Shown one piece after another: positions 1 to 64,000 of a stretch of DNA of 64,000 bases. Positions within the stretch are counted from its first letter, which is position 1; every line of letters starts with the position of its first letter. This stretch comes from Solirubrobacteraceae bacterium (GTDB lineage Bacteria > Actinomycetota > Thermoleophilia > Solirubrobacterales > Solirubrobacteraceae), in assembly GCA_025449845.1 (NCBI GenBank), contig JANWIP010000017.1:124001-188000 (forward strand), in the 5' to 3' direction. Made by a program: the position numbers and the translations under genes. A model generated the notes under the pieces. That model was given only the letters and a program-made list of their open reading frames with translations, did not search any database and was not told the DNA's origin.

Positions 1-27
1 AAGGCCCCTCCCACCGACGACGCTCTC

Positions 28-2112
28 ATGGCGACGAATCTAGACCAACCGCCCGCCCTTGATGTGGCTAAATCGTTGCCGTTCACGGCCGGGTTGACGA
101 TTCCCGAGCACCCCCCTGAGGGCGGCGAAGACGCCCGCCACAGCTCGATCTGGCTGGTGGCCGGTCCTACGGTGCTGGTCCTGGCGCTGCTCGTGCTGGC
201 GACCGCCTACGCGGGTGCTTTCAAGGTCGGCCAGTGGGCGCCGCCGGCGCTGTTCATCCTGATCGTGTTGCTCACGCTGCTCCTGCGCGGGGGCGCCCTG
301 GCGCTGCCTGACCGCTGGCTGACGGTGGCCTTGGCCGGCGCCTGGGGGCTGGCGGGATGGGCCGCCCTATCGGCGCTGTGGGCGGCCTCGCCGGGCGCCG
401 CCCTGGAAGGCGCGGGGCGCCTGGCGATGTACGCGGCGATCCTCACGCTGCCGCTGGTGGCGGTCGGCGACCTGCGCGCGCTGCGCGTGGCCGCGCACGG
501 CGTTGTGGGGGGCATCGTCCTGATCGCCCTCTATGCGCTGGGGAAGATGCTGCTGGACGGGCCTTCGATCTATCTCGCGGGGCGCCTCAACGGCCCCGTC
601 GAATACCGCAACGCCACCGCACTGCTCTTCTGCCTTGCCTACTGGCCGCTGATCGTCGTGGCTGCCACCCGCGCGCATGGGCGGGCCGTGCGCGCGGCCT
701 GCTTCGGCTTCGCCGAGATGATGCTGGGCCTCGCCTTTCTCACGCAGTCGCGCGGCGTCGTCCTTGGGCTCGGCTGTGGCGCGCTGGTCGTGCTTGTGCT
801 GGGGCCCGATCAGGTGCGCCGCGCCTGGCTGGCGCTGCTCAGCGTCGTGCTGCTCGCCGCCGTCTCACCCTGGCTGCTGACGCCTTACCACGCCTTTGCC
901 GGCGGCGGCGGGCTCGTGCACAGCTCCGACATCGCCGTGGCTGCCCGCGCGCTGGTGGTGCTCACGCTGGCGGCCGTTGCCATCAGCTTCCTGCTGGCGG
1001 TCTTCGATGCCGGTCTGCGCGTCAGGAGCCCGGCCATGCGGCGCGTGCGCCTGGGGGCTCGCGTCGCGCTCATGGCGGCGGTGCTGCTGGGGCTCGTGGG
1101 GGGCCTCATGGCGGTGCACGGCAATCCCGCCCATGAGCTACAAGTGAAGTGGCGCCAGTTCAAGAGCCTGCAGACGAGCAGCACCGAAGCCACTCGCTAC
1201 ACCTCCGCCGGCGGCCAGCGCTATGACCTGTGGCGTGTGGGCTTGAACGAGTTTCACTCCAACCCGCTCGGGGGCGTGGGGGAGAGCGGCTACCAGTTCG
1301 GTTACTACCGCCAGCGGCGCAGCAATCGCAACCTCGATGACCCTCACGGCCTGCTCTTTCAGATCGCTGCCGAGCTTGGTGGCGTGGGGCTCGTGCTGTT
1401 CATGCTGATCCCCATCGGGCTGTTGGGCTCGGTGCGGCGTTGGTGGGGTCTTGCGCCGCTTGAGGTGCGCCGCACCTGCTGCGGTCTCTGTGCCGCCGGT
1501 GCCACGTTTCTCGGTCAGTCGCTTGTCGACTGGATGTGGCGCATTCCGGGGCTCACCGGGCTGGGTCTGCTCTGTCTTGGGGTGGCCGCCGCCTTGCTGG
1601 CGCGCTCGGCGCAGGCCGCGAGTCTTGCGACTCGTTCGATTGAGGGTCCTTCTGCTCGTCCCGTCGATGGTCCTGCCATTCGTCGCCTTCCCGTGGGGCG
1701 CCTGCTGGCCGCCTGCGCGCTGCTGGTGGCCGTGGCGCTGACGCTCAGCCTCTATCTGTCTGACTTCTACATCCGCCGCGCGCGCGATGAGATTGGGCAC
1801 TCACCTCAGGCGCAGCTTGCCGATGCGCGCACCGCCGCCGGGCTCGATCCTTGGTCCAGCGACCCTCACTATCTGGAGGCTTCGGCCTTCGAGAGCTTGG
1901 GCGATCGTCCCGCTGCTCGTGCGCAGTTGCAGCAGGCGCGGAGCATGGAACCGTCTAGTCAGGTTCCCTACGGTCTGCTCGGCGACTTCGAGGCGCGTGG
2001 TGGGCGCTACGTCACGGCGCGTCACTACTACCGCCGGGCGCTCGCGCTCGATCCGCTGGATGTGGGGCTGCGTGCGCTGGCGCAAAGCGGCGGCCAGCCG
2101 CAAGGCTCGTAG
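28..2112 (+). CDS. O-antigen ligase/polymerase-type membrane protein with C-terminal TPR
   Basis: This 694-residue polytopic membrane protein resembles the O-antigen ligase/Wzy superfamily, which polymerises or transfers lipid-linked polysaccharide on the outer face of the membrane. Many hydrophobic segments run from about residue 45 to 530. A long external loop contains the GVGESGYQFGYYRQ and DDPHGLLFQ stretches typical of the family (about residues 413-445). After the last membrane segment (about 560-580) the tail has two TPR-like helices rich in Ala, including YVTARHYYRRALALDPLD. The ATG at 28 is the first in-frame start. It begins the polysaccharide locus, and a second such enzyme lies at 18152-19459. 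The family is clear, but ligase versus polymerase cannot be decided. Confidence 0.85.
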   Translation: MATNLDQPPALDVAKSLPFTAGLTIPEHPPEGGEDARHSSIWLVAGPTVLVLALLVLATAYAGAFKVGQWAPPALFILIVLLTLLLRGGALALPDRWLTVALAGAWGLAGWAALSALWAASPGAALEGAGRLAMYAAILTLPLVAVGDLRALRVAAHGVVGGIVLIALYALGKMLLDGPSIYLAGRLNGPVEYRNATALLFCLAYWPLIVVAATRAHGRAVRAACFGFAEMMLGLAFLTQSRGVVLGLGCGALVVLVLGPDQVRRAWLALLSVVLLAAVSPWLLTPYHAFAGGGGLVHSSDIAVAARALVVLTLAAVAISFLLAVFDAGLRVRSPAMRRVRLGARVALMAAVLLGLVGGLMAVHGNPAHELQVKWRQFKSLQTSSTEATRYTSAGGQRYDLWRVGLNEFHSNPLGGVGESGYQFGYYRQRRSNRNLDDPHGLLFQIAAELGGVGLVLFMLIPIGLLGSVRRWWGLAPLEVRRTCCGLCAAGATFLGQSLVDWMWRIPGLTGLGLLCLGVAAALLARSAQAASLATRSIEGPSARPVDGPAIRRLPVGRLLAACALLVAVALTLSLYLSDFYIRRARDEIGHSPQAQLADARTAAGLDPWSSDPHYLEASAFESLGDRPAARAQLQQARSMEPSSQVPYGLLGDFEARGGRYVTARHYYRRALALDPLDVGLRALAQSGGQPQGS

Positions 2113-2151
2113 TTTGTCCTCACGACACATTGCGCTCTTTTATCTCGGCGT

Positions 2152-2412
2152 CTATGCGGCGCGCCCGTAGGTGATGGTCTCGTGGATGTGGATGTTGAGG
2201 GCGTCGGCGATGTTCTGGAGGCGGTCGAGGTTGACGCCGGTGTAGTTGTTGGCCTCCCAGCGCTGGATCTGCTGTTCGGCTGTGCCGAGGCGTTGCGCGA
2301 GGTCGCGCTGGGTAAGGTGGGCGGCGATGCGGGCTTCGATCAGCGCGGTGGGCAGCTCGCGTAGTGAGGTGATCTCGCGTCCGGTGGGGTACTGGCGCTC
2401 GTTTGTTATCAC
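2152..2412 (-). CDS. HTH antitoxin-like protein, apparently internally deleted
   Basis: The 86-residue product carries a Cro/C1-type helix-turn-helix (about residues 25-75: ALIEARIAAHLTQRDLAQRL, then AEQQIQRWEANNYTGV). It starts with GTG, whose last two bases form the stop of the upstream toxin-like frame (GTGA overlap), typical of a translationally coupled toxin-antitoxin pair. From memory of the family, antitoxins of this kind begin with a similar ITNERQY motif, followed by a coiled-coil stretch of about 50-60 residues before the HTH. Here ITNERQY runs almost directly into the HTH, so an internal in-frame deletion is inferred. It may still bind DNA, but the pair looks decayed. Confidence 0.7.
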   Translation of the reverse strand: MITNERQYPTGREITSLRELPTALIEARIAAHLTQRDLAQRLGTAEQQIQRWEANNYTGVNLDRLQNIADALNIHIHETITYGRAA

Positions 2413-2751
2413 GGGATGTCCTTGAGGTGGATGGCGATGATGCCTTTGGGCTGGCCGGTGTCGCGGTCGTGCTGGAAGTAGTCGAGGAAGGTTGTGCCGG
2501 CTGGCTCGGCAGCAGCCTCCCACGGGGAACAGCTCACCGCCGTAACGGGCCTTTTGTGCGGCGCGTGCGCTGCTGAAGTCCAGCAGCTCGGGGTGCAGGC
2601 GCCCAGCGTCTACGCCGCTTGACTCCCAGCAGGCGTCGAAGTCGCCGGGATGCTCTTTGGTGGTGACGAAGCTGCCGTCGAGGTATGCGGTGCTGCAGCC
2701 CGCGTCTTTCAACGAACCCAGCGCGTTTAGGAGTTGAGCAGCTCCCACCAT
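2409..2751 (-). pseudogene. DUF6932-type toxin (nucleotidyltransferase-like) remnant, frameshifted and 5'-truncated
   Basis: One frame reads from 2751 through YLDGSFVTTKEHPGDFD and GGELFP. The rest of the domain (EPAGTTFLDYFQHDRDTGQP to HLKDIP, stop at 2409-2411) lies in another frame. The break is in a run of four G on the plus strand at 2524-2527; removing one base joins GGELFP to WEAAAEPAGTTF. The N-terminal part usual for DUF6932 proteins is absent, because the frame begins inside the 3' end of the neighbouring glycosyltransferase. GS and DFD resemble the nucleotidyltransferase signature. The single-base shift could be real or a sequencing error, but the missing 5' end argues for a remnant. 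Assignment rests on remembered family motifs. Confidence 0.65.
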
Positions 2752-3920
2752 TGCTGGATGGCTGTGGCACGGTCGAAGCGGCGAGCGGCCTGGCGTCCGC
2801 GCCGGCCCATGGCGATGGCCTCTTGCGGTTCTGACTGGAGTTGACGGAAGGCGGCGGCGAGCGCGTTGGGGTCCTCGGGTGCGACGACGAGACCGGTGGC
2901 GGTCTCGTTGATGAGGGTGGCGGCCTCGCCGTGGGCTGCGAGGATGGTCGGGCGGGCGGCGGCGAGGATCTCGAAGAGCTTCGTGGGGAGCGCGCCGTTG
3001 AAGATCGGGAGGTTGCGCAGGAGGACGATGCCGGCGTCGGCTTCGGCGTAGAGGTCTGGGACCCGATCGGGGGAGACGGTGCCGCGGAGGCGCACGTTTT
3101 GAAGGGCGAGCCTGGCGATCTGCTGGCGCAGCAGTGGGGCGTCGGGGCCCTCGCCGGCGATTGTCACCTCGACCACCCGCGGGCCGGCGAGGGCCGCGGC
3201 CTCAACGAGGGTGCTGAGACCCTGGGCCATGCCTAGGGTGCCCGCGTAGAGGACGCGCAGCGGGGCGCCGGCGCGGTGGGCCGGCTCGGGCAGGGAGGCG
3301 AAGCGCTCCAGGTCCACCGCTGGGGGTACCTGCACGACCTTGCCTGCCGCCTCGGGTCTCAGAGCAAGGCTCTCGACGATCCCTTTGGTTGGAGCGGTAA
3401 TGAGTGTGGCCTGGCGGTAGCAGCGGCGGGCCAGCGCGTGCGCGGCGCTGGCGGCGAGTGACCCCTCACCGATGGCCTCCAGCTCGATCGCGCTCTCGGG
3501 CCACAGGTCTGACACGTTGAGCGCGAGCCTGGCCCGTTTCGCCTTGGCATAGATCACCCCCGCGAACGCTGTGAAGAGGGGGGGTGTCTCTGCCACCACC
3601 ACATCGAGCGACCCGCTGGCGAAACAGGTTGCCAGTGCGCCGGCGGCGAACACGCCGTGATTGAGCAGCCGCCGGGCGAAGCCTCGGTTGGGCGTGGGGT
3701 AGACGAGGCTGCGCACTACCTTCACGCCATCCTCATATCGCACCTGCACCAGGCGGTTACGGTAAGGTCGCGCGATCGTGCCCGACGGATAGTGTGGAAA
3801 ACCCGTGTGCACCGTTACCTGCATTCCCCGCTCTGCCAGCCCGCGTGCGAGCGCGGCTATGCGCGCGGGGGCTGCCCCGACCTCGGGGGGGTAGTAGTGA
3901 GTGAGCAGCAGTACACGCAT
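2727..3920 (-). CDS. Family 4-type glycosyltransferase
   Basis: A 397-residue GT-B glycosyltransferase, expected to add a sugar to the growing lipid-linked polysaccharide at the cytoplasmic membrane. The N-terminus MRVLLLTHYYPPEVGAAPAR is the usual GT4 acceptor-domain start and fixes the ATG at 3920. The C-terminal donor domain has LYAGTLGMAQGLSTLVEAA, then AGEGPDAPLLR and the nucleotide-sugar site LPTKLFEILAAARP (E-x7-E region). It is divergent from the methyltransferase that starts near 3969. Its 3' end overlaps the start of the toxin remnant by 25 bp. The sugar specificity is unknown. Confidence 0.88.
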   Translation of the reverse strand: MRVLLLTHYYPPEVGAAPARIAALARGLAERGMQVTVHTGFPHYPSGTIARPYRNRLVQVRYEDGVKVVRSLVYPTPNRGFARRLLNHGVFAAGALATCFASGSLDVVVAETPPLFTAFAGVIYAKAKRARLALNVSDLWPESAIELEAIGEGSLAASAAHALARRCYRQATLITAPTKGIVESLALRPEAAGKVVQVPPAVDLERFASLPEPAHRAGAPLRVLYAGTLGMAQGLSTLVEAAALAGPRVVEVTIAGEGPDAPLLRQQIARLALQNVRLRGTVSPDRVPDLYAEADAGIVLLRNLPIFNGALPTKLFEILAAARPTILAAHGEAATLINETATGLVVAPEDPNALAAAFRQLQSEPQEAIAMGRRGRQAARRFDRATAIQQWWELLNS

Positions 3921-3968
3921 GGGCCTGGGGCCAGTAGTGGGCGAGAGGGAGACTTTTTGGAGGAGGAT

Positions 3969-4646
3969 GTGGTTGCGCGTGTCTTTCGTGGCTACGCTCA
4001 AGATGGCCGCAAAGCGACTGCCTGGCGCGCAGATAATCCCGGCAATGTTGCGATGCGCGAGGAAGTCTGCCGGCGGCTGTTCGAGCTTGCGGGCTCCTGG
4101 CTGCATGGCGAGGGTGCAGGGGGGCCGGTCGGAGGCGGGTTGGTGCTGGATGCGGGGTGTGGCACCGGCTGGTGGCTACAGGCGCTCGCGCGGGCAGGCG
4201 TGCAGCGCGAGCGGCTGACGGGCGTTGATCTGCTGGTCGAGCGGGTCGCGGCGGCGCGCGAGCGCGTGCCGTGTGTGCAGTTGCAACAGGGCGACCTACG
4301 CAGCCTGCCCTTGGCCGACGGGAGTTGCACGCTGGTATTGCTCTTCACCGTGCTATCCGCGATGGGAGGGGGTGAGGATGTCCGGCGGGCCTTGAGTGAG
4401 GTGAGGCGTGTGCTGGCTCCCGGTGGTGCTGTGGCGATCTGGGAGCCTCGCGTGTGGAGTCCCAACGCCAATACGCGTCTGATCCGGCTGCGCGACCTGC
4501 GCCGTGGGTTGGGCGGAGAGCTCAGGGTGCGCTCGGTCACTCTCCTGCCGCCTTTGGCCCGGCACGCCGGGCGCTATTACGGACGGCTCGCGCGGGTATC
4601 TCTTTTGCGCACTCACCGTCTCGTGCTCGTGCGCCCCGCTGCCTGA
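3969..4646 (+). CDS. Class I SAM-dependent methyltransferase
   Basis: Roughly 225 residues with a Rossmann methyltransferase fold. The SAM motif I is VLDAGCGTGWWL, motif II gives GVDLL, QQGDLRSLPLADGS follows, and the late motif EVRRVLAPGGAVAIWEPR is present. It probably methylates a sugar or glycolipid intermediate of the locus. The start is uncertain: GTG at 3969 has a GGAGG-rich sequence just upstream (3959-3966), while GTG at 3897 would overlap the divergent glycosyltransferase by 24 bp. The last 294 bp are antisense to the long tail of the glycosyltransferase reading from 5777. Confidence 0.8.
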   Translation: MVARVFRGYAQDGRKATAWRADNPGNVAMREEVCRRLFELAGSWLHGEGAGGPVGGGLVLDAGCGTGWWLQALARAGVQRERLTGVDLLVERVAAARERVPCVQLQQGDLRSLPLADGSCTLVLLFTVLSAMGGGEDVRRALSEVRRVLAPGGAVAIWEPRVWSPNANTRLIRLRDLRRGLGGELRVRSVTLLPPLARHAGRYYGRLARVSLLRTHRLVLVRPAA

Positions 4647-5777
4647 CAGCCACTCGTATAGCGCCAGCAGCCGCAGCTGCTCGCGCTCCCAGCAAAGCTC
4701 CTCCGCGGCGCGCGCGAGGCGCTTGCGCAACCCTGGGTCCGAGCGACCGTCCAAGGCCGCCTTCAGCGCCTGCGCCACGGCGACGGGGTCCGCTGGCGGG
4801 GCGCACCAGCCGACCCCATAGGTCTCCACCAGCCGGCGCGTCTCGGGCAGTGCGGCGGCCACCACGGGCACGCCGGCGGCGATGTACTCGAACAGCTTGT
4901 TGGGCAGCGCCAGGCGGTGGTTGAGGCAGGTGTCCTGCAGCAGCGTCACGCCCACGTCGGCCTCAGCGGTGTGAGCCAGCAGGTCTTCGAGCGGAACGCT
5001 GGGGAGCAGCGTCACGCGCCGATCCATGCCCTGCGCGGTAATGAACGACCGCAAGCCCGCGCCGTAGCCCGGCTCGGGGTCGCCGAGGAAGGCCAGCTGC
5101 ACGTCGGGCAGGCGCTTGAGCGCCTCGATCAGCACCTCACAGCCCCGTGCTGGGGCCGGCGCCCCCTGATGCAGCACGAGCGGCGCGCTCGCGGCGCTCC
5201 CCCCGAGCCCCAGCTGCGCGCGCAGGCCGCCGCGCCCGTTGGGTGTAAGCGCGCTGACGTTGCGTACGACGCAAGGGGTGCGGGGCAGGCGGTAGCGCTC
5301 GCGCAGGCGCTGCGCGATGCCCTCGGAGACGGTGATGACGGCCGCGCAGCGGGGTACCACCAGGCGCTCGATGCCTCCCACGAACATCGCCCACAGGCGC
5401 TCGCGGTAGGGCACGCTGGTGGCCAGCTCGTGCGAGTCGTACACCAGCAGAGCCTGCGTCAGCCTCGCGCCGAGCATGCCCGGCAGCAGCATCGCGGCGT
5501 CGTGGGCGTGCACGACATCGGGGCGCACGCGCCTGATCTCGGCCACGAAACACCACAGGAAGGCCGCGCGATAGAGGTTGAAAGGCAGCCGCCGGCGCAA
5601 CCATGCGCGCGGCAGTACCGAGCGGCGCGCGAAGCCGTCCATCGTGCGCGCCTGCGCCGGCACCGCCGCCAGCTCCAGCACCGTCACCTCGTGGCCCGCC
5701 TGGGCAAGCGCGGATGCCTCGCGGCGCACGCGCGAGTCGAACTCGACCGACTTGTGCAGCAGCATCGCGACGCGCAC
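4353..5777 (-). CDS. Family 4-type glycosyltransferase with antisense-encoded C-terminal tail
   Basis: The conserved GT-B protein occupies about the first 375 residues. It starts VRVAMLLHKSVEFDSRVRRE, contains VVHAHDAAMLLPG, the donor-site segment LPNKLFEYIAAGVPVVAA and ends near LLALYEWLSGSG. No stop follows at the natural end. The frame continues for about 100 low-complexity residues, wholly antisense to the methyltransferase that ends at 4646. This tail is probably a by-product of a lost stop codon, not a domain. The start is GTG at 5777; ATG at 5765 is an alternative. The donor and acceptor are unknown. Confidence 0.82.
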   Translation of the reverse strand: MRVAMLLHKSVEFDSRVRREASALAQAGHEVTVLELAAVPAQARTMDGFARRSVLPRAWLRRRLPFNLYRAAFLWCFVAEIRRVRPDVVHAHDAAMLLPGMLGARLTQALLVYDSHELATSVPYRERLWAMFVGGIERLVVPRCAAVITVSEGIAQRLRERYRLPRTPCVVRNVSALTPNGRGGLRAQLGLGGSAASAPLVLHQGAPAPARGCEVLIEALKRLPDVQLAFLGDPEPGYGAGLRSFITAQGMDRRVTLLPSVPLEDLLAHTAEADVGVTLLQDTCLNHRLALPNKLFEYIAAGVPVVAAALPETRRLVETYGVGWCAPPADPVAVAQALKAALDGRSDPGLRKRLARAAEELCWEREQLRLLALYEWLSGSGAHEHETVSAQKRYPREPSVIAPGVPGQRRQESDRAHPELSAQPTAQVAQPDQTRIGVGTPHARLPDRHSTTGSQHTPHLTQGPPDILTPSHRG

Positions 5778-5860
5778 GAAGAGGGATGCTCACGACCAGC
5801 GGCCCTGTCAGTGTGAAAAGGAGGTGAAACCGCGCTTAGGGCGCGTGCTGGAAACGGCGC

Positions 5861-7012
5861 TCAGGGCGCGTGCTGGTAGGCGTAGAAGGCCGGCTTGGGC
5901 ACGCCTTCGGCGCTCATCAGCCCCTCGGTCAGATAGCCGGGAATCGACGGCGGCTCATCAAGCAGCTCAAACCAACCCAGCCCCACCACGTAGTTCACCG
6001 AATCCACGAGCTTGAAGGCGGCGGTGGCCCATGCCGCCTGCTGTGGGCGGCTGACGAAGAACCAGAAGGCCCGGTCGGTGTGGTCGCTTGAGATGGAGAA
6101 CTCCGACAGCCACAGCTTGGGCGTGCCGCCGCGTTGCCCGCGATAGGTGGCGGCGAGTTCGGAGTGCAGCGTGTCGATGTCGTTGATGTCGCGCACTTTG
6201 GCTTCATAGAGACCTTCGGAGAGTTTGGGAAAGCGAGTGGAGTACGGGTTGTGGCCGAAATAGTCAAGCCGCGGGGGCTTCCCGTTGGGCAGGCGCATCC
6301 AGCGGATGAAGTCTGAAGGGGAGTCCAGGCCGATCGTGTAGGTCATGCCGCCGATCACGACGTTGGCCGGGTTGACGGCCTTCAGCGCTCCGTAGGCGGC
6401 GTTGAGCAGCAGCGCGTAACGTTGCGGCCCCACGGGCGAGTTTTCGGGCATCGGATTGAAGTTGCCCGGACGCTCGGGCTCGCCCCAGATCATCCAGTAG
6501 CGCACGCTCGGATAGCGGCGGCTGGCGGCGGCGAGGAAATTGGCGTAGTCGGCGGCGTTTTCGGGCGCCCATGATGGGTCCCGACCTCCGTTTGACCACG
6601 CTGGTGATCCCCGCACCATCACCGCCATCTGGATGTGGTACTGGGCGGCCTGGCTGATCGCCTGTTGCAGCGCCGCCGGCCACTGGTAGGACGGATCGGC
6701 CGGGTTGGTGGGGTCACCGGGGCGCTGCGGCGCAGTGGCTGCCCAACTGAGCTGGGTCTCCAGCACCTGCACGCCAAGCTGGTGGTAGACGGGAAAGGCC
6801 GAGGAGCCATTGGGCATCGTAAATGGCCCCCAGATCATTTTCAGTGGCAAAGCCTTGCGTGGCTTGGCATGTCTGTGCTTGTGCCTGTGCGCCTTGACCC
6901 TCGCCTGGTGAACACTCCCGCCGCTTGCCGGGGGCACCGCGACCAGCGCCAGACTCACCGCTATTGCCAAGGCCGCGGCAGGCGCCACGCTTAGCTGCCG
7001 GCGCTGCTTCAG
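5861..7012 (-). CDS. Secreted clan GH-A-type glycoside hydrolase, paralog 1
   Basis: About 383 residues with a signal peptide (KQRRQ, then an Ala/Leu/Val core, processed near PASGG), a His/Lys-rich linker and a TIM-barrel domain resembling GH39/PslG-type hydrolases. The presumed acid/base is Glu178 in YWMIWGEPERPGNFNP and the nucleophile Glu304 in KLWLSEFSISS. The residue before the acid/base is Gly instead of the Asn usual in clan GH-A. CTG at 7012 overlaps the stop of the sugar transferase (CTGA) and gives a proper basic signal-peptide start; GTG at 6988 is the alternative. Paralogs lie at 12927-14057 and 22879-23991. It may trim or release the exported polysaccharide. Confidence 0.78.
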   Translation of the reverse strand: MKQRRQLSVAPAAALAIAVSLALVAVPPASGGSVHQARVKAHRHKHRHAKPRKALPLKMIWGPFTMPNGSSAFPVYHQLGVQVLETQLSWAATAPQRPGDPTNPADPSYQWPAALQQAISQAAQYHIQMAVMVRGSPAWSNGGRDPSWAPENAADYANFLAAASRRYPSVRYWMIWGEPERPGNFNPMPENSPVGPQRYALLLNAAYGALKAVNPANVVIGGMTYTIGLDSPSDFIRWMRLPNGKPPRLDYFGHNPYSTRFPKLSEGLYEAKVRDINDIDTLHSELAATYRGQRGGTPKLWLSEFSISSDHTDRAFWFFVSRPQQAAWATAAFKLVDSVNYVVGLGWFELLDEPPSIPGYLTEGLMSAEGVPKPAFYAYQHAP

Positions 7013-7860
7013 CTGCCGGCGCTGCTGGCGATCGCGAAGATCAATACCAGCACCGTGCAGGTGCTGAGCAGCAGGCCGGCCTCGACGCGGCGTACCTGGG
7101 GGTCGCCGGCTGTGCGCTTGGCGACCTTGGCGATCGGCACCACCATCGTCTGCGCAAGGATCTTCAGGTCGCCCCATAGCGTGCGCGTGTGAATATAGTT
7201 CAAATCGATTTCGATCTTGCGCGGCATGATCGACTCCTCGTAGAACCTCACGGGGTCGTCCTGCAGGCTGAGCAGGTGTGACTCGCTCGCGTACTCCACG
7301 GCCGCCGGCCCCGTGATGCCAGGCAGAAAGCTCAAGAGCTCCTTGTACTCCTCGGCGAAGCGCTCCACGAACTCTGGCACCTCGGGGCGGGGTCCGACCA
7401 GGTGCATATCGCCCTTGATGACGTTCCACAGCTGGGGCAGCTCATCGAGCTTGGTCATCGCCAGGAAGCCTCCGATCGGCGTGAAGCGCTCGTCCTCGCC
7501 GATCGTCAGTGGCCCGCCGCGCGCGCTGCGTCGCATCTTGCGGAACTTGAGCATCTTGAAGGGGTGCCCTTCGCGGCCCACGCGCGTGGAGCGGTAGAAG
7601 ACCGAGCCGGGCGAGTCGATGAAGATCAGCAGCGCCGTGATCGCGCCCACCATCAACACCGGCAGCAGCACCAGCAGGCAGATCGTGAGGTCGAACGCCC
7701 TCAGCGCCAGCGCGTGATGTGCCCGACCGATACCGCGAGCACCGCCGATACCGCGACCGGCGCGAGACGGCTCGGGGCTGAGCCGCTCGCGGGTCGCGTG
7801 GCGCAGAGTGCTCTCCTGAGCGATTTCCTGGGGTGCGCTTGGGAAAGCCGACATGGTCAT
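7009..7860 (-). CDS. Initiating sugar transferase (bacterial sugar transferase family, WcaJ/PglC-like)
   Basis: About 283 residues. This monotopic phosphoglycosyltransferase family moves a sugar-1-phosphate from a nucleotide sugar onto undecaprenyl phosphate, the first committed step of polysaccharide assembly. Seen are a membrane helix (FDLTICLLVLLPVLMVG), KMLKFRKMR, then TKLDELPQLWNVIKGDMHLV with GPRPE, and FLPGITGPAAV. An extra C-terminal hydrophobic segment (LLSTCTVLVLIFAIA) is unusual. ATG at 7860 has AAGGA five bases upstream; ATG at 7899 is also possible. It runs into the GH-A paralog with a 4-base overlap, so the two are probably cotranscribed. Confidence 0.88.
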   Translation of the reverse strand: MTMSAFPSAPQEIAQESTLRHATRERLSPEPSRAGRGIGGARGIGRAHHALALRAFDLTICLLVLLPVLMVGAITALLIFIDSPGSVFYRSTRVGREGHPFKMLKFRKMRRSARGGPLTIGEDERFTPIGGFLAMTKLDELPQLWNVIKGDMHLVGPRPEVPEFVERFAEEYKELLSFLPGITGPAAVEYASESHLLSLQDDPVRFYEESIMPRKIEIDLNYIHTRTLWGDLKILAQTMVVPIAKVAKRTAGDPQVRRVEAGLLLSTCTVLVLIFAIASSAGS

Positions 7861-7922
7861 CCGGGTCCTTGTCTTGTCGTGGTCATGCGACGAGGGCATG
7901 GTCTCCTGCCGCGGCTGAAGGC

Positions 7923-7947
7923 GTGTGATTATTGGGTGAAGCCTTTT
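7923..7947 (-). promoter_or_regulatory. Possible promoter/operator element shared with 22798-22835
   Basis: On the plus strand this reads TGTGATTATT, a short gap, then GTGAAGCCTTTT. A near copy, TGTGATTATT then GTGAAAGCCGCTTTT, lies upstream of the glycosyltransferase starting at 22773. Both copies sit on the upstream side of minus-strand polysaccharide genes, so a common promoter or regulator site is plausible. The spacing between halves differs (2 versus 13 bases), which weakens the case. Confidence 0.3.
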
Positions 7948-8016
7948 CGGTGCTGAGATATAGGTCACACGCTCTTCACAAGCCTCCAAGGCGCCAGGCT
8001 TAGCGTTGCCTCGGCG

Positions 8017-9042
8017 ATGCGCGCGCTCGTCACCGGCTGCGCGGGCTTCATCGGCTCGCACCTCACTGAGGCCTTGCTCGACGCCGGGCATTCGGTCGTT
8101 GGCATCGACTGCTTCAACGACAACTATGGGCGCGCGCAGAAGCTCGCCAACCTGCGGCAGGTGCGCGAGTGGACGAACTTCGAGTTCGTGCCGATCGACC
8201 TCAGCCGCGGCGACCTGACGGAGTTCGTGGAGTCCGCCGGGGTCGTATTTCATCTGGCTGCCGAGCCTGGCGTGCGCTCGAGCTGGGGCACACGCTACGG
8301 CAGGTACGTGCAGAACAACATCGTGGCCACCCAGCACATCCTGCAGGCCGGCCGGGGCAGAGAGGATCTGCGGATCGTGTTTGCCTCCTCTTCTTCGGTT
8401 TACGGCAGCGCCACGCCGGGCGTGCCCAGCACCGAGGGATCGCCCACGCGGCCCATCTCGCCCTACGGGCAGACGAAGCTGAGCGCCGAGCAACTGTGCG
8501 GGCTGCATCGGGCGGAGCTCGGCATGGACATCGTGTGCCTGCGCTACTTCACCGTCTTCGGCCCGCGCCAGCGGCCTGACATGGCGTTTCACCGTTTCCT
8601 GCGCGCGGCGCTGCTCGAAGAGCCGATCGAGGTATTTGGCGACGGTCGGCAGACACGCGACTTCACCTATGTGCAGGACGTCGTCGCCGCTACCTTGGCG
8701 GCGGCCAGTGGGCCGAGCCTGCCGGTGGAGGTGCTCAACATCGGCGGCGGCTCGCCGACTAGCCTGCGGGCGGCGCTTGAGATCGTGCAGGAGCTGACGG
8801 GGCGTACGCTGGAGATCAATCACGCGCCCCGCGAGCACGGCGACGCGCGCGATACCGCCGCCGACACCACGCTAGCGCGAGAGTTGCTGGGCTTTGCGCC
8901 ACAGACCGGGCTCGAGCAGGGATTGCAGGCGGAGCTTGACTGGCTCGCACCGCTCGTACATGAGGGTGGCTCTGTGCGGGATGGCAGCGTGGCACGGGTC
9001 AGTGATGTGGCGCAGGTCGGCGACGTGGCGGTGATCTCATGA
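8017..9042 (+). CDS. NAD-dependent epimerase/dehydratase (UDP-sugar 4-epimerase-like)
   Basis: A 341-residue extended short-chain dehydrogenase. It has the N-terminal NAD site TGCAGFIGSHL, the catalytic Ser region FASSSSVYGSATPG and the YGQTK active-site Tyr/Lys. The stretch CFNDNYGRAQKLANL resembles UDP-glucuronate 4-epimerases, so it probably makes an activated hexuronate or hexose for the polysaccharide. The last residues are a low-complexity tail. ATG at 8017 is divergent from the sugar transferase. The stop overlaps the next epimerase (ATGA), indicating coupled translation. Confidence 0.85.
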   Translation: MRALVTGCAGFIGSHLTEALLDAGHSVVGIDCFNDNYGRAQKLANLRQVREWTNFEFVPIDLSRGDLTEFVESAGVVFHLAAEPGVRSSWGTRYGRYVQNNIVATQHILQAGRGREDLRIVFASSSSVYGSATPGVPSTEGSPTRPISPYGQTKLSAEQLCGLHRAELGMDIVCLRYFTVFGPRQRPDMAFHRFLRAALLEEPIEVFGDGRQTRDFTYVQDVVAATLAAASGPSLPVEVLNIGGGSPTSLRAALEIVQELTGRTLEINHAPREHGDARDTAADTTLARELLGFAPQTGLEQGLQAELDWLAPLVHEGGSVRDGSVARVSDVAQVGDVAVIS

Positions 9043-9953
9043 GAGTGCTGGTGACTGGGGCGGCCGGCTTGATTGGCCGGGTGAGCATGCGGCTGTTGGA
9101 GCAGAGCGGGCACGAGGTACTCGGCACCGATCTGCATCCCTGCCCCGCAGGTCTTGCGGACCTGTCCTGGCGGCGACTGGACATACGGCGGGGAGAGCAG
9201 GTGCGGGAGACGCTCGCGGCCTCCAGGCCTGAGGCCGTCGTGCACCTCGCCGCCAGGCACTTCATCCCCTGGTGCGAGCGCTTCCCGGCGGCGACGCTGC
9301 ATACCAACGTGGTGGGGTCTCAGAACGTGATCGAGGGAGTGCTGGAGGCGGGCGCGAGAAAGCTGGTGTTCGCCTCCTCCGCTGCCGTCTATGGCTCTTC
9401 GCCACGAGCGCTCAATGAGACTTCGCCGCTGGGGCCCGATGATGTCTATGGGACCTCCAAGGTCATGGGCGAGCAGCTTGTGAAGCTCGCCCGCGGGCGC
9501 GGTGCGGGGTTTGACGCGGTGCTGCTGAGACTGTTCAACACGATCGGGCCGGGCGACGGCAATCCCCATCTCCTGCCACGCCTGCTGGCGGAGCTGCGCG
9601 GCGGTGGCGAGCAGGTGCGGCTGGGCAACCTCGACAGCGTCCGCGACTATGTCTTCGTCGAAGATGTTGCCCGCGCGATCGTGGCCGCGGTTGAGCGCGA
9701 TCTGCCGGGCTTGAACGCTGTCAACGTCGGCAGCGGCCAAGGACGCTCGGTGCAAGAGGTGGTGCGCGCGCTGGCAGAGCAGGTCGGGCGTGAGCTGCGG
9801 ATCGTCTCGGTCTCGACGCGGCGCCGGGCGGTGGACAGGCCTTTCCTGGTGGCGGACACGAGTCGGGCAGGGGCGCTGCTCGGTTGGGAGCCCTTGGTGT
9901 CCTTCGAGCAAGGACTTGCCCGCACGCTGCACGCCGAGCTGGTGGCGGCATGA
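9039..9953 (+). CDS. NAD-dependent epimerase/dehydratase
   Basis: A 304-residue extended SDR with MRVLVTGAAGLIGRVSMRLL at the NAD-binding start, FASSAAVYGSSPRALNE at the active-site loop and the YGTSK catalytic pair. The family includes UDP-glucose 4-epimerases and related 4,6-dehydratases or reductases; the exact substrate cannot be told. The ATG overlaps the stop of the preceding epimerase by four bases, and the next glycosyltransferase begins 7 bp after its stop. The three are therefore one operon dedicated to precursor supply and transfer. Confidence 0.85.
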   Translation: MRVLVTGAAGLIGRVSMRLLEQSGHEVLGTDLHPCPAGLADLSWRRLDIRRGEQVRETLAASRPEAVVHLAARHFIPWCERFPAATLHTNVVGSQNVIEGVLEAGARKLVFASSAAVYGSSPRALNETSPLGPDDVYGTSKVMGEQLVKLARGRGAGFDAVLLRLFNTIGPGDGNPHLLPRLLAELRGGGEQVRLGNLDSVRDYVFVEDVARAIVAAVERDLPGLNAVNVGSGQGRSVQEVVRALAEQVGRELRIVSVSTRRRAVDRPFLVADTSRAGALLGWEPLVSFEQGLARTLHAELVAA

Positions 9954-9960
9954 GTCACGC

Positions 9961-11166
9961 ATGAGCAGGACGCGGGTGCTTTTGGCGGGCGACTTCCCCG
10001 AGCGTCCGCCGATGACGGTTGGCGGAATCCAGGCGGTGACCTGGCAACTCGCCAGCGGCCTGGCCGGCATCGGCGAGTTCGACATCCATGCCGTGGCCTG
10101 CGAGCGCTTCTGGCGCGTGCCACCCCGCCGGCGCTGGCGCAGTAACTGGGGGGGATGCACGGCGCACTATCTGCGCACGCCGCGACTGCTCCCGCACGTG
10201 GTGTCCTCCTGGACGAGCGACGCCGAGTACGTGCGTCACGAGATCCGCGCGACCCGGGCTCAGCTGGTGCACGCGCACGGGCAGGTGGGCTACACGATCG
10301 GGGCGATCCGCAGCGGCCTGCCGCACGTGGTCACCCCCCACGGGATGCTGCTGCACGAGAAGCACGCCCCGGCCGGCGCAGGTGCCTTCAGCTGCGATCG
10401 TCTGCGCCAGACGCTGTGGAGCGCCACGGAGGCCTGGTGTCTGGCCCACGCCAAGCACATGGTCGTGATCAGCCCCTATGTGCGCAAGCTGATCGCGCCG
10501 CGCACGAACGCCCAGCTGCACGACATCCCCAACCCCGTCGACCCTAGCTTCATGGCGCTGGAACGCACCGCGGCAACCGAGCAGGCGGAGTCCTCTGCTC
10601 CCGTGCTGCTGAGCGTCGGCTGGCTGAACGCGCGCAAGCGCCAAGAGCTGATCGTGCGCGCGCTGCCGCTGGTACGCGAGCGCGTGCCGGGTGCACGCTT
10701 GCGCATCGTTGGCAACGTCGAGGCGGGTGATGCTCAGCAGTCAGAGCAGCTACGCAAGCTCGTGGCAGAGCTTGGCGTGGGGGAGGCGGTGGAGATACTC
10801 AGCGGACTCTCCCACGATGAGCTGCTGCAGGAGTATCGGCAAGCGAGTGTATATGTGCATGCCGCCGTGGAGGAGAGCTCGCCGATGGCCGTGGCGCAGG
10901 CGATGGCGGCGGGGGTCGCGCTGTGCGCGGTGGACATCCCTGGACTTCACCATCTGCTGGTGGAAGGCAGCACGGGCATTTACGCGCACGAGGCTACTCC
11001 CTGTGCGTTAGCCGATGCAATTGTGAAAATAATTAACAATCCCTGGCTGGCGCAGATGCTGGGCGCCAAGGCGCGTAAGCAGGCGCAGGCGCGTTTTCAC
11101 CCGTCGGTTGTGGCAAGCGCCACAGCCGATCTGTACCGTGCGGTGCTGGTCGAGGCGAGACGGTAG
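9961..11166 (+). CDS. Family 4-type glycosyltransferase
   Basis: A 401-residue GT-B enzyme starting MSRTRVLLAGDFPERPPMTV. The middle has LVHAHGQVGYTIGAI. The donor half has VLLSVGWLNARKRQELIVRAL and ASVYVHAAVEESSPMAVAQA (the E-x7-E type nucleotide-sugar site). It probably adds a sugar to the lipid-linked repeat unit. ATG at 9961 lies 7 bp after the epimerase stop, in an operon with both epimerases. An AT-rich patch (11020-11045, encoding IVKIINN) stands out from the surrounding GC-rich sequence but is in frame. Confidence 0.87.
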   Translation: MSRTRVLLAGDFPERPPMTVGGIQAVTWQLASGLAGIGEFDIHAVACERFWRVPPRRRWRSNWGGCTAHYLRTPRLLPHVVSSWTSDAEYVRHEIRATRAQLVHAHGQVGYTIGAIRSGLPHVVTPHGMLLHEKHAPAGAGAFSCDRLRQTLWSATEAWCLAHAKHMVVISPYVRKLIAPRTNAQLHDIPNPVDPSFMALERTAATEQAESSAPVLLSVGWLNARKRQELIVRALPLVRERVPGARLRIVGNVEAGDAQQSEQLRKLVAELGVGEAVEILSGLSHDELLQEYRQASVYVHAAVEESSPMAVAQAMAAGVALCAVDIPGLHHLLVEGSTGIYAHEATPCALADAIVKIINNPWLAQMLGAKARKQAQARFHPSVVASATADLYRAVLVEARR

Positions 11167-11201
11167 CCTGCTCGCGGTCTAGACAGGGATGTGAAAGGGC
11201 G

Positions 11202-11792
11202 ATGACAGACTCAACTGTGACTCTCCGTGAGATCGGTGCTCTGCTGCGCCGCCGCGCTGGCACGATGCTTGTGGTGCTACTGGTGGCACTCGCGCTGGGC
11301 GTTGTCCTGGCGGCGACCCACGGCAAGCGCTACCAGTCCCAGGCCAAGGTGGTCCTGACGCCGGTGCTGGGTAAGAACCTGACGTTCATACCCGCCCAGG
11401 AAAGCTTGCAGGCGCTGATCAATGCCTATGCCGAGACGGCACGCTCAGCGGCGACGGTCGCAGCCGCGCGCCAAGCGTTGGGCCGTGCTCTCGAAGGTAC
11501 TGTCACGACCTTTACACAGGCGGGCGATGACAGCATCACCCTGTCCTCGACCGCAAAGTCGCCAAGTATCGCTCAGCAAGACACCACGGCTCTGCTGCGC
11601 GTCTTTCAGACCTCGATGCAGGGCAATACGTTCTTCACCGTCAGCGTCATCTCACCCCCTTCACTGCCCACGCGGCCGATTCAGCCGCGCCCGCCCTTGA
11701 TCATCGGCGCAGCGGTGATCCTGGGACTGATATTGGGCTTCATGCTTGCGCTCATGGTCGACTACGTTCGGCGTGAGCCTGTTCTTGCTTGA
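11202..11792 (+). CDS. Wzz-type chain-length/polysaccharide co-polymerase protein
   Basis: A 196-residue membrane protein with the Wzz/YveK layout: a short cytoplasmic start (TLREIGALLRRRAG), a first helix (TMLVVLLVALALGVVLAAT), an external domain starting YQSQAKVVLTP, the Pro-rich segment PTRPIQPRPPL and a second helix (IIGAAVILGLILGFMLALMVDY). The family sets polysaccharide chain length together with a Wzy polymerase. It lacks a Wzc-type kinase domain and no such kinase is nearby. The external domain (about 125 residues) is short. The ATG has AAAGGG just upstream. The 3' end overlaps the next glycosyltransferase by 20 bp. Confidence 0.8.
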   Translation: MTDSTVTLREIGALLRRRAGTMLVVLLVALALGVVLAATHGKRYQSQAKVVLTPVLGKNLTFIPAQESLQALINAYAETARSAATVAAARQALGRALEGTVTTFTQAGDDSITLSSTAKSPSIAQQDTTALLRVFQTSMQGNTFFTVSVISPPSLPTRPIQPRPPLIIGAAVILGLILGFMLALMVDYVRREPVLA

Positions 11793-12945
11793 CGAGCAGC
11801 CGATCCGCGTGACCCACGTCATCGCCGGGCTGGAGTTGGGCGGCGCGGAGATGATGCTGTGCAAGCTGCTCAGCGCCAGCGATCGTCAGCGCTTTGAGCC
11901 TTCGGTGATCTCACTGTCCACGTTTGGGCCACTGGCCCCCCGGATCGCCGCGATGGGGGTGCCGGTCAGCGCCCTCGGCATGAGCCGTGGACGCCTGGAG
12001 CTGCGTCCCTTGGGGCGTCTCGCACGGCGCCTGGCGAGCGGGCGTCCGCATGTGGTTCATACCTGGATGTATCACGCGGACCTCCTGGGTGGGGCTGTGG
12101 CGCGGGCGACCGGCGAGGCGAAGGTGATCTGGGGTGTACGCGGCAGCCTCGACCCCAAGCTGAGCAAGCGCAGCTCGCGGATGACCGCGCGGGCCTGCGG
12201 CGCGACCGCGCGGTGGCTGCCCGATCGCGTCGTGTCCTGCTCAGAGCGCCTAGCCGAGATGCACATCGAGCTCGGCTACGACCGAGCGCGCATGATGGTC
12301 ATCCCCAATGGCTTTGACCTCTCCTGGTTTCGGCCCGATGGAGTGCTGCGCGCGCAAGGGCGCCGTTGGCTGGGCGTTGGCACGCAGGAGCTACTGGTGG
12401 GGATTGTGGGGCGCTATGACCCGCAGAAGGACCACTCCACCTTCGTGCGCGCCGCGGCGGAGATTTTGCGTAAGCGCCCAGAAGTACGCCTGGTGATGTG
12501 TGGCCCAGGGGTCGATTCGGGCAACCAGGAGCTCGTGACGCAGCTCTCGCAAGCGGGCATCCGGGAGCGTGCTCTGCTGATGGGGGTGGCGCAAAATCCG
12601 CGCGTCGTGCTCAACGCCCTCGACGTGCTCGTCTCCTCCTCGGCCTACGGCGAGGGCTTTCCCAACATCCTCGGCGAGGCGATGGCGTGTGGCGTGCCGT
12701 GTGTCACCACCGACGTGGGCGACGCCGCGAGAATCGTGGGCGACACGGGCGGCGTGGTGGCGGTCGGCGACTGGCGGGCGCTGGCGCACGAGGTGCTGGC
12801 GCTGTTGAACATGGGGCCAGAGGCTCGTGCGGCACAGGGCGACAGGGCGCGAGCGCGGATCGAGCGCAACTACTCGCTGCCGCGGATCGCCGACAGATTT
12901 CAGGAGCTCTACCTGGAGCTCTGTACTCAGCGCGCCTTGGCGTAG
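11773..12945 (+). CDS. Family 4-type glycosyltransferase
   Basis: About 390 residues, GT-B fold. The start region VTHVIAGLELGGAEMMLCKL is typical of GT4 enzymes. HTWMYHADLLGGAVAR follows. The donor half contains GIVGRYDPQKDHSTFVRAA and SAYGEGFPNILGEAMACGVP, a clear nucleotide-sugar binding site. GTG at 11773 overlaps the Wzz-like gene by 20 bp; GTG at 11809 is an alternative. The end overlaps the convergent GH-A paralog 2 by 19 bp. It is the last gene of the plus-strand run that begins at 8017. Confidence 0.87.
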   Translation: MSLFLLDEQPIRVTHVIAGLELGGAEMMLCKLLSASDRQRFEPSVISLSTFGPLAPRIAAMGVPVSALGMSRGRLELRPLGRLARRLASGRPHVVHTWMYHADLLGGAVARATGEAKVIWGVRGSLDPKLSKRSSRMTARACGATARWLPDRVVSCSERLAEMHIELGYDRARMMVIPNGFDLSWFRPDGVLRAQGRRWLGVGTQELLVGIVGRYDPQKDHSTFVRAAAEILRKRPEVRLVMCGPGVDSGNQELVTQLSQAGIRERALLMGVAQNPRVVLNALDVLVSSSAYGEGFPNILGEAMACGVPCVTTDVGDAARIVGDTGGVVAVGDWRALAHEVLALLNMGPEARAAQGDRARARIERNYSLPRIADRFQELYLELCTQRALA

Positions 12946-14057
12946 GCGTAAAACGCCGGCTTGGGCTCACCGCTTGAGCTCATCAATCCCTCGGTGAGGT
13001 GTTCGTGAACGCTGGCGGGCTCGTCCAGCAGCTCATACCAGCCCAGGGCGGCCACGTAAGGCAGCGAGTTGACGAGGCTAAACGCCGCCGTCACCCACTT
13101 GGCCTGGACTGGCTGGCTGACATAGAAGTCAAAGGCACGGCTAGGGGCATCGCTTGAGATCGAGAACTCCGACAGCCACAGCTTTGGCGTTGGCCCATGG
13201 CCGGCATAGTCCTGCGTCAGTTCCTGCTCGATCGTGTCGATGTCGTTGATGTCGCGCACCGCCGGCGAATAGGTCGGCGCTGACAGCTTGGGGTAGCGCG
13301 TGGAGTAGGGGTTATCGCCATAGAAGTCCATCCGCGGTGGTGCTCCGTCGGGCAGACGCAGCCAACGCAGGTAATCGCCCATCGTCACGGCGCCGAGGGT
13401 GTAGGTCATGCCACCAATCACCAGGTTTGCGGGATTGACCGCCTTCAGTGCTCCATAGGCTTCATCGAGCAGTACGGCGTAGCGCTGGGGGCCCACCGGC
13501 GAGTTGGCGGGCATCGGGTTGAAGTTGCCCGGCCGCGTCACCTCACCCCAGATCATCCAATAGTGGATCGTGGGGTAGCGACGGCTGGCGGCCTGCAGGA
13601 AAGCCGCGTAGTCAGCCGGTTCGTTGGGCGCCCATGAGGGGTCCTGGCCGCCGTTGGCCCAGCCGGGGGTCTCCTTGACCATCAACGCCAGGCTAATGCC
13701 GTAGCGGCCGGCTTCGCTGACCGCCTGATCCATCGCGGCCGGCCAGTGATACGCGGGGTCCGCCGGATTGCTCGCGTCGCCCGGCCGCGTCGGAGCCGTG
13801 GCGGTCCAGCTCAACTGCAGTTGCAGCACCTGCACGCCGAGCCGCTGGTAGACGGGGAAGGCCGAGGAGCCATTTGGCATCGTCAGGGGGCCCCACATCA
13901 TCTTCAACGTGGAGTTCTTCAGCGCGTGGCCCTTGCTCCTGCGGGTATGCCTGTGGCGGGCGTGGGCGCGGTGGTGTCCGCGGGCGCTTGCCATCGCCAC
14001 CGGGGCGATTATCAGGAGCGCCGCGGCAATCAGGACCATCAGTGCGCGTCTGGGCAT
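12927..14057 (-). CDS. Secreted clan GH-A-type glycoside hydrolase, paralog 2
   Basis: A 376-residue secreted protein close to the products of 5861-7012 and 22879-23991. The signal peptide MPRRALMVLIAAALLIIAPV ends near AMASA and is followed by a His/Arg-rich linker (about 26-47). The barrel starts at LKMMWGPLTMPNGSSAFPVY. The presumed acid/base is Glu172 in YWMIWGEVTRPGNFNP, with Gly instead of Asn before it, and the nucleophile is Glu297 in KLWLSEFSISS. The end EGLMSSSGEPKPAFYAYAK is shared by all three paralogs. Its likely role is trimming the locus polysaccharide outside the membrane. The substrate is unknown. Confidence 0.8.
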   Translation of the reverse strand: MPRRALMVLIAAALLIIAPVAMASARGHHRAHARHRHTRRSKGHALKNSTLKMMWGPLTMPNGSSAFPVYQRLGVQVLQLQLSWTATAPTRPGDASNPADPAYHWPAAMDQAVSEAGRYGISLALMVKETPGWANGGQDPSWAPNEPADYAAFLQAASRRYPTIHYWMIWGEVTRPGNFNPMPANSPVGPQRYAVLLDEAYGALKAVNPANLVIGGMTYTLGAVTMGDYLRWLRLPDGAPPRMDFYGDNPYSTRYPKLSAPTYSPAVRDINDIDTIEQELTQDYAGHGPTPKLWLSEFSISSDAPSRAFDFYVSQPVQAKWVTAAFSLVNSLPYVAALGWYELLDEPASVHEHLTEGLMSSSGEPKPAFYAYAKAR

Positions 14058-14132
14058 CCGCCCGATCCTAAGCCACGTTCACGCCCCCAACGAGTGAATC
14101 TCCACGATTCTTTACACCATGGATGCAGGACT

Positions 14133-15332
14133 TCACATTTTTGCCCGCACGAGGATCAAGCCCGTGTGCGGGGCCATTGTGGCTGTCGCAGCCGAGCGCA
14201 GCCCGTCGCCTGAGTAGCGTCCTCTAAGTCTGACGGTATGCCGCCGCGCTGTAGGGTTGACCAGCACCAGGCCGCGCGAGAAGCGCCGTCGGTACACGCC
14301 CGAGGGCTGCCGGTGGGCAGAGTCGAGCGGCTGGCCGATCGGCGCTTCATAGTCAGGGAACCAGGTTTCCACGCCGTAGTTGGCGTCGTTCTGGAGCGCG
14401 AACGTGGCATGACCGCCGGAGCCCAGCAGCATCGTGGCCCAACCGAAGCGCTCGGCCCGCGTGTCGCGGTCGCTGGACTGCGTAATGCCGATGAACCACT
14501 TGCGCTGTCGCTGGACCTGCTGCAGGATTGAAAGCTCCTCACTCCATTCCGCGTTCGTGCGGTAGCCCTGTCCGCGGGCGGGGGTGAACTTGGCGAAACG
14601 CTCGTCCATCGCTCCGTCCAGGTAGCGCAGCCAGCGCGTCGCCGTCGCCCGGTAGTTGGGCCACGAGCCGATGTTGGCCATCGCCAGCTTGCCGGCCGCG
14701 TGTATTCGCGGCACGATGTGCGCCAAGGCAGAGGTGACGGCCGTCGCGTAGGCCTTGTCGCTCGGGTACCTGGCGACGTCTGTGGGGTCGTGGTAGTAGC
14801 GGATCGTGGGATTGACGTTGTCCATGAACACGCCATCCCAGCCTTGCGCCTTTAGTTCGTGCACCACCTCGCCAGCCCACGCTCGCTGAAAGCCGCGGTT
14901 GCCGATGTCCATCGCCCACAGATAGGGGAAGCCGAAGCAGCGGATCGGCTGGCCCGCGCGGTTGCGCAGCAGCCACGCGGGGTGCTGAGCGAGAGCCTGC
15001 GCGTAGCCGACGCCATCGGTGCTGAGCCCGTCGACGGGCTCATAGCTGCTGGCGTTGCCCAGGTCCTTGTACTCGAGCACGATCAGTCGTGGGTTGGAGG
15101 CCTTGAGCCGGTGCAACAGCTCCTGTTGCCAGGGCAGCAGGATCACCACACGGCTGCGCAGGGCCGTCAGCGACGGGTCCGGCCAGGCCCCTTCGGGGCG
15201 GATTGCATAGCGCACGTGCCCTGCCGTCGTCGCCGTGCGCCAGGTCGCCGGGCGCGACGGGGCCGCCGAGCCGATTGAGATCGAGCCCGCCAGGCAGCTG
15301 GCAAGAGTCAGTGCAAGCGTCAGGCGGCGCAT
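14133..15332 (-). CDS. Secreted putative glycoside hydrolase, GHL15-like
   Basis: A 399-residue secreted protein with signal peptide MRRLTLALTLASCLAGSISI ending near GSAAPS. The body resembles the hypothetical glycosyl hydrolase family 15 (GHL15). It has LIVLEYKDLGNASSYEPVDG, then GWDGVFMDNVNPTIRYYHDP, where the Asp residues are candidate catalytic groups, and MANIGSWPNYRAT. Such proteins have a TIM-barrel related to GH66/GH114-type enzymes. It is followed on the same strand, after 75 bp, by GH-A paralog 2, so both may be expressed together. Activity is not established for the family as far as I know. Confidence 0.72.
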   Translation of the reverse strand: MRRLTLALTLASCLAGSISIGSAAPSRPATWRTATTAGHVRYAIRPEGAWPDPSLTALRSRVVILLPWQQELLHRLKASNPRLIVLEYKDLGNASSYEPVDGLSTDGVGYAQALAQHPAWLLRNRAGQPIRCFGFPYLWAMDIGNRGFQRAWAGEVVHELKAQGWDGVFMDNVNPTIRYYHDPTDVARYPSDKAYATAVTSALAHIVPRIHAAGKLAMANIGSWPNYRATATRWLRYLDGAMDERFAKFTPARGQGYRTNAEWSEELSILQQVQRQRKWFIGITQSSDRDTRAERFGWATMLLGSGGHATFALQNDANYGVETWFPDYEAPIGQPLDSAHRQPSGVYRRRFSRGLVLVNPTARRHTVRLRGRYSGDGLRSAATATMAPHTGLILVRAKM

Positions 15333-15429
15333 TCATCACAACCCTCGGCGTCAGCGGCCGAGTTGTTGAGTTGTGACCGTTCACATTTGCTTCACCAGAG
15401 CTCTTCTGAGTGGTTTACGCTCCACGCCG

Positions 15430-15906
15430 ATGAGAAAGGACGCTCTTCTGAGGGGCTCACTCCTGGTGCTGGCGCTGGCCGTGATCACGCCGCTCGCGGC
15501 CACCTCCCCCTCCTCTTCTTTTTCCCCCCCTTCAACGGCGTCCAGCGCGGTATTTGCCGAAAACCGCTCTCAACCCCAGAAGCTGACGGTGAAAGCCCAC
15601 GGCTACTACCGCAGCGTGTCGCTTCACAACCTCCAGTGGGCCAACTGGGGCCAGCCAACGGCCACCGCTCGTGGCACCTTCACGTTCCAATTCTGCGTGC
15701 ACGAAAGCTGCTCGGTGTCACCTTTCTACGACGAGCCCGTCTCGCTGATGCTGACCCAGATCAAGTCTTGCCGCGCACGGCTGTCCTACACCGTGCTCAC
15801 ATTCAACGTTGAAGGCCCGCTCCCGGATCAGAGCTTCAAGTCCTACCGGACGAGCCTCGGGGTCTGCCGGCCGCCAAGCTCAGGCGGGCACCGAAGACAC
15901 CGATGA
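15430..15906 (+). CDS. Secreted protein of unknown function
   Basis: About 158 residues. MRKDALLRGSLLVLALAVIT is a good signal peptide, followed by a Ser/Pro-rich stretch and a small domain with four Cys (FQFCVHESCSV, KSCRARLS, GVCRPPS) that may form two disulfides. I do not recognise a family. The ATG at 15430 was chosen because it starts the signal peptide. It is divergent from the GHL15-like gene, and its last 71 bp overlap the convergent flippase. The position suggests an accessory secreted factor of the polysaccharide locus. Confidence 0.6.
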   Translation: MRKDALLRGSLLVLALAVITPLAATSPSSSFSPPSTASSAVFAENRSQPQKLTVKAHGYYRSVSLHNLQWANWGQPTATARGTFTFQFCVHESCSVSPFYDEPVSLMLTQIKSCRARLSYTVLTFNVEGPLPDQSFKSYRTSLGVCRPPSSGGHRRHR

Positions 15907-17377
15907 GCAGCTGAACGCGCTCGCGGTCACGCGGCTGCACCCCACCGATCACGATGAACACCGCCGCTGCCGCGCACAGGCCCAGCGTTGGTGCCAACAG
16001 CAGGGCAAGGGGATCTGAAAGCGCCGCGGAGAGCAAGCGCGCGATGGCGAACCCCACGATCCCCGCGCCCACCAGCGAGATGGCCTCGCGCGCTCTGACG
16101 AGCTGCGAGAGATCACTGCCGAGCAGGCGCGGCAGCCCGGCGCTGAGCGGCGCGAGTTGCGCACACGCGCCGATCAGCATGCCGGCGCCGACCCCGCTTA
16201 CGCCATGGGCGTTGACCAGCAGCACGGCCGCGAACAGCGTCACAAATGCGCGCGCCAGCCCATATGACGATGCCAGCATGCCGCGACCCTCGGCGAACAG
16301 CGCCTGTGACTGTACTGCCGACAGGGTGACGATTCCCGGCACGAACACCAGGAAGGCGAAGGCGCCGGCGCCGGCCGCGAAACCGGGGCCATAGATGCTC
16401 ATGATCGGCACCGCCGCTCCGGCCGCGACCGCAGCCGGGAGCAGCATCGCGATCGCCGTGTAGCGCAATGAGTCCACGAGCGCCCGATCGAAGCCCTCGC
16501 TGTCCTGCAGCAAGCGACGCTCCACCAGCGTCGGAAAGAGCATCTCGGTGATCCGGTAGTTGAGCTCCAGGCCCCGCCGCGCGATCGTCCAAGCGCGGTT
16601 GTAGGCGCCGATCGTCGGCAGCGCCACGAGCGCCCCGAGAATCCAGGTGCCCGCTTCGTCGCTGATGCCCTCGGCGAGAAACCCTGGTGTCAGTCGTAGC
16701 CCGAAGCGCAGCAGCTCAGGCAGGATCGAGAACCCCTCGCGCAGCGCGCCGCGACCCACGCGCAGGCGCATGAAGGCGCGGCAGCTCGCCAGCCGCTGCA
16801 CCATCGAGGTAGCCCATGAGGCATACCAAGCCACGATCAATCCCCATACGCTGGGCATTGGAAAGCTGAGCGCAATCGACAGCGCCAGATACACAAGCGC
16901 CTGGTGCATCCTGCTCAGCAGCAGCGGTCGTCCGGCGCGAAACGCGCTCAGCACCGTGTCGAGGTTCCAGCACGTGTTGACGAACAGCAGCGAGGCCACC
17001 AGCATCGCCTCGGCGGGCGCGATCAAGCCCGGATGGTCGATCGGGCCCTTGAACAGCCACCACGTGAGCAGGCCTACGAGCAGGGATACCCCGGCGGTTA
17101 GCGCGCTGGAGAAGGTGAGAACGGCCGCGAACAGTCCCGTGACGAGTGGATCGCGTGGTGGGAGCGGCGTCAGCCTGCGCATCAGCGCGGGCTGCTCGCG
17201 CACTGTCGACAGCAGCCACACCGCGCCCGCCGGCGCCGCCGCCAGGGCATATTCCCCGATCACCTGCACGCCGTACAAGCGGGCTACGACCACGCTTGTC
17301 AATAAGGCCAGGACGGCGTTGGCGAGAAAGCTGAACGCGCCGTGCCCTAGCCCGGCGCCGTAGGAGCCACGCTTCAT
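15836..17377 (-). CDS. Wzx-type oligosaccharide flippase (MOP superfamily)
   Basis: A 513-residue polytopic membrane protein with about 12-14 hydrophobic segments. The start FSFLANAVLALLTSVVVARLYGVQVIGEYALA is typical of Wzx flippases, which move lipid-linked repeat units to the outer face. Later parts include LPTIGAYNRAWTIARRGLELNYRITEML, where the interface helices lie. The ATG at 17377 is only 11 bp from the start codon of the divergent methyltransferase, so upstream control elements must lie inside coding sequence. The 3' end overlaps the small secreted gene by 71 bp. Confidence 0.82.
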   Translation of the reverse strand: MKRGSYGAGLGHGAFSFLANAVLALLTSVVVARLYGVQVIGEYALAAAPAGAVWLLSTVREQPALMRRLTPLPPRDPLVTGLFAAVLTFSSALTAGVSLLVGLLTWWLFKGPIDHPGLIAPAEAMLVASLLFVNTCWNLDTVLSAFRAGRPLLLSRMHQALVYLALSIALSFPMPSVWGLIVAWYASWATSMVQRLASCRAFMRLRVGRGALREGFSILPELLRFGLRLTPGFLAEGISDEAGTWILGALVALPTIGAYNRAWTIARRGLELNYRITEMLFPTLVERRLLQDSEGFDRALVDSLRYTAIAMLLPAAVAAGAAVPIMSIYGPGFAAGAGAFAFLVFVPGIVTLSAVQSQALFAEGRGMLASSYGLARAFVTLFAAVLLVNAHGVSGVGAGMLIGACAQLAPLSAGLPRLLGSDLSQLVRAREAISLVGAGIVGFAIARLLSAALSDPLALLLAPTLGLCAAAAVFIVIGGVQPRDRERVQLLIGVFGARLSLAAGRPRGSSGRT

Positions 17378-17388
17378 ATGATGGCCTC

Positions 17389-18288
17389 ATGGCGGGCACC
17401 ATCCACGATCGCCGCCTCGAGCGAGCGGCACGGCGCTGGACCGGTGACTGCCGCCGTGCGGACCAGTTGCGTGAGCACTACGCGATCGAGCGCGGGCTTG
17501 CGCAGCGCCTGCGCGACGCTCCGGCGGGGGAGCGCAGTGCGCTTTACGCGCGCGTTTACGACGAGCTTTTCAGCAGCATTCCGCACCATCCTCAGCTGCG
17601 GCGGCGCGCGTCGCGCGAGCGCGCGGCGCAGGTCGATCGTGAGCTTCACTTCCTCGCGCCGCTGTTGGCGCCTGACCTCGCCTTGCTGGAGATCGGCGCG
17701 GGCGATCTCGCACTCTCGCGGCGTTTGGCGGGGATCGTTGACGAGGTCCACGCCGTAGACGTTGCCAGTGACATCGCCGCCGATGAGCCGGCGACGGAGA
17801 ATCTTCACATTTACTTGACAGACGGTAGTGAGCTGCCGCTGGCGGATGACTCGATCGGACTGGCCTACAGCAATCAGCTGATCGAGCACCTGCACGCCGA
17901 GGACGCGCTCGAGCATCTGCGCGAGGTGTTCCGCGTATTGGCCCCCGGTGGGCGCTACCTGTGCGTCACGCCCAATGCGCTGACGGGCCCTTGGGATATA
18001 TCGCGCATGTTCTCCAGTAGCCCCACCGGACTGCACCTGCGTGAGTACTCCAACCGCGAGCTCGCCTTGCTGCTGGGGGAAGCTGGTTTCGTGGATGTCC
18101 GCGCCATGGTTCCCGGCCGCTCTACTGCCTACGAGGTGCCGGCGTGGCTGTTCACCACCCCGGAGTGGGCGCTATATCGCCTCTCGCCGCACGCCCGACG
18201 CGTCGTGCTGAGGGGGCCCTGGCGTAAGGCGCTGAACTCCGTTCGTCTGCTGGCAGCAAAGCCAGGGCCGAAGCGAATGCCGCGATGA
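17389..18288 (+). CDS. Class I SAM-dependent methyltransferase
   Basis: A 299-residue protein. After a helical N-terminal part (about 1-90, ALYARVYDELFSSIPHHP), the SAM-binding domain has LLEIGAGDLALSRRL, EVHAVDVAS, then LPLADDSIGLAYSNQLIEHL and REVFRVLAPGGRYLCVTPN. It probably methylates a sugar or lipid-linked intermediate. The start lies 11 bp from the divergent flippase start. Its 3' end overlaps the O-antigen ligase-type gene tail to tail by 137 bp, so the final residues (LAAKPGPKRMPR) are unconserved-looking. Confidence 0.8.
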   Translation: MAGTIHDRRLERAARRWTGDCRRADQLREHYAIERGLAQRLRDAPAGERSALYARVYDELFSSIPHHPQLRRRASRERAAQVDRELHFLAPLLAPDLALLEIGAGDLALSRRLAGIVDEVHAVDVASDIAADEPATENLHIYLTDGSELPLADDSIGLAYSNQLIEHLHAEDALEHLREVFRVLAPGGRYLCVTPNALTGPWDISRMFSSSPTGLHLREYSNRELALLLGEAGFVDVRAMVPGRSTAYEVPAWLFTTPEWALYRLSPHARRVVLRGPWRKALNSVRLLAAKPGPKRMPR

Positions 18289-19459
18289 ACCACAGCGGTG
18301 TGCTGAGCTGCGCACTGAAGAAGATCCCCCCGATCAGAGCCACGATGAAGGAGGCCAGGAAGGCGCTGCGCAGCCAGTTGCCGGGTGCCCGTGGGTCCTC
18401 TCTGGCTCCTGGGTAAGCGGTTGCTATCAGGATCTGGCGCCCGGTTGCCACCAAAAAGCCGAGGAAGAGCAACAGGGCAATCGCGCCGTCTTCGCTGAGG
18501 ACTCCCAAGTAGGTGTTGTTGACCGCCACTTCGTGCTCGAGCTTGGGGGTATTGCGCACATAGCCCGGACTCACCGCTTCAAAGCGTCCCGGGCCGATGC
18601 CGAGCAAGGGATGGTTGGTGCTCATGCGCACCGCCGCCGACCAGTAGACCTGGCGCAGGCTCACGCTGCTGCTGAGGCCGTTCTGGCGAACTTTTAGGTT
18701 CTGCGAGGTCCTTGCGCTTGAGAGCCCCAGCGCCAGCACCGCCATCAGCGCCACGGCCGCGAGTCCGCCCAGCAGCAGCCTGGGGGCCACGCGTCGGGTG
18801 AGAATCGCCCACAGAGCAGTTACCCCAAGGGCGAGGAACGCGCCCCGCGAGGAGGAGCCCAGGATGCCGAGCGCCAGGCAGGCGAGGCCCGTGCCCCACA
18901 GCCAGCGCCGCTGCGGCTCCCTCATGAACAGATAGGCCACGAACGGCAGCACCGCGGCAAGGAAGTAGGCGAAATCGTTGGGGTCGCTGATCGGTCCCGA
19001 CGCCCGCGCGACGCTGCCATCGAGGAACTGAACCGTCGCCCACGCCGCTCCCACGATCGCCGAGACGCATAGCACGCGCAACGCCTGCATGAAGACCTCG
19101 CGGCTGTCGATCATTTGCACAACCAGGAAGAGGAACAGCGTGAGTGTCCAGTAGCGCAAGGTTTCGGAGATGCTCACCGGGCTCAGTCCGCTGGCCACGA
19201 GTGACAGCGTGGCCACCGTGCACAGCAGCGCTGCCCAGGCGATTGGTGGTGTGAACCGCAGCGGCCTGTCGTGTAGCAGCGTGGCCAGCAGCACCGAGAT
19301 GAACAGCAGCGCCCCGACCAGCTTGACGATCGTGATGCTGTGCGTGGGAAAGCGCAGGGCTCCTTGCCAGGGCAGCAGTGCGATCAGCACCAGCATGAAA
19401 AAGCGGGTGTCGGGGCGCAGAGAGCGGGTGTCGGGGCGCAGGGAGCTGTTGTCAGACAT
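18152..19459 (-). CDS. O-antigen ligase/polymerase-type membrane protein
   Basis: About 435 residues with some 11-12 membrane segments and the Wzy/WaaL family loop: SISETLRYWTLTLFLFLVVQ, GSSSRGAFLALGVTALWAIL, then NHPLLGIGPGRFEAVSPGYV and VNNTYLGVLSEDGAIALLLF. It is a second enzyme of this type in the locus; the one at 28-2112 has a TPR tail and this one does not. ATG 19459 or ATG 19468 can start it. A 7-residue repeat SLRPDTR occurs twice just after the start, from a 21-bp duplication. The C-terminal tail is antisense to a methyltransferase. Confidence 0.8.
   Translation of the reverse strand: MSDNSSLRPDTRSLRPDTRFFMLVLIALLPWQGALRFPTHSITIVKLVGALLFISVLLATLLHDRPLRFTPPIAWAALLCTVATLSLVASGLSPVSISETLRYWTLTLFLFLVVQMIDSREVFMQALRVLCVSAIVGAAWATVQFLDGSVARASGPISDPNDFAYFLAAVLPFVAYLFMREPQRRWLWGTGLACLALGILGSSSRGAFLALGVTALWAILTRRVAPRLLLGGLAAVALMAVLALGLSSARTSQNLKVRQNGLSSSVSLRQVYWSAAVRMSTNHPLLGIGPGRFEAVSPGYVRNTPKLEHEVAVNNTYLGVLSEDGAIALLLFLGFLVATGRQILIATAYPGAREDPRAPGNWLRSAFLASFIVALIGGIFFSAQLSTPLWFIAAFASALALLPADERSSAPYARAPSARRVGRAARGDIAPTPGW
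19403..19444. repeat. 21-bp tandem duplication inside the start of the O-antigen ligase-type gene
   Basis: Two adjacent copies, 19403-19423 and 19424-19444, differ at one of 21 bases. In frame they give SLRPDTR twice. This is a young in-frame duplication, next to another duplicated segment (19451-19532). Confidence 0.9.
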
Positions 19460-19532
19460 GCGGGGCATCAAGCAGGGGCTGAAACATCAGGTGTCAAACA
19501 TGCGGGGCATCGAGCCAGGACTGGAACATCAA
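19451..19532. repeat. 42-bp-period duplication of the asparagine synthase 3' end
   Basis: Segments near 19451-19490 and 19493-19532 align over 39 bases with about six differences. The right copy encodes the last codons of the asparagine synthase-type gene (MFQSWLDAPHV, stop). The left copy would encode MFQPLLDAPHV followed by a stop. It lies between this gene and the downstream O-antigen ligase-type gene and supplies that gene's start codon. Confidence 0.85.
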
Positions 19533-21449
19533 CACGGGCCACAAGCGTCGATGCCAGTTGCGCTGGCCAGACAGATGCTCGTGCCAATGTCGCATGATGA
19601 CGGATGGCTCGAGAAAGCCCTCGGCGGCCAGGCGCTCGGGGGCGAGCATGTCTTCTGCCCAGCCTCGCAACGGCCCCCTCAGCCAGTCCGCCAGCGGCAC
19701 TTCGAAGCCCCGCTTGGGTCGCTCCACGAGCTCGCGCGGCACATAGCGGTAGAGAATCTCGCGCAACGGGCGCTTTTCCATACCCCCGACACGCATCTGC
19801 TCCGGAACCATGCGCCACGCCAGTTCGACCACGCGGTGGTCTAGTAGAGGTACCCGCGCCTCGAGGCTCGCCGACATGCTTGCCCGGTCCACTTTCGTGA
19901 GGATGTCATCCGGCAGGTAGGTGAGGGAATCCGCCAGCGCCATCCGACCTACTCTGTCTCGCCCTGTGACTGCCTCGTTGGCCACCGCGAACATCGGGTT
20001 GATGGCGTAATCCGCGCCGAGCACCGGCGGATCAAGCCAGCAGGCGACCAGTCGCTCATACAGGCGCTCGGATTCGAGTGTGCCAGTGCCAGTGCGGCCT
20101 GTGCCGCCAGCGATCTCGGCGAGCTTCAGCAGACGGTCACCGGCCAGCTCGTGCGCGGGTGCTCCGAGGATCGCCCCCAGCCGATTGACGGGCTCCAGCG
20201 GCAACTGCCGTACGAGTGCTGCCAGGTTGTGGCGGACGCCGAGGGGGAATCGTCCCAGCGACCTCTGCATGAGCTCAGCCCAGCGGTAGCGAGGGTAGCC
20301 ACGGAACAGCTCATCGCCGCCGTCACCGGCGAATGCGACCGTGACGTGCCTGCGCGCCAGGCGGGCGATCAACAGCGTGGGGATGATGGCTGGGTCGGCG
20401 AACGGCTCATCGCATACGCTGGCGAGTTGGGGCACAGCGTCTAGGGCATCGCCGCCGCTGAGGCGCAGTTCGGTGTGCTCGCACTCCAGGTGTGCGGCTA
20501 CCGCGGCGGCGTGATTGGCCTCGTTGAAAGCTGGGTCCTCAAAGCCCACCGAGAACGTGCGCACCGCTCCTGTGCCGTAGTGGCGCATGAGGGCCACCAG
20601 TGTGGATGAGTCCACCCCCCCCGAGAGCAGCGCGCCGAGCGGCACATCTGCCGCGAGGCGCAGGCGCACCGCATCGCCCAGCAGCTCGTGCAGCTCATCC
20701 TCGTCGCCTGCGCCTGCGCCCGTGGTCGTCCCCGCCGCACGTGCAACCTCGGCGAGCGACCACCAGGGAGTCGGCTTGAGGTGCTCGCAGGCGTTGGCGT
20801 CGATCCTCAGCAGTTGGCCCGCCCCCAGCTTGGCGACCCCCTCGAGGATCGAGTTGGGAGCCGGTACATAGCCGTAGCGCAGGTGCGCCGCCAGCGCTGC
20901 CCGGTCGACCCGCTCGCGTAGCTGAGGATGACGACGAATGGCGCCAAGCTCTGAGGCGAACACGATGTGGGCGCCGACCCTGCCGTAGTAGAGCGGCTTC
21001 TCGCCGAGCCTGTCGCGCGCGAGTGTCAGCGTGCGCTCATGGCGATCCCACAGGGCAAAGGCGAACATGCCGTTGCAGCGGCCGAGGGTCTCGTGCAAGC
21101 CCCACGTCTCGATGCCCGCCAGCAGCACCTCGGTGTCGCCGTGACCGGCGAAGCGCACGCCCGCGCGCTCGAGCTCGGGTCGCAGCCGCTTGAAGTTGTA
21201 GATCTCACCGTTGTAGGTGAGCACATAGCGTCCCGCGGCGGAGATCATCGGCTGGTGGCCCGCTTGTGAGAGGTCAAGCACCGCCAGGCGGCGATGGCCG
21301 AGCGCGATGCCGGCGCTTGGTTCGGCCCACTGCCCCGAGTCGTCAGGACCTCGGTGGCGCAGGGCGTCTGTCATGCGGGCAACCACCTGCGCCAACTCGT
21401 GGCCATTGGTGGTTGCCTTGGGGTCGAAGATGCCGGCGATCCCGCACAA
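19494..21449 (-). CDS. Asparagine synthase (glutamine-hydrolysing) type amidotransferase
   Basis: About 651 residues. The N-terminal class II glutaminase starts LCGIAGIF, so the TTG at 21449 makes Cys2 the N-terminal nucleophile after Met removal. RHRGPDDSGQW, LGHRRLAVLDLSQAG and YNGEIYNF follow. The C-terminal synthetase domain has the ATP pyrophosphatase motif SGGVDSSTLVALM (about 275-287) and FAGDGGDELFRGYPRY. In polysaccharide loci such AsnB-like proteins often amidate uronic acids or other carboxylates instead of making asparagine; that use is an inference from context. It lies 28 bp downstream of the glycosyltransferase at 21478. Confidence 0.88.
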   Translation of the reverse strand: MCGIAGIFDPKATTNGHELAQVVARMTDALRHRGPDDSGQWAEPSAGIALGHRRLAVLDLSQAGHQPMISAAGRYVLTYNGEIYNFKRLRPELERAGVRFAGHGDTEVLLAGIETWGLHETLGRCNGMFAFALWDRHERTLTLARDRLGEKPLYYGRVGAHIVFASELGAIRRHPQLRERVDRAALAAHLRYGYVPAPNSILEGVAKLGAGQLLRIDANACEHLKPTPWWSLAEVARAAGTTTGAGAGDEDELHELLGDAVRLRLAADVPLGALLSGGVDSSTLVALMRHYGTGAVRTFSVGFEDPAFNEANHAAAVAAHLECEHTELRLSGGDALDAVPQLASVCDEPFADPAIIPTLLIARLARRHVTVAFAGDGGDELFRGYPRYRWAELMQRSLGRFPLGVRHNLAALVRQLPLEPVNRLGAILGAPAHELAGDRLLKLAEIAGGTGRTGTGTLESERLYERLVACWLDPPVLGADYAINPMFAVANEAVTGRDRVGRMALADSLTYLPDDILTKVDRASMSASLEARVPLLDHRVVELAWRMVPEQMRVGGMEKRPLREILYRYVPRELVERPKRGFEVPLADWLRGPLRGWAEDMLAPERLAAEGFLEPSVIMRHWHEHLSGQRNWHRRLWPVLMFQSWLDAPHV

Positions 21450-21477
21450 GGCTAGGTGGAGGCTACTTTGTTGAAGC

Positions 21478-22773
21478 TCACCGCAGGGGAACCATGATCC
21501 GCGCATCTGGCGCGGTGTTCAACGCGCTGGCCGTGCCGAGCACTGGTTCCGCTAGCACTGGTTCCGTCTCAAGTACCGGTTCCGCCCGAGGCACTGGCGC
21601 GGCCACCAAGCTCTGGTAGATGCCAACGGTCTCGCGCACCATGCGCTCGGCATCGAACATCGCGCGATGGCGAGCGCGCGAGGCGATCCCGGCCGAGGCA
21701 CGCAACCGCGGTGAATCGACCATCCCAACGATCGCATCGGCCAGTGCGTCCGGCCGCTTGGGAGGAACGAGCTGCCCGGTCTCGCTGGTCACGGCCTCGA
21801 TTGTGCCGCCGACGTTGGTGACGACCTGCGGGACTCCCCACGAGAGCGCCTCCAGCACGCCCACCGGCATCGCCTCCCAAGCTGAGGACAGCACGTATAG
21901 GTCAAGGGCGCCCATGTAGCGCCCGCTGGGGGGTGTGAAAGGGAAGAACGCGAAGCGAGGATCGTCGCTCAGGCCCCTGGCGGCCGCACGCTCTTCGAGC
22001 TTGGCCTGCATCGGGCCGTTGCCGATGATCGCAAAGCGCGCCTGCGGGGTGCGTGCAAGCACTGTGGGGATCGCGTCGATCAAGACATCCAGGCGTTTTT
22101 GCTTGCGCAGTACGGAGACGGCGCCGATCAGCACCCCGTCGCCTTTGAAGTCCAGCAGCGCCTGCTCGGGGGTTGCATTCTCAAGCGGGTCGGGCGGGTC
22201 GGGGACGCCGTTATAGATGCGGTGAGTCCGCACGGCCGGGGCGAGCGCGAGTTTCAGGGCTGCACGTCGCTCTGCCTCGCATACGCACACATAGGCGGAT
22301 GTCAGCGGTGCCAGCAGGCGCTCGACTATGGCCGGGGCGATCCGTGAGAGCGCCCCCAGATCGCGCAGGAAGGCAAAGCAGTGGGGGCTGTAGACGACGG
22401 GGATGCCCCGTCGGGCTCCTACCAGCCGCCCGAGTACGCCGGCCTTGCTGGAGTGGCAGTGAATGACATCGACCGGATCGCGGGCGAGCATGCGGTCGAG
22501 GCTCCACAGTGCTTGCAGGTCGGCCAGGGGCGAACGCGATCCGCGCGTGAGGTGACTCATTGGCAGGTACTCAACGGCAGCCTGTTCCAGGCGCGCGCGG
22601 ATCGATGCCTGCTCGGGTCCGGCTACGTAAACGCTCCAGCCATGTCCCTCCATGGCCAGCGCAAGATTCAGCACGACCTCCGGAGCGCCACCGTCGGGTG
22701 GCTCGAACAGGAGCAGTGCTCGTGGCACCTCAGAAGCCCATCCCTCTGCCTGCCAGCGAACGCACGCCAGCAT
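21478..22773 (-). CDS. Family 4-type glycosyltransferase
   Basis: A 431-residue GT-B enzyme with ALLLFEPPDGGAPEVVLNLA at the start, VIHCHSSKAGVLGRLVGARR in the acceptor half and AVSVLRKQKRLDVLIDAI, then SSAWEAMPVGVLEALSWGVP in the donor half. The C-terminus has a short degenerate repeat (EPVLETEPVLAEPVL, from tandem copies of a roughly 10-20-bp unit near 21540-21600), unlikely to be part of the fold. ATG at 22773 is clear. An element shared with the sugar transferase upstream region lies 25-62 bp upstream. Confidence 0.87.
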   Translation of the reverse strand: MLACVRWQAEGWASEVPRALLLFEPPDGGAPEVVLNLALAMEGHGWSVYVAGPEQASIRARLEQAAVEYLPMSHLTRGSRSPLADLQALWSLDRMLARDPVDVIHCHSSKAGVLGRLVGARRGIPVVYSPHCFAFLRDLGALSRIAPAIVERLLAPLTSAYVCVCEAERRAALKLALAPAVRTHRIYNGVPDPPDPLENATPEQALLDFKGDGVLIGAVSVLRKQKRLDVLIDAIPTVLARTPQARFAIIGNGPMQAKLEERAAARGLSDDPRFAFFPFTPPSGRYMGALDLYVLSSAWEAMPVGVLEALSWGVPQVVTNVGGTIEAVTSETGQLVPPKRPDALADAIVGMVDSPRLRASAGIASRARHRAMFDAERMVRETVGIYQSLVAAPVPRAEPVLETEPVLAEPVLGTASALNTAPDARIMVPLR

Positions 22774-22797
22774 GGTCGTCCCGGTAACTCGGACATA

Positions 22798-22835
22798 TGT
22801 GATTATTTCGGGATAATTATGTGAAAGCCGCTTTT
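22798..22835 (-). promoter_or_regulatory. Possible promoter/operator element shared with 7923-7947
   Basis: The AT-rich stretch between the GH-A paralog 3 stop and the glycosyltransferase start contains TGTGATTATT and GTGAAAGCCGCTTTT, matching the upstream region of the sugar transferase. It stands out in the GC-rich surroundings. A separate promoter for the glycosyltransferase-asparagine synthase run is plausible. Confidence 0.3.
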
Positions 22836-22878
22836 ACCGAGCAACTGGCTCCCGGCAGATTGCTCACGGGGCGGCGGC

Positions 22879-23991
22879 TCACGGGGCGGCGGCATATGCG
22901 TAGAAGGCTGGCTTGGGTACGCCGCTCGCGCTCATCAGCCCCTCGCTGAGGCGGCCGCTGCTGGAGTTCGGTTCATCCAGCAGCTCATACCAACCCATGG
23001 CGGCTACGTAGGGCACTGAGTTGACAAGCTTGAAGGCTGCCGTGACCCAGCGAGCCTGCACAGGCCGGCTGACGTAGTAGTCAAAGGAACTGTTCGCGGC
23101 ATTGCTGATGCCAAACTCCGACAGCCACAGCTTGGGGGTATGACCGGGGTAAACGCCTGCCAGGCTGTGCTCAAGCGTGTCGATATCGTTGATGTCGCAC
23201 ACCAGCGGAGAAATGGGCTTCTCGGCCAGGTTGGGGTAGCGGATGGAGTAGGGGTTGTGGCCGTAGTAGTCCATGCGCGGCGGCCTGCCGTTCGCCAGAC
23301 GCATCCGGCGGATGAATTCGTAGGTCCCGATCGTCCCCGTGGAGTAGGTCATGCCCCCGATTACGGTGTTGGCGGGGTTGACGGCCTTCAGGGCGCCATA
23401 GGCGAGATCGAGCAGCGTGGCATAGCGTTCGGGGCCGACCTTCGAGTGTGGCGGCAGCGGGTTGAAGTTCCGGGTGCTGTTGACCTCGTTGAGGATCAAC
23501 CACAGGTGAACGCCCGGGTAGCGGCGACTGGCGGCCTGCACGAAGTCGGCGTAGTCCCGCGGGTTGGCGGGCACCCACGTGGGATCGCGGCCGCCGTTGG
23601 ACCAGGTGGGGAAGTCCTCCACCAGCAGCGCGATGGCGATGTGGTAGCGCTCCGCTTCACGCATCGCTCTGTCGAGATCGGCCGGCCAACGGTATGCCGG
23701 GTCTCCTGGGTCCGTTGGGCTGCGCGGGCGACTGCTGGCGACTGTGCTCCACGACAATTGCCGCTCCAGCACATTGACCCCAAGACGGTGATAGACAGGA
23801 AATCCTGAGGAACCATCGGGCATCGTGAGGGGGCCGTAGATGGCCTTCAGCGGCCTGGTCTCATGCACGCCGCTGGCGTTGGCCGTGGGTACGACAACAG
23901 TGGCGTGAGCAGTGGATGCCAGCAACGCGGGCACCGCACCGAGCAAGATGACCGCCAAACGTCTGCCGTTGGTGCGAGTTCGATGCTTCAT
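22879..23991 (-). CDS. Secreted clan GH-A-type glycoside hydrolase, paralog 3
   Basis: A 370-residue secreted protein, third of the paralogous set. The signal peptide (basic start MKHRTRTNGRR, core LAVILLGAVPALLAS) ends near AHA, without the His-rich linker seen in the other two. The barrel has LKAIYGPLTMPDGSSGFPVY. The presumed acid/base is Glu169 in LWLILNEVNSTRNFNP, here with the canonical Asn before it, and the nucleophile is Glu292 in KLWLSEFGISN. The C-terminus is EGLMSASGVPKPAFYAY. It is the copy that best keeps the expected active site, and may act on the polysaccharide exported by this locus. Confidence 0.8.
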   Translation of the reverse strand: MKHRTRTNGRRLAVILLGAVPALLASTAHATVVVPTANASGVHETRPLKAIYGPLTMPDGSSGFPVYHRLGVNVLERQLSWSTVASSRPRSPTDPGDPAYRWPADLDRAMREAERYHIAIALLVEDFPTWSNGGRDPTWVPANPRDYADFVQAASRRYPGVHLWLILNEVNSTRNFNPLPPHSKVGPERYATLLDLAYGALKAVNPANTVIGGMTYSTGTIGTYEFIRRMRLANGRPPRMDYYGHNPYSIRYPNLAEKPISPLVCDINDIDTLEHSLAGVYPGHTPKLWLSEFGISNAANSSFDYYVSRPVQARWVTAAFKLVNSVPYVAAMGWYELLDEPNSSSGRLSEGLMSASGVPKPAFYAYAAAP

Positions 23992-24139
23992 GGGTGAAGA
24001 ATGTCAAACGATCTCACGCGGACTCGGCCAGACGGCCACCAGCACCCCCACGCTGCGGTAGCCGAACGCGCAGTCCGGGTGCCCTGTTGCGGCATGGGCG
24101 CGCCTCTCCTGGGGCGCGGCCAATAATCTGTGCGTCCTC

Positions 24140-25015
24140 ATGCACGATCCCATCTCATATTTCCAGGCTGTGGTCCTTGGTCTCGTCCAGGGCGTAGCCG
24201 AGCCATTCCCGGTCTCAAGTCTTGGCCATGCCGTCGTGCTGCCGCGGTTGGCAGGCTGGAACATCCATCAGAACGACCCTTTCTTCCTCACCTTTCTGGT
24301 GGCCACGCACCTGGCCACGGCGCTGGTGCTGCTTGGCTTTTTCTGGAAGGACTGGGTCCGTATCGCCAAGGGCCTATGGCGCTCGCTGCAGCTGCGCGAG
24401 ATACGCGAGGACGACATCGACGCGCGCCTGGGGTGGCTGTTGGTGGTGGGCACCGTTCCCGCCGGCATCATCGGCCTGCTGCTGGAGAAGCCGCTGCGCT
24501 CGCTGTTCGCCTCGGCCGCTCTGGCGGCGATCTTCCTGATGGTCAACGGGGTGGCGCTGCTGCTGTTCGAGCGCCTGCGCAAGCGGCCCCCGCGCGCGGG
24601 TGACTATCTGGGCGACGGCGATGCGCGCATCGCCAAGCTCAGCTGGCGCCAGGCGATCGCCGTGGGCACTTCGCAGGCGGCTGCCTTGATACCCGGTATC
24701 TCGCGCTCGGGCTTCACGATGGGAGGTGGCCTCTTGGTGGGGCTCTCCAATGAGGATGCCGCGCGCTACAGCTTCCTGTTGGCCACGCCGATCATCCTCG
24801 CGGCGGCCGTGCTGAAACTGCCTGAACTGCTGGGTTCGCAGGGGGACGGGGTGCGCGGGCCGGCTTTGGTAGCGGCCCTCTGCGCCGCGGTGACCACATT
24901 CCTTGCCGTGAAGTTCCTGCTGCGCTTCTTTCAGACCAATCGCCTGACGCCATTTGGCGTGTACTGCATTGGTATGGGTGCCGTTTGCACGCTGGTGTTC
25001 GCGCTTGAAGGCTGA
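24140..25015 (+). CDS. uppP: Undecaprenyl-diphosphatase, UppP/BacA family
   Basis: A 291-residue polytopic membrane protein. UppP removes a phosphate from undecaprenyl diphosphate so the carrier can be reused for wall and polysaccharide synthesis. Both family motifs are present. The first, GVAEPFPVSSLGHAV (about 18-32), departs from the usual E-F/W-L-P-V-S-S-T/S form by having Pro after Glu21 and Leu-Gly instead of Thr-Gly. The second, ALIPGISRSGFTMGGGL, is canonical. ATG at 24140 is divergent from GH-A paralog 3. Its place at the end of the locus fits carrier recycling. Confidence 0.85.
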   Translation: MHDPISYFQAVVLGLVQGVAEPFPVSSLGHAVVLPRLAGWNIHQNDPFFLTFLVATHLATALVLLGFFWKDWVRIAKGLWRSLQLREIREDDIDARLGWLLVVGTVPAGIIGLLLEKPLRSLFASAALAAIFLMVNGVALLLFERLRKRPPRAGDYLGDGDARIAKLSWRQAIAVGTSQAAALIPGISRSGFTMGGGLLVGLSNEDAARYSFLLATPIILAAAVLKLPELLGSQGDGVRGPALVAALCAAVTTFLAVKFLLRFFQTNRLTPFGVYCIGMGAVCTLVFALEG

Positions 25016-25092
25016 GCAGTGCCGAGCGTTGAGCTCGGCGCGTTGAGCCCGGCGGCAGGCGAGGTGTTGGACTCAGCGGCAGGGGCGCCAGG

Positions 25093-25359
25093 CTAAGCGC
25101 TTGAGCCGGCGGCAGAGCTGGTCTTGGGGCCGGTCTGAAACCAGGCGAAGGCGAAGCACCCCAGCGCAAGCGCCAGCGCGGCGATGCCATGCTTGGCATG
25201 GTGATGATTGGCTTCAGCGTTGCTCGCCGAGGTGTGGCCGGGGAAGAATGAGGGCAAAGAGTGCGCAGGCGTGACGAAATAGACGATCGCCAGCACGAGC
25301 AGCACGACGCCGAGGACGATGGCCGGGATGACCAGCTTACGTAAGGTGCCAGCACTCAT
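25093..25359 (-). CDS. Small membrane protein of unknown function
   Basis: About 88 residues with two hydrophobic helices (LVIPAIVLGVVLLVLAIVYFV and IAALALALGCFAFAW) joined by a His-rich loop (ANHHHAKHG). I do not recognise a family. Starts at 25359 (MSAGTLRK) or 25380 are both possible; the second lies 11 bp from the divergent channel gene. The loop might bind a metal, but nothing further shows this. The short gap and opposite direction suggest a shared promoter region with the MscS-type gene. Confidence 0.6.
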   Translation of the reverse strand: MSAGTLRKLVIPAIVLGVVLLVLAIVYFVTPAHSLPSFFPGHTSASNAEANHHHAKHGIAALALALGCFAFAWFQTGPKTSSAAGSSA

Positions 25360-25391
25360 CGCCGCTGAAGCGTAGATCATTAGCGAGACAG

Positions 25392-26162
25392 ATGACTCTC
25401 CCGAGGACCCCTCCGAAAATGTTCGAGACCCGCAGCCAGTCCTGGCAGGAGGTTGGCCTGTTGGACCAGGTGCGCCCGGGTGTGGCGCGGCGCGCGCGTG
25501 TGGAGGCGCTGCTGCTGGCGGTGCTGTTCGTGGCGGTCGTGGTGCTTTGGGACCACCGTCGGAGCCTGATCGATCACTCCACTCTGCGGCAAATTGAAAC
25601 GCCCTTGGCGATCCTTGTTGTGGTGGTGCTGTTGGTCTTGGGCTGGGCCATCGCCCGCAATGTCGGTCGTGGCCTGGGACCTGCGCTCTTCCGTCGCATG
25701 GAGCCGGCTACGGCCGGCTCGGTGGGCTTCCTGATCCGCCTATTCACGGTCGGCATCGCTCTGCTGGTGGCATTGGGGGTTGCTGGGGTCGATCCCGCGA
25801 CGCTGCTGTTGGGAGGCGCCTTCACCGCCGTGATCGTGGGCCTCGCGGCTCAGCAGACGCTTGGCAATGTGATCGCGGGCACGGTGCTGCTCAGCGCCGG
25901 TCCCTTCCGGGTGGGAGACCGCATACTCCTGCAGGGCGGGCAGATCGGCGGCCAGGTCGATGGCGTCGTGAGCTCGCTGGGGCTGCTTTACACCACCGTC
26001 GCCACCGATGGTGGCCTGGTGATGGTGCCCAACAGCGTTGTGCTCAATGTGGCGATCGTGACTCAGCGGGGGGGAGCTGCGGGCGGCTCCGAGAGCGGAG
26101 GAGACGCTGTGGACCCCGCCCGCGCGCCACGCACGCCGTCACGCTCGCCACGCACGCCGTAG
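25392..26162 (+). CDS. Mechanosensitive ion channel, MscS family, short form
   Basis: About 256 residues. Three hydrophobic segments precede the pore-lining region (LLLGGAFTAVIVGLAAQQTLGNVIAGTVLL), followed by the MscS beta domain FRVGDRILLQGGQIGGQVDG and VMVPNSVVLN. The family opens under membrane tension to release solutes. The C-terminal alpha/beta domain that normally follows is replaced by about 35 low-complexity residues (GGAAGGSESGGDAVDPARAP) that are antisense to the RibD-type gene over 100 bp. It may be a naturally short MscS or a truncated one. Several ATGs compete for the start (25392, 25419). Confidence 0.78.
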   Translation: MTLPRTPPKMFETRSQSWQEVGLLDQVRPGVARRARVEALLLAVLFVAVVVLWDHRRSLIDHSTLRQIETPLAILVVVVLLVLGWAIARNVGRGLGPALFRRMEPATAGSVGFLIRLFTVGIALLVALGVAGVDPATLLLGGAFTAVIVGLAAQQTLGNVIAGTVLLSAGPFRVGDRILLQGGQIGGQVDGVVSSLGLLYTTVATDGGLVMVPNSVVLNVAIVTQRGGAAGGSESGGDAVDPARAPRTPSRSPRTP

Positions 26163-26989
26163 CGCAGAAAGAGGTGTGAGTCGTGCTCCAGTGCACCTAG
26201 CAGTTCAAGCTCGCCCGGCGGCTCCAGATCCATACCCGCCAAAATCCGCAGCGTCTCCCCGCTGGCGTCTCCGCCGGCCAACTTGGGGGAGAGCGAGAGA
26301 AAGAGCTCGTCCACCAGCCCCGCTGCCAGCAGCTGCGTATTGAGGTGCGGGCCGCCCTCGCATAGCACCGTGCCGATGCCAAAACGCTCGCGCAGCTCTG
26401 AAAGCGCGCTCGGTAGGTCTAGTCGTCCTTCGCTTGAGGCGCGTATGTACTCGACCTGCGCCTCGATGCGTGCTCCGTCGGGCTGCTCGCTCGCGCTGAG
26501 ACTGGCCTGCGAGGCGGTGAGGATCGCCACCTGTGCTTGCGGGTCGGCCAGCAAGGGGATGTCCGCGTCGAGTGCGAGGCGCCCGGAGACGATGCAGGCC
26601 AGCGGTTCCTCGCGCAGACCTCGTGCGCGGCGCAGCTCGCGAGCTGCCTCCTCGCGCACGATCCGCCCATAGCGCTCGGCGCGCGCCGTGCCTGCGCCCA
26701 CCATCACGGCATCCACGACGGTGCGCAGCGCGTGAAACAGCTGGCGGTCGGCCGGGCCGCCGATCGGCCCTGAGCGCCCGCCGATCGTGGCGCGTCCATC
26801 GATCGTGCTGACCATGTTGAGCAGCAGTCGCGGCCGCGTCAACGCGCCTGGCGCGAGGGCGTCAAACCCCGGTGAGGAGTGGTGGTGCAGCCCGAAGCCC
26901 TCGACGATCTCCTGGGCGCTGGCAGGCGCGCCGGGGGGTAGCAGCCGCTTGATGGCGAGCGGTTGGCCAGCAGCGGGCAAGGTGCTCAT
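26063..26989 (-). CDS. RibD C-terminal domain (pyrimidine reductase-like) protein
   Basis: A 308-residue protein with the RibD C-terminal/dihydrofolate-reductase-like fold: RPRLLLNMVSTIDGRATIGG, then DAVMVGAGTARAERYGR, and VLCEGGPHLNTQLLAAGLVDELFLSLSP, the NADPH-binding and end motifs. Such proteins reduce the ribosyl group of a pyrimidine in riboflavin synthesis, or related substrates. There is no deaminase domain and no rib gene nearby, so the substrate is open. The last 35 residues (VRGERDGVRGARAGS) are repetitive and overlap the channel gene antisense. Confidence 0.8.
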   Translation of the reverse strand: MSTLPAAGQPLAIKRLLPPGAPASAQEIVEGFGLHHHSSPGFDALAPGALTRPRLLLNMVSTIDGRATIGGRSGPIGGPADRQLFHALRTVVDAVMVGAGTARAERYGRIVREEAARELRRARGLREEPLACIVSGRLALDADIPLLADPQAQVAILTASQASLSASEQPDGARIEAQVEYIRASSEGRLDLPSALSELRERFGIGTVLCEGGPHLNTQLLAAGLVDELFLSLSPKLAGGDASGETLRILAGMDLEPPGELELLGALEHDSHLFLRYGVRGERDGVRGARAGSTASPPLSEPPAAPPR

Positions 26990-27147
26990 ATACCACTTGC
27001 TAACACATGCGCGCGACGACCTGCTACCTTCACAGTCGTCTGGCCGGCCAAAGAGTCGGCGTAAAAGCAGTGCAGGCTCTCGCAGGTCGAAGCTCTAAGC
27101 AGCGTCCTCCGCGCAGCAGCACGCACGTACCGTGGAGGAAATATCAC
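26990..27147 (+). promoter_or_regulatory. Leader region of the cold-shock gene
   Basis: The 158 bp between the divergent reductase start and the cold-shock ATG contain its promoter and a probable long 5' leader, ending in a strong GGAGGAA ribosome site at 27134-27140. Long leaders of cspA-type genes often act as RNA thermosensors; here that is inferred only from length and context. Confidence 0.4.
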
Positions 27148-27351
27148 ATGCCTACCGGCACCGTGAAGTGGTTCAGCGACGATAAGGGATTCGGCTTCAT
27201 CACCCCCGATGATGGCGACAAGGATCTGTTCGTCCACCACACAGGGATCAACGGCGAGGGTTACCGCTCGCTGCAGGAGGGCTCGAAGGTGTCCTACGAC
27301 GCAGAGCAGGGCGACAAGGGTCCCAAGGCCGTTAACGTCAACTCTCTGTAG
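27148..27351 (+). CDS. Cold-shock domain protein, CspA family
   Basis: A 67-residue single OB-fold nucleic-acid-binding protein. RNP1 is KGFGFI and RNP2 is LFVHH, with the standard start [14 protein letters not shown]. Such proteins melt RNA structure and help translation at low temperature or in stress. The ATG at 27148 has GGAGGAA eight bases upstream. The gene is monocistronic: it has its own leader, and a strong hairpin terminator follows at 27439-27461. Confidence 0.95.
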
Positions 27352-27438
27352 AGCCAAGATCTGAAACCAAGCCGGGTCTCGGGATGAGAATCCCTAGGCC
27401 GGCTGTGGACTCGGGACTCATGTTCTGGGCCACGTGAC

Positions 27439-27470
27439 GAGTCCGCCCTCTGGGCGGGCTCTGTCTTTAA
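27439..27470 (+). terminator. Intrinsic terminator after the cold-shock gene
   Basis: GAGTCCGCCC and GGGCGGGCTC form a 10-bp stem (one G-T pair) with a TCT loop, followed by TGTCTTT. The structure and T-rich tail fit a rho-independent terminator about 90 bp after the stop codon. Confidence 0.8.
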
Positions 27471-27529
27471 GGGTTGCTTTAAGACTCAAGCCCTAATCTT
27501 TTGTGGACCCGTAGATGCGGGTCTCGCGC

Positions 27530-29080
27530 ATGTCCAGCGACGCCTCAACATTCCCCCTCCGAACTCCTCCCCTGCTGGGCGACGCCAGCGGCGTGGGACG
27601 TCAGCAGACCTCTGAGGATGAGCAGGCGCGGGCGGCGACGCGACGTGCCGTAGCGCTGGGGACGTTGGCGCTGCTGAGCATCGTGCTGGGCTGCGCCTTG
27701 ATCGTGGTCGTCGCGGCGGACCGCCCGACATTCCCACCCACGCACGCGCATTTCTTCCCCGCTTGGCTGGCCGGGCCGCTGGGTGGGGTGTGGCCCGGGT
27801 TTCCGCGCGGCACCGACCCGGTGCGCTACCTCTTCACCTTCTCGCTGCTGGTCATGTATCTGGGCTACCTATTGGGGCTGCGCTTCGTTCCGCGCCTGCC
27901 ATTGCGCTTGGTGATCGCGGCGATCGTGGGGGTACATGTCCTGCTCTTACTTGCCCCTCCGCTTGCCTTGACCGACATCTTCAACTACGTCAACTATGGG
28001 CGCATGGAGGTAGTGCATCACCTCAACCCCTATACGAGCACGCCGATCGTTGAGCCTCATAACGATCCAAGCTTTGACCTCAGCAACTGGCATCACCTGC
28101 TGAGCCCTTATGGCCCGACGTTCACGCTGATCACCTTCGCCGTCGTGCCGCTCGGCGTGGCCGCTTCCTTCTGGGCACTCAAGCTGATCCTGATGGCCGC
28201 CAGCCTCGGCACCATCCTGCTGGTCTGGAAGTGCGCTCGGCTGCTCGGTCGTGAGCCGATTCAGGCGATCGTCTTCGTCGGCCTCAACCCGGTCGTGCTG
28301 ATTTGGGGGCTGGGCGGTGACCACAACGACTTCATCATGATGTTCCTCGTCGTGCTGGGCTTCTATTTGTTGCTGCTCGCGCGCGCCAGGGGGGCTGACG
28401 GGCCGGCCGAGGGGCCGGCGCCGGCAGGGGTGTCCGGCTGGCGCTTTGGGCCGCTGTGGCTCGACCTCGCGGCGGGTGCTGCCTTCGTCACGGCCGCGAC
28501 CGTCAAGGCCTCCGGGGTGGTCCTGCTGCCGATCGTGCTTGCCGGCCTCATCTACAGCCCTCGGCGCCTGCTGCGCACCACCGGGGGCATGGTCGCCGCC
28601 GGGGCGCTGCTCGCGGTCATGAGCGTCATCGCCTTCGGTCTGCACCTGCCCGACCTCAGCACCCAGAGTCGGCTCGTGACGACTCTCAGCCCGTCCAACC
28701 TGCTCGGGCTCGCGGTCGGCTCCGGCGGCGCCACTGCTGGACTGCTGCACTTGCTAAGTGGGGTACTGGCCCTCTCGGTGCTTGCCGCCTGCATAGTCGC
28801 CTGGCGTAAACGCGACTCCATCACGCCTGCCGGCTGGGCCTCCATCGCGCTGCTCATGACGCTCAGCTGGGTACTGCCTTGGTACGTGCTCTGGGTGCTA
28901 CCGATGGCCGCGCTCTCACGCTCGCGCGCCTTGCGCTCCGTGTCGCTTGTGTTCGGCGTCTTCTTTGTGCTTGCCTGGGCGCCGCTCGCCAGCTCCACAC
29001 TTGGCTCGCTTGGTTTTCACCCCGAACGCACTTCGCTGGGCAGGCTGCACCAGCGCTACGTCAAAGAGCTCTTGAATTAA
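27530..29080 (+). CDS. Polyprenol-phosphate-mannose-dependent mannosyltransferase, MptB-like (GT-C)
   Basis: About 516 residues with some 12-13 membrane segments. The first external loop carries LALTDIFNYVNYGRMEVVHH followed by LNPY, the Asp-containing GT-C active-site pattern of MptB-type alpha-1,6-mannosyltransferases, and LGGDHNDFIMMFLVVLGFYL is also characteristic. These enzymes extend mannan chains of glycolipids using a polyprenyl-phospho-mannose donor on the outer face. Starts at 27515 and 27530 are both ATG. The gene is separated from the main polysaccharide locus but may add to the cell surface. A repeat-rich intergenic region follows. Confidence 0.75.
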   Translation: MSSDASTFPLRTPPLLGDASGVGRQQTSEDEQARAATRRAVALGTLALLSIVLGCALIVVVAADRPTFPPTHAHFFPAWLAGPLGGVWPGFPRGTDPVRYLFTFSLLVMYLGYLLGLRFVPRLPLRLVIAAIVGVHVLLLLAPPLALTDIFNYVNYGRMEVVHHLNPYTSTPIVEPHNDPSFDLSNWHHLLSPYGPTFTLITFAVVPLGVAASFWALKLILMAASLGTILLVWKCARLLGREPIQAIVFVGLNPVVLIWGLGGDHNDFIMMFLVVLGFYLLLLARARGADGPAEGPAPAGVSGWRFGPLWLDLAAGAAFVTAATVKASGVVLLPIVLAGLIYSPRRLLRTTGGMVAAGALLAVMSVIAFGLHLPDLSTQSRLVTTLSPSNLLGLAVGSGGATAGLLHLLSGVLALSVLAACIVAWRKRDSITPAGWASIALLMTLSWVLPWYVLWVLPMAALSRSRALRSVSLVFGVFFVLAWAPLASSTLGSLGFHPERTSLGRLHQRYVKELLN

Positions 29081-29100
29081 TCAAGCCGCCCCCGTCCCGG

Positions 29101-29200
29101 CTCGGCCCGCTCGACCCCGGCTCGGCCCGCTCGACCCCGGCTCGGCCCGCTCGACCCCGGCTCGGCCCGCTCGACCCCGGCTCGGCCCGCTCGACCCCGG
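29101..29200. repeat. Five perfect copies of a 20-bp GC-rich tandem repeat
   Basis: The unit CTCGGCCCGCTCGACCCCGG occurs at 29101, 29121, 29141, 29161 and 29181 without a mismatch, followed by two shortened copies to about 29220 and then by GTCCCGTCCCGGTCCGG. There are no spacers, so it is not a CRISPR array. Copy number is likely to vary between strains. Confidence 0.95.
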
Positions 29201-29286
29201 CTCGGCCCCGGCTCGGCCGCGTCCCGTCCCGGTCCGGTCCGGTCCGGCCAATGTAAAGGGTGGGGTGGAAGGGTTGTTTTTTTGGT

Positions 29287-29333
29287 TTTTGATAACAATG
29301 GTCTATACGCAGTAGATACTATTGTTATCAAAA
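29287..29333. promoter_or_regulatory. AT-rich inverted repeat, operator- or promoter-like
   Basis: TTTTGATAACAAT (29287-29299) and its exact complement ATTGTTATCAAAA (29321-29333) flank 21 bases. By eye each strand also shows a TTGATA then 18 bases then a TAGATA or TATAGA, a promoter-like pattern on both strands. Flanking T-runs lie before, not after, the hairpin on the plus strand, so a simple terminator is unlikely. Neither flanking gene is read from it. Its function is unknown. Confidence 0.5.
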
Positions 29334-29417
29334 TTGAAAAAGAGGGGGTCGGTTGGCGCGTCTTTAGGTTCGGACCCGGACGAGAAGGACCGTCCGAAGG
29401 AGCGTTCAGGCCGCCTT

Positions 29418-29442
29418 CAACCCCAGCCCCGGGCGGGGGTTG
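29418..29442. terminator. GC hairpin at the 3' end of the cupin gene
   Basis: CAACCCC (29418-29424) and GGGGTTG (29436-29442) pair around an inner GCCCCGGGC. No T-run follows on either strand, so it is at best a weak terminator or an RNA end-stabilising structure. Confidence 0.35.
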
Positions 29443-29451
29443 GGTGGGGTC

Positions 29452-29859
29452 CTAATGTACGCGCGTCTCGCCCTCGGGCAGGCGCCCGTCGCGGCCGATG
29501 TAGCCGTCCTTGCCGCCGGCGCATAGGTAGATGGCATCGCCGTCTCCGACGTTGCGCACCTTGCGCAGCGTCGCTGCGTCCACGCGCGCGAAGGCGCCTT
29601 CCTCCAAGCGATGCACCGAACCGTCGCCGAACTCCATCTCCAGCGTGCCCTGATGGACGAAGTACAGCTCCTCCTGCTGGTCGTGGTAGTGCATACCGCT
29701 TTCATAGCCGGCCGGCATCACGATCGCGTTGACGCCGAAGGCCGTCACACCGAGGCCCTTGCGCACCTTGCGAAAGCCGGGACCGGCGCCTAGGTCATCG
29801 AGGGTTCCGATGGCATAGCCCTCGCCAATGCTCACTCCTGGGTACTCAGCGGCCTCCAT
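29452..29859 (-). CDS. Cupin-domain protein
   Basis: A 135-residue single-domain cupin. Motif 1 is seen as GMHYHDQQEELYFVHQGTLEMEFG (His-x-His and Glu for a metal), and motif 2 is around GDAIYLCAGGKDGYIGRDG. Cupins of this small type bind a metal and may be isomerases, dioxygenases or stress proteins; the substrate is unknown. The ATG has AGGAG seven bases upstream. It follows the rhodanese gene by 16 bp, so the two are one operon, suggesting a sulfur or redox link. Confidence 0.82.
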   Translation of the reverse strand: MEAAEYPGVSIGEGYAIGTLDDLGAGPGFRKVRKGLGVTAFGVNAIVMPAGYESGMHYHDQQEELYFVHQGTLEMEFGDGSVHRLEEGAFARVDAATLRKVRNVGDGDAIYLCAGGKDGYIGRDGRLPEGETRVH

Positions 29860-29875
29860 TGTGCGTCTCCTCTGA

Positions 29876-30286
29876 TCAGTGATTGGCTACGTGCCCATCG
29901 GCGGGCGAGAGTGGTCGGCCCTCCTGCGCCCAGCGCACCAGGCCCCCGCTCATGGAGTATGCCTGGTAGCCGGCCCCGCGGAATGCCTGGGCGGCGACAG
30001 CCGAGCGCGAGCCGACGCGGCAGTAGAAGACCACAGGGCGCTCCCGCTCGACGGTGGCGGCCGCGCCGCTGAGGCTGGCGAACTCGATGTGGCGGGTGTC
30101 GGCGATGTGGCCGGCCTCGCGCTCGTAGACCTCGCGCACGTCGATCACCTGCACTTGCGCCCGCGGGTCCTGCTCGCCCCCCGATCTGTCTTCGCCGCGC
30201 GGGTCCTCCTCAATGCCAAGCCAATCGGAGACCTGCGCGGGCTCGACCTCTATGTCGGTGCTCTCGCTAGGGGTGCTCACAGGCAT
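29876..30286 (-). CDS. Rhodanese-domain sulfurtransferase
   Basis: A 136-residue single-domain rhodanese. VQVIDVREVYEREAGHI is the N-terminal signature, and the active-site loop is FYCRVGSRSAVAAQ with Cys89 as the persulfide-forming residue. It moves sulfane sulfur to an acceptor. The N-terminal 40 residues are acidic and low complexity. It shares an operon with the cupin gene (16-bp gap) and is divergent from the acyl-CoA dehydrogenase, whose start is 42 bp away. Confidence 0.88.
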   Translation of the reverse strand: MPVSTPSESTDIEVEPAQVSDWLGIEEDPRGEDRSGGEQDPRAQVQVIDVREVYEREAGHIADTRHIEFASLSGAAATVERERPVVFYCRVGSRSAVAAQAFRGAGYQAYSMSGGLVRWAQEGRPLSPADGHVANH

Positions 30287-30328
30287 GAGCGTAGCGGTGG
30301 ATCGCTCCGGCCACTACGATCCAAGGAC

Positions 30329-31474
30329 ATGCAGATATTGAACGACGTCTACACCATCCCTCAGGAGCACCTGGACTTCTGCGCGACCATCGGGGAGATC
30401 GCACGCGAGAAGATCGCCCCCCGCTCGGCCGAGATCGACGAGAAGGCGGAGTACCCATGGGACATCCGCAAGCTGCTCGGCGAGCAGGACATCCTCGGAT
30501 TGCCCTTCCCGATTGAGTACGGCGGCACTGGCACAGGCACATTGATGCTGAACATGGCCGTCGAGGAGATCGCCAAAGTGGACGCCTCGTGCGCGCTGAT
30601 CCTGATGATCCAGGAGCTCGGCACGCTGCCGATCCAGCTGTTCGGCAGCGATGAGCTGAAGGAGCGCTTCCTGCCCAAGTGCGCCAGCGGCGAGTGCTCA
30701 CCGGCCTTCGCGCTGTCCGAGCCCGAAGCGGGCAGCGACCCGGCGGGCATGCAGACGACCGCAGTGAGAGACGGCGATGAGTGGGTGATCAACGGCACCA
30801 AGAACTGGATCACCAACCTCGGCGTGGCCGATTTCTACATCTGCTTCGCGGTTACCGACCGGGAGAGCCGTCGCATAACAGCGTTCGTGGTGGAGGCCGA
30901 TCGCCCGGGCTTCAGCGTGGGCAAGCTGGAGCACAAGCTGGGCATCCGCGCCTCACCGACGGGTCAGCCGATCTTCGAGGACGTAAGAGTTCCCCACGAG
31001 AATGTGATCGGCGAGGTGGGCAGGGGCCTGAAGGTGGCGCTCTCGACGCTTGAGCGCACGCGCCTGGGTGCCGCCGCGCAGGCTGTGGGTATCGCCCAGG
31101 GGGCGACGGACTACGCCATCGGATACGCCCGCGAGCGCCGCCAGTTCGGCAAGGCGATCAATGAATTCCAGGGGATCCAGTTCAAGCTGGCCGACATGCA
31201 GATCAAGACAGCGGCGGCGAGAGAGATCCTCTACAAGGCGTGTGCGATGGCCGACCAGGGTCATCCGCAGCGCGCGCAGTACTCCTCGATGGCCAAGGTG
31301 TTCTGCTCGGACACGGCGATGGACGTGACGGTCGAGGCCGTGCAGGTGCTGGGCGGTTACGGCTACGTCAAGGAGTATCCGGTGGAGCGCATGATGCGCG
31401 ACGCGAAGATCACTCAGATCTACGAGGGCACGAACGAGATTCAGCGGCTCGTCATCGCCCGCACGCTCAAGTAG
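30329..31474 (+). CDS. Acyl-CoA dehydrogenase
   Basis: A 381-residue FAD enzyme of the usual family length, catalysing alpha,beta-dehydrogenation of acyl-CoA. Signatures seen are CASGECSPAFALSEPEAGSD, WVINGTKNWITNLGVADFYI, and the C-terminal VLGGYGYVKEYPVERMMRDA followed by QIYEGTNEIQRLV, whose Glu is the usual catalytic base in butyryl-CoA dehydrogenase-type enzymes. ATG at 30329 has AAGGA just before it. A membrane zincin gene begins 12 bp after the stop. The nearby thiolase and SDR dehydrogenase suggest fatty-acid or short-chain acyl degradation. Confidence 0.93.
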   Translation: MQILNDVYTIPQEHLDFCATIGEIAREKIAPRSAEIDEKAEYPWDIRKLLGEQDILGLPFPIEYGGTGTGTLMLNMAVEEIAKVDASCALILMIQELGTLPIQLFGSDELKERFLPKCASGECSPAFALSEPEAGSDPAGMQTTAVRDGDEWVINGTKNWITNLGVADFYICFAVTDRESRRITAFVVEADRPGFSVGKLEHKLGIRASPTGQPIFEDVRVPHENVIGEVGRGLKVALSTLERTRLGAAAQAVGIAQGATDYAIGYARERRQFGKAINEFQGIQFKLADMQIKTAAAREILYKACAMADQGHPQRAQYSSMAKVFCSDTAMDVTVEAVQVLGGYGYVKEYPVERMMRDAKITQIYEGTNEIQRLVIARTLK

Positions 31475-31485
31475 GCGACGGGGCT

Positions 31486-32136
31486 GTGCGTACGCCGAGG
31501 TCGCCAGGAGCATCCGGCAACCTTCGGCGTATCGGCGTGGCCGCGTTCGTGGCGCTCTCCGTGGGGCTGGTGGTCGTGGTGATTGGTCAAGGTTTCAGCA
31601 CCGTTGGTGCTGTGCGCGCCATCGAGGACGTGGCGCTGGGTGTAGCGGTCACGGCGGTGGTGATCGGCTGCGCAGCTTTCATCGCGGTGCGCCTGGCCGA
31701 CTGGCGCGACCCGCAGTCCGAGCGCGAGTTCGAAGAGCTCGTGGAGCGCTCGGAGGAACTCGCGCGCGAGGGTCTGGCCTCGGACCCCGAAGAAGGCGAG
31801 TTCATGGAGCTCGACCCGCTGAACGACAAGGACTTCGAAGAGCTCGTGCGCGATGCGCTGGATGACCTGCCCGATCTGCTGCGCAACGCGTTGCAGCACG
31901 TGGCGGTGGTTGTCTCTGACGGGGGGCGCAGGGCCGGCGCCTACGGTCTCTACCAGGGAGGACAGACGCGCAACGACAACACGCACGATCGCATCATGAT
32001 CTTCCGCGACACGCTGCGCAGGGACTTCGGCCACGACCCCGACCTGCTGCGCGACCAGGTGACGCGCACCGTGCGCCACGAGCTGGCTCATCATGTGGGC
32101 TTCGACGAGCTGGGCGTGAGCCGCCTGGACCTGTAA
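31486..32136 (+). CDS. Membrane-anchored metallopeptidase (zincin, PF06262-like)
   Basis: About 216 residues. Two hydrophobic helices (IGVAAFVALSVGLVVVVIG and VALGVAVTAVVIGCAAFIAV) precede an acidic linker and a minimal zincin-like domain: FEELVRDALDDLPDLLRNAL, then YGLYQGG, DRIMIFRDTLRR and the zinc motif HELAHHVGFDE (His-Glu-x-x-His). Soluble members of this family lack the membrane part, so the N-terminal anchor is a variation. GTG at 31486, 12 bp after the dehydrogenase stop, is the best start. The two genes are likely cotranscribed. No substrate is known. Confidence 0.82.
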   Translation: MRTPRSPGASGNLRRIGVAAFVALSVGLVVVVIGQGFSTVGAVRAIEDVALGVAVTAVVIGCAAFIAVRLADWRDPQSEREFEELVERSEELAREGLASDPEEGEFMELDPLNDKDFEELVRDALDDLPDLLRNALQHVAVVVSDGGRRAGAYGLYQGGQTRNDNTHDRIMIFRDTLRRDFGHDPDLLRDQVTRTVRHELAHHVGFDELGVSRLDL

Positions 32137-32215
32137 AGCCGCGAGGGTACAGGGGGGAGCGCACCCAAAGCCGACGCGAGCTAGGCTGCTCGGCAGCAGG
32201 AGAGGTCCAAAAAGA

Positions 32216-32249
32216 GGCGCCGTGACCAGGGTCGATTGGTCACGGCGCC
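32216..32249 (-). terminator. Perfect 13-bp inverted repeat, terminator-like on the minus strand
   Basis: GGCGCCGTGACCA (32216-32228), an 8-base loop, then TGGTCACGGCGCC (32237-32249). On the minus strand the hairpin is followed by TCTTTTTGG, as in an intrinsic terminator; on the plus strand there is no T-run. No minus-strand gene ends here, which leaves its role open. Confidence 0.55.
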
Positions 32250-32296
32250 CGATGAGAGGCCCACAGCGCCCATGGGGAAAGACGCTGGAGGCTCCC

Positions 32297-32331
32297 TGAA
32301 CGCCGCCGAATGGGGTAGCAGGCGGCGTTCA
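32297..32331. terminator. 11-bp inverted repeat with 13-base loop
   Basis: TGAACGCCGCC (32297-32307) and GGCGGCGTTCA (32321-32331) are exact complements, followed by AGCTTTG on the plus strand. It could end the dehydrogenase-metallopeptidase transcript, though the T-run is poor. Confidence 0.45.
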
Positions 32332-32428
32332 AGCTTTGTGCGATGTAAATCAGCTGTAGTCCATAAGAACAGGCTCTTATTATCTTGTCAAGATGCTGGC
32401 GATGCTAAAACCCTGTAATAAGCGTCAT

Positions 32429-32446
32429 GTACCAACACATCGGTAC
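32429..32446. promoter_or_regulatory. Candidate TetR-type operator
   Basis: GTACC, eight bases, GGTAC lies 68 bp before the start of the double TetR regulator. Short palindromes in this position are typical autoregulatory sites of TetR proteins. The assignment rests only on position and symmetry. Confidence 0.35.
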
Positions 32447-32513
32447 GATAGCCTACTGAAAAGATCGATGCCAGTCGAGCCATGCGGGGGTAGGCTCAAG
32501 GCCCGGGTAATAG

Positions 32514-33938
32514 ATGCACATGGCCTCTGCTAATCCATCCCCTCAACGTCCCTCCTCGTCCCTCACGGGACGTCGCACCTTGCCGCGCGGCTCCCAGGCA
32601 TTGCCGCGTGAGCAGGTAGCGGCCGATCAGAAGCGGCGGCTGCTGCGGGCGATGATCGATGCGGTGGGGGAGAAGGGCTACCGCGCGACGACCATTTCTG
32701 ACCTAGTGGGTAGGGCAGGGGTCTCGCGCAAGACCTTCTACGAGCACTTCGAGAACAAGCAGGAGTGCCTGCTGGCGACCTTCGACGTGATCGCCGCAGA
32801 TGGGCGCATGCGCGCGGTTGAGGCCTTCAGGAAAGCCGAGCCCGAGGGGCTGCAGGCGGCGGTGGAAGCATCCATCAGGGCACTGTTTGAGGCGACCATC
32901 GACAATCCCAGCGCCGCGCGCCTGAACATGGTGGAGATCGTCGCGGCGGGACCCGCGGGCATCGCGCGGCGGGAGCTGGCGGTCGAAGAGTACCGGCGCT
33001 TCGTGCGCAGCATGCTCCAGCAGGAGGCCGGCGACGGCACAGTACCCGACGCCGTGGTGCGCGCCGTGGTGGGCGGCTTGAGCCGCATCCTCTACAGCCG
33101 CGTGCGCCACGGCAGGCGCGCGGAACTGCGCCAGCTGGTGCCTGACCTGATGCGCTGGGTGACCTGCTATCGCCCCGTCCCCGCGAGCTTGGTGGCCGCG
33201 GATGAACGGGAGATCCTCGCGCCCAGGCCCCAGGAAGCGCTGGTGAAAGGCGGGCGTGCGCCGGGGACGCTCACATCGAGCTCGGGCGGCGACCTGGGAC
33301 TGTTGCGAGGCATGACCAATGTGCTGCGCAGCTTCGCGCTGCACAGCCAGCGGGAGCGGATAGTCGACGCCGTAGCCAACCTCACGGCCTCCGGCGGCTA
33401 CGCCGACCTGACGGTCGAGAAGATCGCCAGCGAGGCCGCGATGTCGCTGCAGACGTTCTATGAGCACTTTAAAAGCAAGGAAGAGGCATTGCTGTTCACC
33501 TACGAGGTCGGCCACGCGCGGGGCCTGGCGCTGGTGGAGCGCGCCTACGCGGCGCAAACCGACTGGCCGCGCGGAGTCAGGGCGGCGATCGGGGCACTGA
33601 TGCAGTACCTGGGCTCTGAGCCGGCCTTCGCGCGCTTGGCGCTGCTGAACATGCTGATCGCCACTCCGCGCACGGCCGTGCGCGCCAATGCGGGCATCAG
33701 CGAGTACCTCTCCGTACTGGAGCCGGGTTTTGAAGAGACCTCCGAGCACCGCAAGCCGCCGGCGATCACGATCGAGGCGATCGGCGGTGGGCTCTCAGAG
33801 CTGATGTATCACTGCGTAATGCTCGATCGCGTGCAGGACATGCCGAGCGTTGCCAAGCACGCCACCTACGTTGCCCTGGCGCCATTTGTGGGGCCTGAGG
33901 AGGCGGGGAAGGTAGCCAGCGAGCCGCTGGATAGCTAG
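32514..33938 (+). CDS. Tandem double TetR/AcrR-type transcriptional regulator
   Basis: A 474-residue protein made of two complete TetR-like units. The first HTH is at about residues 40-90 (TISDLVGRAGVSRKTFYEHF, then ENKQECLLATF), and the second at about 279-330 (LTVEKIASEAAMSLQTFYEH, then FKSKEEALLFTY). Each is followed by a helical ligand-type domain of about 130-190 residues. Ordinary TetR proteins have one HTH and dimerise; this one could bind as a single-chain pseudo-dimer. It lies just upstream of a thiolase and near acyl-CoA genes, so it may control lipid metabolism. ATG at 32514 is the first start. Confidence 0.88.
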   Translation: MHMASANPSPQRPSSSLTGRRTLPRGSQALPREQVAADQKRRLLRAMIDAVGEKGYRATTISDLVGRAGVSRKTFYEHFENKQECLLATFDVIAADGRMRAVEAFRKAEPEGLQAAVEASIRALFEATIDNPSAARLNMVEIVAAGPAGIARRELAVEEYRRFVRSMLQQEAGDGTVPDAVVRAVVGGLSRILYSRVRHGRRAELRQLVPDLMRWVTCYRPVPASLVAADEREILAPRPQEALVKGGRAPGTLTSSSGGDLGLLRGMTNVLRSFALHSQRERIVDAVANLTASGGYADLTVEKIASEAAMSLQTFYEHFKSKEEALLFTYEVGHARGLALVERAYAAQTDWPRGVRAAIGALMQYLGSEPAFARLALLNMLIATPRTAVRANAGISEYLSVLEPGFEETSEHRKPPAITIEAIGGGLSELMYHCVMLDRVQDMPSVAKHATYVALAPFVGPEEAGKVASEPLDS

Positions 33939-34000
33939 GATTCCGAAGCTCCCGGCAGGACCAAGCCGGCCTGTGGACAGACCAACGAGAGGATCGCCAG

Positions 34001-35197
34001 ATGCCTGATGCAGTGATCGTCGACGCCGTGCGCACGCCCATCGGAAGGGCCGTGAAGGGGTCGCTCAAGACAGTTCGCGCCGACGACCTGGCGGCAATCC
34101 CGCTGAAGGCCTTGATCGAGCGCAACCCGCAGGTCGATCAGAAGACGATCGTGGACGTGATGATGGGCTGCGGCTATGGAGAGGGTGAGCAGGGCTACAA
34201 CGTGGGCCGCATCGCCACGCTGCTCGCGGGCATCGATCATCACGTGCCGGGTACGACCGTCAACCGTTTCTGCGCCAGCTCGCTGCAGACCACGCGCATG
34301 GCCTTCCACGCGATCAAGGCGGGCGAGGGCGATACCTATATTGCCGCGGGCGTTGAGGCCGTTTCGCGTGCCGGCCGTGGCAGCGCGCAGTTCGAGTTCA
34401 ACCACATGGTCGACGGCAGCGAGGGTTCGGCCTATGACGTCTACATCCCGATGGGGATGACGGCGGAGAACGTGGCGGAGCGCTGCAACGTCAGCCGCGA
34501 GGCGCAGGACGAGTGGGCCGTGATCTCCCAGGAGCGCGCGGTGGCCTCAGTGGCATCGGGGCACTTCGATAAGGAGATCATCCCCGTGACCGTCGCGGCC
34601 CACAAGGATGTGGACAAGGAAGGCAACGAGATCGACGTGCCCGAGACGGTCGTGAGCAAGGACGACGGTCCGCGTGCCGGCACGACGATGGAGAAGCTCG
34701 GTGCCCTGAAGCCCGTCTTCAAGGAGGGCGGCACCGTGACAGCGGGCAACGCCTGTCCGCTGAATGACGGCGCCGCGGCGCTGCTCGTGATGAGCGAGGA
34801 ACGCGCCAAGGAGCTGGGCCTGAAGCCGAAGGTCAAGATCCTCGCCTCGACGGTCGCGGGCATCCGTCCCGAGGTCATGGGCCTCGGTCCGATCCCGGCG
34901 ATTCAGCAGCTCTTGAAGAACACCGGCATGAGCATGAAGGACATCGACGTGGTGGAGATCAATGAGGCCTTTGCCGCGCAGATCGTTCCGTGTATGGCCG
35001 AGCTGGGGATCGAGGAGGACAAGCTCAATCCTTTCGGTGGGGCCATTGCTTTGGGGCACCCCTTCGGTATGACGGGTGCGCGCATCATGACCACGCTCAT
35101 CAATGATCTGGAGACCCGCGACCAGACCTATGGCATCGAGTCGATGTGCGTCGCGGGCGGCATGGGCATGGCGATGCTGGTAGAACGCCTCAGCTGA
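34001..35197 (+). CDS. Thiolase (acetyl-CoA C-acyltransferase type)
   Basis: A 398-residue thiolase. The nucleophile is Cys91 in VNRFCASSLQT; the C-terminal half has DVVEINEAFAAQIV, the His motif GGAIALGHPFGMTGAR and the second Cys in ESMCVAGGMGMAM. It cleaves 3-ketoacyl-CoA with CoA, or condenses acetyl-CoA. GAGAGGA lies before the ATG. It is 62 bp downstream of the double TetR gene and convergent with the SDR dehydrogenase, and together with the acyl-CoA dehydrogenase it points to beta-oxidation. Confidence 0.93.
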   Translation: MPDAVIVDAVRTPIGRAVKGSLKTVRADDLAAIPLKALIERNPQVDQKTIVDVMMGCGYGEGEQGYNVGRIATLLAGIDHHVPGTTVNRFCASSLQTTRMAFHAIKAGEGDTYIAAGVEAVSRAGRGSAQFEFNHMVDGSEGSAYDVYIPMGMTAENVAERCNVSREAQDEWAVISQERAVASVASGHFDKEIIPVTVAAHKDVDKEGNEIDVPETVVSKDDGPRAGTTMEKLGALKPVFKEGGTVTAGNACPLNDGAAALLVMSEERAKELGLKPKVKILASTVAGIRPEVMGLGPIPAIQQLLKNTGMSMKDIDVVEINEAFAAQIVPCMAELGIEEDKLNPFGGAIALGHPFGMTGARIMTTLINDLETRDQTYGIESMCVAGGMGMAMLVERLS

Positions 35198-35208
35198 GAG
35201 GTTTGGAT

Positions 35209-35231
35209 GGGGGCCGCCATGAGGCGGCCCC
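35209..35231. terminator. GC hairpin between thiolase and SDR genes
   Basis: GGGGCCGCC and GGCGGCCCC form a perfect 9-bp stem around ATGA, 12 bp after the thiolase stop and between two convergent genes. It lacks a T-run but its position fits transcript ending. Confidence 0.55.
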
Positions 35232-35287
35232 GGATGGGCCGCTTGGTGCGCTGGGTTAGCGCGCTGCGCGTGTCAGCGCCGCGCGTG

Positions 35288-36052
35288 TCAGCGGGGAGGC
35301 ATGCGTAGCGCCCCATCCAAGCGGATGGTCTCGCCGTTGAGCATGCGGTTCTCGACTATGTGCGCGGCCAGCTGCGCGTACTCCTCGGGCTGGCCCAGGC
35401 GCGGCGGATAAGGCACTCCGGCGCCGAGCTTCTGGCGCGCCTCCTCGGGAAGCGCCGCGAGCAGCGGCGTGTCGAACAGGCCGGGGGCAATCGTGTTGAC
35501 GCGGATGCCGTACTGGGCGAGATCGCGCGCGACCGGCAGAGTCATGCCGACGACGCCACCCTTGGATGCCGAGTAGGCGACCTGACCGACCTGGCCGTCA
35601 AAAGCTGCGATCGAGGCGGTGTTGACGCACACCCCGCGTTCATCATCCTCAGCCATGGGCTCATTGGCGATCATCACGGCGCTGGAGAAGCGCAGCACGT
35701 TAAAGGTGCCGATCAGGTTGATGGCGATGATGATCTCGAAGGGCATCAGCGGATGCGGTCCTTTGGAGCCGGCGATCTTCTGCGCCCAGCCGGTGCCGGC
35801 GCAGCAGATGGCGATGCGCAGTCCGCCCTCGACGGCCGCGGCCTGCTCGACGGCGGCCTGCACCTGCTGCTCCTCGCGCACGTCGCAGGCTACGAAGCTC
35901 AGCCCCAGCTCAGAGGCCAGCGCCTCGCCCTTCTCGGCGTTCACGTCTGCGATGGTGACTATGGCGCCCTGGCTGTGCAGCCGGCGCACGGTGGCCTCGC
36001 CGAGCCCTGAGGCTCCGCCGACGACGATCGCTGAGCTGCCCTCGATGCGCAT
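35288..36052 (-). CDS. SDR-family 3-hydroxyacyl-CoA dehydrogenase-like protein
   Basis: A 254-residue classical short-chain dehydrogenase. The NAD site is [16 protein letters not shown], followed by [11 protein letters not shown]; the structural CCAG stands for the usual NAAG, and the catalytic part is [20 protein letters not shown] with the YSASK Tyr and Lys. AFDGQVGQ and the end VRLDGALRM-like [15 protein letters not shown] resemble type II 3-hydroxyacyl-CoA dehydrogenases. With the thiolase and acyl-CoA dehydrogenase it would complete most of a beta-oxidation set. Confidence 0.87.
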
Positions 36053-36065
36053 TGCGCGCGGGAGC

Positions 36066-36461
36066 CTATCGGGATGTTGAATCCTCCGACGTCAGCCGTG
36101 AAGGCGCTGGTGAGCCAACTGATAGACGGTGAGAGCGTGGGAGTCTGGCGGGTGATGGCGTACACCAGGCCAGATACCGCAGGCGCGAGCCGCTTGGGTG
36201 AGCGACCAGTCGAAAGACCATTCCGAAGCGGCCTGCCGGCTCGGGGAGATAGACCTTCATGCATCCCGGGAGACTTGTCCCGTCCTCGCTCGCCTCGGCG
36301 CAGAGTCGTAGCTCTACGATCGGCACCCCATTGGCTTCATAGCGACGGCGGGCCGCACGGGCAACCTCGGTTGCGGATGCGCTCATGCGCTTCATGTCGT
36401 CGTCGAAGGCAACGTCGTCGAACACGACGCATGCGCGGCTGGGGCGGCGCGTTTGTGGCAT
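36066..36461 (-). CDS. Small protein of unknown function, second gene of a two-gene unit
   Basis: About 131 residues (or 109 from the internal ATG giving [15 protein letters not shown]). A core [20 protein letters not shown], then CMKVYLPEP and [10 protein letters not shown], looks like a small beta-rich domain, and the C-terminus is basic and low complexity. I recognise no family. It starts 5 bp after the stop of the acidic 73-residue gene, an arrangement like toxin-antitoxin pairs, with this basic member as the possible toxin. This is inference only. The end lies 13 bp from the SDR gene on the same strand. Confidence 0.55.
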
Positions 36462-36466
36462 GAGCG

Positions 36467-36688
36467 CTATCCCTCGCCGTCAGGTGGCAGAAAGGGCCCA
36501 TACTCCGCCTCGAACGCGGCGAACTCCTCAGGAGTCGCTTCGCGCTCGCCATGGCGAGCGAGGATCGCCTTCCAAGAGGTGTCGGGGGCGAGAACGAGAC
36601 GCCCATCGGGGCGCTCGTCTTCGACCACGTACTCCCCGGCGATGTCGCCGCTGAGCGTCACGTGGGCCTGTCTGCTCATGGTTAGCAT
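36467..36688 (-). CDS. Small acidic protein, first gene of a two-gene unit
   Basis: 73 residues, or 70 from the second ATG (MSRQAHVTLSGDIAGEYVVE). The sequence has a hydrophilic beta-like start, a DERPDGRLVLAPDTSWKAIL segment and an acidic end ATPEEFAAFEAEYGPFLPPD. Short acidic proteins with a PDGRLVL...PDTS pattern occur in small bicistronic units of actinobacteria, in my recollection, but I cannot name the family with certainty. The partner follows after 5 bp. An antitoxin-like role is possible. Confidence 0.55.
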   Translation of the reverse strand: MLTMSRQAHVTLSGDIAGEYVVEDERPDGRLVLAPDTSWKAILARHGEREATPEEFAAFEAEYGPFLPPDGEG

Positions 36689-36772
36689 GATGGCAGGCGA
36701 GCCTACTCACCTGCCGCGATACAACTCTCGAACCGGTCGAGCAGCGATCGGCAGAGTGAGAAGTGAAGCGCG

Positions 36773-37762
<990 letters not shown>

Positions 37763-37768
37763 GGAGGT

Positions 37769-38950
37769 CTAACCGTCCTTTGTCAGGCGCAGACCCGCGA
37801 AGATCTGGCGGCGCTGTGGTAGGTCCCAATTGCGGAATGTCGTGGTGGCCACGCGTGGGTGGGTCGCCCACGAGCCGCCGCGTAGCACGCGGTAGTCGGG
37901 GCCGAAGAACACTTCTGAGTACTCGCGATACGGGTATGCGCGAAAGCCGGGGTAGCCGCCGAGGTGGCTGGCGGTCCACTCCCATACCTGGCCTATGCCT
38001 GCGAGAGCGCCGCGGTTGCCTGTCGGATCGGCTCCGTTGGTGCCCTTCGTTCCCTGCTCCCAGGTCGCCGCCCGCTCCCACTCGGTCTCCGTCGGCAGAC
38101 GGGCCTCGTGGGCTCTGGCGAAGGCGTCGGCCTCGAACCAGCTCACGTGGCACACGGGTGCTTGTGAATCCCCCGTGGCCGCGTCTGGGTGATGTGTGAT
38201 GTCGTACTCCTCCTTCCAGGCCCAGCCCTCGTCCGACCACCACTCGCGGCGCTCGTAGCCGCCGCCCTCGCTGAAGCTCATCCAGCTTGCCTTGCTGACC
38301 GGGTGGCGTGCAATCTGGAATGCGCCCGTGTGAGCGGTGTGGCGCGGGCGCTCATTGTCGTAAGCGAAGACTTCGGCGCCAGCGCCCATCTGAAAGGTCC
38401 CCGCAGGGATCTCGATCCAGCCCTCAGCTGTGGTTGCCGGCGTCTGCGGCGGCTCGCCGGCCGGCAGCAGTCCCGCCAGCGCCATCGTCTGGCGCATCGT
38501 CTCGGTGTGCTGCAGCTCGTGGCGCACGACCATCTCGTGCACAAAGCCCTCGCCTACTCCATGCGCCTCGATGGCGGCTGCGCTGCGCTCGCTGACTTCC
38601 TCCATGTAGACGCGCGCCTGGGCGGTGTCCAGCAGCTCGATTTCCCCGCGCTTTTGCCGCGGGGTCTCAAACGCGTCGTACAGTTCCGCGAGATCCGCGC
38701 GCAGCAGATCGAGGCCGGCGTGGCGATGCACCAGCCATAGATCCTCGTAGGCGGCGATATGCGCCAGGTCCCACACCAGCGGGCTCATGATCGGCGAGAG
38801 CACCCGCTCCATGTCGTTCGTGCTGAGGTGCGCGATCAGCTCAAGCGTGCGGCGGCGAGTGGCTCGTAGTGCCGCGAGCACATGCTCCGAGCTCGACAGC
38901 TCGGCGGCATCTTTGAGGACCGCGATGTCCCTGGAGGCGGTGGCAGGCAT
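37769..38950 (-). CDS. egtB: Hercynine sulfoxide synthase-type enzyme EgtB
   Basis: About 393 residues. The N-terminal DinB-like domain has LVWDLAHIAAYEDLW and HELQHTETMRQ, giving the three His of the non-haem iron site. The C-terminal FGE-sulfatase domain runs from WIEIPAGTFQMGAG to WEWTASHLGGYPGF and VLRGGSWATHPR. EgtB joins hercynine with a thiol (gamma-glutamylcysteine or cysteine) using oxygen. ATG at 38950 avoids overlap with the upstream lactonase gene; 38989 and 39019 are alternatives. It is coupled closely to egtD. Confidence 0.92.
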   Translation of the reverse strand: MPATASRDIAVLKDAAELSSSEHVLAALRATRRRTLELIAHLSTNDMERVLSPIMSPLVWDLAHIAAYEDLWLVHRHAGLDLLRADLAELYDAFETPRQKRGEIELLDTAQARVYMEEVSERSAAAIEAHGVGEGFVHEMVVRHELQHTETMRQTMALAGLLPAGEPPQTPATTAEGWIEIPAGTFQMGAGAEVFAYDNERPRHTAHTGAFQIARHPVSKASWMSFSEGGGYERREWWSDEGWAWKEEYDITHHPDAATGDSQAPVCHVSWFEADAFARAHEARLPTETEWERAATWEQGTKGTNGADPTGNRGALAGIGQVWEWTASHLGGYPGFRAYPYREYSEVFFGPDYRVLRGGSWATHPRVATTTFRNWDLPQRRQIFAGLRLTKDG

Positions 38951-38996
38951 AGCTTTGCTGTCGCTAACTCTACGTACCCTAACCGGCATCGGCTCA

Positions 38997-39800
38997 TTAC
39001 AAGTTCTTACAGTCCGCATTTTGGCGCGTTGCCGAGGAGGCCGGTGGGGACGCTTCGTCGTTGATGACGATCGTCAGGCGCTCTCTCCGCAGCAAGCTAG
39101 CGGGGACTTGGTGGGTGGCCTCTCCTAGCGCTCCTTGGATGGCGTCGCGCTTGCCGGCTCCTGTGGCCGGCAGCAGAACATGCCTGGCCGCACGCAGCAC
39201 CGCCATGCTCAGCGTGATGCGCTCCGGAGGCGGCTTGGGAGAGTTGTGCACGCCGAGGCAGACCGCCTCTGCGCCCGCATCGAGCGTCGGGGCCCCTGGG
39301 AACAGCGAGGCCACGTGGCCATCAGGGCCGATGCCTAGCACCACCACATCCAGGATCGGCAGCTCAGGTCCGCGGCCGATCTCGGGCCCGCGGCCGGCAT
39401 CCGACGCCGGCGCGCTTACCTCGCCGGGCGCCACGTGCTCGCGCAGCGCCTGCGCGTAACGCTCGGCCCCTGCCTCCGGGCCCAGCTCGCCTTCCATGCG
39501 ATGGACTCGCGGCGGGGGCACCGAGATGTGCTCCAGCAGCGTCTTGTGCACCATCAGGTAGTTGCTTTCGGGGTGCTCCGGTCCGACGCAACGCTCGTCA
39601 GCAAACCACACCTCTATGCCCTGCCAATCCTTGACAGTCTTGGCCAGTAGTTCGTGGGTGCGTTCAGGTGTGCTGCCGCCGCTCAGCGCCAAGTGCGCCA
39701 CGCCGCGCTCTTCCCGCGCCCGCTCCAGGTGCTGGGTAATTTCGCGCGCCGCACGCTCGGCGACGGCCTCGGCGTCCAGCAGCGTGCACAGGCGTGTCAC
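38997..39800 (-). CDS. pgl: 6-phosphogluconolactonase
   Basis: About 267 residues. It hydrolyses 6-phosphogluconolactone in the oxidative pentose phosphate branch. Motifs are ALSGGSTPERTHELLA, EVWFADERCVGPEHPESNY and VLGIGPDGHVASLFPG, as in DevB-type lactonases. The GTG start at 39800 overlaps the stop of opcA (GTGA), so translation is coupled. A 10-residue repeat-like stretch (GRGPEIGRGPEL) sits in a loop. The C-terminus (SSATRQNADCKNL) reads close to the EgtB start. Confidence 0.92.
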   Translation of the reverse strand: MTRLCTLLDAEAVAERAAREITQHLERAREERGVAHLALSGGSTPERTHELLAKTVKDWQGIEVWFADERCVGPEHPESNYLMVHKTLLEHISVPPPRVHRMEGELGPEAGAERYAQALREHVAPGEVSAPASDAGRGPEIGRGPELPILDVVVLGIGPDGHVASLFPGAPTLDAGAEAVCLGVHNSPKPPPERITLSMAVLRAARHVLLPATGAGKRDAIQGALGEATHQVPASLLRRERLTIVINDEASPPASSATRQNADCKNL

Positions 39801-40861
39801 GGCAGCATCGCCTTCGCCGCGCGTAGCGCCGGCGCGTAGGTGGGGTCGCGTAGCAGCGCCTGGCGGATGCCCTCGCCCAGCACCCCCGCCTCGCCACGAG
39901 ACGCGCCGAGGATCGTCCACTCGTGCTGCTCGCCGTCTGGCTCCGTGCGCTGTGCTCGCAGGCCGCCCGGGGCGCGGTCGAGGCTGAGCTGTAGGCCCGA
40001 AGCCGTGCGCAACGTGAAGCCCTGCAATCCCCTCACCTCTTGCGTGGGGTCGGGCTCAAGCCGGATGGCCACATCCTGGCGGTGCGCGTGCGCGCGGCCT
40101 TCGAGCGCGCCTTCGTGGGCCAGGAGCGGGCTCCCATGCCATCCCAGGCGCGAGGCCAGCCAGCCCACCAGCAGCATCCCCGCGACCGTGCTGTCCGGGT
40201 GGTGGCGCACCGTCAGGGCTGAGAGCTTGTCCAACTCCGGGCGCATTGTGGGCGGATCGAAGGTGCCGGCGATTCGCTCGCGCCAGGGCATCGAGCGCAG
40301 CCACGCCAGATCCACCACGTAAGCGCTGTGTGTCAGCGCCTCGGCGTGCTCGATCGCCGCGCGGCTCTCCGGCTCGTCGATCGAGTCCAGCAGAACGGCC
40401 TGCGCCAGGCCCAGCAGAGCATCGACCTCCTGCGGGTGACCGTGAGGGGACCACAGCAGCGTGGGCATATCGCTGACCACCAGCGGGTCCACGATCGTGA
40501 TCAGATCGTCCAGATGGCGCTCGCCGATCTCTACCACCACCGTCTCACGCAACAGCGCCAGCTGCCCAGCCTCGGGGTCGCCGGCTGCCGCCAGGCTTGC
40601 GTGTGCATCAACGCGCTCACGCTTGGGGTCGTAGGAGAGCACGATCGTGCGTGAGGCGTGGTAGCGGCCTACGCCGCGTAGGCGATTGGCGATCTCCCCG
40701 CTCCACTCCCGATCCACGAAGGCGACCATGTTGAGCACCCGCGCTGGCACATAGCCGCCGTTTTCGGCGTGGCGTTCCTTGAGCAGCTCGCGCAGCGCCG
40801 CCTCGATCGCGTCGGGTGTCGTGCCTTGGGCACTCCAGACAGCGTCGCTTATGGCTGGCAT
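39797..40861 (-). CDS. opcA: Glucose-6-phosphate dehydrogenase assembly protein OpcA
   Basis: A 354-residue protein, found in actinobacteria and cyanobacteria next to zwf, that activates or assembles glucose-6-phosphate dehydrogenase. It has the expected ARVLNMVAFVD start, SRTIVLSYDP, LVVSDMPTLLWSPHGHPQE and the C-terminal domain with LGWHGSP and RAQRTEPDGEQHEW. ATG at 40861 lies 4 bp after the zwf stop. Its neighbours zwf and pgl confirm the assignment. Confidence 0.9.
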   Translation of the reverse strand: MPAISDAVWSAQGTTPDAIEAALRELLKERHAENGGYVPARVLNMVAFVDREWSGEIANRLRGVGRYHASRTIVLSYDPKRERVDAHASLAAAGDPEAGQLALLRETVVVEIGERHLDDLITIVDPLVVSDMPTLLWSPHGHPQEVDALLGLAQAVLLDSIDEPESRAAIEHAEALTHSAYVVDLAWLRSMPWRERIAGTFDPPTMRPELDKLSALTVRHHPDSTVAGMLLVGWLASRLGWHGSPLLAHEGALEGRAHAHRQDVAIRLEPDPTQEVRGLQGFTLRTASGLQLSLDRAPGGLRAQRTEPDGEQHEWTILGASRGEAGVLGEGIRQALLRDPTYAPALRAAKAMLP

Positions 40862-40865
40862 CGGA

Positions 40866-42407
40866 TCAGATCGCCCGCCAGCTGTGGCCGTCTCGCAGGA
40901 TGTCATTAGCCTCATCCGGCCCCTGCGACCCGGACTCATACTGGGCCAGGGGTCCCGGCAAGGCTTCCCAGGTCTGCAAGATTGGATCGCAGATGCACCA
41001 CTGCGCCTCCACCTCATCATCGCGCGTGAACAGTGTCGGATCGCCGCGCATCGCGTCCATGATCAGACGCTCATAGGCCTCCGGCGACTGTGACAGGAAG
41101 GAGGTGCCATAGAGGAACTCCATGTTCACCGGGCGGATCATCATGCGCGTGCCGGGGATCTTGGCGCCCAGCTGCAAGGTGACTCCCTCGTTGGGCTGCA
41201 GCGTGAGGATCAACTGGTTGGGCCGCACGCCCAGTGAGCCCGCCTGACTGAAGGCGAGGTGGGGGACCGGCTTGAGCGTCACCGCGATCTCGGTGATCTT
41301 GCGCGCCAGGCGCTTGCCCGCGCGCAGGTAGAAGGGCACTCCCGCCCAGCGCCAGTTGTCCACTTCCAGGCGCATCGCTGCGTAGGTCTCGGTCGTCGAT
41401 TCCTCGCGCACGCCGTCCTCCGCGAGATACCCCGGCACGTCCTCGCCGGCCACATGGCCCGGTCCGTACTGCCCGCGCACTGACATCCGCCCAACCTCGT
41501 CTCCCTCGGGGGCGTGGATGGCATGCAGTACCTTGACCTTCTCATTGCGTACCTCTTCCGCCGTGAAGCTCACCGGCGGCTCCATCGCTACGTGGCAGAG
41601 CAGCTGCAGCATGTGGTTCTGGATCAGGTCGCGCAGCGCGCCGGCATTGTCGTAGTAGCCCGCGCGTGTGCCGATGCCGATGTCCTCGGCGGCCGTGATC
41701 TGCACGCTGTCGATGTAGTTGCGATTCCATAACGGCTCGAACATGCCATTGGCGAAACGGAACGCCATCATGTTCTGCACAGTCTCCTTGCCCAGGTAGT
41801 GGTCGATGCGGAACACCTGGCTCTCCTCGAACACGCTCAGCACGCGGCGGTTGAGCTCGCGGGCCTCCTCAAGCGATGTGCCGAAGGGCTTCTCGATCAC
41901 CACTCGCACCTCCGCGCCCTCGCGCGCATTGAGGCCTTGCGCTCCCAACGCCTCCACGATTATGGGGAAGAAGGAGGGGGCCGTAGAGAGGTAGAAAGCG
42001 CGATTCAGTGGCCCTCCGGCCTGCTCCTCGAAGCCGTCGAGGGTCTGCTCCAGCGTGCCGTAGACGGACTCCTCATCGAATTCGCCCGGCACGTACTTCA
42101 CGTCTTCCAGCAGCCTCTTCAGCACGTCCTCGTCCACCGCGCGGCGCGAAAAGCGACGGATCGCCTGCTCGCATTCCTCGGCGTACTCCGCATGTGCCTT
42201 CTCGCGCCTGGACACACCAATTAGGTGAAAGCGCTCCGGCAGTCCGCCCTCGTGCGCCAGGTTGTAGAGCGCCGGCAGCAGCTTGCGCTGGGCCAGGTCG
42301 CCGGTCGCGCCGAAGATCACCAGCGTCGTGGGGGCCACCGGCAAGCGCTCTAGTCCTTCCACTAGCGGGTTCTCGCCCTCTAGGTTGGGCTGCTGTACGG
42401 TCGCCAC
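40866..42407 (-). CDS. zwf: Glucose-6-phosphate 1-dehydrogenase
   Basis: A 513-residue enzyme of usual length that oxidises glucose 6-phosphate and makes NADPH. The cofactor site is VIFGATGDLAQRKLLPALY, with EKPFGTSLEEA and the active-site RIDHYLGKETVQNMM (His and Lys). Near the C-terminus, YERLIMDAMRGDPTLFTRDD is typical. The start is GTG at 42407, leaving one base after the gnd stop. It sits second in the gnd-zwf-opcA-pgl-egtB-egtD run. Confidence 0.96.
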   Translation of the reverse strand: MATVQQPNLEGENPLVEGLERLPVAPTTLVIFGATGDLAQRKLLPALYNLAHEGGLPERFHLIGVSRREKAHAEYAEECEQAIRRFSRRAVDEDVLKRLLEDVKYVPGEFDEESVYGTLEQTLDGFEEQAGGPLNRAFYLSTAPSFFPIIVEALGAQGLNAREGAEVRVVIEKPFGTSLEEARELNRRVLSVFEESQVFRIDHYLGKETVQNMMAFRFANGMFEPLWNRNYIDSVQITAAEDIGIGTRAGYYDNAGALRDLIQNHMLQLLCHVAMEPPVSFTAEEVRNEKVKVLHAIHAPEGDEVGRMSVRGQYGPGHVAGEDVPGYLAEDGVREESTTETYAAMRLEVDNWRWAGVPFYLRAGKRLARKITEIAVTLKPVPHLAFSQAGSLGVRPNQLILTLQPNEGVTLQLGAKIPGTRMMIRPVNMEFLYGTSFLSQSPEAYERLIMDAMRGDPTLFTRDDEVEAQWCICDPILQTWEALPGPLAQYESGSQGPDEANDILRDGHSWRAI

Positions 42408-42408
42408 C

Positions 42409-43461
42409 TCAGCGCCCGCTTCCGCGTGGCTTGCGCGCGCTCTTGGCTGGTCCAGCCTTGACTGGCGCAGCCTTGACTGGCGCAGCTTTGACCGGCGCAG
42501 CCTTCACTGGAGCCTTGCCGTTGCCCGGGACGCTCTTCACCGCATGCCCTCCGAACTGATTGCGCAGCGCCGCCAGTACCCGGTGGGTGAAATCGCCGTT
42601 GCCGCGCGAATACAGCCGCGCATACAGCGCCGCCGTGATGGCTGGTGTCGGCACATCCCTGGCGGTCGCCTCCTCGATCGTCCAGCGCCCCTCGCCGCTG
42701 TCCTCGGCGTAGCCCTCGATCGAGGCCAAGTCGTTGCCCTCCTCCTCGAACGCGCGCGCTGCCAGTTCGCACAGCCACGAGCGCACCACCGAGCCCTGGC
42801 CCCACAAATGCGCGATCTTCGCGTTATCGAGCTCGTACTCACTCTTATCGAACAGGTCAAAGCCCTCCGCGTAGGCCTGCATCAGCCCATACTCCACGCC
42901 GTTGTGCACCATCTTCACGAAATGCCCCGCGCCGGCGGGGCCGAAGTGCATCCATCCCCGGGGCCCGATCGCATCCAGGCTCTGCTCATTGGTCTGCGGC
43001 GCCAGCACATCGAGGAAGGGCGTCAAGCGTTTCACCGCTTTCACGGGGCCTCCGACCATCATGCAGTAGCCGACTTCAAGGCCCCAAACACCGCCTGAGG
43101 TACCCACGTCGACGTAGTGAATCCCTTTGCTCTTGCACTCTGCGGCGCGGCGCTTGTCGTCCGTCCACTTCGAGTTACCGCCATCGACAATCGTGTCGTC
43201 ACGGTCCATCAATTTCGCCAGCCGCTCGACCGTCTGCTGTGTGGGTGCGCCCGCGGGCACCATGATCCAGATCAGCCGTGGTGGCTCCAGCTTCTTGACC
43301 AGGTCCGCCAATGAGTTCGCCCCGACGGCCCCGTTCTTCACCGCCCGCTTGACCGCGTCCTTGTCGAAGTCGAACGCCACCACCTCGTGCTCGGAGTCAC
43401 GGCGGATGCGGTGCACCATGTTTCCGCCCATCTTGCCCAGCCCCACAAAGCCGATCTGCAT
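42409..43461 (-). CDS. gnd: 6-phosphogluconate dehydrogenase, decarboxylating (short GndA/YqeC type)
   Basis: A 350-residue short-type enzyme. It decarboxylates 6-phosphogluconate to ribulose 5-phosphate with NAD(P)+. The cofactor site MQIGFVGLGKMGGNMVHRI, IVDGGNSKW and GPAGAGHFVKMVHNGVEYGL are clear. The last 35 residues are a basic Ala/Pro/Lys tail made of four KAAPV-type units (DNA repeat 42453-42512), absent from ordinary homologs. It is the first gene of the run and is divergent from the fructose-bisphosphatase, with 74 bp between. Confidence 0.93.
   Translation of the reverse strand: MQIGFVGLGKMGGNMVHRIRRDSEHEVVAFDFDKDAVKRAVKNGAVGANSLADLVKKLEPPRLIWIMVPAGAPTQQTVERLAKLMDRDDTIVDGGNSKWTDDKRRAAECKSKGIHYVDVGTSGGVWGLEVGYCMMVGGPVKAVKRLTPFLDVLAPQTNEQSLDAIGPRGWMHFGPAGAGHFVKMVHNGVEYGLMQAYAEGFDLFDKSEYELDNAKIAHLWGQGSVVRSWLCELAARAFEEEGNDLASIEGYAEDSGEGRWTIEEATARDVPTPAITAALYARLYSRGNGDFTHRVLAALRNQFGGHAVKSVPGNGKAPVKAAPVKAAPVKAAPVKAGPAKSARKPRGSGR
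42453..42512. repeat. Four 15-bp tandem units encoding the gnd tail
   Basis: Units CAGCCTTGACTGGCG at 42453 and 42468 are identical; those at 42483 and 42498 differ at a few bases. They encode the KAAPV repeats near the 6-phosphogluconate dehydrogenase C-terminus. Confidence 0.9.
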
Positions 43462-43535
43462 GACTCAATGCCTCCTCGATTGGGACGGCCTGCTTCGATC
43501 TGTGCGGATCGTAGCCTTCGTGTAGCTTTTCCGCC

Positions 43536-44537
43536 TTGGCGCCTGACCCCAGCAACCAACGCCCCGACCGTAACCTCGCGCTCGAGCTCGTGCGCGTGAC
43601 CGAGGCCGCCGCGCTCGCCTGCGCGCCGCTCGTGGGTCGCGGCGACAAGGAGGCTGCCGATCAGGCCGCCGTCGACGGCATGCGCTACGCGCTGCAGTCC
43701 ATCCAGATGGATGGGTTGGTGGTAATTGGTGAGGGGGAGAAGGATGAGGCCCCGATGCTCTACAACGGCGAGCGCATCGGTGACGGTACGCCGCCCGAGG
43801 TAGACATCGCCGTCGATCCGCTGGAGGGCACCACGCTCGCCGCGCACGGCATGCCTTCAGCGCTTGCCGTCATCGCGCTGTCCGCGCGCGGCACCATGTT
43901 TGATCCGGGGCCATGTGTCTACATGGAGAAGATGGCCGGTTCGCCGGAGATCGCCGATCTGCTCGACCTTGATCGCCCATTGCCTGAGACCCTCAAGCTG
44001 ATTGCCGAGCGCAAGGGGACCGCGATTGGGGATGTGATGGTTGTCGTGCTCGACCGTGCTCGCCATACCGAGGGCGTTGCGGCGATCCGTGAGGCCGGGG
44101 CGCGCGTGCGGTTGATCGCGCATGGTGATGTTTCCGCCTCGCTGCTTGCCGTCACCGAGCGCTCGCCCGTCGATTTGCTGTGGGGCATCGGGGGGACGCC
44201 CGAGGGGGTCATCTCCGCTGCTGCCATCAAGTGCCTCGGCGGGCAGCTGCTGGGGCGGCTATGGCCGCGCGATGAGACCGAGCGCACGGCTGCGCTTGAG
44301 GCTGGCTATGACTTGCAGCGCGTGCTCGATCGCGATGACCTAGTTGCGGGTGACGATGTGTTCTTCTCCGCCACCGGCGTCACCGACGGGGATGTCTTGC
44401 AGGGGGTGCGCTATCCCTCCGCGGGGGGCGCCACCACCGAGTCGCTCGTCATGCGCACTCGCTCAGGCACCGTCAGGCGCGTCAGTGCCCGGCACGATCG
44501 TGCCAAGCTGCGTGCCGTCGGCGGCGAGCGCTTCTGA
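43536..44537 (+). CDS. glpX: Class II fructose-1,6-bisphosphatase
   Basis: A 333-residue GlpX-type phosphatase of gluconeogenesis. Seen are VVIGEGEKDEAPMLYNGE, VDIAVDPLEGTTLAAHGMPS with the metal-binding acidic residues, and GIGGTPEGVISAAAIKCLGG. The start is TTG at 43536. Divergent from gnd, it could return pentose phosphate pathway carbon to glucose 6-phosphate and so support NADPH cycling. The last 75 bp overlap the convergent gene at 44463. Confidence 0.93.
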   Translation: MAPDPSNQRPDRNLALELVRVTEAAALACAPLVGRGDKEAADQAAVDGMRYALQSIQMDGLVVIGEGEKDEAPMLYNGERIGDGTPPEVDIAVDPLEGTTLAAHGMPSALAVIALSARGTMFDPGPCVYMEKMAGSPEIADLLDLDRPLPETLKLIAERKGTAIGDVMVVVLDRARHTEGVAAIREAGARVRLIAHGDVSASLLAVTERSPVDLLWGIGGTPEGVISAAAIKCLGGQLLGRLWPRDETERTAALEAGYDLQRVLDRDDLVAGDDVFFSATGVTDGDVLQGVRYPSAGGATTESLVMRTRSGTVRRVSARHDRAKLRAVGGERF

Positions 44538-45167
44538 GTTTCGCCCGGCGGTAGCTTCAGCCTCTGGCGCCAGCGCCGGGACCGCAAAGCTCCCCATGCG
44601 CGACTGCGCCAGCTTGAGCTTCGCCAGCGAGCGCAGAAAGGCATGGGTTATGAGCACGTGCAGGCGTGACTGCGTTGCGGCGTAGATCCCCTGGCCCAAG
44701 CCGGACGCGATGCGGGGGTAGAAGTTCGCCACCTCAACCTCCACCTCAAGCCGTGCCCTATCCGGCTTGTTTGCGGGCAGCCGGCGCACGTCGATCTGCA
44801 GGTAGCCGGCACCGTTGCGACCGCGTTTGGCCACCAGCAGCCCGCGCTGCAGACGCCACTTCACAACCCCGTGATCGGGCTCGACGGTGTACTCGGGGGC
44901 GCTGAAAATCAGCAGCTTCAGAGGCCTGATGAGCAGCACCACGGAGCGCTCGCCGTCGCTATAGCGGACGCGCACGAGGCCGAGCGTCACGCGTGTAAGG
45001 AAGCGCCAGTAGGTGCGTGCCAGGCGCTCCAGGTGCGCCGGCGACCACAATCCCCGCAGCGCCTCCTCGGGCAGGTCGAGCTCGGCCGCCTGCGTCGAGA
45101 GCACCGCGCCCGTCTCCTTGTCGACCGTCGTACGGTCGCGCAGCTCGCTGATCGTTGCCTGCCGCAT
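44463..45167 (-). CDS. Protein of unknown function
   Basis: About 234 residues from ATG 45167 (MRQATISELRDRTTVDKETG). The body has a segment GVVKWRLQRGLLVAKRGRNG then AGYLQIDVRR and ARLEVEVEVANFYPRIASGL, alternating strands suggestive of a lipid- or polyketide-binding beta-sheet fold with a long final helix (THAFLRSLAKLKLAQSRM). I do not recognise a named family. The C-terminal 35 residues are low complexity and antisense to glpX. It is divergent from the GGDEF-like gene with 63 bp between starts. Confidence 0.65.
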   Translation of the reverse strand: MRQATISELRDRTTVDKETGAVLSTQAAELDLPEEALRGLWSPAHLERLARTYWRFLTRVTLGLVRVRYSDGERSVVLLIRPLKLLIFSAPEYTVEPDHGVVKWRLQRGLLVAKRGRNGAGYLQIDVRRLPANKPDRARLEVEVEVANFYPRIASGLGQGIYAATQSRLHVLITHAFLRSLAKLKLAQSRMGSFAVPALAPEAEATAGRNSEALAADGTQLGTIVPGTDAPDGA

Positions 45168-45230
45168 CGCTCTTCTCAGGCTATCCCCGTAGGCTTGCTT
45201 GGTGTCCTTCGCTGCTGATATCCAACCCTT

Positions 45231-46082
45231 ATGAGTGACGGCAGTCCTTCCACCGAGCGTCTGGCCCGCGCCGCGCGCGCGGCGCATGATCTCAGTGACG
45301 CCTTATGGGAGACCTTGCATGAGGAACTGGCTGGTGCGCCGCATACTGAGCGCACCAGGGACCTGGCCCAGCGGCTCGCCGATGTCTGCTCCACGATTGC
45401 CTTGCTCGCTGCGCCCGTTGCTCCGGGCGCTTCCGCTGCTGCTGCCACAGCCACTGTTCCTGGCGCCCCTGCCACTTCTGCTCCATCCACGGCACCCGCT
45501 ACTTCTCCGCTTGAGCCGCCGGAGCCTAATCGCGATACGGGTATCGAGGTCCGCGACGCACGTCCTCCCACCCCACGCCCCACCCTCGCCGGAGAGCCTA
45601 TCCCTGCGGATGAGCAGCAGAGCCTGAGCCCATGGATCACTTCGATCGGCAGGCGCCTGGAGCGTCACCGCGAGGATCGGCTGCCCTTTGCGGTGCTGCT
45701 GGTCGAGATCGTCGACTTCGATCGTCTCGCCCAGGCCGAGTCCCAGGGGGAGCTGGCGCGCCTTACCGATCACGTCGAGCGTGCAATCGGCGCGGAGTTG
45801 CGTCCCGCTGACCTGCTCACGCGGGAGGCCGTGGGGCGCTACTGGCTGGTTACTCCCGAGACCGACACGCCCGGCGCGCGCAATCTCGCCGAGCGCCTGG
45901 CGCGCACCGTGCGGCTCTCCGCTCGTCACCGCGGCGTGCCGTTGGAGCTGGCCGTCGGTATCGCCGTCTGTCCTGAGGACGGACGCGATGCCGCTGCCTT
46001 GGCCGCGCATGCCGATGTCGGCGTCTATGCTGCGCGCGCCGCCGGCCGGCCGGTTGCACCGGCTGACGATCCCGCCGCGTAG
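45231..46082 (+). CDS. Degenerate GGDEF-domain protein
   Basis: A 283-residue protein. Residues 1-55 are helical, 55-125 are an Ala/Pro/Thr-rich linker, and about 135-275 resemble a GGDEF domain (LPFAVLLVEIVDFDRLAQAE as the start of the fold; VGIAVCPEDGRDAAALAAHA, DVGVYAARAAG as the end). Where the GGDEF signature should be, the sequence reads LTREAVGRYWLVTPE. The catalytic motif is therefore missing and cyclic-di-GMP synthesis is unlikely. It could be a binding or structural relic. The histone-like gene is convergent with it, ending 37 bp after its stop. Confidence 0.75.
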   Translation: MSDGSPSTERLARAARAAHDLSDALWETLHEELAGAPHTERTRDLAQRLADVCSTIALLAAPVAPGASAAAATATVPGAPATSAPSTAPATSPLEPPEPNRDTGIEVRDARPPTPRPTLAGEPIPADEQQSLSPWITSIGRRLERHREDRLPFAVLLVEIVDFDRLAQAESQGELARLTDHVERAIGAELRPADLLTREAVGRYWLVTPETDTPGARNLAERLARTVRLSARHRGVPLELAVGIAVCPEDGRDAAALAAHADVGVYAARAAGRPVAPADDPAA

Positions 46083-46119
46083 GCGCTCGGGAGGGCGATA
46101 GGTGCGACAGCGCGTCTCC

Positions 46120-46605
46120 TCAGGAGGGCGATAGGCGCGACAGCGCGTCCTTCAGCAACCTGCCCCCGCTCGTCAGTCCTGTTTGCGCCAGCTCGCCGAT
46201 CAGCTCCACCACCGAGGCAGCCAGCTCGGCTCCCCCGGGCGGCTGCACCGGCTTGTTTGCGTCCACGTCGCTTTCGGCCTCAAAGCCCTGCCGTGGCGCG
46301 CGTGGGAGCTCGGCCTTTGCGGCGCGCGGCTTCGGCTTGGCCTTTGCGACGCTCAGTTTCGGCTGGGCCTTTGCGGCGCGCGGTTTCGGCTTGGCCTTTG
46401 CGACGCTCGGTTTCGGCCTGGCCTTCGCGACGCTCGGTTTCGCGTTGGCTGTTGCTGCGCGCGGCTTCGACTCGGTCTTCGCCGCGACCTTGCTGCGCGC
46501 TGCATTCCGGCGCGCGGAAGAGCGCTGAGGCCGGGTTTTGGGCAGGCTGCCCATCACCCCGGGCTCGATCGGGGAAGGTCCTGGAGTGCTCTCGGCGTCG
46601 CTCAT
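46120..46605 (-). CDS. Histone H1-like Lys/Ala/Pro-rich repeat protein
   Basis: About 161 residues. The middle (about 38-110) is built of 9-residue units of the KPxxAKAxP type, such as KPSVAKARP and KPRAAKAQP, like the C-terminal tail of histone H1 and some bacterial nucleoid proteins. The end (GGAELAASVVELIGELAQTG) is a short amphipathic helix that could mediate oligomerisation. It probably binds DNA or polyphosphate by charge; no other function is visible. It is divergent from the sigma factor gene. ATG 46605 is preferred over 46623. Confidence 0.7.
   Translation of the reverse strand: MSDAESTPGPSPIEPGVMGSLPKTRPQRSSARRNAARSKVAAKTESKPRAATANAKPSVAKARPKPSVAKAKPKPRAAKAQPKLSVAKAKPKPRAAKAELPRAPRQGFEAESDVDANKPVQPPGGAELAASVVELIGELAQTGLTSGGRLLKDALSRLSPS
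46319..46453. repeat. Five 27-bp tandem units in the histone-like gene
   Basis: Units start at 46319, 46346, 46373, 46400 and 46427 and are imperfect copies of GCGGCGCGCGGCTTCGGCTT plus GGCCTTT. Units alternate between GCGGCGCGC and GCGACGCTC starts, so the ancestral unit may be 54 bp. They encode the 9-residue repeat of the protein. Confidence 0.9.
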
Positions 46606-46775
46606 GAGGCAATCATGGCGCAACGCGTTAAGATAAGAGCGCTCGTCCGGAGCGGCCGCAGGGCAGGGCTACGGCAGCGACATAGTCCAAATAGGTCCCA
46701 AGTACTCAGCACATCCCCGACGGGGACGCAGGGCGCGTCCCATCCCGGGGTCCCTCTCGACGGAAACGGAAATAG

Positions 46776-47879
46776 ATGTCAGTTGTCGAACTGCAGGAGC
46801 TTGACGAGATCAAGGGCCTCCTGGCCAAAGGCCAGCAGGTGGGGGTTCTCAGCTATACGGAGATATCCAAGGCCACCTCGGAGCTTGATCTGGACGAGTC
46901 CGACGTAGAGGAGCTTCACGGCTTCCTCGAGAAGTCCGAGATCGAGCTTGTGGAGGACATCGACCCCGCCACCGCGGCAGCGATGGGGGTCGAGCGGGCG
47001 CCCGACAAGCGTGGCCGGCGCAAGGCCAAGACGGCGCTGGATCTCAAGCCGGACATGACCACTGACTCCTTGCAGCTGTTTCTCAAGGACATCGGCAAGG
47101 TTCGCCTGCTGACCGCCCAGGAGGAGGTCGATCTCGCCAAGCGCATCGAGCGCGGCGACCTCGACGCCAAGCAGAAGATGGTGGAGAGCAACCTGCGCCT
47201 GGTCGTATCGATCGCCAAGAACTACCGCAACCAGGGTCTGCCTTTCCTCGATCTGATCCAGGAGGGGACGCTTGGGTTGGTGCGTGCCGCGGAGAAGTTC
47301 GACTACCGCAAGGGATTCAAGTTCAGCACCTACGCCACGTGGTGGATTCGTCAGGCCATCGCCCGCGCGCTGGCTGACAAGGCGCGCACGATTCGCATCC
47401 CTGTGCATGTCGTTGAGAAGCTCAACAAGATCGGGCGTGCCGAGCGCAAACTCGTTACCGAGCTGGGCCGCGAGCCCACAGCCGATGAGATCGCCGAGGT
47501 CACCGGCATCGACCCCGAAGAGGTCGACTCGATCAAGCGCTCCGCGCAGGCGCCCGTGTCTCTGGAGAAGCCTGTTGGGGATGAGGAGGAGTCGGAGTTC
47601 GGGCAGTTCATCGCCGATGAGCGTGCCGAGTCTCCCTATGAGCGTGCCGCCGAAATCCTCACCAAGGAGGCCTTGCGCGAGGCGCTTGAGAACCTCTCCT
47701 ACCGCGAACGACGCGTACTTGAGCTGCGCTACGGGCTCGGCGGTGAGCATCCCCGTACGCTCGATGAGGTGGGGCGTACCTTCAACGTCACGCGCGAGCG
47801 CATCCGCCAGATCGAGAACCAGTCGCTGAAGAAGTTGCAGTCGCTCGCGGAGGCCCAGAAGCTCCGCGACGTCGCCTGA
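46776..47879 (+). CDS. RNA polymerase principal-type sigma factor (RpoD/SigA)
   Basis: A 367-residue sigma-70 family protein. An N-terminal region 1.1-like part (about 1-85, with [20 protein letters not shown]) is followed by region 1.2 ([20 protein letters not shown]), region 2 ([20 protein letters not shown] and [17 protein letters not shown]), region 3 and region 4 ([15 protein letters not shown], then [17 protein letters not shown]). The presence of region 1 and the canonical region 4 marks a group 1 or close group 2 sigma factor that recognises housekeeping promoters. The upstream 152 bp to the divergent histone-like gene hold its promoter. Confidence 0.95.
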
Positions 47880-47982
47880 TCTGCGGGCGTCTTAGTGCAC
47901 TTGGGGCTTTCGGGCTCTCAGGGCCTGACTTCGTCCAAGGCGCCGTTCGGCACTCAAGCCGCGTCGGCACTTTGCCGATGCG

Positions 47983-49188
47983 GTGCAGGTGTTCGACGTG
48001 CAAGCAGCGCTGCGTGAGCTGGTCAGCCGCGAGGGCTCGGATCTGCATCTGAAGCTGGATGCGGCGCCGCTCTACCGCGTGCACGGCGATCTGGCGAGCG
48101 ACCCCGGCACCCCCGCGCTGACGCGGGAGGACACCGAGCATGCTCTGCACGAGTTGCTGCACGACCCCGTCAAGCTGCAGGAGTTCAACGAGGAGCACGA
48201 GGTCGATTTCTCCTTTGAAATCCAGGGTGTGGCGCGCTATCGCGTCAACGCCTTCCGCCAGCGCGGCGCCATCTCGCTGGTCTGCCGCGCGATTCCCCAC
48301 AAGATCTCCACGATCGATGAGCTCTCGCTGCCGCCGGTGGTACGCGAACTGGCCGAGGAGGAGCGCGGGATCGTGCTGCTCACCGGCACCACCGGCTCGG
48401 GCAAGTCCACGACGCTGGCGGCGATGATCGATCACATGAACGAGACGCTGAACCGGCACATCGTCACGATCGAGGACCCCATCGAGTTCGTGCATACCGA
48501 TAAGCGCTCGGTCATCAATCAGCGTGAAGTCGGCATGGACACGGCCTCCTTCAAGCGGGCCCTGCGCCGCGTGCTGCGCCAAGACCCCGACGTGATCCTG
48601 GTCGGAGAGATGCGCGACGAGGAGACGGTGCAGACCGCACTGAGCGCGGCTGAGACCGGGCACCTCGTGCTCTCCACGATCCACACCGTGGACGCCACTG
48701 AGTCCATCAACCGCATGCTCGACTTCTTTCCGCCTCACCAGCACAATCAGGCACGCTCGATGATCGCCGGCACCATCAAGGGCGTCATTTCCCAGCGCCT
48801 GGCGCCGAGCGCCGGCGGCGGGCGTGTGGCGGTCTGCGAGATCCTGCGCATGACCGGTCGTGTGCGCGACATGATCAAGGACCCCGATCAGACCGGCAAG
48901 CTGATGGAGGTCATTGCTTCTGGCGCCTACTACGGCATGCAGACCTTCGACCAGGCGCTCTTCGGCCACCTCAAGGCCGGCCGCGTCACCTTTGACGACG
49001 CGATGCGCATGGCTTCGAGCCCGCACGACTTCAAGCTGCTCGTGCAGGCCGACGGCCGCCGCGGTACCACTATGGAGGATGTTGCCTCCGTGGAGGAAAG
49101 GCGCGAGGCGGCAGCGCCTGCAAAGCCTGCGCCCGCCGCTGCGCCAGTCGCACCGTCTGCGCCTGCCGCGCCGCTCACAACGGTCTAG
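47983..49188 (+). CDS. PilT-type twitching motility ATPase
   Basis: A 401-residue secretion ATPase of the PilT family, which powers type IV pilus retraction. It has the PAS-like start VQAALRELVSREGSDLHLKL, Walker A GTTGSGKSTT, the Asp box IVTIEDPIEFVHT, Walker B VILVGEMRDEETVQTAL and the His box GHLVLSTIHTVDATESINRM. The usual AIRNLIRE motif is replaced by ..KLMEVIASGAYYGMQTFD. The last 40 residues are an Ala/Pro-rich tail. No pilin, PilB or PilC gene is near, so its partners must be elsewhere. The start is GTG. Confidence 0.88.
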   Translation: MQVFDVQAALRELVSREGSDLHLKLDAAPLYRVHGDLASDPGTPALTREDTEHALHELLHDPVKLQEFNEEHEVDFSFEIQGVARYRVNAFRQRGAISLVCRAIPHKISTIDELSLPPVVRELAEEERGIVLLTGTTGSGKSTTLAAMIDHMNETLNRHIVTIEDPIEFVHTDKRSVINQREVGMDTASFKRALRRVLRQDPDVILVGEMRDEETVQTALSAAETGHLVLSTIHTVDATESINRMLDFFPPHQHNQARSMIAGTIKGVISQRLAPSAGGGRVAVCEILRMTGRVRDMIKDPDQTGKLMEVIASGAYYGMQTFDQALFGHLKAGRVTFDDAMRMASSPHDFKLLVQADGRRGTTMEDVASVEERREAAAPAKPAPAAAPVAPSAPAAPLTTV

Positions 49189-49295
49189 CGACTCCGTCTC
49201 GCGGCCACCAGGCCCGCGATCGCCCCATGACTGGAGGCTTTGCTGAGGTCCCAACGGGGTGTTCTGGCACTTCACTTGGTAAAGTAAAGGCTGAA

Positions 49296-49664
49296 ATGGC
49301 GATGGACGAGACATGCCCGGTGTGCAGGACCGCTGAAGTGGTGTGCGGCAAGTGGACCCTGCTGTTGGTGCGGGACCTCGCCGAAGGCCGCTCGCGCTTC
49401 TGCGAGCTGGAGCGCTCGCTGTCAGGCATCAGCCCGCGCACGCTCTCGCTGCGCCTGCGCGCGCTGGAGGACGAGGGGATTGTGGAGCGCCATACGTTCC
49501 CCGAGGTGCCACCGCGAGTGGAGTACGCGCTGACGAACAAGGGCCAGGCGCTACTGCCGCTGATCGAGGACATGCGCTCCTACGGCGAGCGCTGGCTGGG
49601 CGGCTCATGCGAAGAGGTATCGCTCGATCTGAGCGAGACCCCGCAGGTCCACGTCGCCGTCTAG
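49296..49664 (+). CDS. HxlR-family winged-helix regulator
   Basis: About 122 residues. CPVCRTAEVVCGKWTLLLVR is the typical HxlR start with an N-terminal Cys, FCELERSLSGISPRTLSLRL the recognition region and YALTNKGQALLPLIEDMRSY the end. Some members sense electrophiles or oxidants through such Cys residues. AAAGG lies just upstream of the ATG, and CACTTGGTAAAGTAAAG at 49273-49289 is partly symmetric and might be an operator. The last 60 bp overlap the convergent ArsA-type gene. Confidence 0.88.
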   Translation: MAMDETCPVCRTAEVVCGKWTLLLVRDLAEGRSRFCELERSLSGISPRTLSLRLRALEDEGIVERHTFPEVPPRVEYALTNKGQALLPLIEDMRSYGERWLGGSCEEVSLDLSETPQVHVAV

Positions 49665-50762
49665 GTGCGGCACCAGAATCGGATCAAGGTCTCCAAGCGT
49701 GTGTGAGAGCGCTGCGACGCTCTTGCCGTCGCGCTGAACCAGAACGTCGAAGTCCGCCAGGTTGTTGGCCACGCGTGCAGCGAGCTCCGGGCCCAACTCC
49801 TCGGCGAGCAAGGCCTGCACCTGCTCGACATCGTGTCCGTGCAGGCCCTCGAGGTGCACGCGGTTCACAATCAGCCCGCCGCGGTTCATGCCGGCCTCGT
49901 GCAGCTTGCCGGCTAGGTACGTCGCCTCGCGCACCGGCTCGGGCTCGGGCGAAGTGATCACGAAGAACAGCGTGGGGGCGTCGCGCAGCAGCTCGCCGGT
50001 GCCTCGGGCGCGCTCGATGATGCCGTCGGTGATGCCCCCGAGTGAGCGGAAGAAGGTCGAGATGTCGCCCATCAGATCGATGCCGGTGACGCGCGAGAAC
50101 ATCGAGAGCACCAGGCCCGTGCCGCGCCCAAGGAAGCGCGCGGCGACGCCTCCGGGGGCGAGGAAGACGCGCAGTGCGCGGCCTTCGAAGAACTGCCCCA
50201 GGCGGTGGGGGGCATCGAGGAAGTCGAGCGCGTTACGCGACGGGGGCGTATCGAGCACGATCACATCCCAGTCGCCGGCGCGATCGAGCTCGTAGAGCCG
50301 CGACACGGCAGTGAACTCCTGCGAGCCGGCGAGCGCCGAGGAGAGCTCCTGGTAGATGCGATTGGCCAGCACCTCCTGGCGCGCCTGCTCATCGGAGGCG
50401 AACTCGTCGATCAAAGCGTCGAAGGTGCCTTTGACATCCAGCGTCATGGCCCACAGCTCGCCGCCGGCGGACAGCTCGATCCCCTGCTCGGCGAGTACCG
50501 CCGGGTCCACGAGCTGAGGCTCGCCGCCGAGCGCATCCATGCCAAGCGCGTCCGCGAGTCGCTTGGCGGGGTCGATCGTGAGCACCACCACCTTCTGCCC
50601 CCGTCGCGCCAGCCCCAGTGCGATGGCGGCGGCGCTCGTGGTCTTGCCCACGCCGCCGGGCCCCGCGCAGATGCATACGCGCTTGCCCTCCAGACGCTCG
50701 GCCAGCGTCCGGTGGGGGTGCTCCAGGCGCTCAGTTGGCGTCCGCTCGGGGCTCGCGGTCAT
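49605..50762 (-). CDS. ArsA/Get3-family ATPase
   Basis: About 385 residues. The P-loop CAGPGGVGKTTSAAAIALGL has the deviant Walker A of the MinD/ArsA superfamily; DWDVIVLDTPPSRNALDFLD is Walker B/Switch II. VVLTIDPAKRLADALGMDAL is the ArsA A'/Switch I area. No arsenic genes are near, and actinobacterial ArsA-type proteins of this kind are of uncertain role. A second such ATPase is often adjacent in actinobacteria but none is seen here. ATG 50762 is the clean start, divergent from parA. Confidence 0.85.
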   Translation of the reverse strand: MTASPERTPTERLEHPHRTLAERLEGKRVCICAGPGGVGKTTSAAAIALGLARRGQKVVVLTIDPAKRLADALGMDALGGEPQLVDPAVLAEQGIELSAGGELWAMTLDVKGTFDALIDEFASDEQARQEVLANRIYQELSSALAGSQEFTAVSRLYELDRAGDWDVIVLDTPPSRNALDFLDAPHRLGQFFEGRALRVFLAPGGVAARFLGRGTGLVLSMFSRVTGIDLMGDISTFFRSLGGITDGIIERARGTGELLRDAPTLFFVITSPEPEPVREATYLAGKLHEAGMNRGGLIVNRVHLEGLHGHDVEQVQALLAEELGPELAARVANNLADFDVLVQRDGKSVAALSHTLGDLDPILVPHLDGDVDLRGLAQIERYLFA

Positions 50763-50899
50763 GTCGGGATCGTAGTTGCGGTGCGGCAATTCGCAGTCGA
50801 TCGGTCCACCGACCACGCAGGAGCGCAAGCAGGAATCGCGGCCTCGCCTGCGAATACCCCGGCGTGGAGAGCCCATCAAACCAGCCATTGGAGCCTGCC

Positions 50900-51673
50900 G
50901 TGGATGTGCAAGCCAAAAGGGCGAAGGTCATCGCGTTCGCCAATCAGAAGGGCGGCGTGGCCAAGACAACGACGACGTTGAACCTCGCGGCGGCTTTCGC
51001 CGAGGAGGGACACCGGGTGCTGTGCTGCGACATGGACCCGCAAGGCAACCTGACGATGAGCCAGGGCATCGATCCGGACACGATCGAGAAGTCGATGTAT
51101 GACGTGCTGGTGCACAAGGTGTCGATCCGCGAGGTGGTACGCAAGCGTGAGGTCGACGTTGCCTGCGCTTCGATTGATTTGGCGGGAGCGGAGATCGCGA
51201 TGTCGACGATGATCGGCCGCGAGCGCACTTTGCAGAAGGCCTTTGAGCCGATCCGCGAGGACTATGACTTCATCTGCATCGACACCCCGCCGAGTCTAGG
51301 ATTGCTTACGATCAACGCGCTGACGGCGGCTGACAAAGTTATCGTCCCCGTGCAGTGCGAGTATCTGTCGATGCGTGGCCTCATTCAGCTTCAGAACACG
51401 CTCTCGATGATCCGCGAGAATCTCAATCCTGACGTGGACATCGAGGGTATCCTTCCCACTCTGGTGGACACGCGCACGATCCACGCCAAGGAGGCGATCG
51501 AGATCCTCGAAGAGAACTTCGGCGACCGCGTATTCGCCAGCCGCATCCGCAAGACCGTGCGCTTTGCGGAGGCCCCTGTGAAGGGTATGAGCGTGCTCAA
51601 GTACGAGCCCGACGGCGTGGCCGCGCAGTCCTACCGCCAGCTCGCCCAGGAGGTTTTGGCCCATGGCTCCTAA
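50900..51673 (+). CDS. ParA/Soj-family partition ATPase
   Basis: About 257 residues. The deviant Walker A is KVIAFANQKGGVAKTTTTLN, followed by CCDMDPQGNLTMSQGI and the Walker B DYDFICIDTPPSLGLLTINA. The C-terminal part has VRFAEAPVKGMSVLKYEPDG, as in chromosomal Soj proteins. It would move DNA or a protein complex by patterned binding to the nucleoid. GTG at 50900 follows GGAG six bases upstream. No parB gene is near; instead its last 11 bp overlap ftsZ, linking it to division control. Confidence 0.9.
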   Translation: MDVQAKRAKVIAFANQKGGVAKTTTTLNLAAAFAEEGHRVLCCDMDPQGNLTMSQGIDPDTIEKSMYDVLVHKVSIREVVRKREVDVACASIDLAGAEIAMSTMIGRERTLQKAFEPIREDYDFICIDTPPSLGLLTINALTAADKVIVPVQCEYLSMRGLIQLQNTLSMIRENLNPDVDIEGILPTLVDTRTIHAKEAIEILEENFGDRVFASRIRKTVRFAEAPVKGMSVLKYEPDGVAAQSYRQLAQEVLAHGS

Positions 51674-53129
51674 CACCCCCCCCAACAAACGTGCCTCGAT
51701 GCGCGAAGGGCCTCTGGCGGCGCTGTTCCGTAAGACCGAGGAAGGCGAAGAGGGTGTTGAGCCTGAGAAGGAGAAGGATGTGCCGCACCCCGCGTTGAGC
51801 GCCTCGGCGCCTACGCAGCCTGCGGTGGCTGAGCCTGAGGCGGAGCCGGAGGTCATCCCCAGCCCCAAGGAGCGGCTGCGCAACGTCTTCTCCTCGGAGA
51901 TCCCCGAGAACATCATGGAGCGCCCCGAGGCCCCGGAAGAGGCACCCGCCAGGGCCAAGCGCGCAGCGACGGAACGGCGCTCGCCGGCAGAGACCGAAAG
52001 GCAGATGCCTGTGGAAATGCCCCCCCACGAAGAATCTCGCCCCTACAGCACCGCCGATCAGGTCATTCACCCCGTCATCCGCGTGGTGGGCGTGGGCGGT
52101 GCCGGCGTCAACGCCGTCAACCGCATGGTCGAGGCCGAGGTTGCGGGTGTTGAGTTCATGGCGATCAACACCGACCTGCAGTCGCTGCAGCAGTCCACCG
52201 CCGACATCACCTTGCACATTGGTGCGGAGTTGACTCGGGGTCTGGGCAGCGGTGCGGACGCCAACGTTGGCCGTCAGGCGGCGATGGACGACTATGACCG
52301 CGTGAAGTCGCTGCTCAAGGGTTCGGACATGATCTTCATCACCGCCGGCGCGGGTGGCGGCACCGGCACGGGCGCGGCCCCGATCGTGGCGCGTATTGCT
52401 CGTGAGATTGGCGCCTTGACGGTGGCGATCGTGACGAAGCCCTTTGGGTTTGAGGGCACGCGTCGGCGCGAGCAGGCCGAGACGGGGGTGAGCACGTTGG
52501 CGGAGGAGGTGGATACGCTAATAGTGGTCCCCAACGAACGCCTTTTGTCAGTGCTCGACAAGCAGACCTCGATGGTTGAGGCCTTCCGCGTCGCCGACGA
52601 CGTATTGCGCCAAGGTGTCCAGGGCATCTCCGACCTCGTCACCCTTCCCGGTCTCATCAACCTCGACTTCGCGGACGTGCGCACGATCATGTCCGAGGCC
52701 GGCGATGCGCTGCTCGGCATCGGCATGGGCGTCGGCGAGCATCGCGCGACCGAGGCCGCTATGCAGGCCGTGCAGTCGCCGCTGCTGGAAACCTCGATGG
52801 AGGGAGCGCGCTCGATCCTGCTCTCGATCACCGGCGGTGTGGATCTCTCGCTGTGGGAGGTCAACGAGGCCGCGAAAGCCGTCTCCGAGGCAGCGCACCC
52901 CGACGCCAACATCATTTTCGGCGCCATGGTCGATGAAAAGCTCGACGATCAGGTGTGGGTCACCGTTGTCGCCACCGGCTATCGCGGCGAAGGGCGGCCC
53001 GGTACGGGTCGGGGGCGCATGCAGGAGCCGGCTGGCGAGCCGCGGGTGCAGCGCACTGCCGCGCCGCGCCGGGACAGACGCCGTAGCCTGGCAGACCTTG
53101 AGGTCCCGGAGTTCATCCCAAACGTCTGA
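51663..53129 (+). CDS. ftsZ: FtsZ with long N-terminal extension
   Basis: A 488-residue tubulin-like GTPase. The FtsZ core starts only near residue 136 (VIRVVGVGGAGVNAVNRMVE). The GTP signature GGGTGTGAAP is at 231-240, LINLDFADVRTIMSEAGDAL is the T7 loop, and the C-terminal peptide LADLEVPEFIPNV matches the FtsA/SepF-binding tail. The first 135 residues are a Pro/Glu/Arg-rich, probably disordered part with a short helix PSPKERLRNVFSSEIPENIM. Usual FtsZ proteins start about 125 residues later. The ATG overlaps parA by 11 bp. No dcw genes (ftsQ, murC, sepF) surround it. Confidence 0.92.
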   Translation: MAPNTPPNKRASMREGPLAALFRKTEEGEEGVEPEKEKDVPHPALSASAPTQPAVAEPEAEPEVIPSPKERLRNVFSSEIPENIMERPEAPEEAPARAKRAATERRSPAETERQMPVEMPPHEESRPYSTADQVIHPVIRVVGVGGAGVNAVNRMVEAEVAGVEFMAINTDLQSLQQSTADITLHIGAELTRGLGSGADANVGRQAAMDDYDRVKSLLKGSDMIFITAGAGGGTGTGAAPIVARIAREIGALTVAIVTKPFGFEGTRRREQAETGVSTLAEEVDTLIVVPNERLLSVLDKQTSMVEAFRVADDVLRQGVQGISDLVTLPGLINLDFADVRTIMSEAGDALLGIGMGVGEHRATEAAMQAVQSPLLETSMEGARSILLSITGGVDLSLWEVNEAAKAVSEAAHPDANIIFGAMVDEKLDDQVWVTVVATGYRGEGRPGTGRGRMQEPAGEPRVQRTAAPRRDRRRSLADLEVPEFIPNV

Positions 53130-54597
53130 GTCGCGCGGTGTCGTAGCGGCGGGTCACCCGCTGACGGCGCAGGCGGGGGCGCAGGTGCTGCGCGAAGGGG
53201 GCAATGCCGTCGACGCGGCGGTGGCAGCGATGCTCACCTCATTCGTGGCCGAGCCGTTGCTGACCGGCCTCGGGGCGGGGGGCTACATGATGGTGGCGGG
53301 CGGCGGCCGCGAGCCGACACTGCTGGATTTCTTTGTGGAGGCTCCGCGCCGGGCGACCGATGGGTCGGCGGCGGAGTTGGAGGCGATCGATGTGTCCTTC
53401 GGCGATGCCGTGCAGGTCTTCTACATCGGCCCTGCATCGTGTGGCGTCTATGGCAACCCCGCGGGCGTCTGCGCGGCGGTGGCTCGCTGGGGGACCATTC
53501 CGCTGGAGCAGCTGGTGGCTCCTGCCGCGCGCCTGGCACGGGAGGGCGTGGAGCTCAATCATGGCCAGGCGTATGTCGCCGAGATCCTGGGCGATCTGCT
53601 GCGCTCCACGCCGGAGTGCTCCGCGCTGTGGGCCCCTGAGGGCCATGTGCTGCGCGAAGGGGAGATGCTGCACAACCCCGAGCTGGGCGATGCGCTGCTG
53701 CGCTTGGGGGCAGAGGGAGCGGAGCCGTTCTATCGGGGCGACATCGCGGGTGCGGTCTGCGATTGGCTGGCACCACGGGGCGGGTCGCTGACACGCGATG
53801 CCCTCGCTGGCTATGAGGCGATCGAGCGGGTTCCGCTGGAGGTCGGCTATCGCGACCGCCGAGTTCTGACTAATCCGCCTCCTTCGGCGGGTGGCACGCT
53901 GCTGGCGTATTCCTTGGCCTTGCTGGACCGCGGGCCTACGCCGCCGACGCTTGAGCACGTCGTGGGAGCGATGGAAGCGGCCCAGGCCGAGCGCACGCCT
54001 GAGTTCGTGGAGGGCCTCGGGGAGGAGGGGTTCCTGGAGCGCTTTCTCGGCTCTCGCCTTGGTGCGACCACCCATATCTCGGTGCTCGATGGTGAGGGCT
54101 GCGCATGCAGTGTCACCTGCACCAACGGCGAGGGGTCGGGGGTTGTTGTGCCCGGCACGGGGATGCACATCAACAACGTCATGGGGGAGGAGGACCTAAA
54201 CCCTCAGGGCTTTCATCGGCACCCTGCCGGGCGCAGGATGCCGAGCATGATGGCCCCTGCCGTCGTGCTACGCGACGGGGCCGTCGAGCTGGTCTTGGGC
54301 TCGGCCGGCTCCAACCGCATCCGCTCCGCCATCCTGCAGACGATCGTCGGCGTTGTCGATCGCGGCCTGAGTGTTTCTGATGCTGTGCATGCGCCGCGCG
54401 CGCATCTGGAGGACGGCATCCTCTATCACGAGCCGGGGATCGAGGTTGAGGGGCTCACGGGTGCCCACGAGCGGGAGCTGGTTCGCTTCCACGCGCTCAA
54501 CCTCTTCTTTGGGGGGGTGCAGGCCGTTCACAGCGAGGACGGTCGCCTCTCCGGTGCCGGCGACCCGCGCCGGGGTGGGGTTGCGGTGGACGCGTGA
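53098..54597 (+). CDS. Gamma-glutamyltransferase-like Ntn hydrolase
   Basis: About 499 residues from TTG 53098. It has AAGHPLTAQAGAQVLREGGN, then AVDAAVAAMLTSFVAEPLLT at the start of the large subunit, and the processing site GATTHISVLD with Thr323 as probable nucleophile. PSMMAPAVVLRDG and GSAGSNRIRSAILQTIVGVV are typical of the small subunit. The segment where the gamma-glutamyl-binding Arg usually lies (DFRE) reads DFFVEAPRR, so the substrate may differ. No signal peptide is visible, unlike most secreted GGTs. The start overlaps ftsZ by 32 bp; the stop overlaps the lipoprotein (GTGA). Confidence 0.78.
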   Translation: MRSRSSSQTSESRGVVAAGHPLTAQAGAQVLREGGNAVDAAVAAMLTSFVAEPLLTGLGAGGYMMVAGGGREPTLLDFFVEAPRRATDGSAAELEAIDVSFGDAVQVFYIGPASCGVYGNPAGVCAAVARWGTIPLEQLVAPAARLAREGVELNHGQAYVAEILGDLLRSTPECSALWAPEGHVLREGEMLHNPELGDALLRLGAEGAEPFYRGDIAGAVCDWLAPRGGSLTRDALAGYEAIERVPLEVGYRDRRVLTNPPPSAGGTLLAYSLALLDRGPTPPTLEHVVGAMEAAQAERTPEFVEGLGEEGFLERFLGSRLGATTHISVLDGEGCACSVTCTNGEGSGVVVPGTGMHINNVMGEEDLNPQGFHRHPAGRRMPSMMAPAVVLRDGAVELVLGSAGSNRIRSAILQTIVGVVDRGLSVSDAVHAPRAHLEDGILYHEPGIEVEGLTGAHERELVRFHALNLFFGGVQAVHSEDGRLSGAGDPRRGGVAVDA

Positions 54598-55040
54598 GGG
54601 GGCTTGTTCGGGCAGGCTGGATCGCGCCGCTGTGCCCGGTCGCTGTTGGCGCCCTGCTGCTCGCATTTTTGTTTCTGACCGGCTGCGGGGGCGGGATCGC
54701 GTCGTCGGATCTGTTCGTCGTGCAGCGGTCGGGCTCGGGTGCCTCGCTTACGCTCGTCGTCAACGAAGGCGGCACCGTGCGCTGCGATGGAGGGCCGTCG
54801 CTCTCGATCAGCGATTCTCAACTGGTGCTGGCTCGGGGGGTGCAGGAAGAACTGAAGGAAGCGGCATCCAGGCATTTGTCATTGCCGGCTAAGCCCGGTT
54901 CGGTATTTAGCTACTACCTGCGGGATGAAGACGGGACCGTGCGCTTTAGCGACAACTCAGCGGGGCAGAGCAAGATCATGCACGAACTCCAGGCGTTTGT
55001 GCTGGAAGTGGGCCGGGGAGTTTGCGGCAGGGGCGTTTGA
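54594..55040 (+). CDS. Small lipoprotein of unknown function
   Basis: A 148-residue protein with a signal segment (IAPLCPVAVGALLLAFLFLT) and a lipobox LTGC (Cys at about residue 31), so it is probably lipid-anchored on the outer membrane face. The body has one NEGGTVRCDGGPSLSISDSQ strand-rich part and an EELKEAASRHLSLPAKPGSV helix; YYLRDEDGTVRFSDNSAGQS follows. I recognise no family. The GTG start overlaps the stop of the GGT-like gene, implying coupled expression. It ends before a hairpin at 55091-55125. Confidence 0.72.
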   Translation: MRGLVRAGWIAPLCPVAVGALLLAFLFLTGCGGGIASSDLFVVQRSGSGASLTLVVNEGGTVRCDGGPSLSISDSQLVLARGVQEELKEAASRHLSLPAKPGSVFSYYLRDEDGTVRFSDNSAGQSKIMHELQAFVLEVGRGVCGRGV

Positions 55041-55090
55041 GTCTGTTGAAACCTGAGCGTGGACAATTGATGGCGCTCAGAAGTGAACGC

Positions 55091-55125
55091 AAAGGTGGGG
55101 CGATTCGATGAACTGCCCCACCTTT
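55091..55125. terminator. Bidirectional terminator-like hairpin
   Basis: AAAGGTGGGGC (55091-55101) and GCCCCACCTTT (55115-55125) are exact complements around a 13-base loop, between two convergent genes. The A and T ends of the stem give T-rich sequence on either strand, as expected for a two-way terminator. Confidence 0.7.
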
Positions 55126-55163
55126 GGCTTATCTGGGTTTAAGTAGCCGGTCTGGCGTGAAGC

Positions 55164-55889
55164 CTATTCAGCTTTAACTCCTTCCAGTTCGCCTTCAACA
55201 CCTGTCAGCTTGGCTTCTTCGGTGACTTTTTTAAGCGTGCACAGCGCGTTTGTGCCGACGCTCTGCGCGTATATACCTTCCCCGGCCAGTTGTCCGGTGC
55301 CTCCTGATTCGGCATTGACTTTACCGAATATATTGGCGCCTTTGTTTTCCAGCGTACCTTTTGATAGTCCGACGTTTATGCCTTTGCCCGATTCGGCAGA
55401 GGTTTCCATACCTGCTGGTACTTGGATTTCACACAGAGGTTTGACGCCTTTGCCAATTTTTACAAGGCAAGGTGTCACCACGCCTCCGGTTGCTACAAAG
55501 GATCCTTTTTCTTGTACAAGTTGCAATTCGCATGCTTTGACGCTAATTTCACCGGCAGCAATTTTAGTCGTGCCTATTTCAGCTACACAGTTAGGACCCC
55601 AGTTTGCTACTACGAGGTTCAGATGTGGGCCGACTGTGGCTAGTTCTTGTTTCCCGTTGACTTGGTGTTCTTTGATTTGCCCTGCGGTTTGGATGGCCCA
55701 GGAGGCTTTGATTTCACTTGCCGGGCATTTTATCTTACCCTGTCCCGCATAATTGAATTCACCCGATACGATTATCTTTGCAGTTCCTGTCGACGTTGTC
55801 GATTTGAACCACGCCGATGCTGGTGTTGCGGAGATCGCTAACACGGCGAGGAGGCCGGTTAGGACGCTCAGCGTCTTGAGTCTTTGCAT
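55164..55889 (-). CDS. Secreted protein of unknown function, visibly lower GC
   Basis: A 241-residue secreted protein. The signal peptide MQRLKTLSVLTGLLAVLAIS ends at ATPASA, followed by WFKSTTSTGTAKIIVSGEFN, a beta-rich body with conserved-looking Cys residues (KCPASEIKAS, NCVAEIG, ACELQLV, PCLVKIG, LCEIQVP) and an EGELEGVK end. Codon use differs from all neighbours: many A/T-ending codons make it visibly poorer in GC. AAGGAG lies 11 bases before the ATG. It could be recently acquired, or selected for expression. I recognise no named family. Confidence 0.75.
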   Translation of the reverse strand: MQRLKTLSVLTGLLAVLAISATPASAWFKSTTSTGTAKIIVSGEFNYAGQGKIKCPASEIKASWAIQTAGQIKEHQVNGKQELATVGPHLNLVVANWGPNCVAEIGTTKIAAGEISVKACELQLVQEKGSFVATGGVVTPCLVKIGKGVKPLCEIQVPAGMETSAESGKGINVGLSKGTLENKGANIFGKVNAESGGTGQLAGEGIYAQSVGTNALCTLKKVTEEAKLTGVEGELEGVKAE

Positions 55890-56197
55890 TGTCTTTGTTG
55901 CTCCTTCCTCGAATTAGATGAACGGACTCCTTTTAAGGGTCCATATCGAGTGGTACCCGCGTTGGAGGTGCCCCAAACCAAGAAACGAATCTAGATGTTG
56001 AGCCAGGTGATCAAAGTTCGAAGTCGGAAACAATCTACAGAAACTGCAAGGCCGTGACCTCGCTTGATTCCGCAATGCTCGACGTGGAATGAGAGACAGA
56101 CCTTGTAGTCGGGGGGCTTGGGCGCAAAGATCAGTGCAGGCATGAGCTCCCTCGTAATGAGCACGAGGGTCACTCAATGGCCATAGGGAGGTAGGTG
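55890..56197. other. 308-bp gene-free stretch between divergent secreted-protein genes
   Basis: It should hold promoters for both the low-GC secreted gene and the large secreted pair. Short open frames on the minus strand here have no signal, motif or ribosome site. A small hairpin CCCTCGT/ACGAGGG (56149-56169) lies 30 bp before the large gene, near its GGGAGG ribosome site. Confidence 0.6.
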
Positions 56198-58528
56198 GTG
56201 TTCGATCTCATGATTTGGCGCTCTTGGTTGCCGCAGTCCTGGTTCCCCTCGCGGTGCGCGGGGCTGCTTTTGGTATCGGCGACGGCCCTTTCGGTTTCTC
56301 TCTGCATGGTGGATACTGTCAGCGCGTCATTGCCGGACGGGCGAGCGTGGGAGATGGTCTCGCCGCTTAACAAGGATGGAGGCGACATCGTCGGGATTGC
56401 CGGCGACAGTGGCGGTGGTGTCGTGCAGGCTGCCGCGAATGGCCAGCAGGTCACGTATGTCTCTCTCGCCTCTTTTGGGGCACCTCAGGGCGCGCCGATC
56501 GGCAGCCAGTATGTCGGTCGCAGGGACGGCGAAGCGCGGTGGTCGAACCAGAACATCAGCATGCCCATGAGCGCCCAGAGTTTTCCCCCTGGCGCAGGCC
56601 TGGGCACGCCGTTCCGTGCATTCTCTTCTGACCTGTCCAGCGGGTTGGTATGGGGTGGCCCGCGCGGTCCGCGAGGCATTTTCGAAGGTCCGCCGCTTGC
56701 CGGTGGCCCCGCAGAATACGAAAACTACTACCTGACCGGGCTTCCTGGAGGCACGCTACAGCCTCTCTTGGCCCGGGCGCCGAGCATGCCCGCGGCAGAA
56801 TTCCAGCTTGAATTTCTTGGCGCCACCCCGGATCTCAAGCGCGCCGTCATTGAGAGCCCAGCCGTGCTGGGCACCGGTGGAATCGAAGTCAACGGTGGGC
56901 ACAACCTCTATGAGTGGGAACCAGCAGCTGGGCAGTATCAGCCCATTAACGTCCTGCCGAGCGGTGCCTATGAATCTGAAAAGGTGTTGTTTGGCGGTGC
57001 TGGGGGGGCGAGAAGTCACGCGATCTCTGAAGATGGCTCGCGGGTTGTGTGGACCGCGGAATCGGCTCCATCGGCGTTGTATGTGCGCGAGGGCATCGGC
57101 ACCCCCCAGCCCGTGACAGTGCAGGCGGACGCGCCGGCGGGCGGCGGCCGGTTTCTCACAGCCAGCAGCGATGATTCGAGGGTTTTCTTTGCGGACAATC
57201 ACAAGTTGACGGCGGACTCCACAGCAGGGAACGGAGGTCTTGGGGATCTCTACAGGTTTGAGCCAGATGGTTCGATGGCCAGCCGACTGGTCGACCTGAC
57301 CATCGATCATGTGGATCCGGAAGGGGCCGAAGTGCTGGGCGTGCTGGGTGGCAGTTCGGACGGCTCATATCTGTATTTTGTCGCCAACGGCGTACTCTCC
57401 TCCGATCCTGGGATTTCCCGCGGGAATTGCACGCCCGGATCTTCCCCGGCCGGGGCGACGTGCAACCTCTATCTCTGGCACGAAGGCTGGGCAACGCCAC
57501 GTTTCATCGCGAAGTTGTCCGGCGGAGATGAGTTCGAAGAAGCTGGTTTTGCCGCCTTGGGTGCCGCATTCGACTGGGCTCCCTCGATAGATGTTCGTAC
57601 GACTCGAGTCTCACACGACGGCAACCGTGTGGTCTTCATGTCGGAAGCGAGCCTTACAGGGTATGACAACACTGTAAGGGCCGGCAACAGCTGCAGGAAG
57701 AACTTCGCGGGAGGGCCGGCGCTGCCAGCGCAGTGTGAGGAGGTCTTCGTGTATGAAGCCAGTACGAATCATTTGAACTGTGTGTCCTGTAATCCAAGTG
57801 GGGCGCGGCCGATAGGCCCGTCGGGTATACCGGGAGGAACACAGATCAGCACAAATTTTGCGCTGTATCAGTCGAGAGTCCTCTCAGAAGAAGACGTGGG
57901 GAATGCAGGTGGAGGTGCGAGTGAAGAAGGTGGTGGTGCGGGGGAAGCCGGCCCTGGGGACGTTGGTACTCGCGTTTTTTTTGACAGCGCGGATGATCTT
58001 GGCGCCGGCGACACCAACGGAGTCGAAGACGTCTACGAGTATGAGAATGGACACGTCTACCTCATTTCAGATGGAAGTAGCGCCGGAGGCTCTTCGTTTG
58101 TCGACGCGGGCGGTAACGGTAACGACGTGTTCTTCATCACGCGCGCGCAGCTCGTAGCGCAGGACACCGATCAGCTGGTTGACCTCTACGACGCCCGCGC
58201 GCCGCACGTACCTGGGGAAATGGTTGGAGCTTCGGTCACCTCTTCTTCTGCCTGCGCAGGGGAAGATTGCCGGATGCCGAGCCCTGTCGCGCCGGCGCTG
58301 GGTACGCCTGCGAGTGCTCTATTCGTTGGCTCTGGGAACGCTGTCGCTTTGCCGGCGCCGGCTACCCATCCGAAGCCTAAGGCAAAGAAGAAGAAGAGCA
58401 AGCGATCAAGGAAGAAAGGCAAGTCCAGGAAGGGCAAGACTCGAGGCAAGTCGAAGCGTCACCGGGCGTTACGAGCTGCGGGGACAGCGGGGGCTGCGGC
58501 CGGTCGATCGGGCAGGGGAGCCTCGTGA
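56198..58528 (+). CDS. Large secreted beta-propeller-like protein with Lys/Arg-rich tail
   Basis: A 776-residue protein. After a signal peptide (core GLLLVSATALSVSLCMV) comes PDGRAWEMVSPLNKDGGDIV, then repeated segments like HAISEDGSRVVWTAES, FLTASSDDSRVFFADNHKLT and TRVSHDGNRVVFMSEASLTG that look like TolB/PD40-type propeller blades. The last 50 residues are very basic (PKAKKKKSKRSRKKGKSRKG and more), suited to binding the cell wall or an acidic polymer. GTG 56198 with GGGAGG upstream is preferred to 56195. The stop overlaps the next large gene (GTGA). The family seems restricted to this bacterial group in my recollection; the function is unknown. Confidence 0.78.
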   Translation: MFDLMIWRSWLPQSWFPSRCAGLLLVSATALSVSLCMVDTVSASLPDGRAWEMVSPLNKDGGDIVGIAGDSGGGVVQAAANGQQVTYVSLASFGAPQGAPIGSQYVGRRDGEARWSNQNISMPMSAQSFPPGAGLGTPFRAFSSDLSSGLVWGGPRGPRGIFEGPPLAGGPAEYENYYLTGLPGGTLQPLLARAPSMPAAEFQLEFLGATPDLKRAVIESPAVLGTGGIEVNGGHNLYEWEPAAGQYQPINVLPSGAYESEKVLFGGAGGARSHAISEDGSRVVWTAESAPSALYVREGIGTPQPVTVQADAPAGGGRFLTASSDDSRVFFADNHKLTADSTAGNGGLGDLYRFEPDGSMASRLVDLTIDHVDPEGAEVLGVLGGSSDGSYLYFVANGVLSSDPGISRGNCTPGSSPAGATCNLYLWHEGWATPRFIAKLSGGDEFEEAGFAALGAAFDWAPSIDVRTTRVSHDGNRVVFMSEASLTGYDNTVRAGNSCRKNFAGGPALPAQCEEVFVYEASTNHLNCVSCNPSGARPIGPSGIPGGTQISTNFALYQSRVLSEEDVGNAGGGASEEGGGAGEAGPGDVGTRVFFDSADDLGAGDTNGVEDVYEYENGHVYLISDGSSAGGSSFVDAGGNGNDVFFITRAQLVAQDTDQLVDLYDARAPHVPGEMVGASVTSSSACAGEDCRMPSPVAPALGTPASALFVGSGNAVALPAPATHPKPKAKKKKSKRSRKKGKSRKGKTRGKSKRHRALRAAGTAGAAAGRSGRGAS

Positions 58529-61419
58529 TCGTCTTCGGTGCGCTCAGACGGCTTCTCCTCGCGCGGGGCGTGTTGTGTGCGCTTGCGTTCTGGGTGTCAG
58601 CAGGCGTTTTGATCGGCGCTGTGTCCACACCGTCGGTGTCGGCCTCTTTTGGCTTGCAGACTGGCAGTTTTGAAAACAAGCTCTTGAATGAAGATGGCAC
58701 GCCAGACGTTCAGGCAGGATCGCATCCATTTGAGCTGACGACGAGCTTCAAGTTCGACACAATCATCGGCGCGGGCGGCGAACCCATTCCGGACGATTCG
58801 GTGAAGGATGTCGAAGTGGAGTTGCCCGCCGGGCTGGTAGGCAACCCCACAGCGACACCAAGATGCTCGATCGCCCTGTTCAACACGCCCAATACGGGGG
58901 AGGCGTTTGGCTTGTCGGGTGCGAGTTGCCCCAATGACACGCAGGTTGGTGTGGCGCAGATCGAAATCACGCCCAACGGAGAAGGCGAACCAGTGCCATT
59001 GACACTAGGCATCTACAACCTGGTGGCACCTCCTGGCGTGCCGGCCGAGTTCGGATTCAACCCGATCGGAGTGGCCGTCGTGTTGACGCCGGCTATTCGC
59101 ACGGGCAGTGACTACGGATTGACGGTGTCTTCCAGGAACACCAATCAGACGCTGCGGATCTTTGGGGTCAAGACCACGTTCTGGGGCGTTCCAGCCGCGG
59201 CCGCTCACAACGGCGAACGCGGGGAATGCCTCGGGGGGCTGGGAGAAACGTATGCGCTTGGGGAAGAACATCCGTGTCCGGTTGAAACCGCCCCGGCCCC
59301 GTTTCTGACGCTTCCCACGAGCTGCCAAGCCACTCCCTTAGCGAGCACCATCTACGCAGACTCGTGGGAGAACCCGGTGCAGGGTCCTGAACTGTCAGGC
59401 CTGAACCCTCCTCTCGTGGCGAAGGCCGAAGCGTTCAACCACGACCTCGAAGGTCATCCAGTCGGCGTCACAGGCTGCGAACACATTGACTTCAGCCCGA
59501 CGGTCAACGCCTCGCCGACGACGACGGACGCGGGCTCGCCGACGGGCCTGTCGTTTGAAGTCTCGCTGCCCCCGAACGAAGCTCCGAACGGGCTGGCAGA
59601 GGCCGATCTGAAGGAAGCCGTGGTGTCGCTACCAGCGGGTATGTCGGTCTCGCCGTCGGCCGCGAATGGGCTGGAAGCGTGCACAGAAGAAGAGATCGCG
59701 TTGCGCTCGGCGAGCGCAACGCGCTGTCCAAACGCTTCCAAGGTGGGCACTGTCGAAATCGACACGCCGCTGCTGGAACATCCCTTGCAGGGCTCCGTGT
59801 ATCTAGCCCAGCAGGAACACAACCCGTTTGGGAGCCTGCTGGCTCTATATGTCGTCGCGGAAGGCTCGGGCGTGGTCGTGAAGCTAGCCGGTGAAGTTCA
59901 CGCCGACCCCACTACGGGCCAGCTCACGACAAGATTCGCAGGTAACCCGCCGTTTGAAGGCGCGCCGCAGCAGCCCTTCCGTCATCTGCGTGTGATGCTC
60001 TTCAACGGACCGCGTGCGGTGCTGATGACGCCGCTGACATGCGGGACATACGACCTGACAGGAACGCTGACGCCGTGGAGCGGCGGCATGCCGGCGACAT
60101 TCTCGAGTCCGTTTGCGATCAACTCGAACTGTGGCGGCGGGTTCTCGCCCTCAATGGTGGCAGGCACGACTAGCAATCAGGCGGGTGGCTTCTCGCCGTT
60201 CTCGCTGACGCTCTCGCGCTCGGACCAGGATCAGCGTTTGCGCCAGCTCAGCGTGCGCATGCCGCCGGGATTCGCGGGGATGCTCTCCAGGGTGCAGTTG
60301 TGCGGCGAACCGCAGGCAGCGGAAGGCAGGTGTCCGGAAGCAAGCAGGATCGGACACGTGACGATCGGCGCGGGCCCCGGGCCGGAGCCTGTGTTCGTAC
60401 CCCAGGCGGGCAAGCCGGTGGACCCCGTGTACCTGACGGGACCTTATGGCGGCGCGCCCTTTGGGCTGTCGATTGTCGTGCCCCCCGAAGCGGGGCCCTT
60501 CAACCTGGGAGCACCGGTGGTGGTGCGCTCGGCGATCAGGGTCGATCCACGCACGGCGCAGATCACGATCGCTTCCGATTCCTTCCCCACCATTCTCAAG
60601 GGTATCCCGCTCGATGTGCGCACGATCAACGTGCTCATCGACCGGGAAGGGTTCGCGTTCAACCCCACCAACTGCACCGCCTTCAACGTGGAGGGCACAG
60701 TGCTCTCGGATCAGGGTGTCACTGCGCCGGTGTCGAGCCGCTTCCAGGCGGCCAACTGCGCGACGCTGCCCTTCAAGCCGGCGTTCTCGGCGTCGACCAA
60801 GGCTCACCCTTCGCATAGGAACGGCGCATCGCTGACGGTGACAGTGGGCTACCCGAAGGGCACTCAGGCCAACATTGCCTCAGTGAAGGTCTCGCTGCCC
60901 AAGCAGTTGCCCTCCCGATTGACAACGCTGCAGAAAGCCTGCCCCGAAGCGACGTTTGCCGCGAACCCAGCGATGTGCCCTCCGGAGTCGTTGGTAGGGA
61001 GGGCTACCGCAACCACGCCGGTCCTGAACGTGCCGGTCACAGGTCCGGCCTATCTCGTCTCCCACGGCGGCGCGGCGTTCCCGGATCTCGTCATGATCCT
61101 TCAGGGCCAGGGCGTGACAGTCGAACTGGTGGGGGGGACGTTCGTGAGCAAGGCGGGGATCACCACGAGCACGTTTGCCTCCGTGCCCGACGTTCCGATC
61201 TCAAGCTTCGAGGTGAACCTGCCCCAGGGTCCCCACTCGGCGCTGACGGAAAACCTGCCCGCGAAGAGCAAGGGCAACTTCTGCTCGACCAAGCTCGTGA
61301 TGCCGACCACGATCGTCGCGCAGAATGGCCTGCGCGTCACACAGAACACGAAGGTTGCCGTCACCGGCTGCCCTAAGGCCAAGAAGAAGACAAAGAAGGC
61401 GCGAGGCCGGCGACACTAG
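58525..61419 (+). CDS. Giant secreted repeat protein with basic tail
   Basis: A 964-residue protein with signal peptide (core VLCALAFWVSAGVLIGAVST). The body shows about four related segments. Each starts like V.V.LPAG, followed by a Cys, CP..S.VG, and a PL.G..YL-type strand: near residues 95, 370, 570 and 790 (for example VVSLPAGMSVSPSAANGLEA and CPNASKVGTVEIDTPLLEHP). Each segment is about 200 residues. The C-terminus TGCPKAKKKTKKARGRRH is basic. It is translated by coupling (GTGA) with the preceding propeller-like protein and probably forms a surface or wall structure with it. The last 4 bp overlap the convergent gene. Confidence 0.78.
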   Translation: MIVFGALRRLLLARGVLCALAFWVSAGVLIGAVSTPSVSASFGLQTGSFENKLLNEDGTPDVQAGSHPFELTTSFKFDTIIGAGGEPIPDDSVKDVEVELPAGLVGNPTATPRCSIALFNTPNTGEAFGLSGASCPNDTQVGVAQIEITPNGEGEPVPLTLGIYNLVAPPGVPAEFGFNPIGVAVVLTPAIRTGSDYGLTVSSRNTNQTLRIFGVKTTFWGVPAAAAHNGERGECLGGLGETYALGEEHPCPVETAPAPFLTLPTSCQATPLASTIYADSWENPVQGPELSGLNPPLVAKAEAFNHDLEGHPVGVTGCEHIDFSPTVNASPTTTDAGSPTGLSFEVSLPPNEAPNGLAEADLKEAVVSLPAGMSVSPSAANGLEACTEEEIALRSASATRCPNASKVGTVEIDTPLLEHPLQGSVYLAQQEHNPFGSLLALYVVAEGSGVVVKLAGEVHADPTTGQLTTRFAGNPPFEGAPQQPFRHLRVMLFNGPRAVLMTPLTCGTYDLTGTLTPWSGGMPATFSSPFAINSNCGGGFSPSMVAGTTSNQAGGFSPFSLTLSRSDQDQRLRQLSVRMPPGFAGMLSRVQLCGEPQAAEGRCPEASRIGHVTIGAGPGPEPVFVPQAGKPVDPVYLTGPYGGAPFGLSIVVPPEAGPFNLGAPVVVRSAIRVDPRTAQITIASDSFPTILKGIPLDVRTINVLIDREGFAFNPTNCTAFNVEGTVLSDQGVTAPVSSRFQAANCATLPFKPAFSASTKAHPSHRNGASLTVTVGYPKGTQANIASVKVSLPKQLPSRLTTLQKACPEATFAANPAMCPPESLVGRATATTPVLNVPVTGPAYLVSHGGAAFPDLVMILQGQGVTVELVGGTFVSKAGITTSTFASVPDVPISSFEVNLPQGPHSALTENLPAKSKGNFCSTKLVMPTTIVAQNGLRVTQNTKVAVTGCPKAKKKTKKARGRRH

Positions 61420-62042
61420 CCGAAGCGGACCTTCCCATTGGACTTGGCCCGCGCCTGCGCGCGCTCGACCAGCTCCAGGCGCTTTATCGCGGCACGAAAC
61501 AGCAGCGTCAGCAGTCGCAGCCGAGCGTTCTCTGAGCGCAGCTCCAGCAGCTCCTGCTTGACATCGGTGCCGAACTCGACGGTGGCCGCCATGGTGTAGG
61601 CATCGAGCTGGGCCAGCTCTTCTTCACCCAGCAGCTTGTCGGTCGCCTGCTCGACTAGCTCGGCGTAGAGCCCGCGCGTCTCCTGCACCACCTCGGGGTC
61701 GGGCTCCTCCTCCTGCTCGGTGAGGAACTCCACCACGGCTGCCGGGTAGGGGAGATCGTCCTGGCGCTCCACGAGGCGGAAAGGACGGGTGCCGCGGACG
61801 ATGATGTTCAGGCGTCCATCCTCCATGCGCTCAAGCACCCGATCGATCTCACAGGCACAGCCAACGGGCTTGAGCTCGTCCTCGGAGAGCCACACGATGC
61901 CGAACTCGCGCTCGGAGTCCAGGCACTCCTCGATCATCTTGCGATAGCGGTCCTCGAAGATGTGCAGAGGCACGCTCTCGGTGGGCAACGCCACCATGCC
62001 GAGGGGGAACATCGGAAAGCCACTGTGCACCTGATCGGGCAT
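61416..62042 (-). CDS. Lon N-terminal (LON substrate-binding) domain protein
   Basis: A 208-residue stand-alone Lon-N domain protein: FPMFPLGMVALPTESVPLHI and FEDRYRKMIEECL, then FGIVWLSEDE and GRLNIIVRGTRPFRLVERQD are the family pattern. There is no AAA+ or protease part. Such proteins are common and may bind substrates or partners of a protease; the role is unknown. The end helices (RLRLLTLLFRAAIKRLELVE) are regular. It is convergent with the giant secreted gene, overlapping by 4 bp, and follows the next methyltransferase by 73 bp on the same strand. Confidence 0.88.
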   Translation of the reverse strand: MPDQVHSGFPMFPLGMVALPTESVPLHIFEDRYRKMIEECLDSEREFGIVWLSEDELKPVGCACEIDRVLERMEDGRLNIIVRGTRPFRLVERQDDLPYPAAVVEFLTEQEEEPDPEVVQETRGLYAELVEQATDKLLGEEELAQLDAYTMAATVEFGTDVKQELLELRSENARLRLLTLLFRAAIKRLELVERAQARAKSNGKVRFG

Positions 62043-62115
62043 GAGTGGAGTCTAGGGCGTACCAACCTTCTGACACCAGTCCTCAGGCTGGCTTGCTGGC
62101 CAGCCCGACGTACTG

Positions 62116-63021
62116 CTAGAGCGGCTTTTTGGCCGACACCATGAGGTTGTAGAAGATCGCCGGCGGCAGCCGCGACTCGAGCACTCGGCGGTCGACCCGC
62201 TGCAGCGCAAGGTAGCCACGGTAGGCGTACCACTTCCACGCCCACGGCACCTCATTGGGATCAGCGGTGGCCTCCAAGGTGCGGTTGGTCCAGCCAAACC
62301 AGTTGGCCAGCAGCTCCTCGCCGATGACCCGCACGTCGCTCAGGCCCGCGCCGCGCGCCATCTCCGACAGTTCGCCAGGCGCAAAGGCATGCACGTCCAC
62401 GACGCTCTCAAGCGCTGCGTCGGGCGCACCACCCTCGGCCGGCGGAGCAGGACCGGCACGCATCACGCGGCGCCACAGCGGCGCGACAGCGGTAGCCGCG
62501 CGCTTGGGTACCGTGGCGAGACGGTCGCCGTAGCGGGACGGCTCGCCGGCGAACAGCACCGTGCCGCCGGGGCGCAGCACGCGCTCGAACTCTCGCCACG
62601 CGGTGGGCAGGTCCGGGATGTGATGCAGCACCGCGTGGCCGAGCACCAGATCGAAGCTCTCATCCGGGAAAGGCAGCGCCTCGGCGTCGGCGGCTGCCGT
62701 GCTCACCTCGAGCCCGAGACGTTGCGCATTGGCGCTGAGCGCGGCCAGCATGCCGGGGGAGATGTCGCTGCACGTGGCCTGTTCGATGACCCCCGCGCGC
62801 ATCAGGTTGAGCGTGAAATAGCCCGTGCCGGAGCCGATCTCCAGGGAGCTCTCGAAGGGGCCGGGGTGTGCGCCCAGGACCTTGCGTACCTTCTGCAGCA
62901 CCTGCTCGCCACCGAGCTCGCCGAAGTCGATACCCCACTTGGAGTCGTAGTGATCGGCCGCCACATCGTGGTAGCGCGTGTTGACTTCGCGGATCTCCTC
63001 GGCACTGAGAACGGGGGGCAT
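62116..63021 (-). CDS. Class I SAM-dependent methyltransferase
   Basis: A 301-residue protein. The SAM domain has LEIGSGTGYFTLNLMRAGVI, then CSDISPGMLAAL and LPFPDESFDLVLGHAVLHHI, with FERVLRPGGTVLFAGEPSRY. These fit the UbiE/menaquinone-type or small-molecule methyltransferases. The C-terminal part (about 200-300) has hydrophobic stretches and contains ALQRVDRRVLESRLPPAIFY. ATG 63021 is divergent from the final methyltransferase. The substrate is unknown. Confidence 0.82.
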   Translation of the reverse strand: MPPVLSAEEIREVNTRYHDVAADHYDSKWGIDFGELGGEQVLQKVRKVLGAHPGPFESSLEIGSGTGYFTLNLMRAGVIEQATCSDISPGMLAALSANAQRLGLEVSTAAADAEALPFPDESFDLVLGHAVLHHIPDLPTAWREFERVLRPGGTVLFAGEPSRYGDRLATVPKRAATAVAPLWRRVMRAGPAPPAEGGAPDAALESVVDVHAFAPGELSEMARGAGLSDVRVIGEELLANWFGWTNRTLEATADPNEVPWAWKWYAYRGYLALQRVDRRVLESRLPPAIFYNLMVSAKKPL

Positions 63022-63056
63022 GGCGAGGGCACCATATACTCGCGCGGCAGTAGAGG

Positions 63057-63164
63057 GTGGCGCAGCTGGCCGCAGGCCGGCGAGCCGGGCCCCTCTTTTT
63101 CAGATTTCGGGTGGCGCAGCTGGCCGCAGGCCGGCGAGCCGGGCCCTCTTTTTTTCAGATTCCG
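63057..63164. repeat. Two tandem copies of a 54-bp unit with terminator-like hairpin
   Basis: Copies start at 63057 and 63111 and differ by a few bases near their ends. Each contains GGCCGGCGAGCCGGGCC, able to fold into a short GC hairpin, followed by CTCTTTTTC or CTCTTTTTTTC on the plus strand. They fill the space before the GTG start of the plus-strand methyltransferase, like a double attenuator. Confidence 0.85.
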
Positions 63165-63973
63165 TGTCCGCCCCCGCGCCTCACTTCACCCAGCAGCACC
63201 AGCCCGAGGGCGTGCCGCCGCTTGAGCTCACGGGCGAGCGCACGCTGCCGGACGTGCCCGAGGAGAACTACTGGTACCGCCGCCACCTGGCCGTTTACGA
63301 ATGGATCGCGGCGCGCACGCGCGGGCAGCGCGTGATCGACATGGCCTGCGGCGAGGGCTATGGCTCGAACCTGCTCGCCAGCACCGCCGCGAGCGTGGTC
63401 GGGGTCGATGCCAACCCCGAGGCGCACGAGCACGCTCGGCTGCGCTACCAGCGCGAGAACCTGCGCTTCGCCCGCGATCTCGTCGAAAGCTTCAACGAGC
63501 CCTGCGACGCGGTTGTATTCCTTCAGACGATCGAGCATCTTAAAAACCCAGGCGCGGTGCTTGAGCACTTCAGCTCGCTCATCGCCGCGGGAGGAATGCA
63601 AGAGGGGGAGGGGGGCCGCTCGGCCGCTGTCTACCTCTCGACCCCGAACGTGCTCACGCTGGCGCCAAAGGGCGCGCCGCGCTCGGATAACCCCTGGCAT
63701 GTGCACGAGTACAAGGCGAGCGAATTCCAAGCGCTCTGCACGGGCCACTTCGGCACAGTTGAGATGTATGGCCTCTTCCATGCGCGCAAGCTGCGCGTGC
63801 ACCAGCTTGCGCTGAAGCTCGGTTGGGATTCGATCCATCCCCGTCTGGGTCTCACCGCGCGCTTCTACGACTGGTTCACGCCGGCTATCGCGTCCTCGGA
63901 CTTCGCGCTGCGCTCAGCTGCTGAGGCCGATCTGGATCGCGCGCTCGATTTCATCGCGGTGTGCCGGGCATGA
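63164..63973 (+). CDS. Class I SAM-dependent methyltransferase
   Basis: About 269 residues from GTG 63164 (VSAPAPHFTQQHQPEG). It has PLELTGERTLPDVPEENYWY and RRHLAVYEWIAARTRGQR, then the SAM motif VIDMACGEGYGSNLLA, GVDANPEAHEHARLRYQREN and DAVVFLQTIEHLKNPGAVL, with YLSTPNVLTL. The start GERTLPDVPEENYW occurs in methyltransferases of polysaccharide or glycopeptidolipid loci. It overlaps the last bases of the 54-bp repeats, so the repeats probably influence its expression. GTG 63212 is a second start option. Confidence 0.8.
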   Translation: MSAPAPHFTQQHQPEGVPPLELTGERTLPDVPEENYWYRRHLAVYEWIAARTRGQRVIDMACGEGYGSNLLASTAASVVGVDANPEAHEHARLRYQRENLRFARDLVESFNEPCDAVVFLQTIEHLKNPGAVLEHFSSLIAAGGMQEGEGGRSAAVYLSTPNVLTLAPKGAPRSDNPWHVHEYKASEFQALCTGHFGTVEMYGLFHARKLRVHQLALKLGWDSIHPRLGLTARFYDWFTPAIASSDFALRSAAEADLDRALDFIAVCRA

Positions 63974-64000
63974 GGTGATCGGATCCCGTCACCCGCCCCC

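Follow-up and report, generated by a model that had tools for sequence, protein, structure and literature searches.

In glycoside hydrolases of clan GH-A, the Asn that precedes the acid/base Glu and an Arg on strand beta-2 are regarded as almost invariant components of the catalytic machinery. This Arg lies near the nucleophile and is found in most families of the clan, and joint loss of the Arg, the Asn and the beta-6 Tyr would be expected to cripple most known GH-A enzymes. The GH26 mannanases are a GH-A family that has His, not Asn, before the acid/base Glu. In PslG, Asn164 touches the cyclophellitol in the -1 subsite, with Glu165 as the acid/base and Glu276 as the nucleophile (PMC11912335). 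For a GH51 enzyme, also from clan GH-A, Arg69 appears to hold the nucleophile deprotonated (PMC4666033). The PslG numbering used here is the chain index plus 26, which is consistent with the residues named in PMC11912335.

The window, a stretch of 64,000 nucleotides from a Solirubrobacteraceae bacterium, was found to carry three paralogous genes, here P1, P2 and P3, which share 60-65% pairwise amino acid identity (P2 64% and P3 60% identical to P1 in the three-row alignment) with dN/dS values of 0.22-0.28. An earlier sequence-only reading had located the three and quoted their shared motifs, and the open reading frames were verified at those positions, all on the minus strand, which that reading had not given. 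It had extended P1 from 5861 to 7012; the open reading frame does exist, but the codon at 7012 is CTG, and P1 more likely starts at the GTG at 6988. From this GTG, P1 has a signal-peptide-like N-terminus followed by a His/Arg-rich linker and the PslG-like domain. The features of the region are as follows.

28-2112, plus strand, Wzy_C (O-antigen ligase/polymerase) and TPR protein, same exopolysaccharide region
2727-5777, minus strand, two glycosyltransferases (2727-4106 and 4353-5777)
5861-6988, minus strand, P1 (WGE type), likely coding sequence with GTG start at 6988, PslG-like domain
6101-6103, minus strand, P1 Glu304, nucleophile candidate (KLWLSEF)
6479-6481, minus strand, P1 Glu178, acid/base candidate
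6482-6484, minus strand, P1 Gly177 (GGC), replacing the clan GH-A Asn in the alignment to the PslG column
6758-6760, minus strand, P1 Glu85, at the outgroup's beta-2 Arg column
7009-7716, minus strand, Bac_transf sugar phosphotransferase adjoining P1 (C-terminal part of open reading frame 7009-8838)
8017-9953, plus strand, two NAD-dependent sugar epimerases/dehydratases
9943-12945, plus strand, glycosyltransferase, Wzz-like chain-length protein (11202-11792) and glycosyltransferase
12927-14057, minus strand, P2 (WGE type), secreted
13167-13169, minus strand, P2 nucleophile Glu297
13542-13544, minus strand, P2 acid/base Glu172
13545-13547, minus strand, P2 Gly171 (GGT), preceding Glu172
13821-13823, minus strand, P2 Gln79
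14133-15332, minus strand, GHL15 hypothetical glycosyl hydrolase adjoining P2
15836-17377, minus strand, Wzx-like flippase
17389-18288, plus strand, methyltransferase
18152-19471, minus strand, Wzy_C
19494-21506, minus strand, asparagine synthase-like
21478-22773, minus strand, glycosyltransferase
22879-23991, minus strand, P3 (LNE type), secreted, Asn regained
23116-23118, minus strand, P3 nucleophile Glu292
23485-23487, minus strand, P3 acid/base Glu169
23488-23490, minus strand, P3 Asn168 (AAC), preceding Glu169
23764-23766, minus strand, P3 Glu76

A profile match identified PslG as the best solved relative by sequence, bearing out the likeness that had been proposed. HMMER aligned the Gly/Asn column with Asn164 of PslG and the following Glu with Glu165, so that the acid/base falls where strand beta-4 ends. 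The motifs reported earlier were confirmed in the three paralogs, with WMIWGE in P1 and P2, WLILNE in P3 and the beta-7 nucleophile Glu in KLWLSEF of all three. Gly thus stands before the acid/base in P1 and P2, and Asn in P3. The beta-2 Arg is replaced by Glu in P1, Gln in P2 and Glu in P3, where an Arg is present one residue past the column. As the beta-2 Arg is absent from P3 too, the two types do not divide cleanly into a normal and an odd one. Against DUF5722 (PF18989), P1-P3 scored 11.1, 17.1 and 22.7 bits, below the gathering cut-off of 30.5, and Pfam and profile searches gave no match to GH26, the residue in P1 and P2 being Gly and not His. Two AlphaFold models of the first half only, built on five-row alignments, had mean pLDDT values of 43.8 and 49.1 with only strands 1-4 modelled with any confidence, and in these low-confidence partial models the acid/base motif sits at strand 4.

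The paralogs fall in a Thermoleophilia clade (support 100/100), which was sampled as 64 rows from several families of the class and is described here in P1 numbering. Position 177 was readable in 63 rows (49 Gly, 7 Ser, 3 Asn, 2 Ala, 1 Asp and 1 Pro) and holds a small residue (Gly, Ser or Ala) in 58 of them. The beta-2 Arg at position 85 was found in none of 59 readable rows, mostly having been replaced by Gln or Glu, and in most rows Phe takes the place of the beta-6 Tyr. New Arg columns, specific to the clade, are two in number, R181 (E+3; 52/64, with a further 5 Lys) and R260 (53/61). The acid/base E178 is kept in 62/63 rows, the sole exception being a frameshifted fragment, and the nucleophile E304 in 58/62, all four exceptions belonging to genus g14. 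Natural intermediates also occur in the clade (Gly, Asp and Asn; Glu, Ser and Gln). As the whole 64-row clade shows the same pattern as P1 and P2, theirs is not a chance occurrence. The clade comprises GH-A relatives with two catalytic acids but without several otherwise near-universal helpers, and therefore probably cuts or holds an unusual sugar.

The outgroup retains both the beta-2 Arg and the Asn in 100 of 107 rows, with 5/107 lacking the Asn and 5/107 the Arg. One of the latter, L103, was rejected as an Arg loss because it is misaligned at that column; without it, 100 rows keep both residues, 3 have lost both and 3 have lost one. Two of the three rows with joint loss come from one genome. 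A further column, position 62, where the clade has Gly and the outgroup Asp, varies with the alignment and was dropped.

Within the clade, P3 is nested as the sister of P2 (support 100/96), and trees in which P3 was moved out were rejected (p-AU 4e-5). Therefore, the Asn of P3 has been regained, WGE being the rule of the clade and LNE secondary, and the possibility that WGE is derived within the trio was rejected on the same evidence. The sequence-only reading had treated the two proteins lacking Asn as the exception; the Asn is indeed missing from both, but the tree reverses the polarity. P3 has also lost the E+3 Arg, and with this loss and the regained Asn its probable site of action is another residue within the polymer. 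The earlier proposal that the WGE and LNE types have different substrates is plausible.

At least one match to an exopolysaccharide protein was found in all 20 clade neighbourhoods examined and in 3 of 20 controls (Fisher p 2.6e-8), and sugar-transferase matches were found in 2/20 of each. We put at about an even chance the reading in which P1-P3 are secreted PslG-like glycosidases that process the polymer of the surrounding Wzx/Wzy cluster, with a -1 subsite rebuilt in the clade. P1-P3 would trim or release the exopolysaccharide made by the neighbouring genes, with one Glu still serving as the acid/base and the other as the nucleophile. A small residue would have replaced the Asn that normally holds the sugar 2-OH, the Arg that normally keeps the nucleophile deprotonated would mostly have become Gln or Glu, and new Arg would have arisen next to the acid/base, at E+3, and in the loop of beta-6. 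In the simplest mechanism, a C2 substituent on the -1 sugar (amino, methyl or branch) would fit into the space freed by the small residue, such a C2-substituted sugar perhaps being the substrate, and a relocated Arg would take over part of the old Arg's work, though the location of R181 and R260 in the pocket is a guess. A fuller version is offered more tentatively, in which the clade catalyses via both Glu although the beta-2 Arg and beta-4 Asn are gone and the beta-6 Tyr mostly so, using relocated Arg residues and a -1 site hollowed for a sugar that ordinary GH-A enzymes reject, with g14 and another genus, g15, as non-catalytic binders and P3 as partly reverted.

That one type might be a binding protein had been suggested, and the wider possibility, somewhat doubtful but live, is that the clade consists of non-hydrolytic binders on a GH-A scaffold that hold or guide the nascent exopolysaccharide, the Glu serving as sugar contacts. 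The joint loss of three helper residues is consistent with this, as are the two branches, which, once read, led to rejection of the view that both Glu are always kept. In g14 the nucleophile E304 has become Ser or Gln in 4/5 sister rows and in g15 (3 rows) both catalytic Glu are lost, yet both remain under purifying selection (dN/dS 0.11-0.33 and 0.26, respectively), and the scaffold can therefore serve without catalysis. By contrast, E304 is Glu in 105/107 outgroup rows with E178 aligned (the remainder being one gap and one Ala). However, among the rows read outside g14 and g15, neither catalytic Glu is anywhere replaced by Asp or Gln, and as both Glu are nearly invariant in the clade a binding role is not favoured for P1 and P2. 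The g14 genes that have lost the nucleophile are also those without glycosyltransferases nearby, as if loss of catalysis accompanied loss of the role.

It is improbable that P1-P3 are ordinary PslG-like hydrolases doing the same job on an unchanged substrate with a tolerant Asn position. The two Glu and 60-65% identity shared by all three, and the few outgroup rows lacking Asn or Arg, would fit, but the change is fixed across a multi-family clade, nearly always to small residues, and is accompanied by the Arg and Tyr changes and the gained Arg; in the outgroup, L103 left aside, three rows have lost both Arg and Asn and three have lost one, against 100 with both. Very unlikely indeed is that P1 and P2 retain a glycosidase fold whose target is a uronic or ulosonic acid, an acidic or keto sugar with no 2-OH to be held, with R181 and R260 gripping the carboxylate. 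The genome does carry UDP-glucose/GDP-mannose dehydrogenase and NeuB-family genes, but none was found in the window's cluster, and such a substrate was rejected as dehydrogenase matches were not enriched near clade genes (2/20 neighbourhoods against 1/20 controls).

No paper on the clade of P1-P3 came up in searches about the loss of residues in clan GH-A or about DUF5722, and none was among the matches listed for exopolysaccharide clusters with Solirubrobacter, pseudoenzymes or Thermoleophilia glycoside hydrolases. A clade without the Asn and the beta-2 Arg but with two Glu, exopolysaccharide loci and intermediates is a natural experiment on the roles of the helpers, and supplies candidate enzymes or lectins for the polymers of little-studied soil Actinomycetota.

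PslG from Pseudomonas aeruginosa (PDB 4zn2, 5bx9, 5bxa, 9g17 and 9g18) resembles P1-P3 in that both catalytic Glu align and its own gene is also within an exopolysaccharide cluster. It differs in having WNE (Asn164) where P1 and P2 have Gly, the Asn being shared with P3, and, by alignment, the beta-2 Arg where all three have Glu or Gln. The GH39 beta-xylosidases and GH39wh2 (4ekj, 5jvk and others) were weaker matches with the same barrel, but Pfam Glyco_hydro_39 matched none of P1, P2 or P3. The nearest outgroup, the WNEPN-type relatives from Thermoleophilia (alignment A5, 28 rows), has the same overall domain but differs in retaining Arg85 and Asn177 in 28/28 rows and Tyr257 in 28/28.

Three secreted PslG-like paralogs (P1, P2 and P3), each a one-domain protein of ~370 residues with an N-terminus judged by eye to resemble a signal peptide, share 60–65% pairwise identity and lie among genes for Wzy_C proteins, glycosyltransferases, a sugar phosphotransferase, epimerases, a Wzz-like protein, a flippase and a GHL15 hydrolase.

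5861–7012, minus strand: P1 as delimited in the sequence-only reading
12927–14057, minus strand: P2
14133–15332: GHL15 hypothetical glycosyl hydrolase, adjoining P2
22879–23991, minus strand: P3

The open reading frame proposed for P1 is present, but its start was revised to the likelier GTG at 6988 because the codon at 7012 is CTG. The only Pfam match to P1–P3 was DUF5722, under its cut-off, and no NCBIfam match was found. The top PDB match was PslG, the exopolysaccharide-cluster glycosidase of Pseudomonas aeruginosa (E 1.2e-8 for P1, 9.3e-5 for P3, and 2.2e-13 with a profile of the clade described below).

All three paralogs contain KLWLSEF, whereas the acid/base motif is WMIWGE in P1 and P2 and WLILNE in P3. 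In an alignment free of gaps across this motif, the Gly/Asn column (position 177, P1 numbering) corresponds to Asn164 of PslG and the adjoining Glu to Glu165, which an excerpt of PMC11912335 gives as the acid/base partner of nucleophile Glu276. The sequence-only reading, which had contrasted WGE in P1 and P2 with LNE in P3 at the acid/base Glu, was therefore correct as judged by alignment. The codon at 177 is AAC in P3 and GGC or GGT in P1 and P2, at least two base changes apart.

In the class, 248 of 399 genomes held a match to a profile of the three sequences (E ≤ 1e-10), and a close clade at E 1e-60 occupied 61 places in 41 of the 232 genomes of the order. Among 396 genomes of the phylum, matches from outside the class were 4.5e-33 or weaker, and both that were read were of the WNE type; no member of the clade came from beyond Thermoleophilia in the samples searched.

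Residues were counted in 64 clade rows, fragments included. Position 177 (n=63) was G49 S7 N3 A2 D1 P1, position 85 in strand beta-2 (n=59) Q29 E19 S5 M2 G1 N1 V1 I1 with no Arg, and position 257 in beta-6 (n=61) F47 Y10 W3 M1. Position 181 was Arg in 52/64 and Lys in 5/64, and Arg260 was present in 53/61. The catalytic residues were E178 in 62/63 and E304 in 58/62. Arg85, Asn177 and Tyr257 were each present in all 28 rows of the WNE outgroup, and Arg and Asn together in 100 of 107 rows of a wider outgroup with the Glu aligned, the other seven (85/177) being R/S twice, T/A, Q/A, H/S, T/N and a misaligned S/N. P3 has Asn177 and lacks Arg85; the next residue of that strand is an Arg. The loss thus affects a set of residues, not only the Asn. 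The T/A and Q/A rows come from a single genome, G005 (L107/L182 and L225; WAEPN/WAEAN, with Thr or Gln in the beta-2 Arg column), where Arg and Asn were apparently lost jointly and independently of the clade.

In a tree of 83 rows, with nine active-site columns removed and six fragments excluded, support was 100/100 for the clade, 100/94 for P1+P2+P3 and 100/96 for P2+P3, and placement of P3 outside the clade was rejected (p-AU 4.1e-5). Parsimony required position 85 to gain or lose Arg twice and position 177 to gain or lose Asn four times; from the row states, we read these four changes as one loss at the clade base, another in L107, and regains in P3 and in the pair L032/L133.

Twenty of the 61 places, picked for long contigs, were searched over 20 kb (15.6 kb in one) with the window's own exopolysaccharide proteins, alongside 20 control stretches chosen by the analyst from genomes of the same set. 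At least one match occurred in 20/20 neighbourhoods versus 3/20 controls, and glycosyltransferase matches in 13/20 versus 2/20, the neighbourhoods being non-independent (G364 and G107 twice each, and four from one genus, g14). The only match in the four g14 neighbourhoods was the adjoining epimerase, and one, examined with Pfam (10 of 19 predicted genes), was unlike an exopolysaccharide locus; two further neighbourhoods (10 genes each) resembled such loci. In g14, as at L150:8810–10848, the clade gene and a sugar epimerase gene form a pair among unrelated neighbours (a two-component system, COX15, helicases). The GHL15 protein, not found in the 20 neighbourhoods, is a candidate second kind of polymer-cutting protein in the window cluster.

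A head-to-tail tandem array of five or six clade genes fills part of a small contig in genome G270 (contig 135; L042 and L181), which has another on a separate contig. Copies split by frameshifts or stops (L047:3932–4704, L039:2599–3738, L051:934–2210) are likely decaying genes, or alternatively assembly errors. A GDP-mannose dehydratase-like ORF (L136:10–1470) contains a LAGLIDADG-type segment, possibly an intein.

Catalytic Glu residues are missing in branches of two genera. Five sister rows of g14 have (304/177) Glu/Gly in L030, Ser/Gly in L031, Gln/Asp in L034 and Gln/Asn in L032 and L133, all with Thr at 260. In three genomes of the second genus, g15, a shortened relative lacks both Glu (WAIGDG, KLWLGP); these rows, outside the 64-row set, fell inside the clade on a long branch in a quick tree, and wzy-like, epimerase and dehydrogenase matches lie within 16 kb of the gene. 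The shortened barrel (L244:7847–8776, also L242 and L243) is conserved across genomes. Pairs from g14 and g15 gave dN/dS of 0.11 to 0.33 by a simple, rough counting method. The clade therefore does yield non-catalytic forms, which count towards the second most likely reading, that the clade is a family of binders.

The clade would be best explained as glycosidases with a rebuilt -1 site, because outside these two genera both Glu are near-perfectly kept, position 177 is nearly always small, new Arg columns are present and linkage to polymer loci is tight. AlphaFold models, with five sequences supplied, were both poor. The site proposed to be rebuilt is the one at which, in the PslG probe complex as described in the same excerpt (PMC11912335), Arg331, Asp332 and Asn164 touch the -1 ring.

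What the first reader, a model, noticed from the sequence alone, without database searches (positions are those of the whole stretch)
56198..61419. Coupled pair of giant secreted proteins with basic tails
A 776-residue propeller-like and a 964-residue four-repeat protein overlap by GTGA; both end in Lys/Arg-rich segments. The repeats in the second share a LPAG...C...CP..S.VG...PL.G pattern. Together with the divergent low-GC secreted protein this looks like a surface structure of this bacterial group, not described as far as I know.
Basis: partly seen in the sequence, partly recalled or inferred. Interest (0 to 1): 0.65.

Follow-up and report, generated by a model that had tools for sequence, protein, structure and literature searches.

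The report
Expanded family of paired secreted proteins
The two overlapping genes belong to a previously unnamed family of paired secreted proteins, one shaped like a propeller and one built of four linked sandwich domains, that one soil bacterium carries in about thirty differing copies (6% of its genome) and that looks like a variable cell-surface coat, half of it under a new kind of RNA leader with a CT repeat.

Summary
Observation confirmed. Gene A (56198-58528, 776 aa) and gene B (58525-61419, 964 aa) overlap by GTGA. A is a secreted TolB/PD40-type beta-propeller. B is four tandem beta-sandwich repeats (hhalign 93-98% for most repeat pairs; AlphaFold pLDDT 85). Both end in basic tails.

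The pair is not single. The same 3.27-Mb genome holds 33 B loci, 30 with an A: 194 kb, 5.9% of the genome. Basic tails occur in 94% of A/B but in 0 of 27 other signal-peptide proteins sampled. A covaries with B repeat 1 (Mantel r about 0.9) but hardly with repeat 4, and repeat trees conflict: an A-R1 unit with a recombining 3' half. B's four-repeat region was found only in order Solirubrobacterales. No Pfam, NCBIfam, PHROG, PADLOC or PDB-sequence match for the window's A or B; no paper found.

Three locus classes exist. The window pair goes with a small low-GC secreted protein (family C). A second class of 17 pairs carries a structured leader RNA with a (CT)11-15 tract and, in 16, a TetR-MarR fusion regulator.

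Best reading: a two-protein, wall-bound surface adhesin or coat with a diversified, differentially expressed repertoire. Localisation, A-B binding, ligand and switching are inferred, not shown.

The parts
55164..55889 (-). Family C small secreted protein (241 aa, low GC), divergent to A; 9 members beside the 6 window-type pairs of this genome
   Evidence: P0003; matches profile of the eight neighbours of the L068-L071 pairs, E 2e-48; no Pfam/PHROG/PADLOC match
56023..56032 (+). GTCGGAAACA, copy of a GTYAGARACA-like motif shared by upstream regions of non-leader pairs; possible promoter/operator
   Evidence: 7 of 11 non-leader A genes within 180 nt upstream and 8 of 11 within 300 nt, versus 0.03 expected per 300 nt; pattern chosen after looking
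56198..58528 (+). Gene A: signal-peptide-like N-terminus (res 1-44), PD40/TolB-type beta-propeller (about res 45-690), Lys/Arg-rich tail
   Evidence: AlphaFold pLDDT 74.9; Foldseek TolB E 3e-9; PD40 in 15 of 30 paralogs
58373..58477 (+). Basic tail of A (KPKAKKKKSKRSRKKGKSRKGKTRGKSKRHR region)
   Evidence: tails specific to A/B
58525..58528 (+). GTGA: start codon of B overlapping stop codon of A (translational coupling)
   Evidence: same 4-nt overlap in 20 of 30 pairs (one start reassigned)
58525..61419 (+). Gene B: signal peptide, four beta-sandwich repeats with paired Cys, Lys/Arg-rich end
   Evidence: AlphaFold pLDDT 84.8, pTM 0.74
58702..59490 (+). B repeat R1: variable repeat that covaries with A
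   Evidence: Mantel r 0.87-0.91 with every part of A
59491..60132 (+). B repeat R2
60133..60765 (+). B repeat R3
60766..61374 (+). B repeat R4: most conserved repeat, phylogenetically incongruent with A/R1
61375..61416 (+). Basic tail of B (KAKKKTKKARGRRH)
61416..62042 (-). Convergent neighbour with LON substrate-binding domain; right border, not part of the system
   Evidence: Pfam PF02190 E 7e-28

Best explanation
The pair is one unit of a lineage-specific repertoire of two-component surface proteins. Both proteins are exported through Sec and stay on the cell, held by their basic tails to anionic wall polymers. B forms a rigid stalk of four Ig-like sandwiches. The propeller protein A, made in fixed ratio by translational coupling, docks on the first, variable repeat of B and presents the variable binding face (propeller, with NHL and Fn3 domains added in longer members). 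Paralogous pairs diverge in A plus R1 while the 3' half of B is shuffled and partly homogenised by recombination. Different loci are expressed under different controls: a structured leader RNA with a CT microsatellite plus a TetR-MarR regulator in 17 pairs, another promoter type with small secreted C or C' genes in most of the rest, including the window. The cell can thus change its coat or adhesins. Shown: copy number, coupling, tails, repeats, covariation of A with R1, incongruent trees, leader structure, order restriction. Inferred: surface location, A-B binding, tail function, adhesive role, switching.
For: 33 B loci and 30 A genes in one genome, 194 kb or 5.9% of the genome. Coupling by 4-nt overlap kept in 20 of 30 pairs. 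Basic C-terminal ends in 58 of 62 A/B versus 0 of 27 other signal-peptide proteins, 0 of 24 membrane proteins and 3 of 213 others. No LPxTG in any A or B end. B predicted as four beta-sandwiches with best solved matches among MSCRAMM collagen adhesins (Ace, CNA), BslA and pilins, Z 8-9. A is a TolB-type propeller. Distances of A follow R1 of B at r 0.87-0.92, R2 0.66-0.78, R3 0.22-0.40, R4 0.16-0.22, although the far end of A is some 2 kb from R1. R4 data reject the trees of A, R1, R2 and R3. Leader and regulator go together: 16 of 17 leader pairs have the regulator, 0 of 11 clear non-leader pairs do, P 6e-7.
Against: No experiment or proteomics. Fold matches of B are middling (Z 8-9 is reached by unrelated sandwiches; notes). 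A propeller can as well be enzymatic, structural or a binding module. Covariation of A and R1 could reflect co-inheritance of a cassette rather than contact. The window pair itself has no CT leader and no regulator. Basic tails could bind DNA or something other than the wall. Tree tests used few replicates and fast trees.
Confidence: 0.55

Rival explanations
1. A structural envelope layer: A and B are building blocks of an S-layer-like or spore/resting-cell coat and the copies serve different life stages, with no adhesive or variable-recognition role.
For: High copy number, secreted, basic wall-binding-type tails, sandwich repeats with disulfide-type Cys, separate regulators per locus class.
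Against: Strong divergence of A and R1 between copies (R1 median 32% aa identity) and domain grafting of NHL and Fn3 onto A are unusual for a lattice protein; no SLH or other known S-layer domain.
Confidence: 0.2
2. Secreted ligand-capture or degradation pairs: A is a polysaccharide- or peptide-binding or enzymatic propeller and B its carrier, each pair tuned to a different substrate, as SusCD-type repertoires are in Bacteroidota.
For: A resembles the propellers of TolB, prolyl endopeptidase, GH74 and oligogalacturonate lyase; one MarR/TetR-type regulator per locus in class II fits substrate control.
Against: No catalytic domain found in A or B; no transporter or enzyme family recurs beside the pairs in the all-against-all of neighbours.
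Confidence: 0.15
3. For the class II loci: the CT tracts in the leaders are not a switch but simply the single-stranded or purine-pairing arm of a structured regulatory RNA whose length matters little; expression control is by the regulator alone.
For: Hairpin and purine:CU helix supported by compensatory changes (18 double-changed cells versus 4.7 in shuffles, 0 of 500); no third-codon-position excess in the supposed leader ORF (361/365/346 and 652/671/601), so no selection on a leader peptide.
Against: Tract length differs between copies (11 to 15 units) while its flanks are nearly invariant; dinucleotide tracts of this length normally slip; frame 0 from the conserved start has no stop in 22 leaders.
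Confidence: 0.45

Closest known systems
TolB / PD40 (WD40-like) beta-propellers, PF07676
   Same: Predicted propeller fold, Foldseek E 3e-9 to TolB; PD40 found in 15 of 30 paralogs
   Different: No TolB N-terminal domain or Pal partner seen; P0001 itself stays below the Pfam cut-off; secreted with a poly-basic tail; coupled to B
MSCRAMM surface adhesins (CNA, Ace, SdrD) and other Gram-positive Ig-like adhesins
   Same: Tandem secreted beta-sandwich domains; R4 matches Ace/CNA at Z 8-9
   Different: No LPxTG anchor, no sequence similarity to any PDB chain, two-protein arrangement, basic tail
Lactobacillus S-layer proteins (SlpA type; from own knowledge)
   Same: Highly basic C-terminal part that binds anionic wall polymers
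   Different: No sequence relation found; here short Lys/Arg-rich tails on two different proteins
Mycobacterial PE/PPE pairs (from own knowledge)
   Same: Adjacent pairs of exported proteins expanded into a large family in one actinobacterial lineage, co-evolving partners
   Different: No PE or PPE domain; beta-rich folds, Sec-type signal peptides instead of ESX
CT-repeat phase-variable adhesins of Helicobacter pylori (oipA, PMC10564699; BabA, PMC5394467) and NadA with repressor NadR in Neisseria (PMC2791445)
   Same: CT dinucleotide tract at the 5' end of surface-protein genes; in NadA a repeat together with a repressor (MarR family, from own knowledge)
   Different: Class II loci only, not the window pair; here the tract lies in a structured leader RNA about 220 nt into the transcript; no population data on length changes

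Membership tests
PD40/TolB-type beta-propeller (A) | PD40 repeats above Pfam cut-off in the protein | tested here: not met
   P0001: 15.8 bits versus cut-off 20.9, E 0.014; but 15 of 30 paralogs match PD40 at E <= 0.01
PD40/TolB-type beta-propeller (A) | Propeller fold | tested here: met
   AlphaFold model, Foldseek best hits are TolB and S9-peptidase propellers, E 1e-9 to 1e-7
MSCRAMM adhesins (B) | Tandem Ig-like domains of the DEv-IgG type | tested here: inconclusive
   Four beta-sandwiches predicted; Ace/CNA at Z 8.3-8.9, rmsd about 4 over about 135 residues, tied with other sandwiches
MSCRAMM adhesins (B) | C-terminal LPxTG sortase anchor | tested here: not met
   0 of 30 A and 0 of 31 B have LPxTG in the last 60 residues
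MSCRAMM adhesins (B) | Binding of extracellular-matrix or other ligand by dock-lock-latch | not testable with these tools
   needs binding assays
S-layer proteins with SLH or similar anchor | SLH or other known wall-anchoring domain | tested here: not met
   no such Pfam match in 31 B or 30 A members
SSR-mediated phase-variable (contingency) loci | Simple sequence repeat at the 5' end or promoter of the gene | tested here: not met
   window pair: no tract and no leader; class II paralogs do have it, 18 copies
SSR-mediated phase-variable (contingency) loci | Repeat length changes within a population and changes expression | not testable with these tools
   one genome per species held; length differs between paralogs only
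PE/PPE proteins | PE or PPE N-terminal domain | tested here: not met
   no such Pfam match in A or B members
Known phage-defence or phage protein families | Match to PADLOC or PHROGs models | tested here: not met
   none for P0001, P0002, P0003

The most novel reading that the evidence does not exclude
Solirubrobacterales carry a bacterial surface-receptor repertoire of up to about thirty propeller-stalk pairs per cell, in which A plus R1 cassettes are diversified and recombined against a more constant stalk and, in some species, each locus is stochastically switched by a CT microsatellite inside a structured leader RNA together with its own TetR-MarR regulator. That would be a contingency system of the kind known from host-adapted pathogens, but in free-living soil actinobacteria and read out through an RNA element.
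Probability: 0.27. Interest if true: 0.87.

Novelty: new variant of a known kind. Interest (0 to 1): 0.7.

Why it matters
Thermoleophilia are common soil bacteria with almost no cell biology. A protein family that fills 6% of a genome, has no name in Pfam or NCBIfam, and shows paired evolution, recombination and dedicated regulation is a prime candidate for how these cells meet surfaces, phages or neighbours. It also makes two general questions testable: whether stochastic surface variation is used by free-living soil bacteria, and whether a microsatellite can act through a structured leader RNA rather than through a promoter or the gene's own frame.

Tried and rejected
1) Family databases: no usable hit for the window proteins; weak TonB matches of A are low-complexity basic-tail artefacts. 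2) PDB by sequence with profiles: nothing. 3) Leader ORF as a conserved peptide: the frame is open in 22 leaders, but substitutions are not concentrated at third positions, so I do not claim a leader peptide; tract length as a frame switch is kept only as a possibility. 4) Rfam: no match for the leader in six loci. 5) Leader RNA at the window pair or other non-leader pairs: none. 6) Leader elsewhere in the genus: found with confidence only in two of 24 genomes, which have many copies of the pair. 7) DUF11 outside the order: hits there cover only profile positions of about 6-165, so they are not B relatives. 9) Literature: nothing on this family; subscription papers are not held. 10) Fold libraries: absence of a better match for B is not evidence of a new fold.

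Full report
WHAT WAS CHECKED. Both genes are at the stated place. A runs 56198-58528 and B 58525-61419, sharing GTGA. A has 776 residues with a hydrophobic N-terminus and a tail such as KPKAKKKKSKRSRKKGKSRKGKTRGKSKRHR. B has 964 residues, a hydrophobic N-terminus and ends KAKKKTKKARGRRH. AlphaFold gives B as four beta-sandwich domains with mean pLDDT 84.8 and A as a beta-propeller with mean pLDDT 74.9. The low-confidence parts are the N-termini, some loops and A's tail.

NOT A SINGLE PAIR. The genome in which the window lies (3.27 Mb, 36 contigs, 93% complete) contains 33 loci of B and 30 adjacent A genes. B identities to the window copy are 41-68%. Two B loci have broken frames and three B genes (one of them broken) stand alone. 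Summed coding length is 194 kb, 5.9% of the genome. In 20 of 30 pairs the genes overlap by 4 nt, and in 5 they are 2-3 nt apart. Pairs are spread over many contigs and sometimes lie a few kb apart.

DOMAINS. A members are either about 720-860 aa (propeller only) or about 1000-1350 aa with NHL and Fn3-type domains in front; PD40 is found in 15, NHL in 11 and fn3 in 13 of 30. B members are about 940-970 aa, or about 1060-1250 aa with an N-terminal DUF11-type stretch. The window proteins have no Pfam or NCBIfam family and no relative in the PDB by sequence. By fold, A resembles TolB and S9-peptidase propellers (Foldseek E 3e-9). B's R3 and R4 resemble BslA and MSCRAMM collagen adhesins at Z 8-9, which is a middling score and says only 'Ig-like sandwich'.

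BASIC TAILS. In the last 30 residues, 58 of 62 A/B proteins have a net basic fraction of at least 0.30. None of 27 other proteins with a signal-like N-terminus, none of 24 membrane proteins and 3 of 213 other ORFs do (crude gene calls in about 0.5 Mb). There is no LPxTG in the ends of any member. I infer electrostatic retention on the wall. This is not shown.

EVOLUTION. Median amino-acid identity between paralogs rises along B: R1 32%, R2 46%, R3 54%, R4 68%. Distances of A follow those of R1 closely in every third of A (r 0.87-0.91 for 29 pairs, 0.91-0.92 in the 17 regulator-bearing ones), then fall to about 0.67, 0.39 and 0.2 for R2, R3 and R4. The regulator gene shows no correlation with A or B. 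Since the start of A is some 2 kb from R1 yet correlates as well as its end, simple physical distance does not explain it. Tree tests agree: A data keep the R1 tree by SH though not by AU and reject R3 and R4 trees; R4 data reject all other trees (few replicates, fast trees). I read this as an A-R1 unit, probably a cognate contact, joined to a 3' half that recombines among paralogs.

THREE LOCUS CLASSES. Class I, with the window pair, has six pairs (window, L068, L069, two in L070, L071) with nine copies of a small low-GC secreted protein, family C, including window 55164-55889. Class III has five pairs (L089, L091, L095, L096, L097) with another small secreted family, C'. Upstream regions of many class I and III pairs share a GTYAGARACA-like motif (pattern chosen after looking). 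Class II has 17 pairs with a shared leader, 16 of them with a 317-368 aa regulator that fuses TetR_N with a MarR-type winged helix, directly downstream of B or, in four loci, directly upstream of A. Two more pairs (L076 and L082) have the regulator but no visible leader; L082 starts at a contig end. Leader and regulator association: Fisher P 6e-7 without these two.

THE CLASS II LEADER. All 18 occurrences of (CT)11 or more in the genome are this element; 17 lie upstream of a pair and one at a contig end. A sigma-70-like promoter sits 227-271 nt before the tract in nearly all own-genome leaders and in four of the relative's. The order is GGAGAGG, group-specific hairpins, a hairpin of the type GATGCGTCAG-loop-CTGACGCATC, then (TC)11-15. 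Folding of six single leaders gives z from -1.7 to -5.2. On 24 leaders from two species the helices pair in 94% of cells, with 18 double-changed cells against 4.7 in shuffles, 0 of 500 reaching it. No Rfam family matches. The purine stretch can pair with the CU tract. A start codon lies 84 or 93 nt before the tract in 22 leaders, and the tract length decides where that frame ends. But codon positions show no coding signature, so both a frame-dependent switch and a plain structural role stay open. A model of the leader finds it with confidence only in this genome and one congener that also carries many copies, where one degenerate leader has lost the tract. The window pair lacks it.

DISTRIBUTION. 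With the B profile, 111 of 183 genomes of the order match, 31 of 47 genera. In samples of the class and phylum, full repeats are seen only inside the order, and other hits cover just the DUF11 stretch. Named relatives are Solirubrobacterales and Solirubrobacteraceae metagenome-assembled genomes.

VERDICT. The most likely function is a variable, two-protein, wall-associated surface adhesin or coat. Multiplicity, pairing, tail specificity, covariation and the leader are shown; location, contact, ligand and switching are inferred. Closest known kinds are named in their own section; none is a membership.

Noticed in passing
L072, L073, L074, L075, L077-L081, L083-L085, L087, L088, L090, L093, L099, L195 (upstream of A genes): 18 copies of a structured leader RNA with hairpin GATGCGTCAG/CTGACGCATC followed by (TC)11-15; not in Rfam; a second species has about 7 clear copies.
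   Followed up: yes
L072:9396-10403 and 18 further genes: Regulator family that fuses an N-terminal TetR DNA-binding domain with a C-terminal MarR-type winged helix, one per class II operon; its phylogeny is uncorrelated with the pair it sits beside.
   Followed up: partly
G030:C7:254339-259504, G033:C1:251357-255334, G027:C7:15035-24388: In another family of the order, B-type repeats occur many times inside giant open frames of 4,643 to 7,223 codons.
   Followed up: no
window 55890-56197 and upstream of L069, L070, L071, L089, L095, L097: Shared GTYAGARACA-like motif, mostly 70-180 nt before A in pairs without the leader; possibly another promoter or operator type.
   Followed up: partly
L076:2034-5152 and L086:5361-8098: Two B copies with broken reading frames, so pseudogenes or assembly errors exist in the family.
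   Followed up: no
L234:264-410 (G007:C120): Degenerate leader with the CT tract lost, still upstream of an A gene.
   Followed up: partly
L170 (SSMU01000013.1): A record titled Phenylobacterium carries a typical Solirubrobacterales pair; probably a mis-binned contig.
   Followed up: no
L090:14658-14745: ZMP/ZTP riboswitch (RF01750), ordinary, in the neighbourhood of one pair.
   Followed up: no
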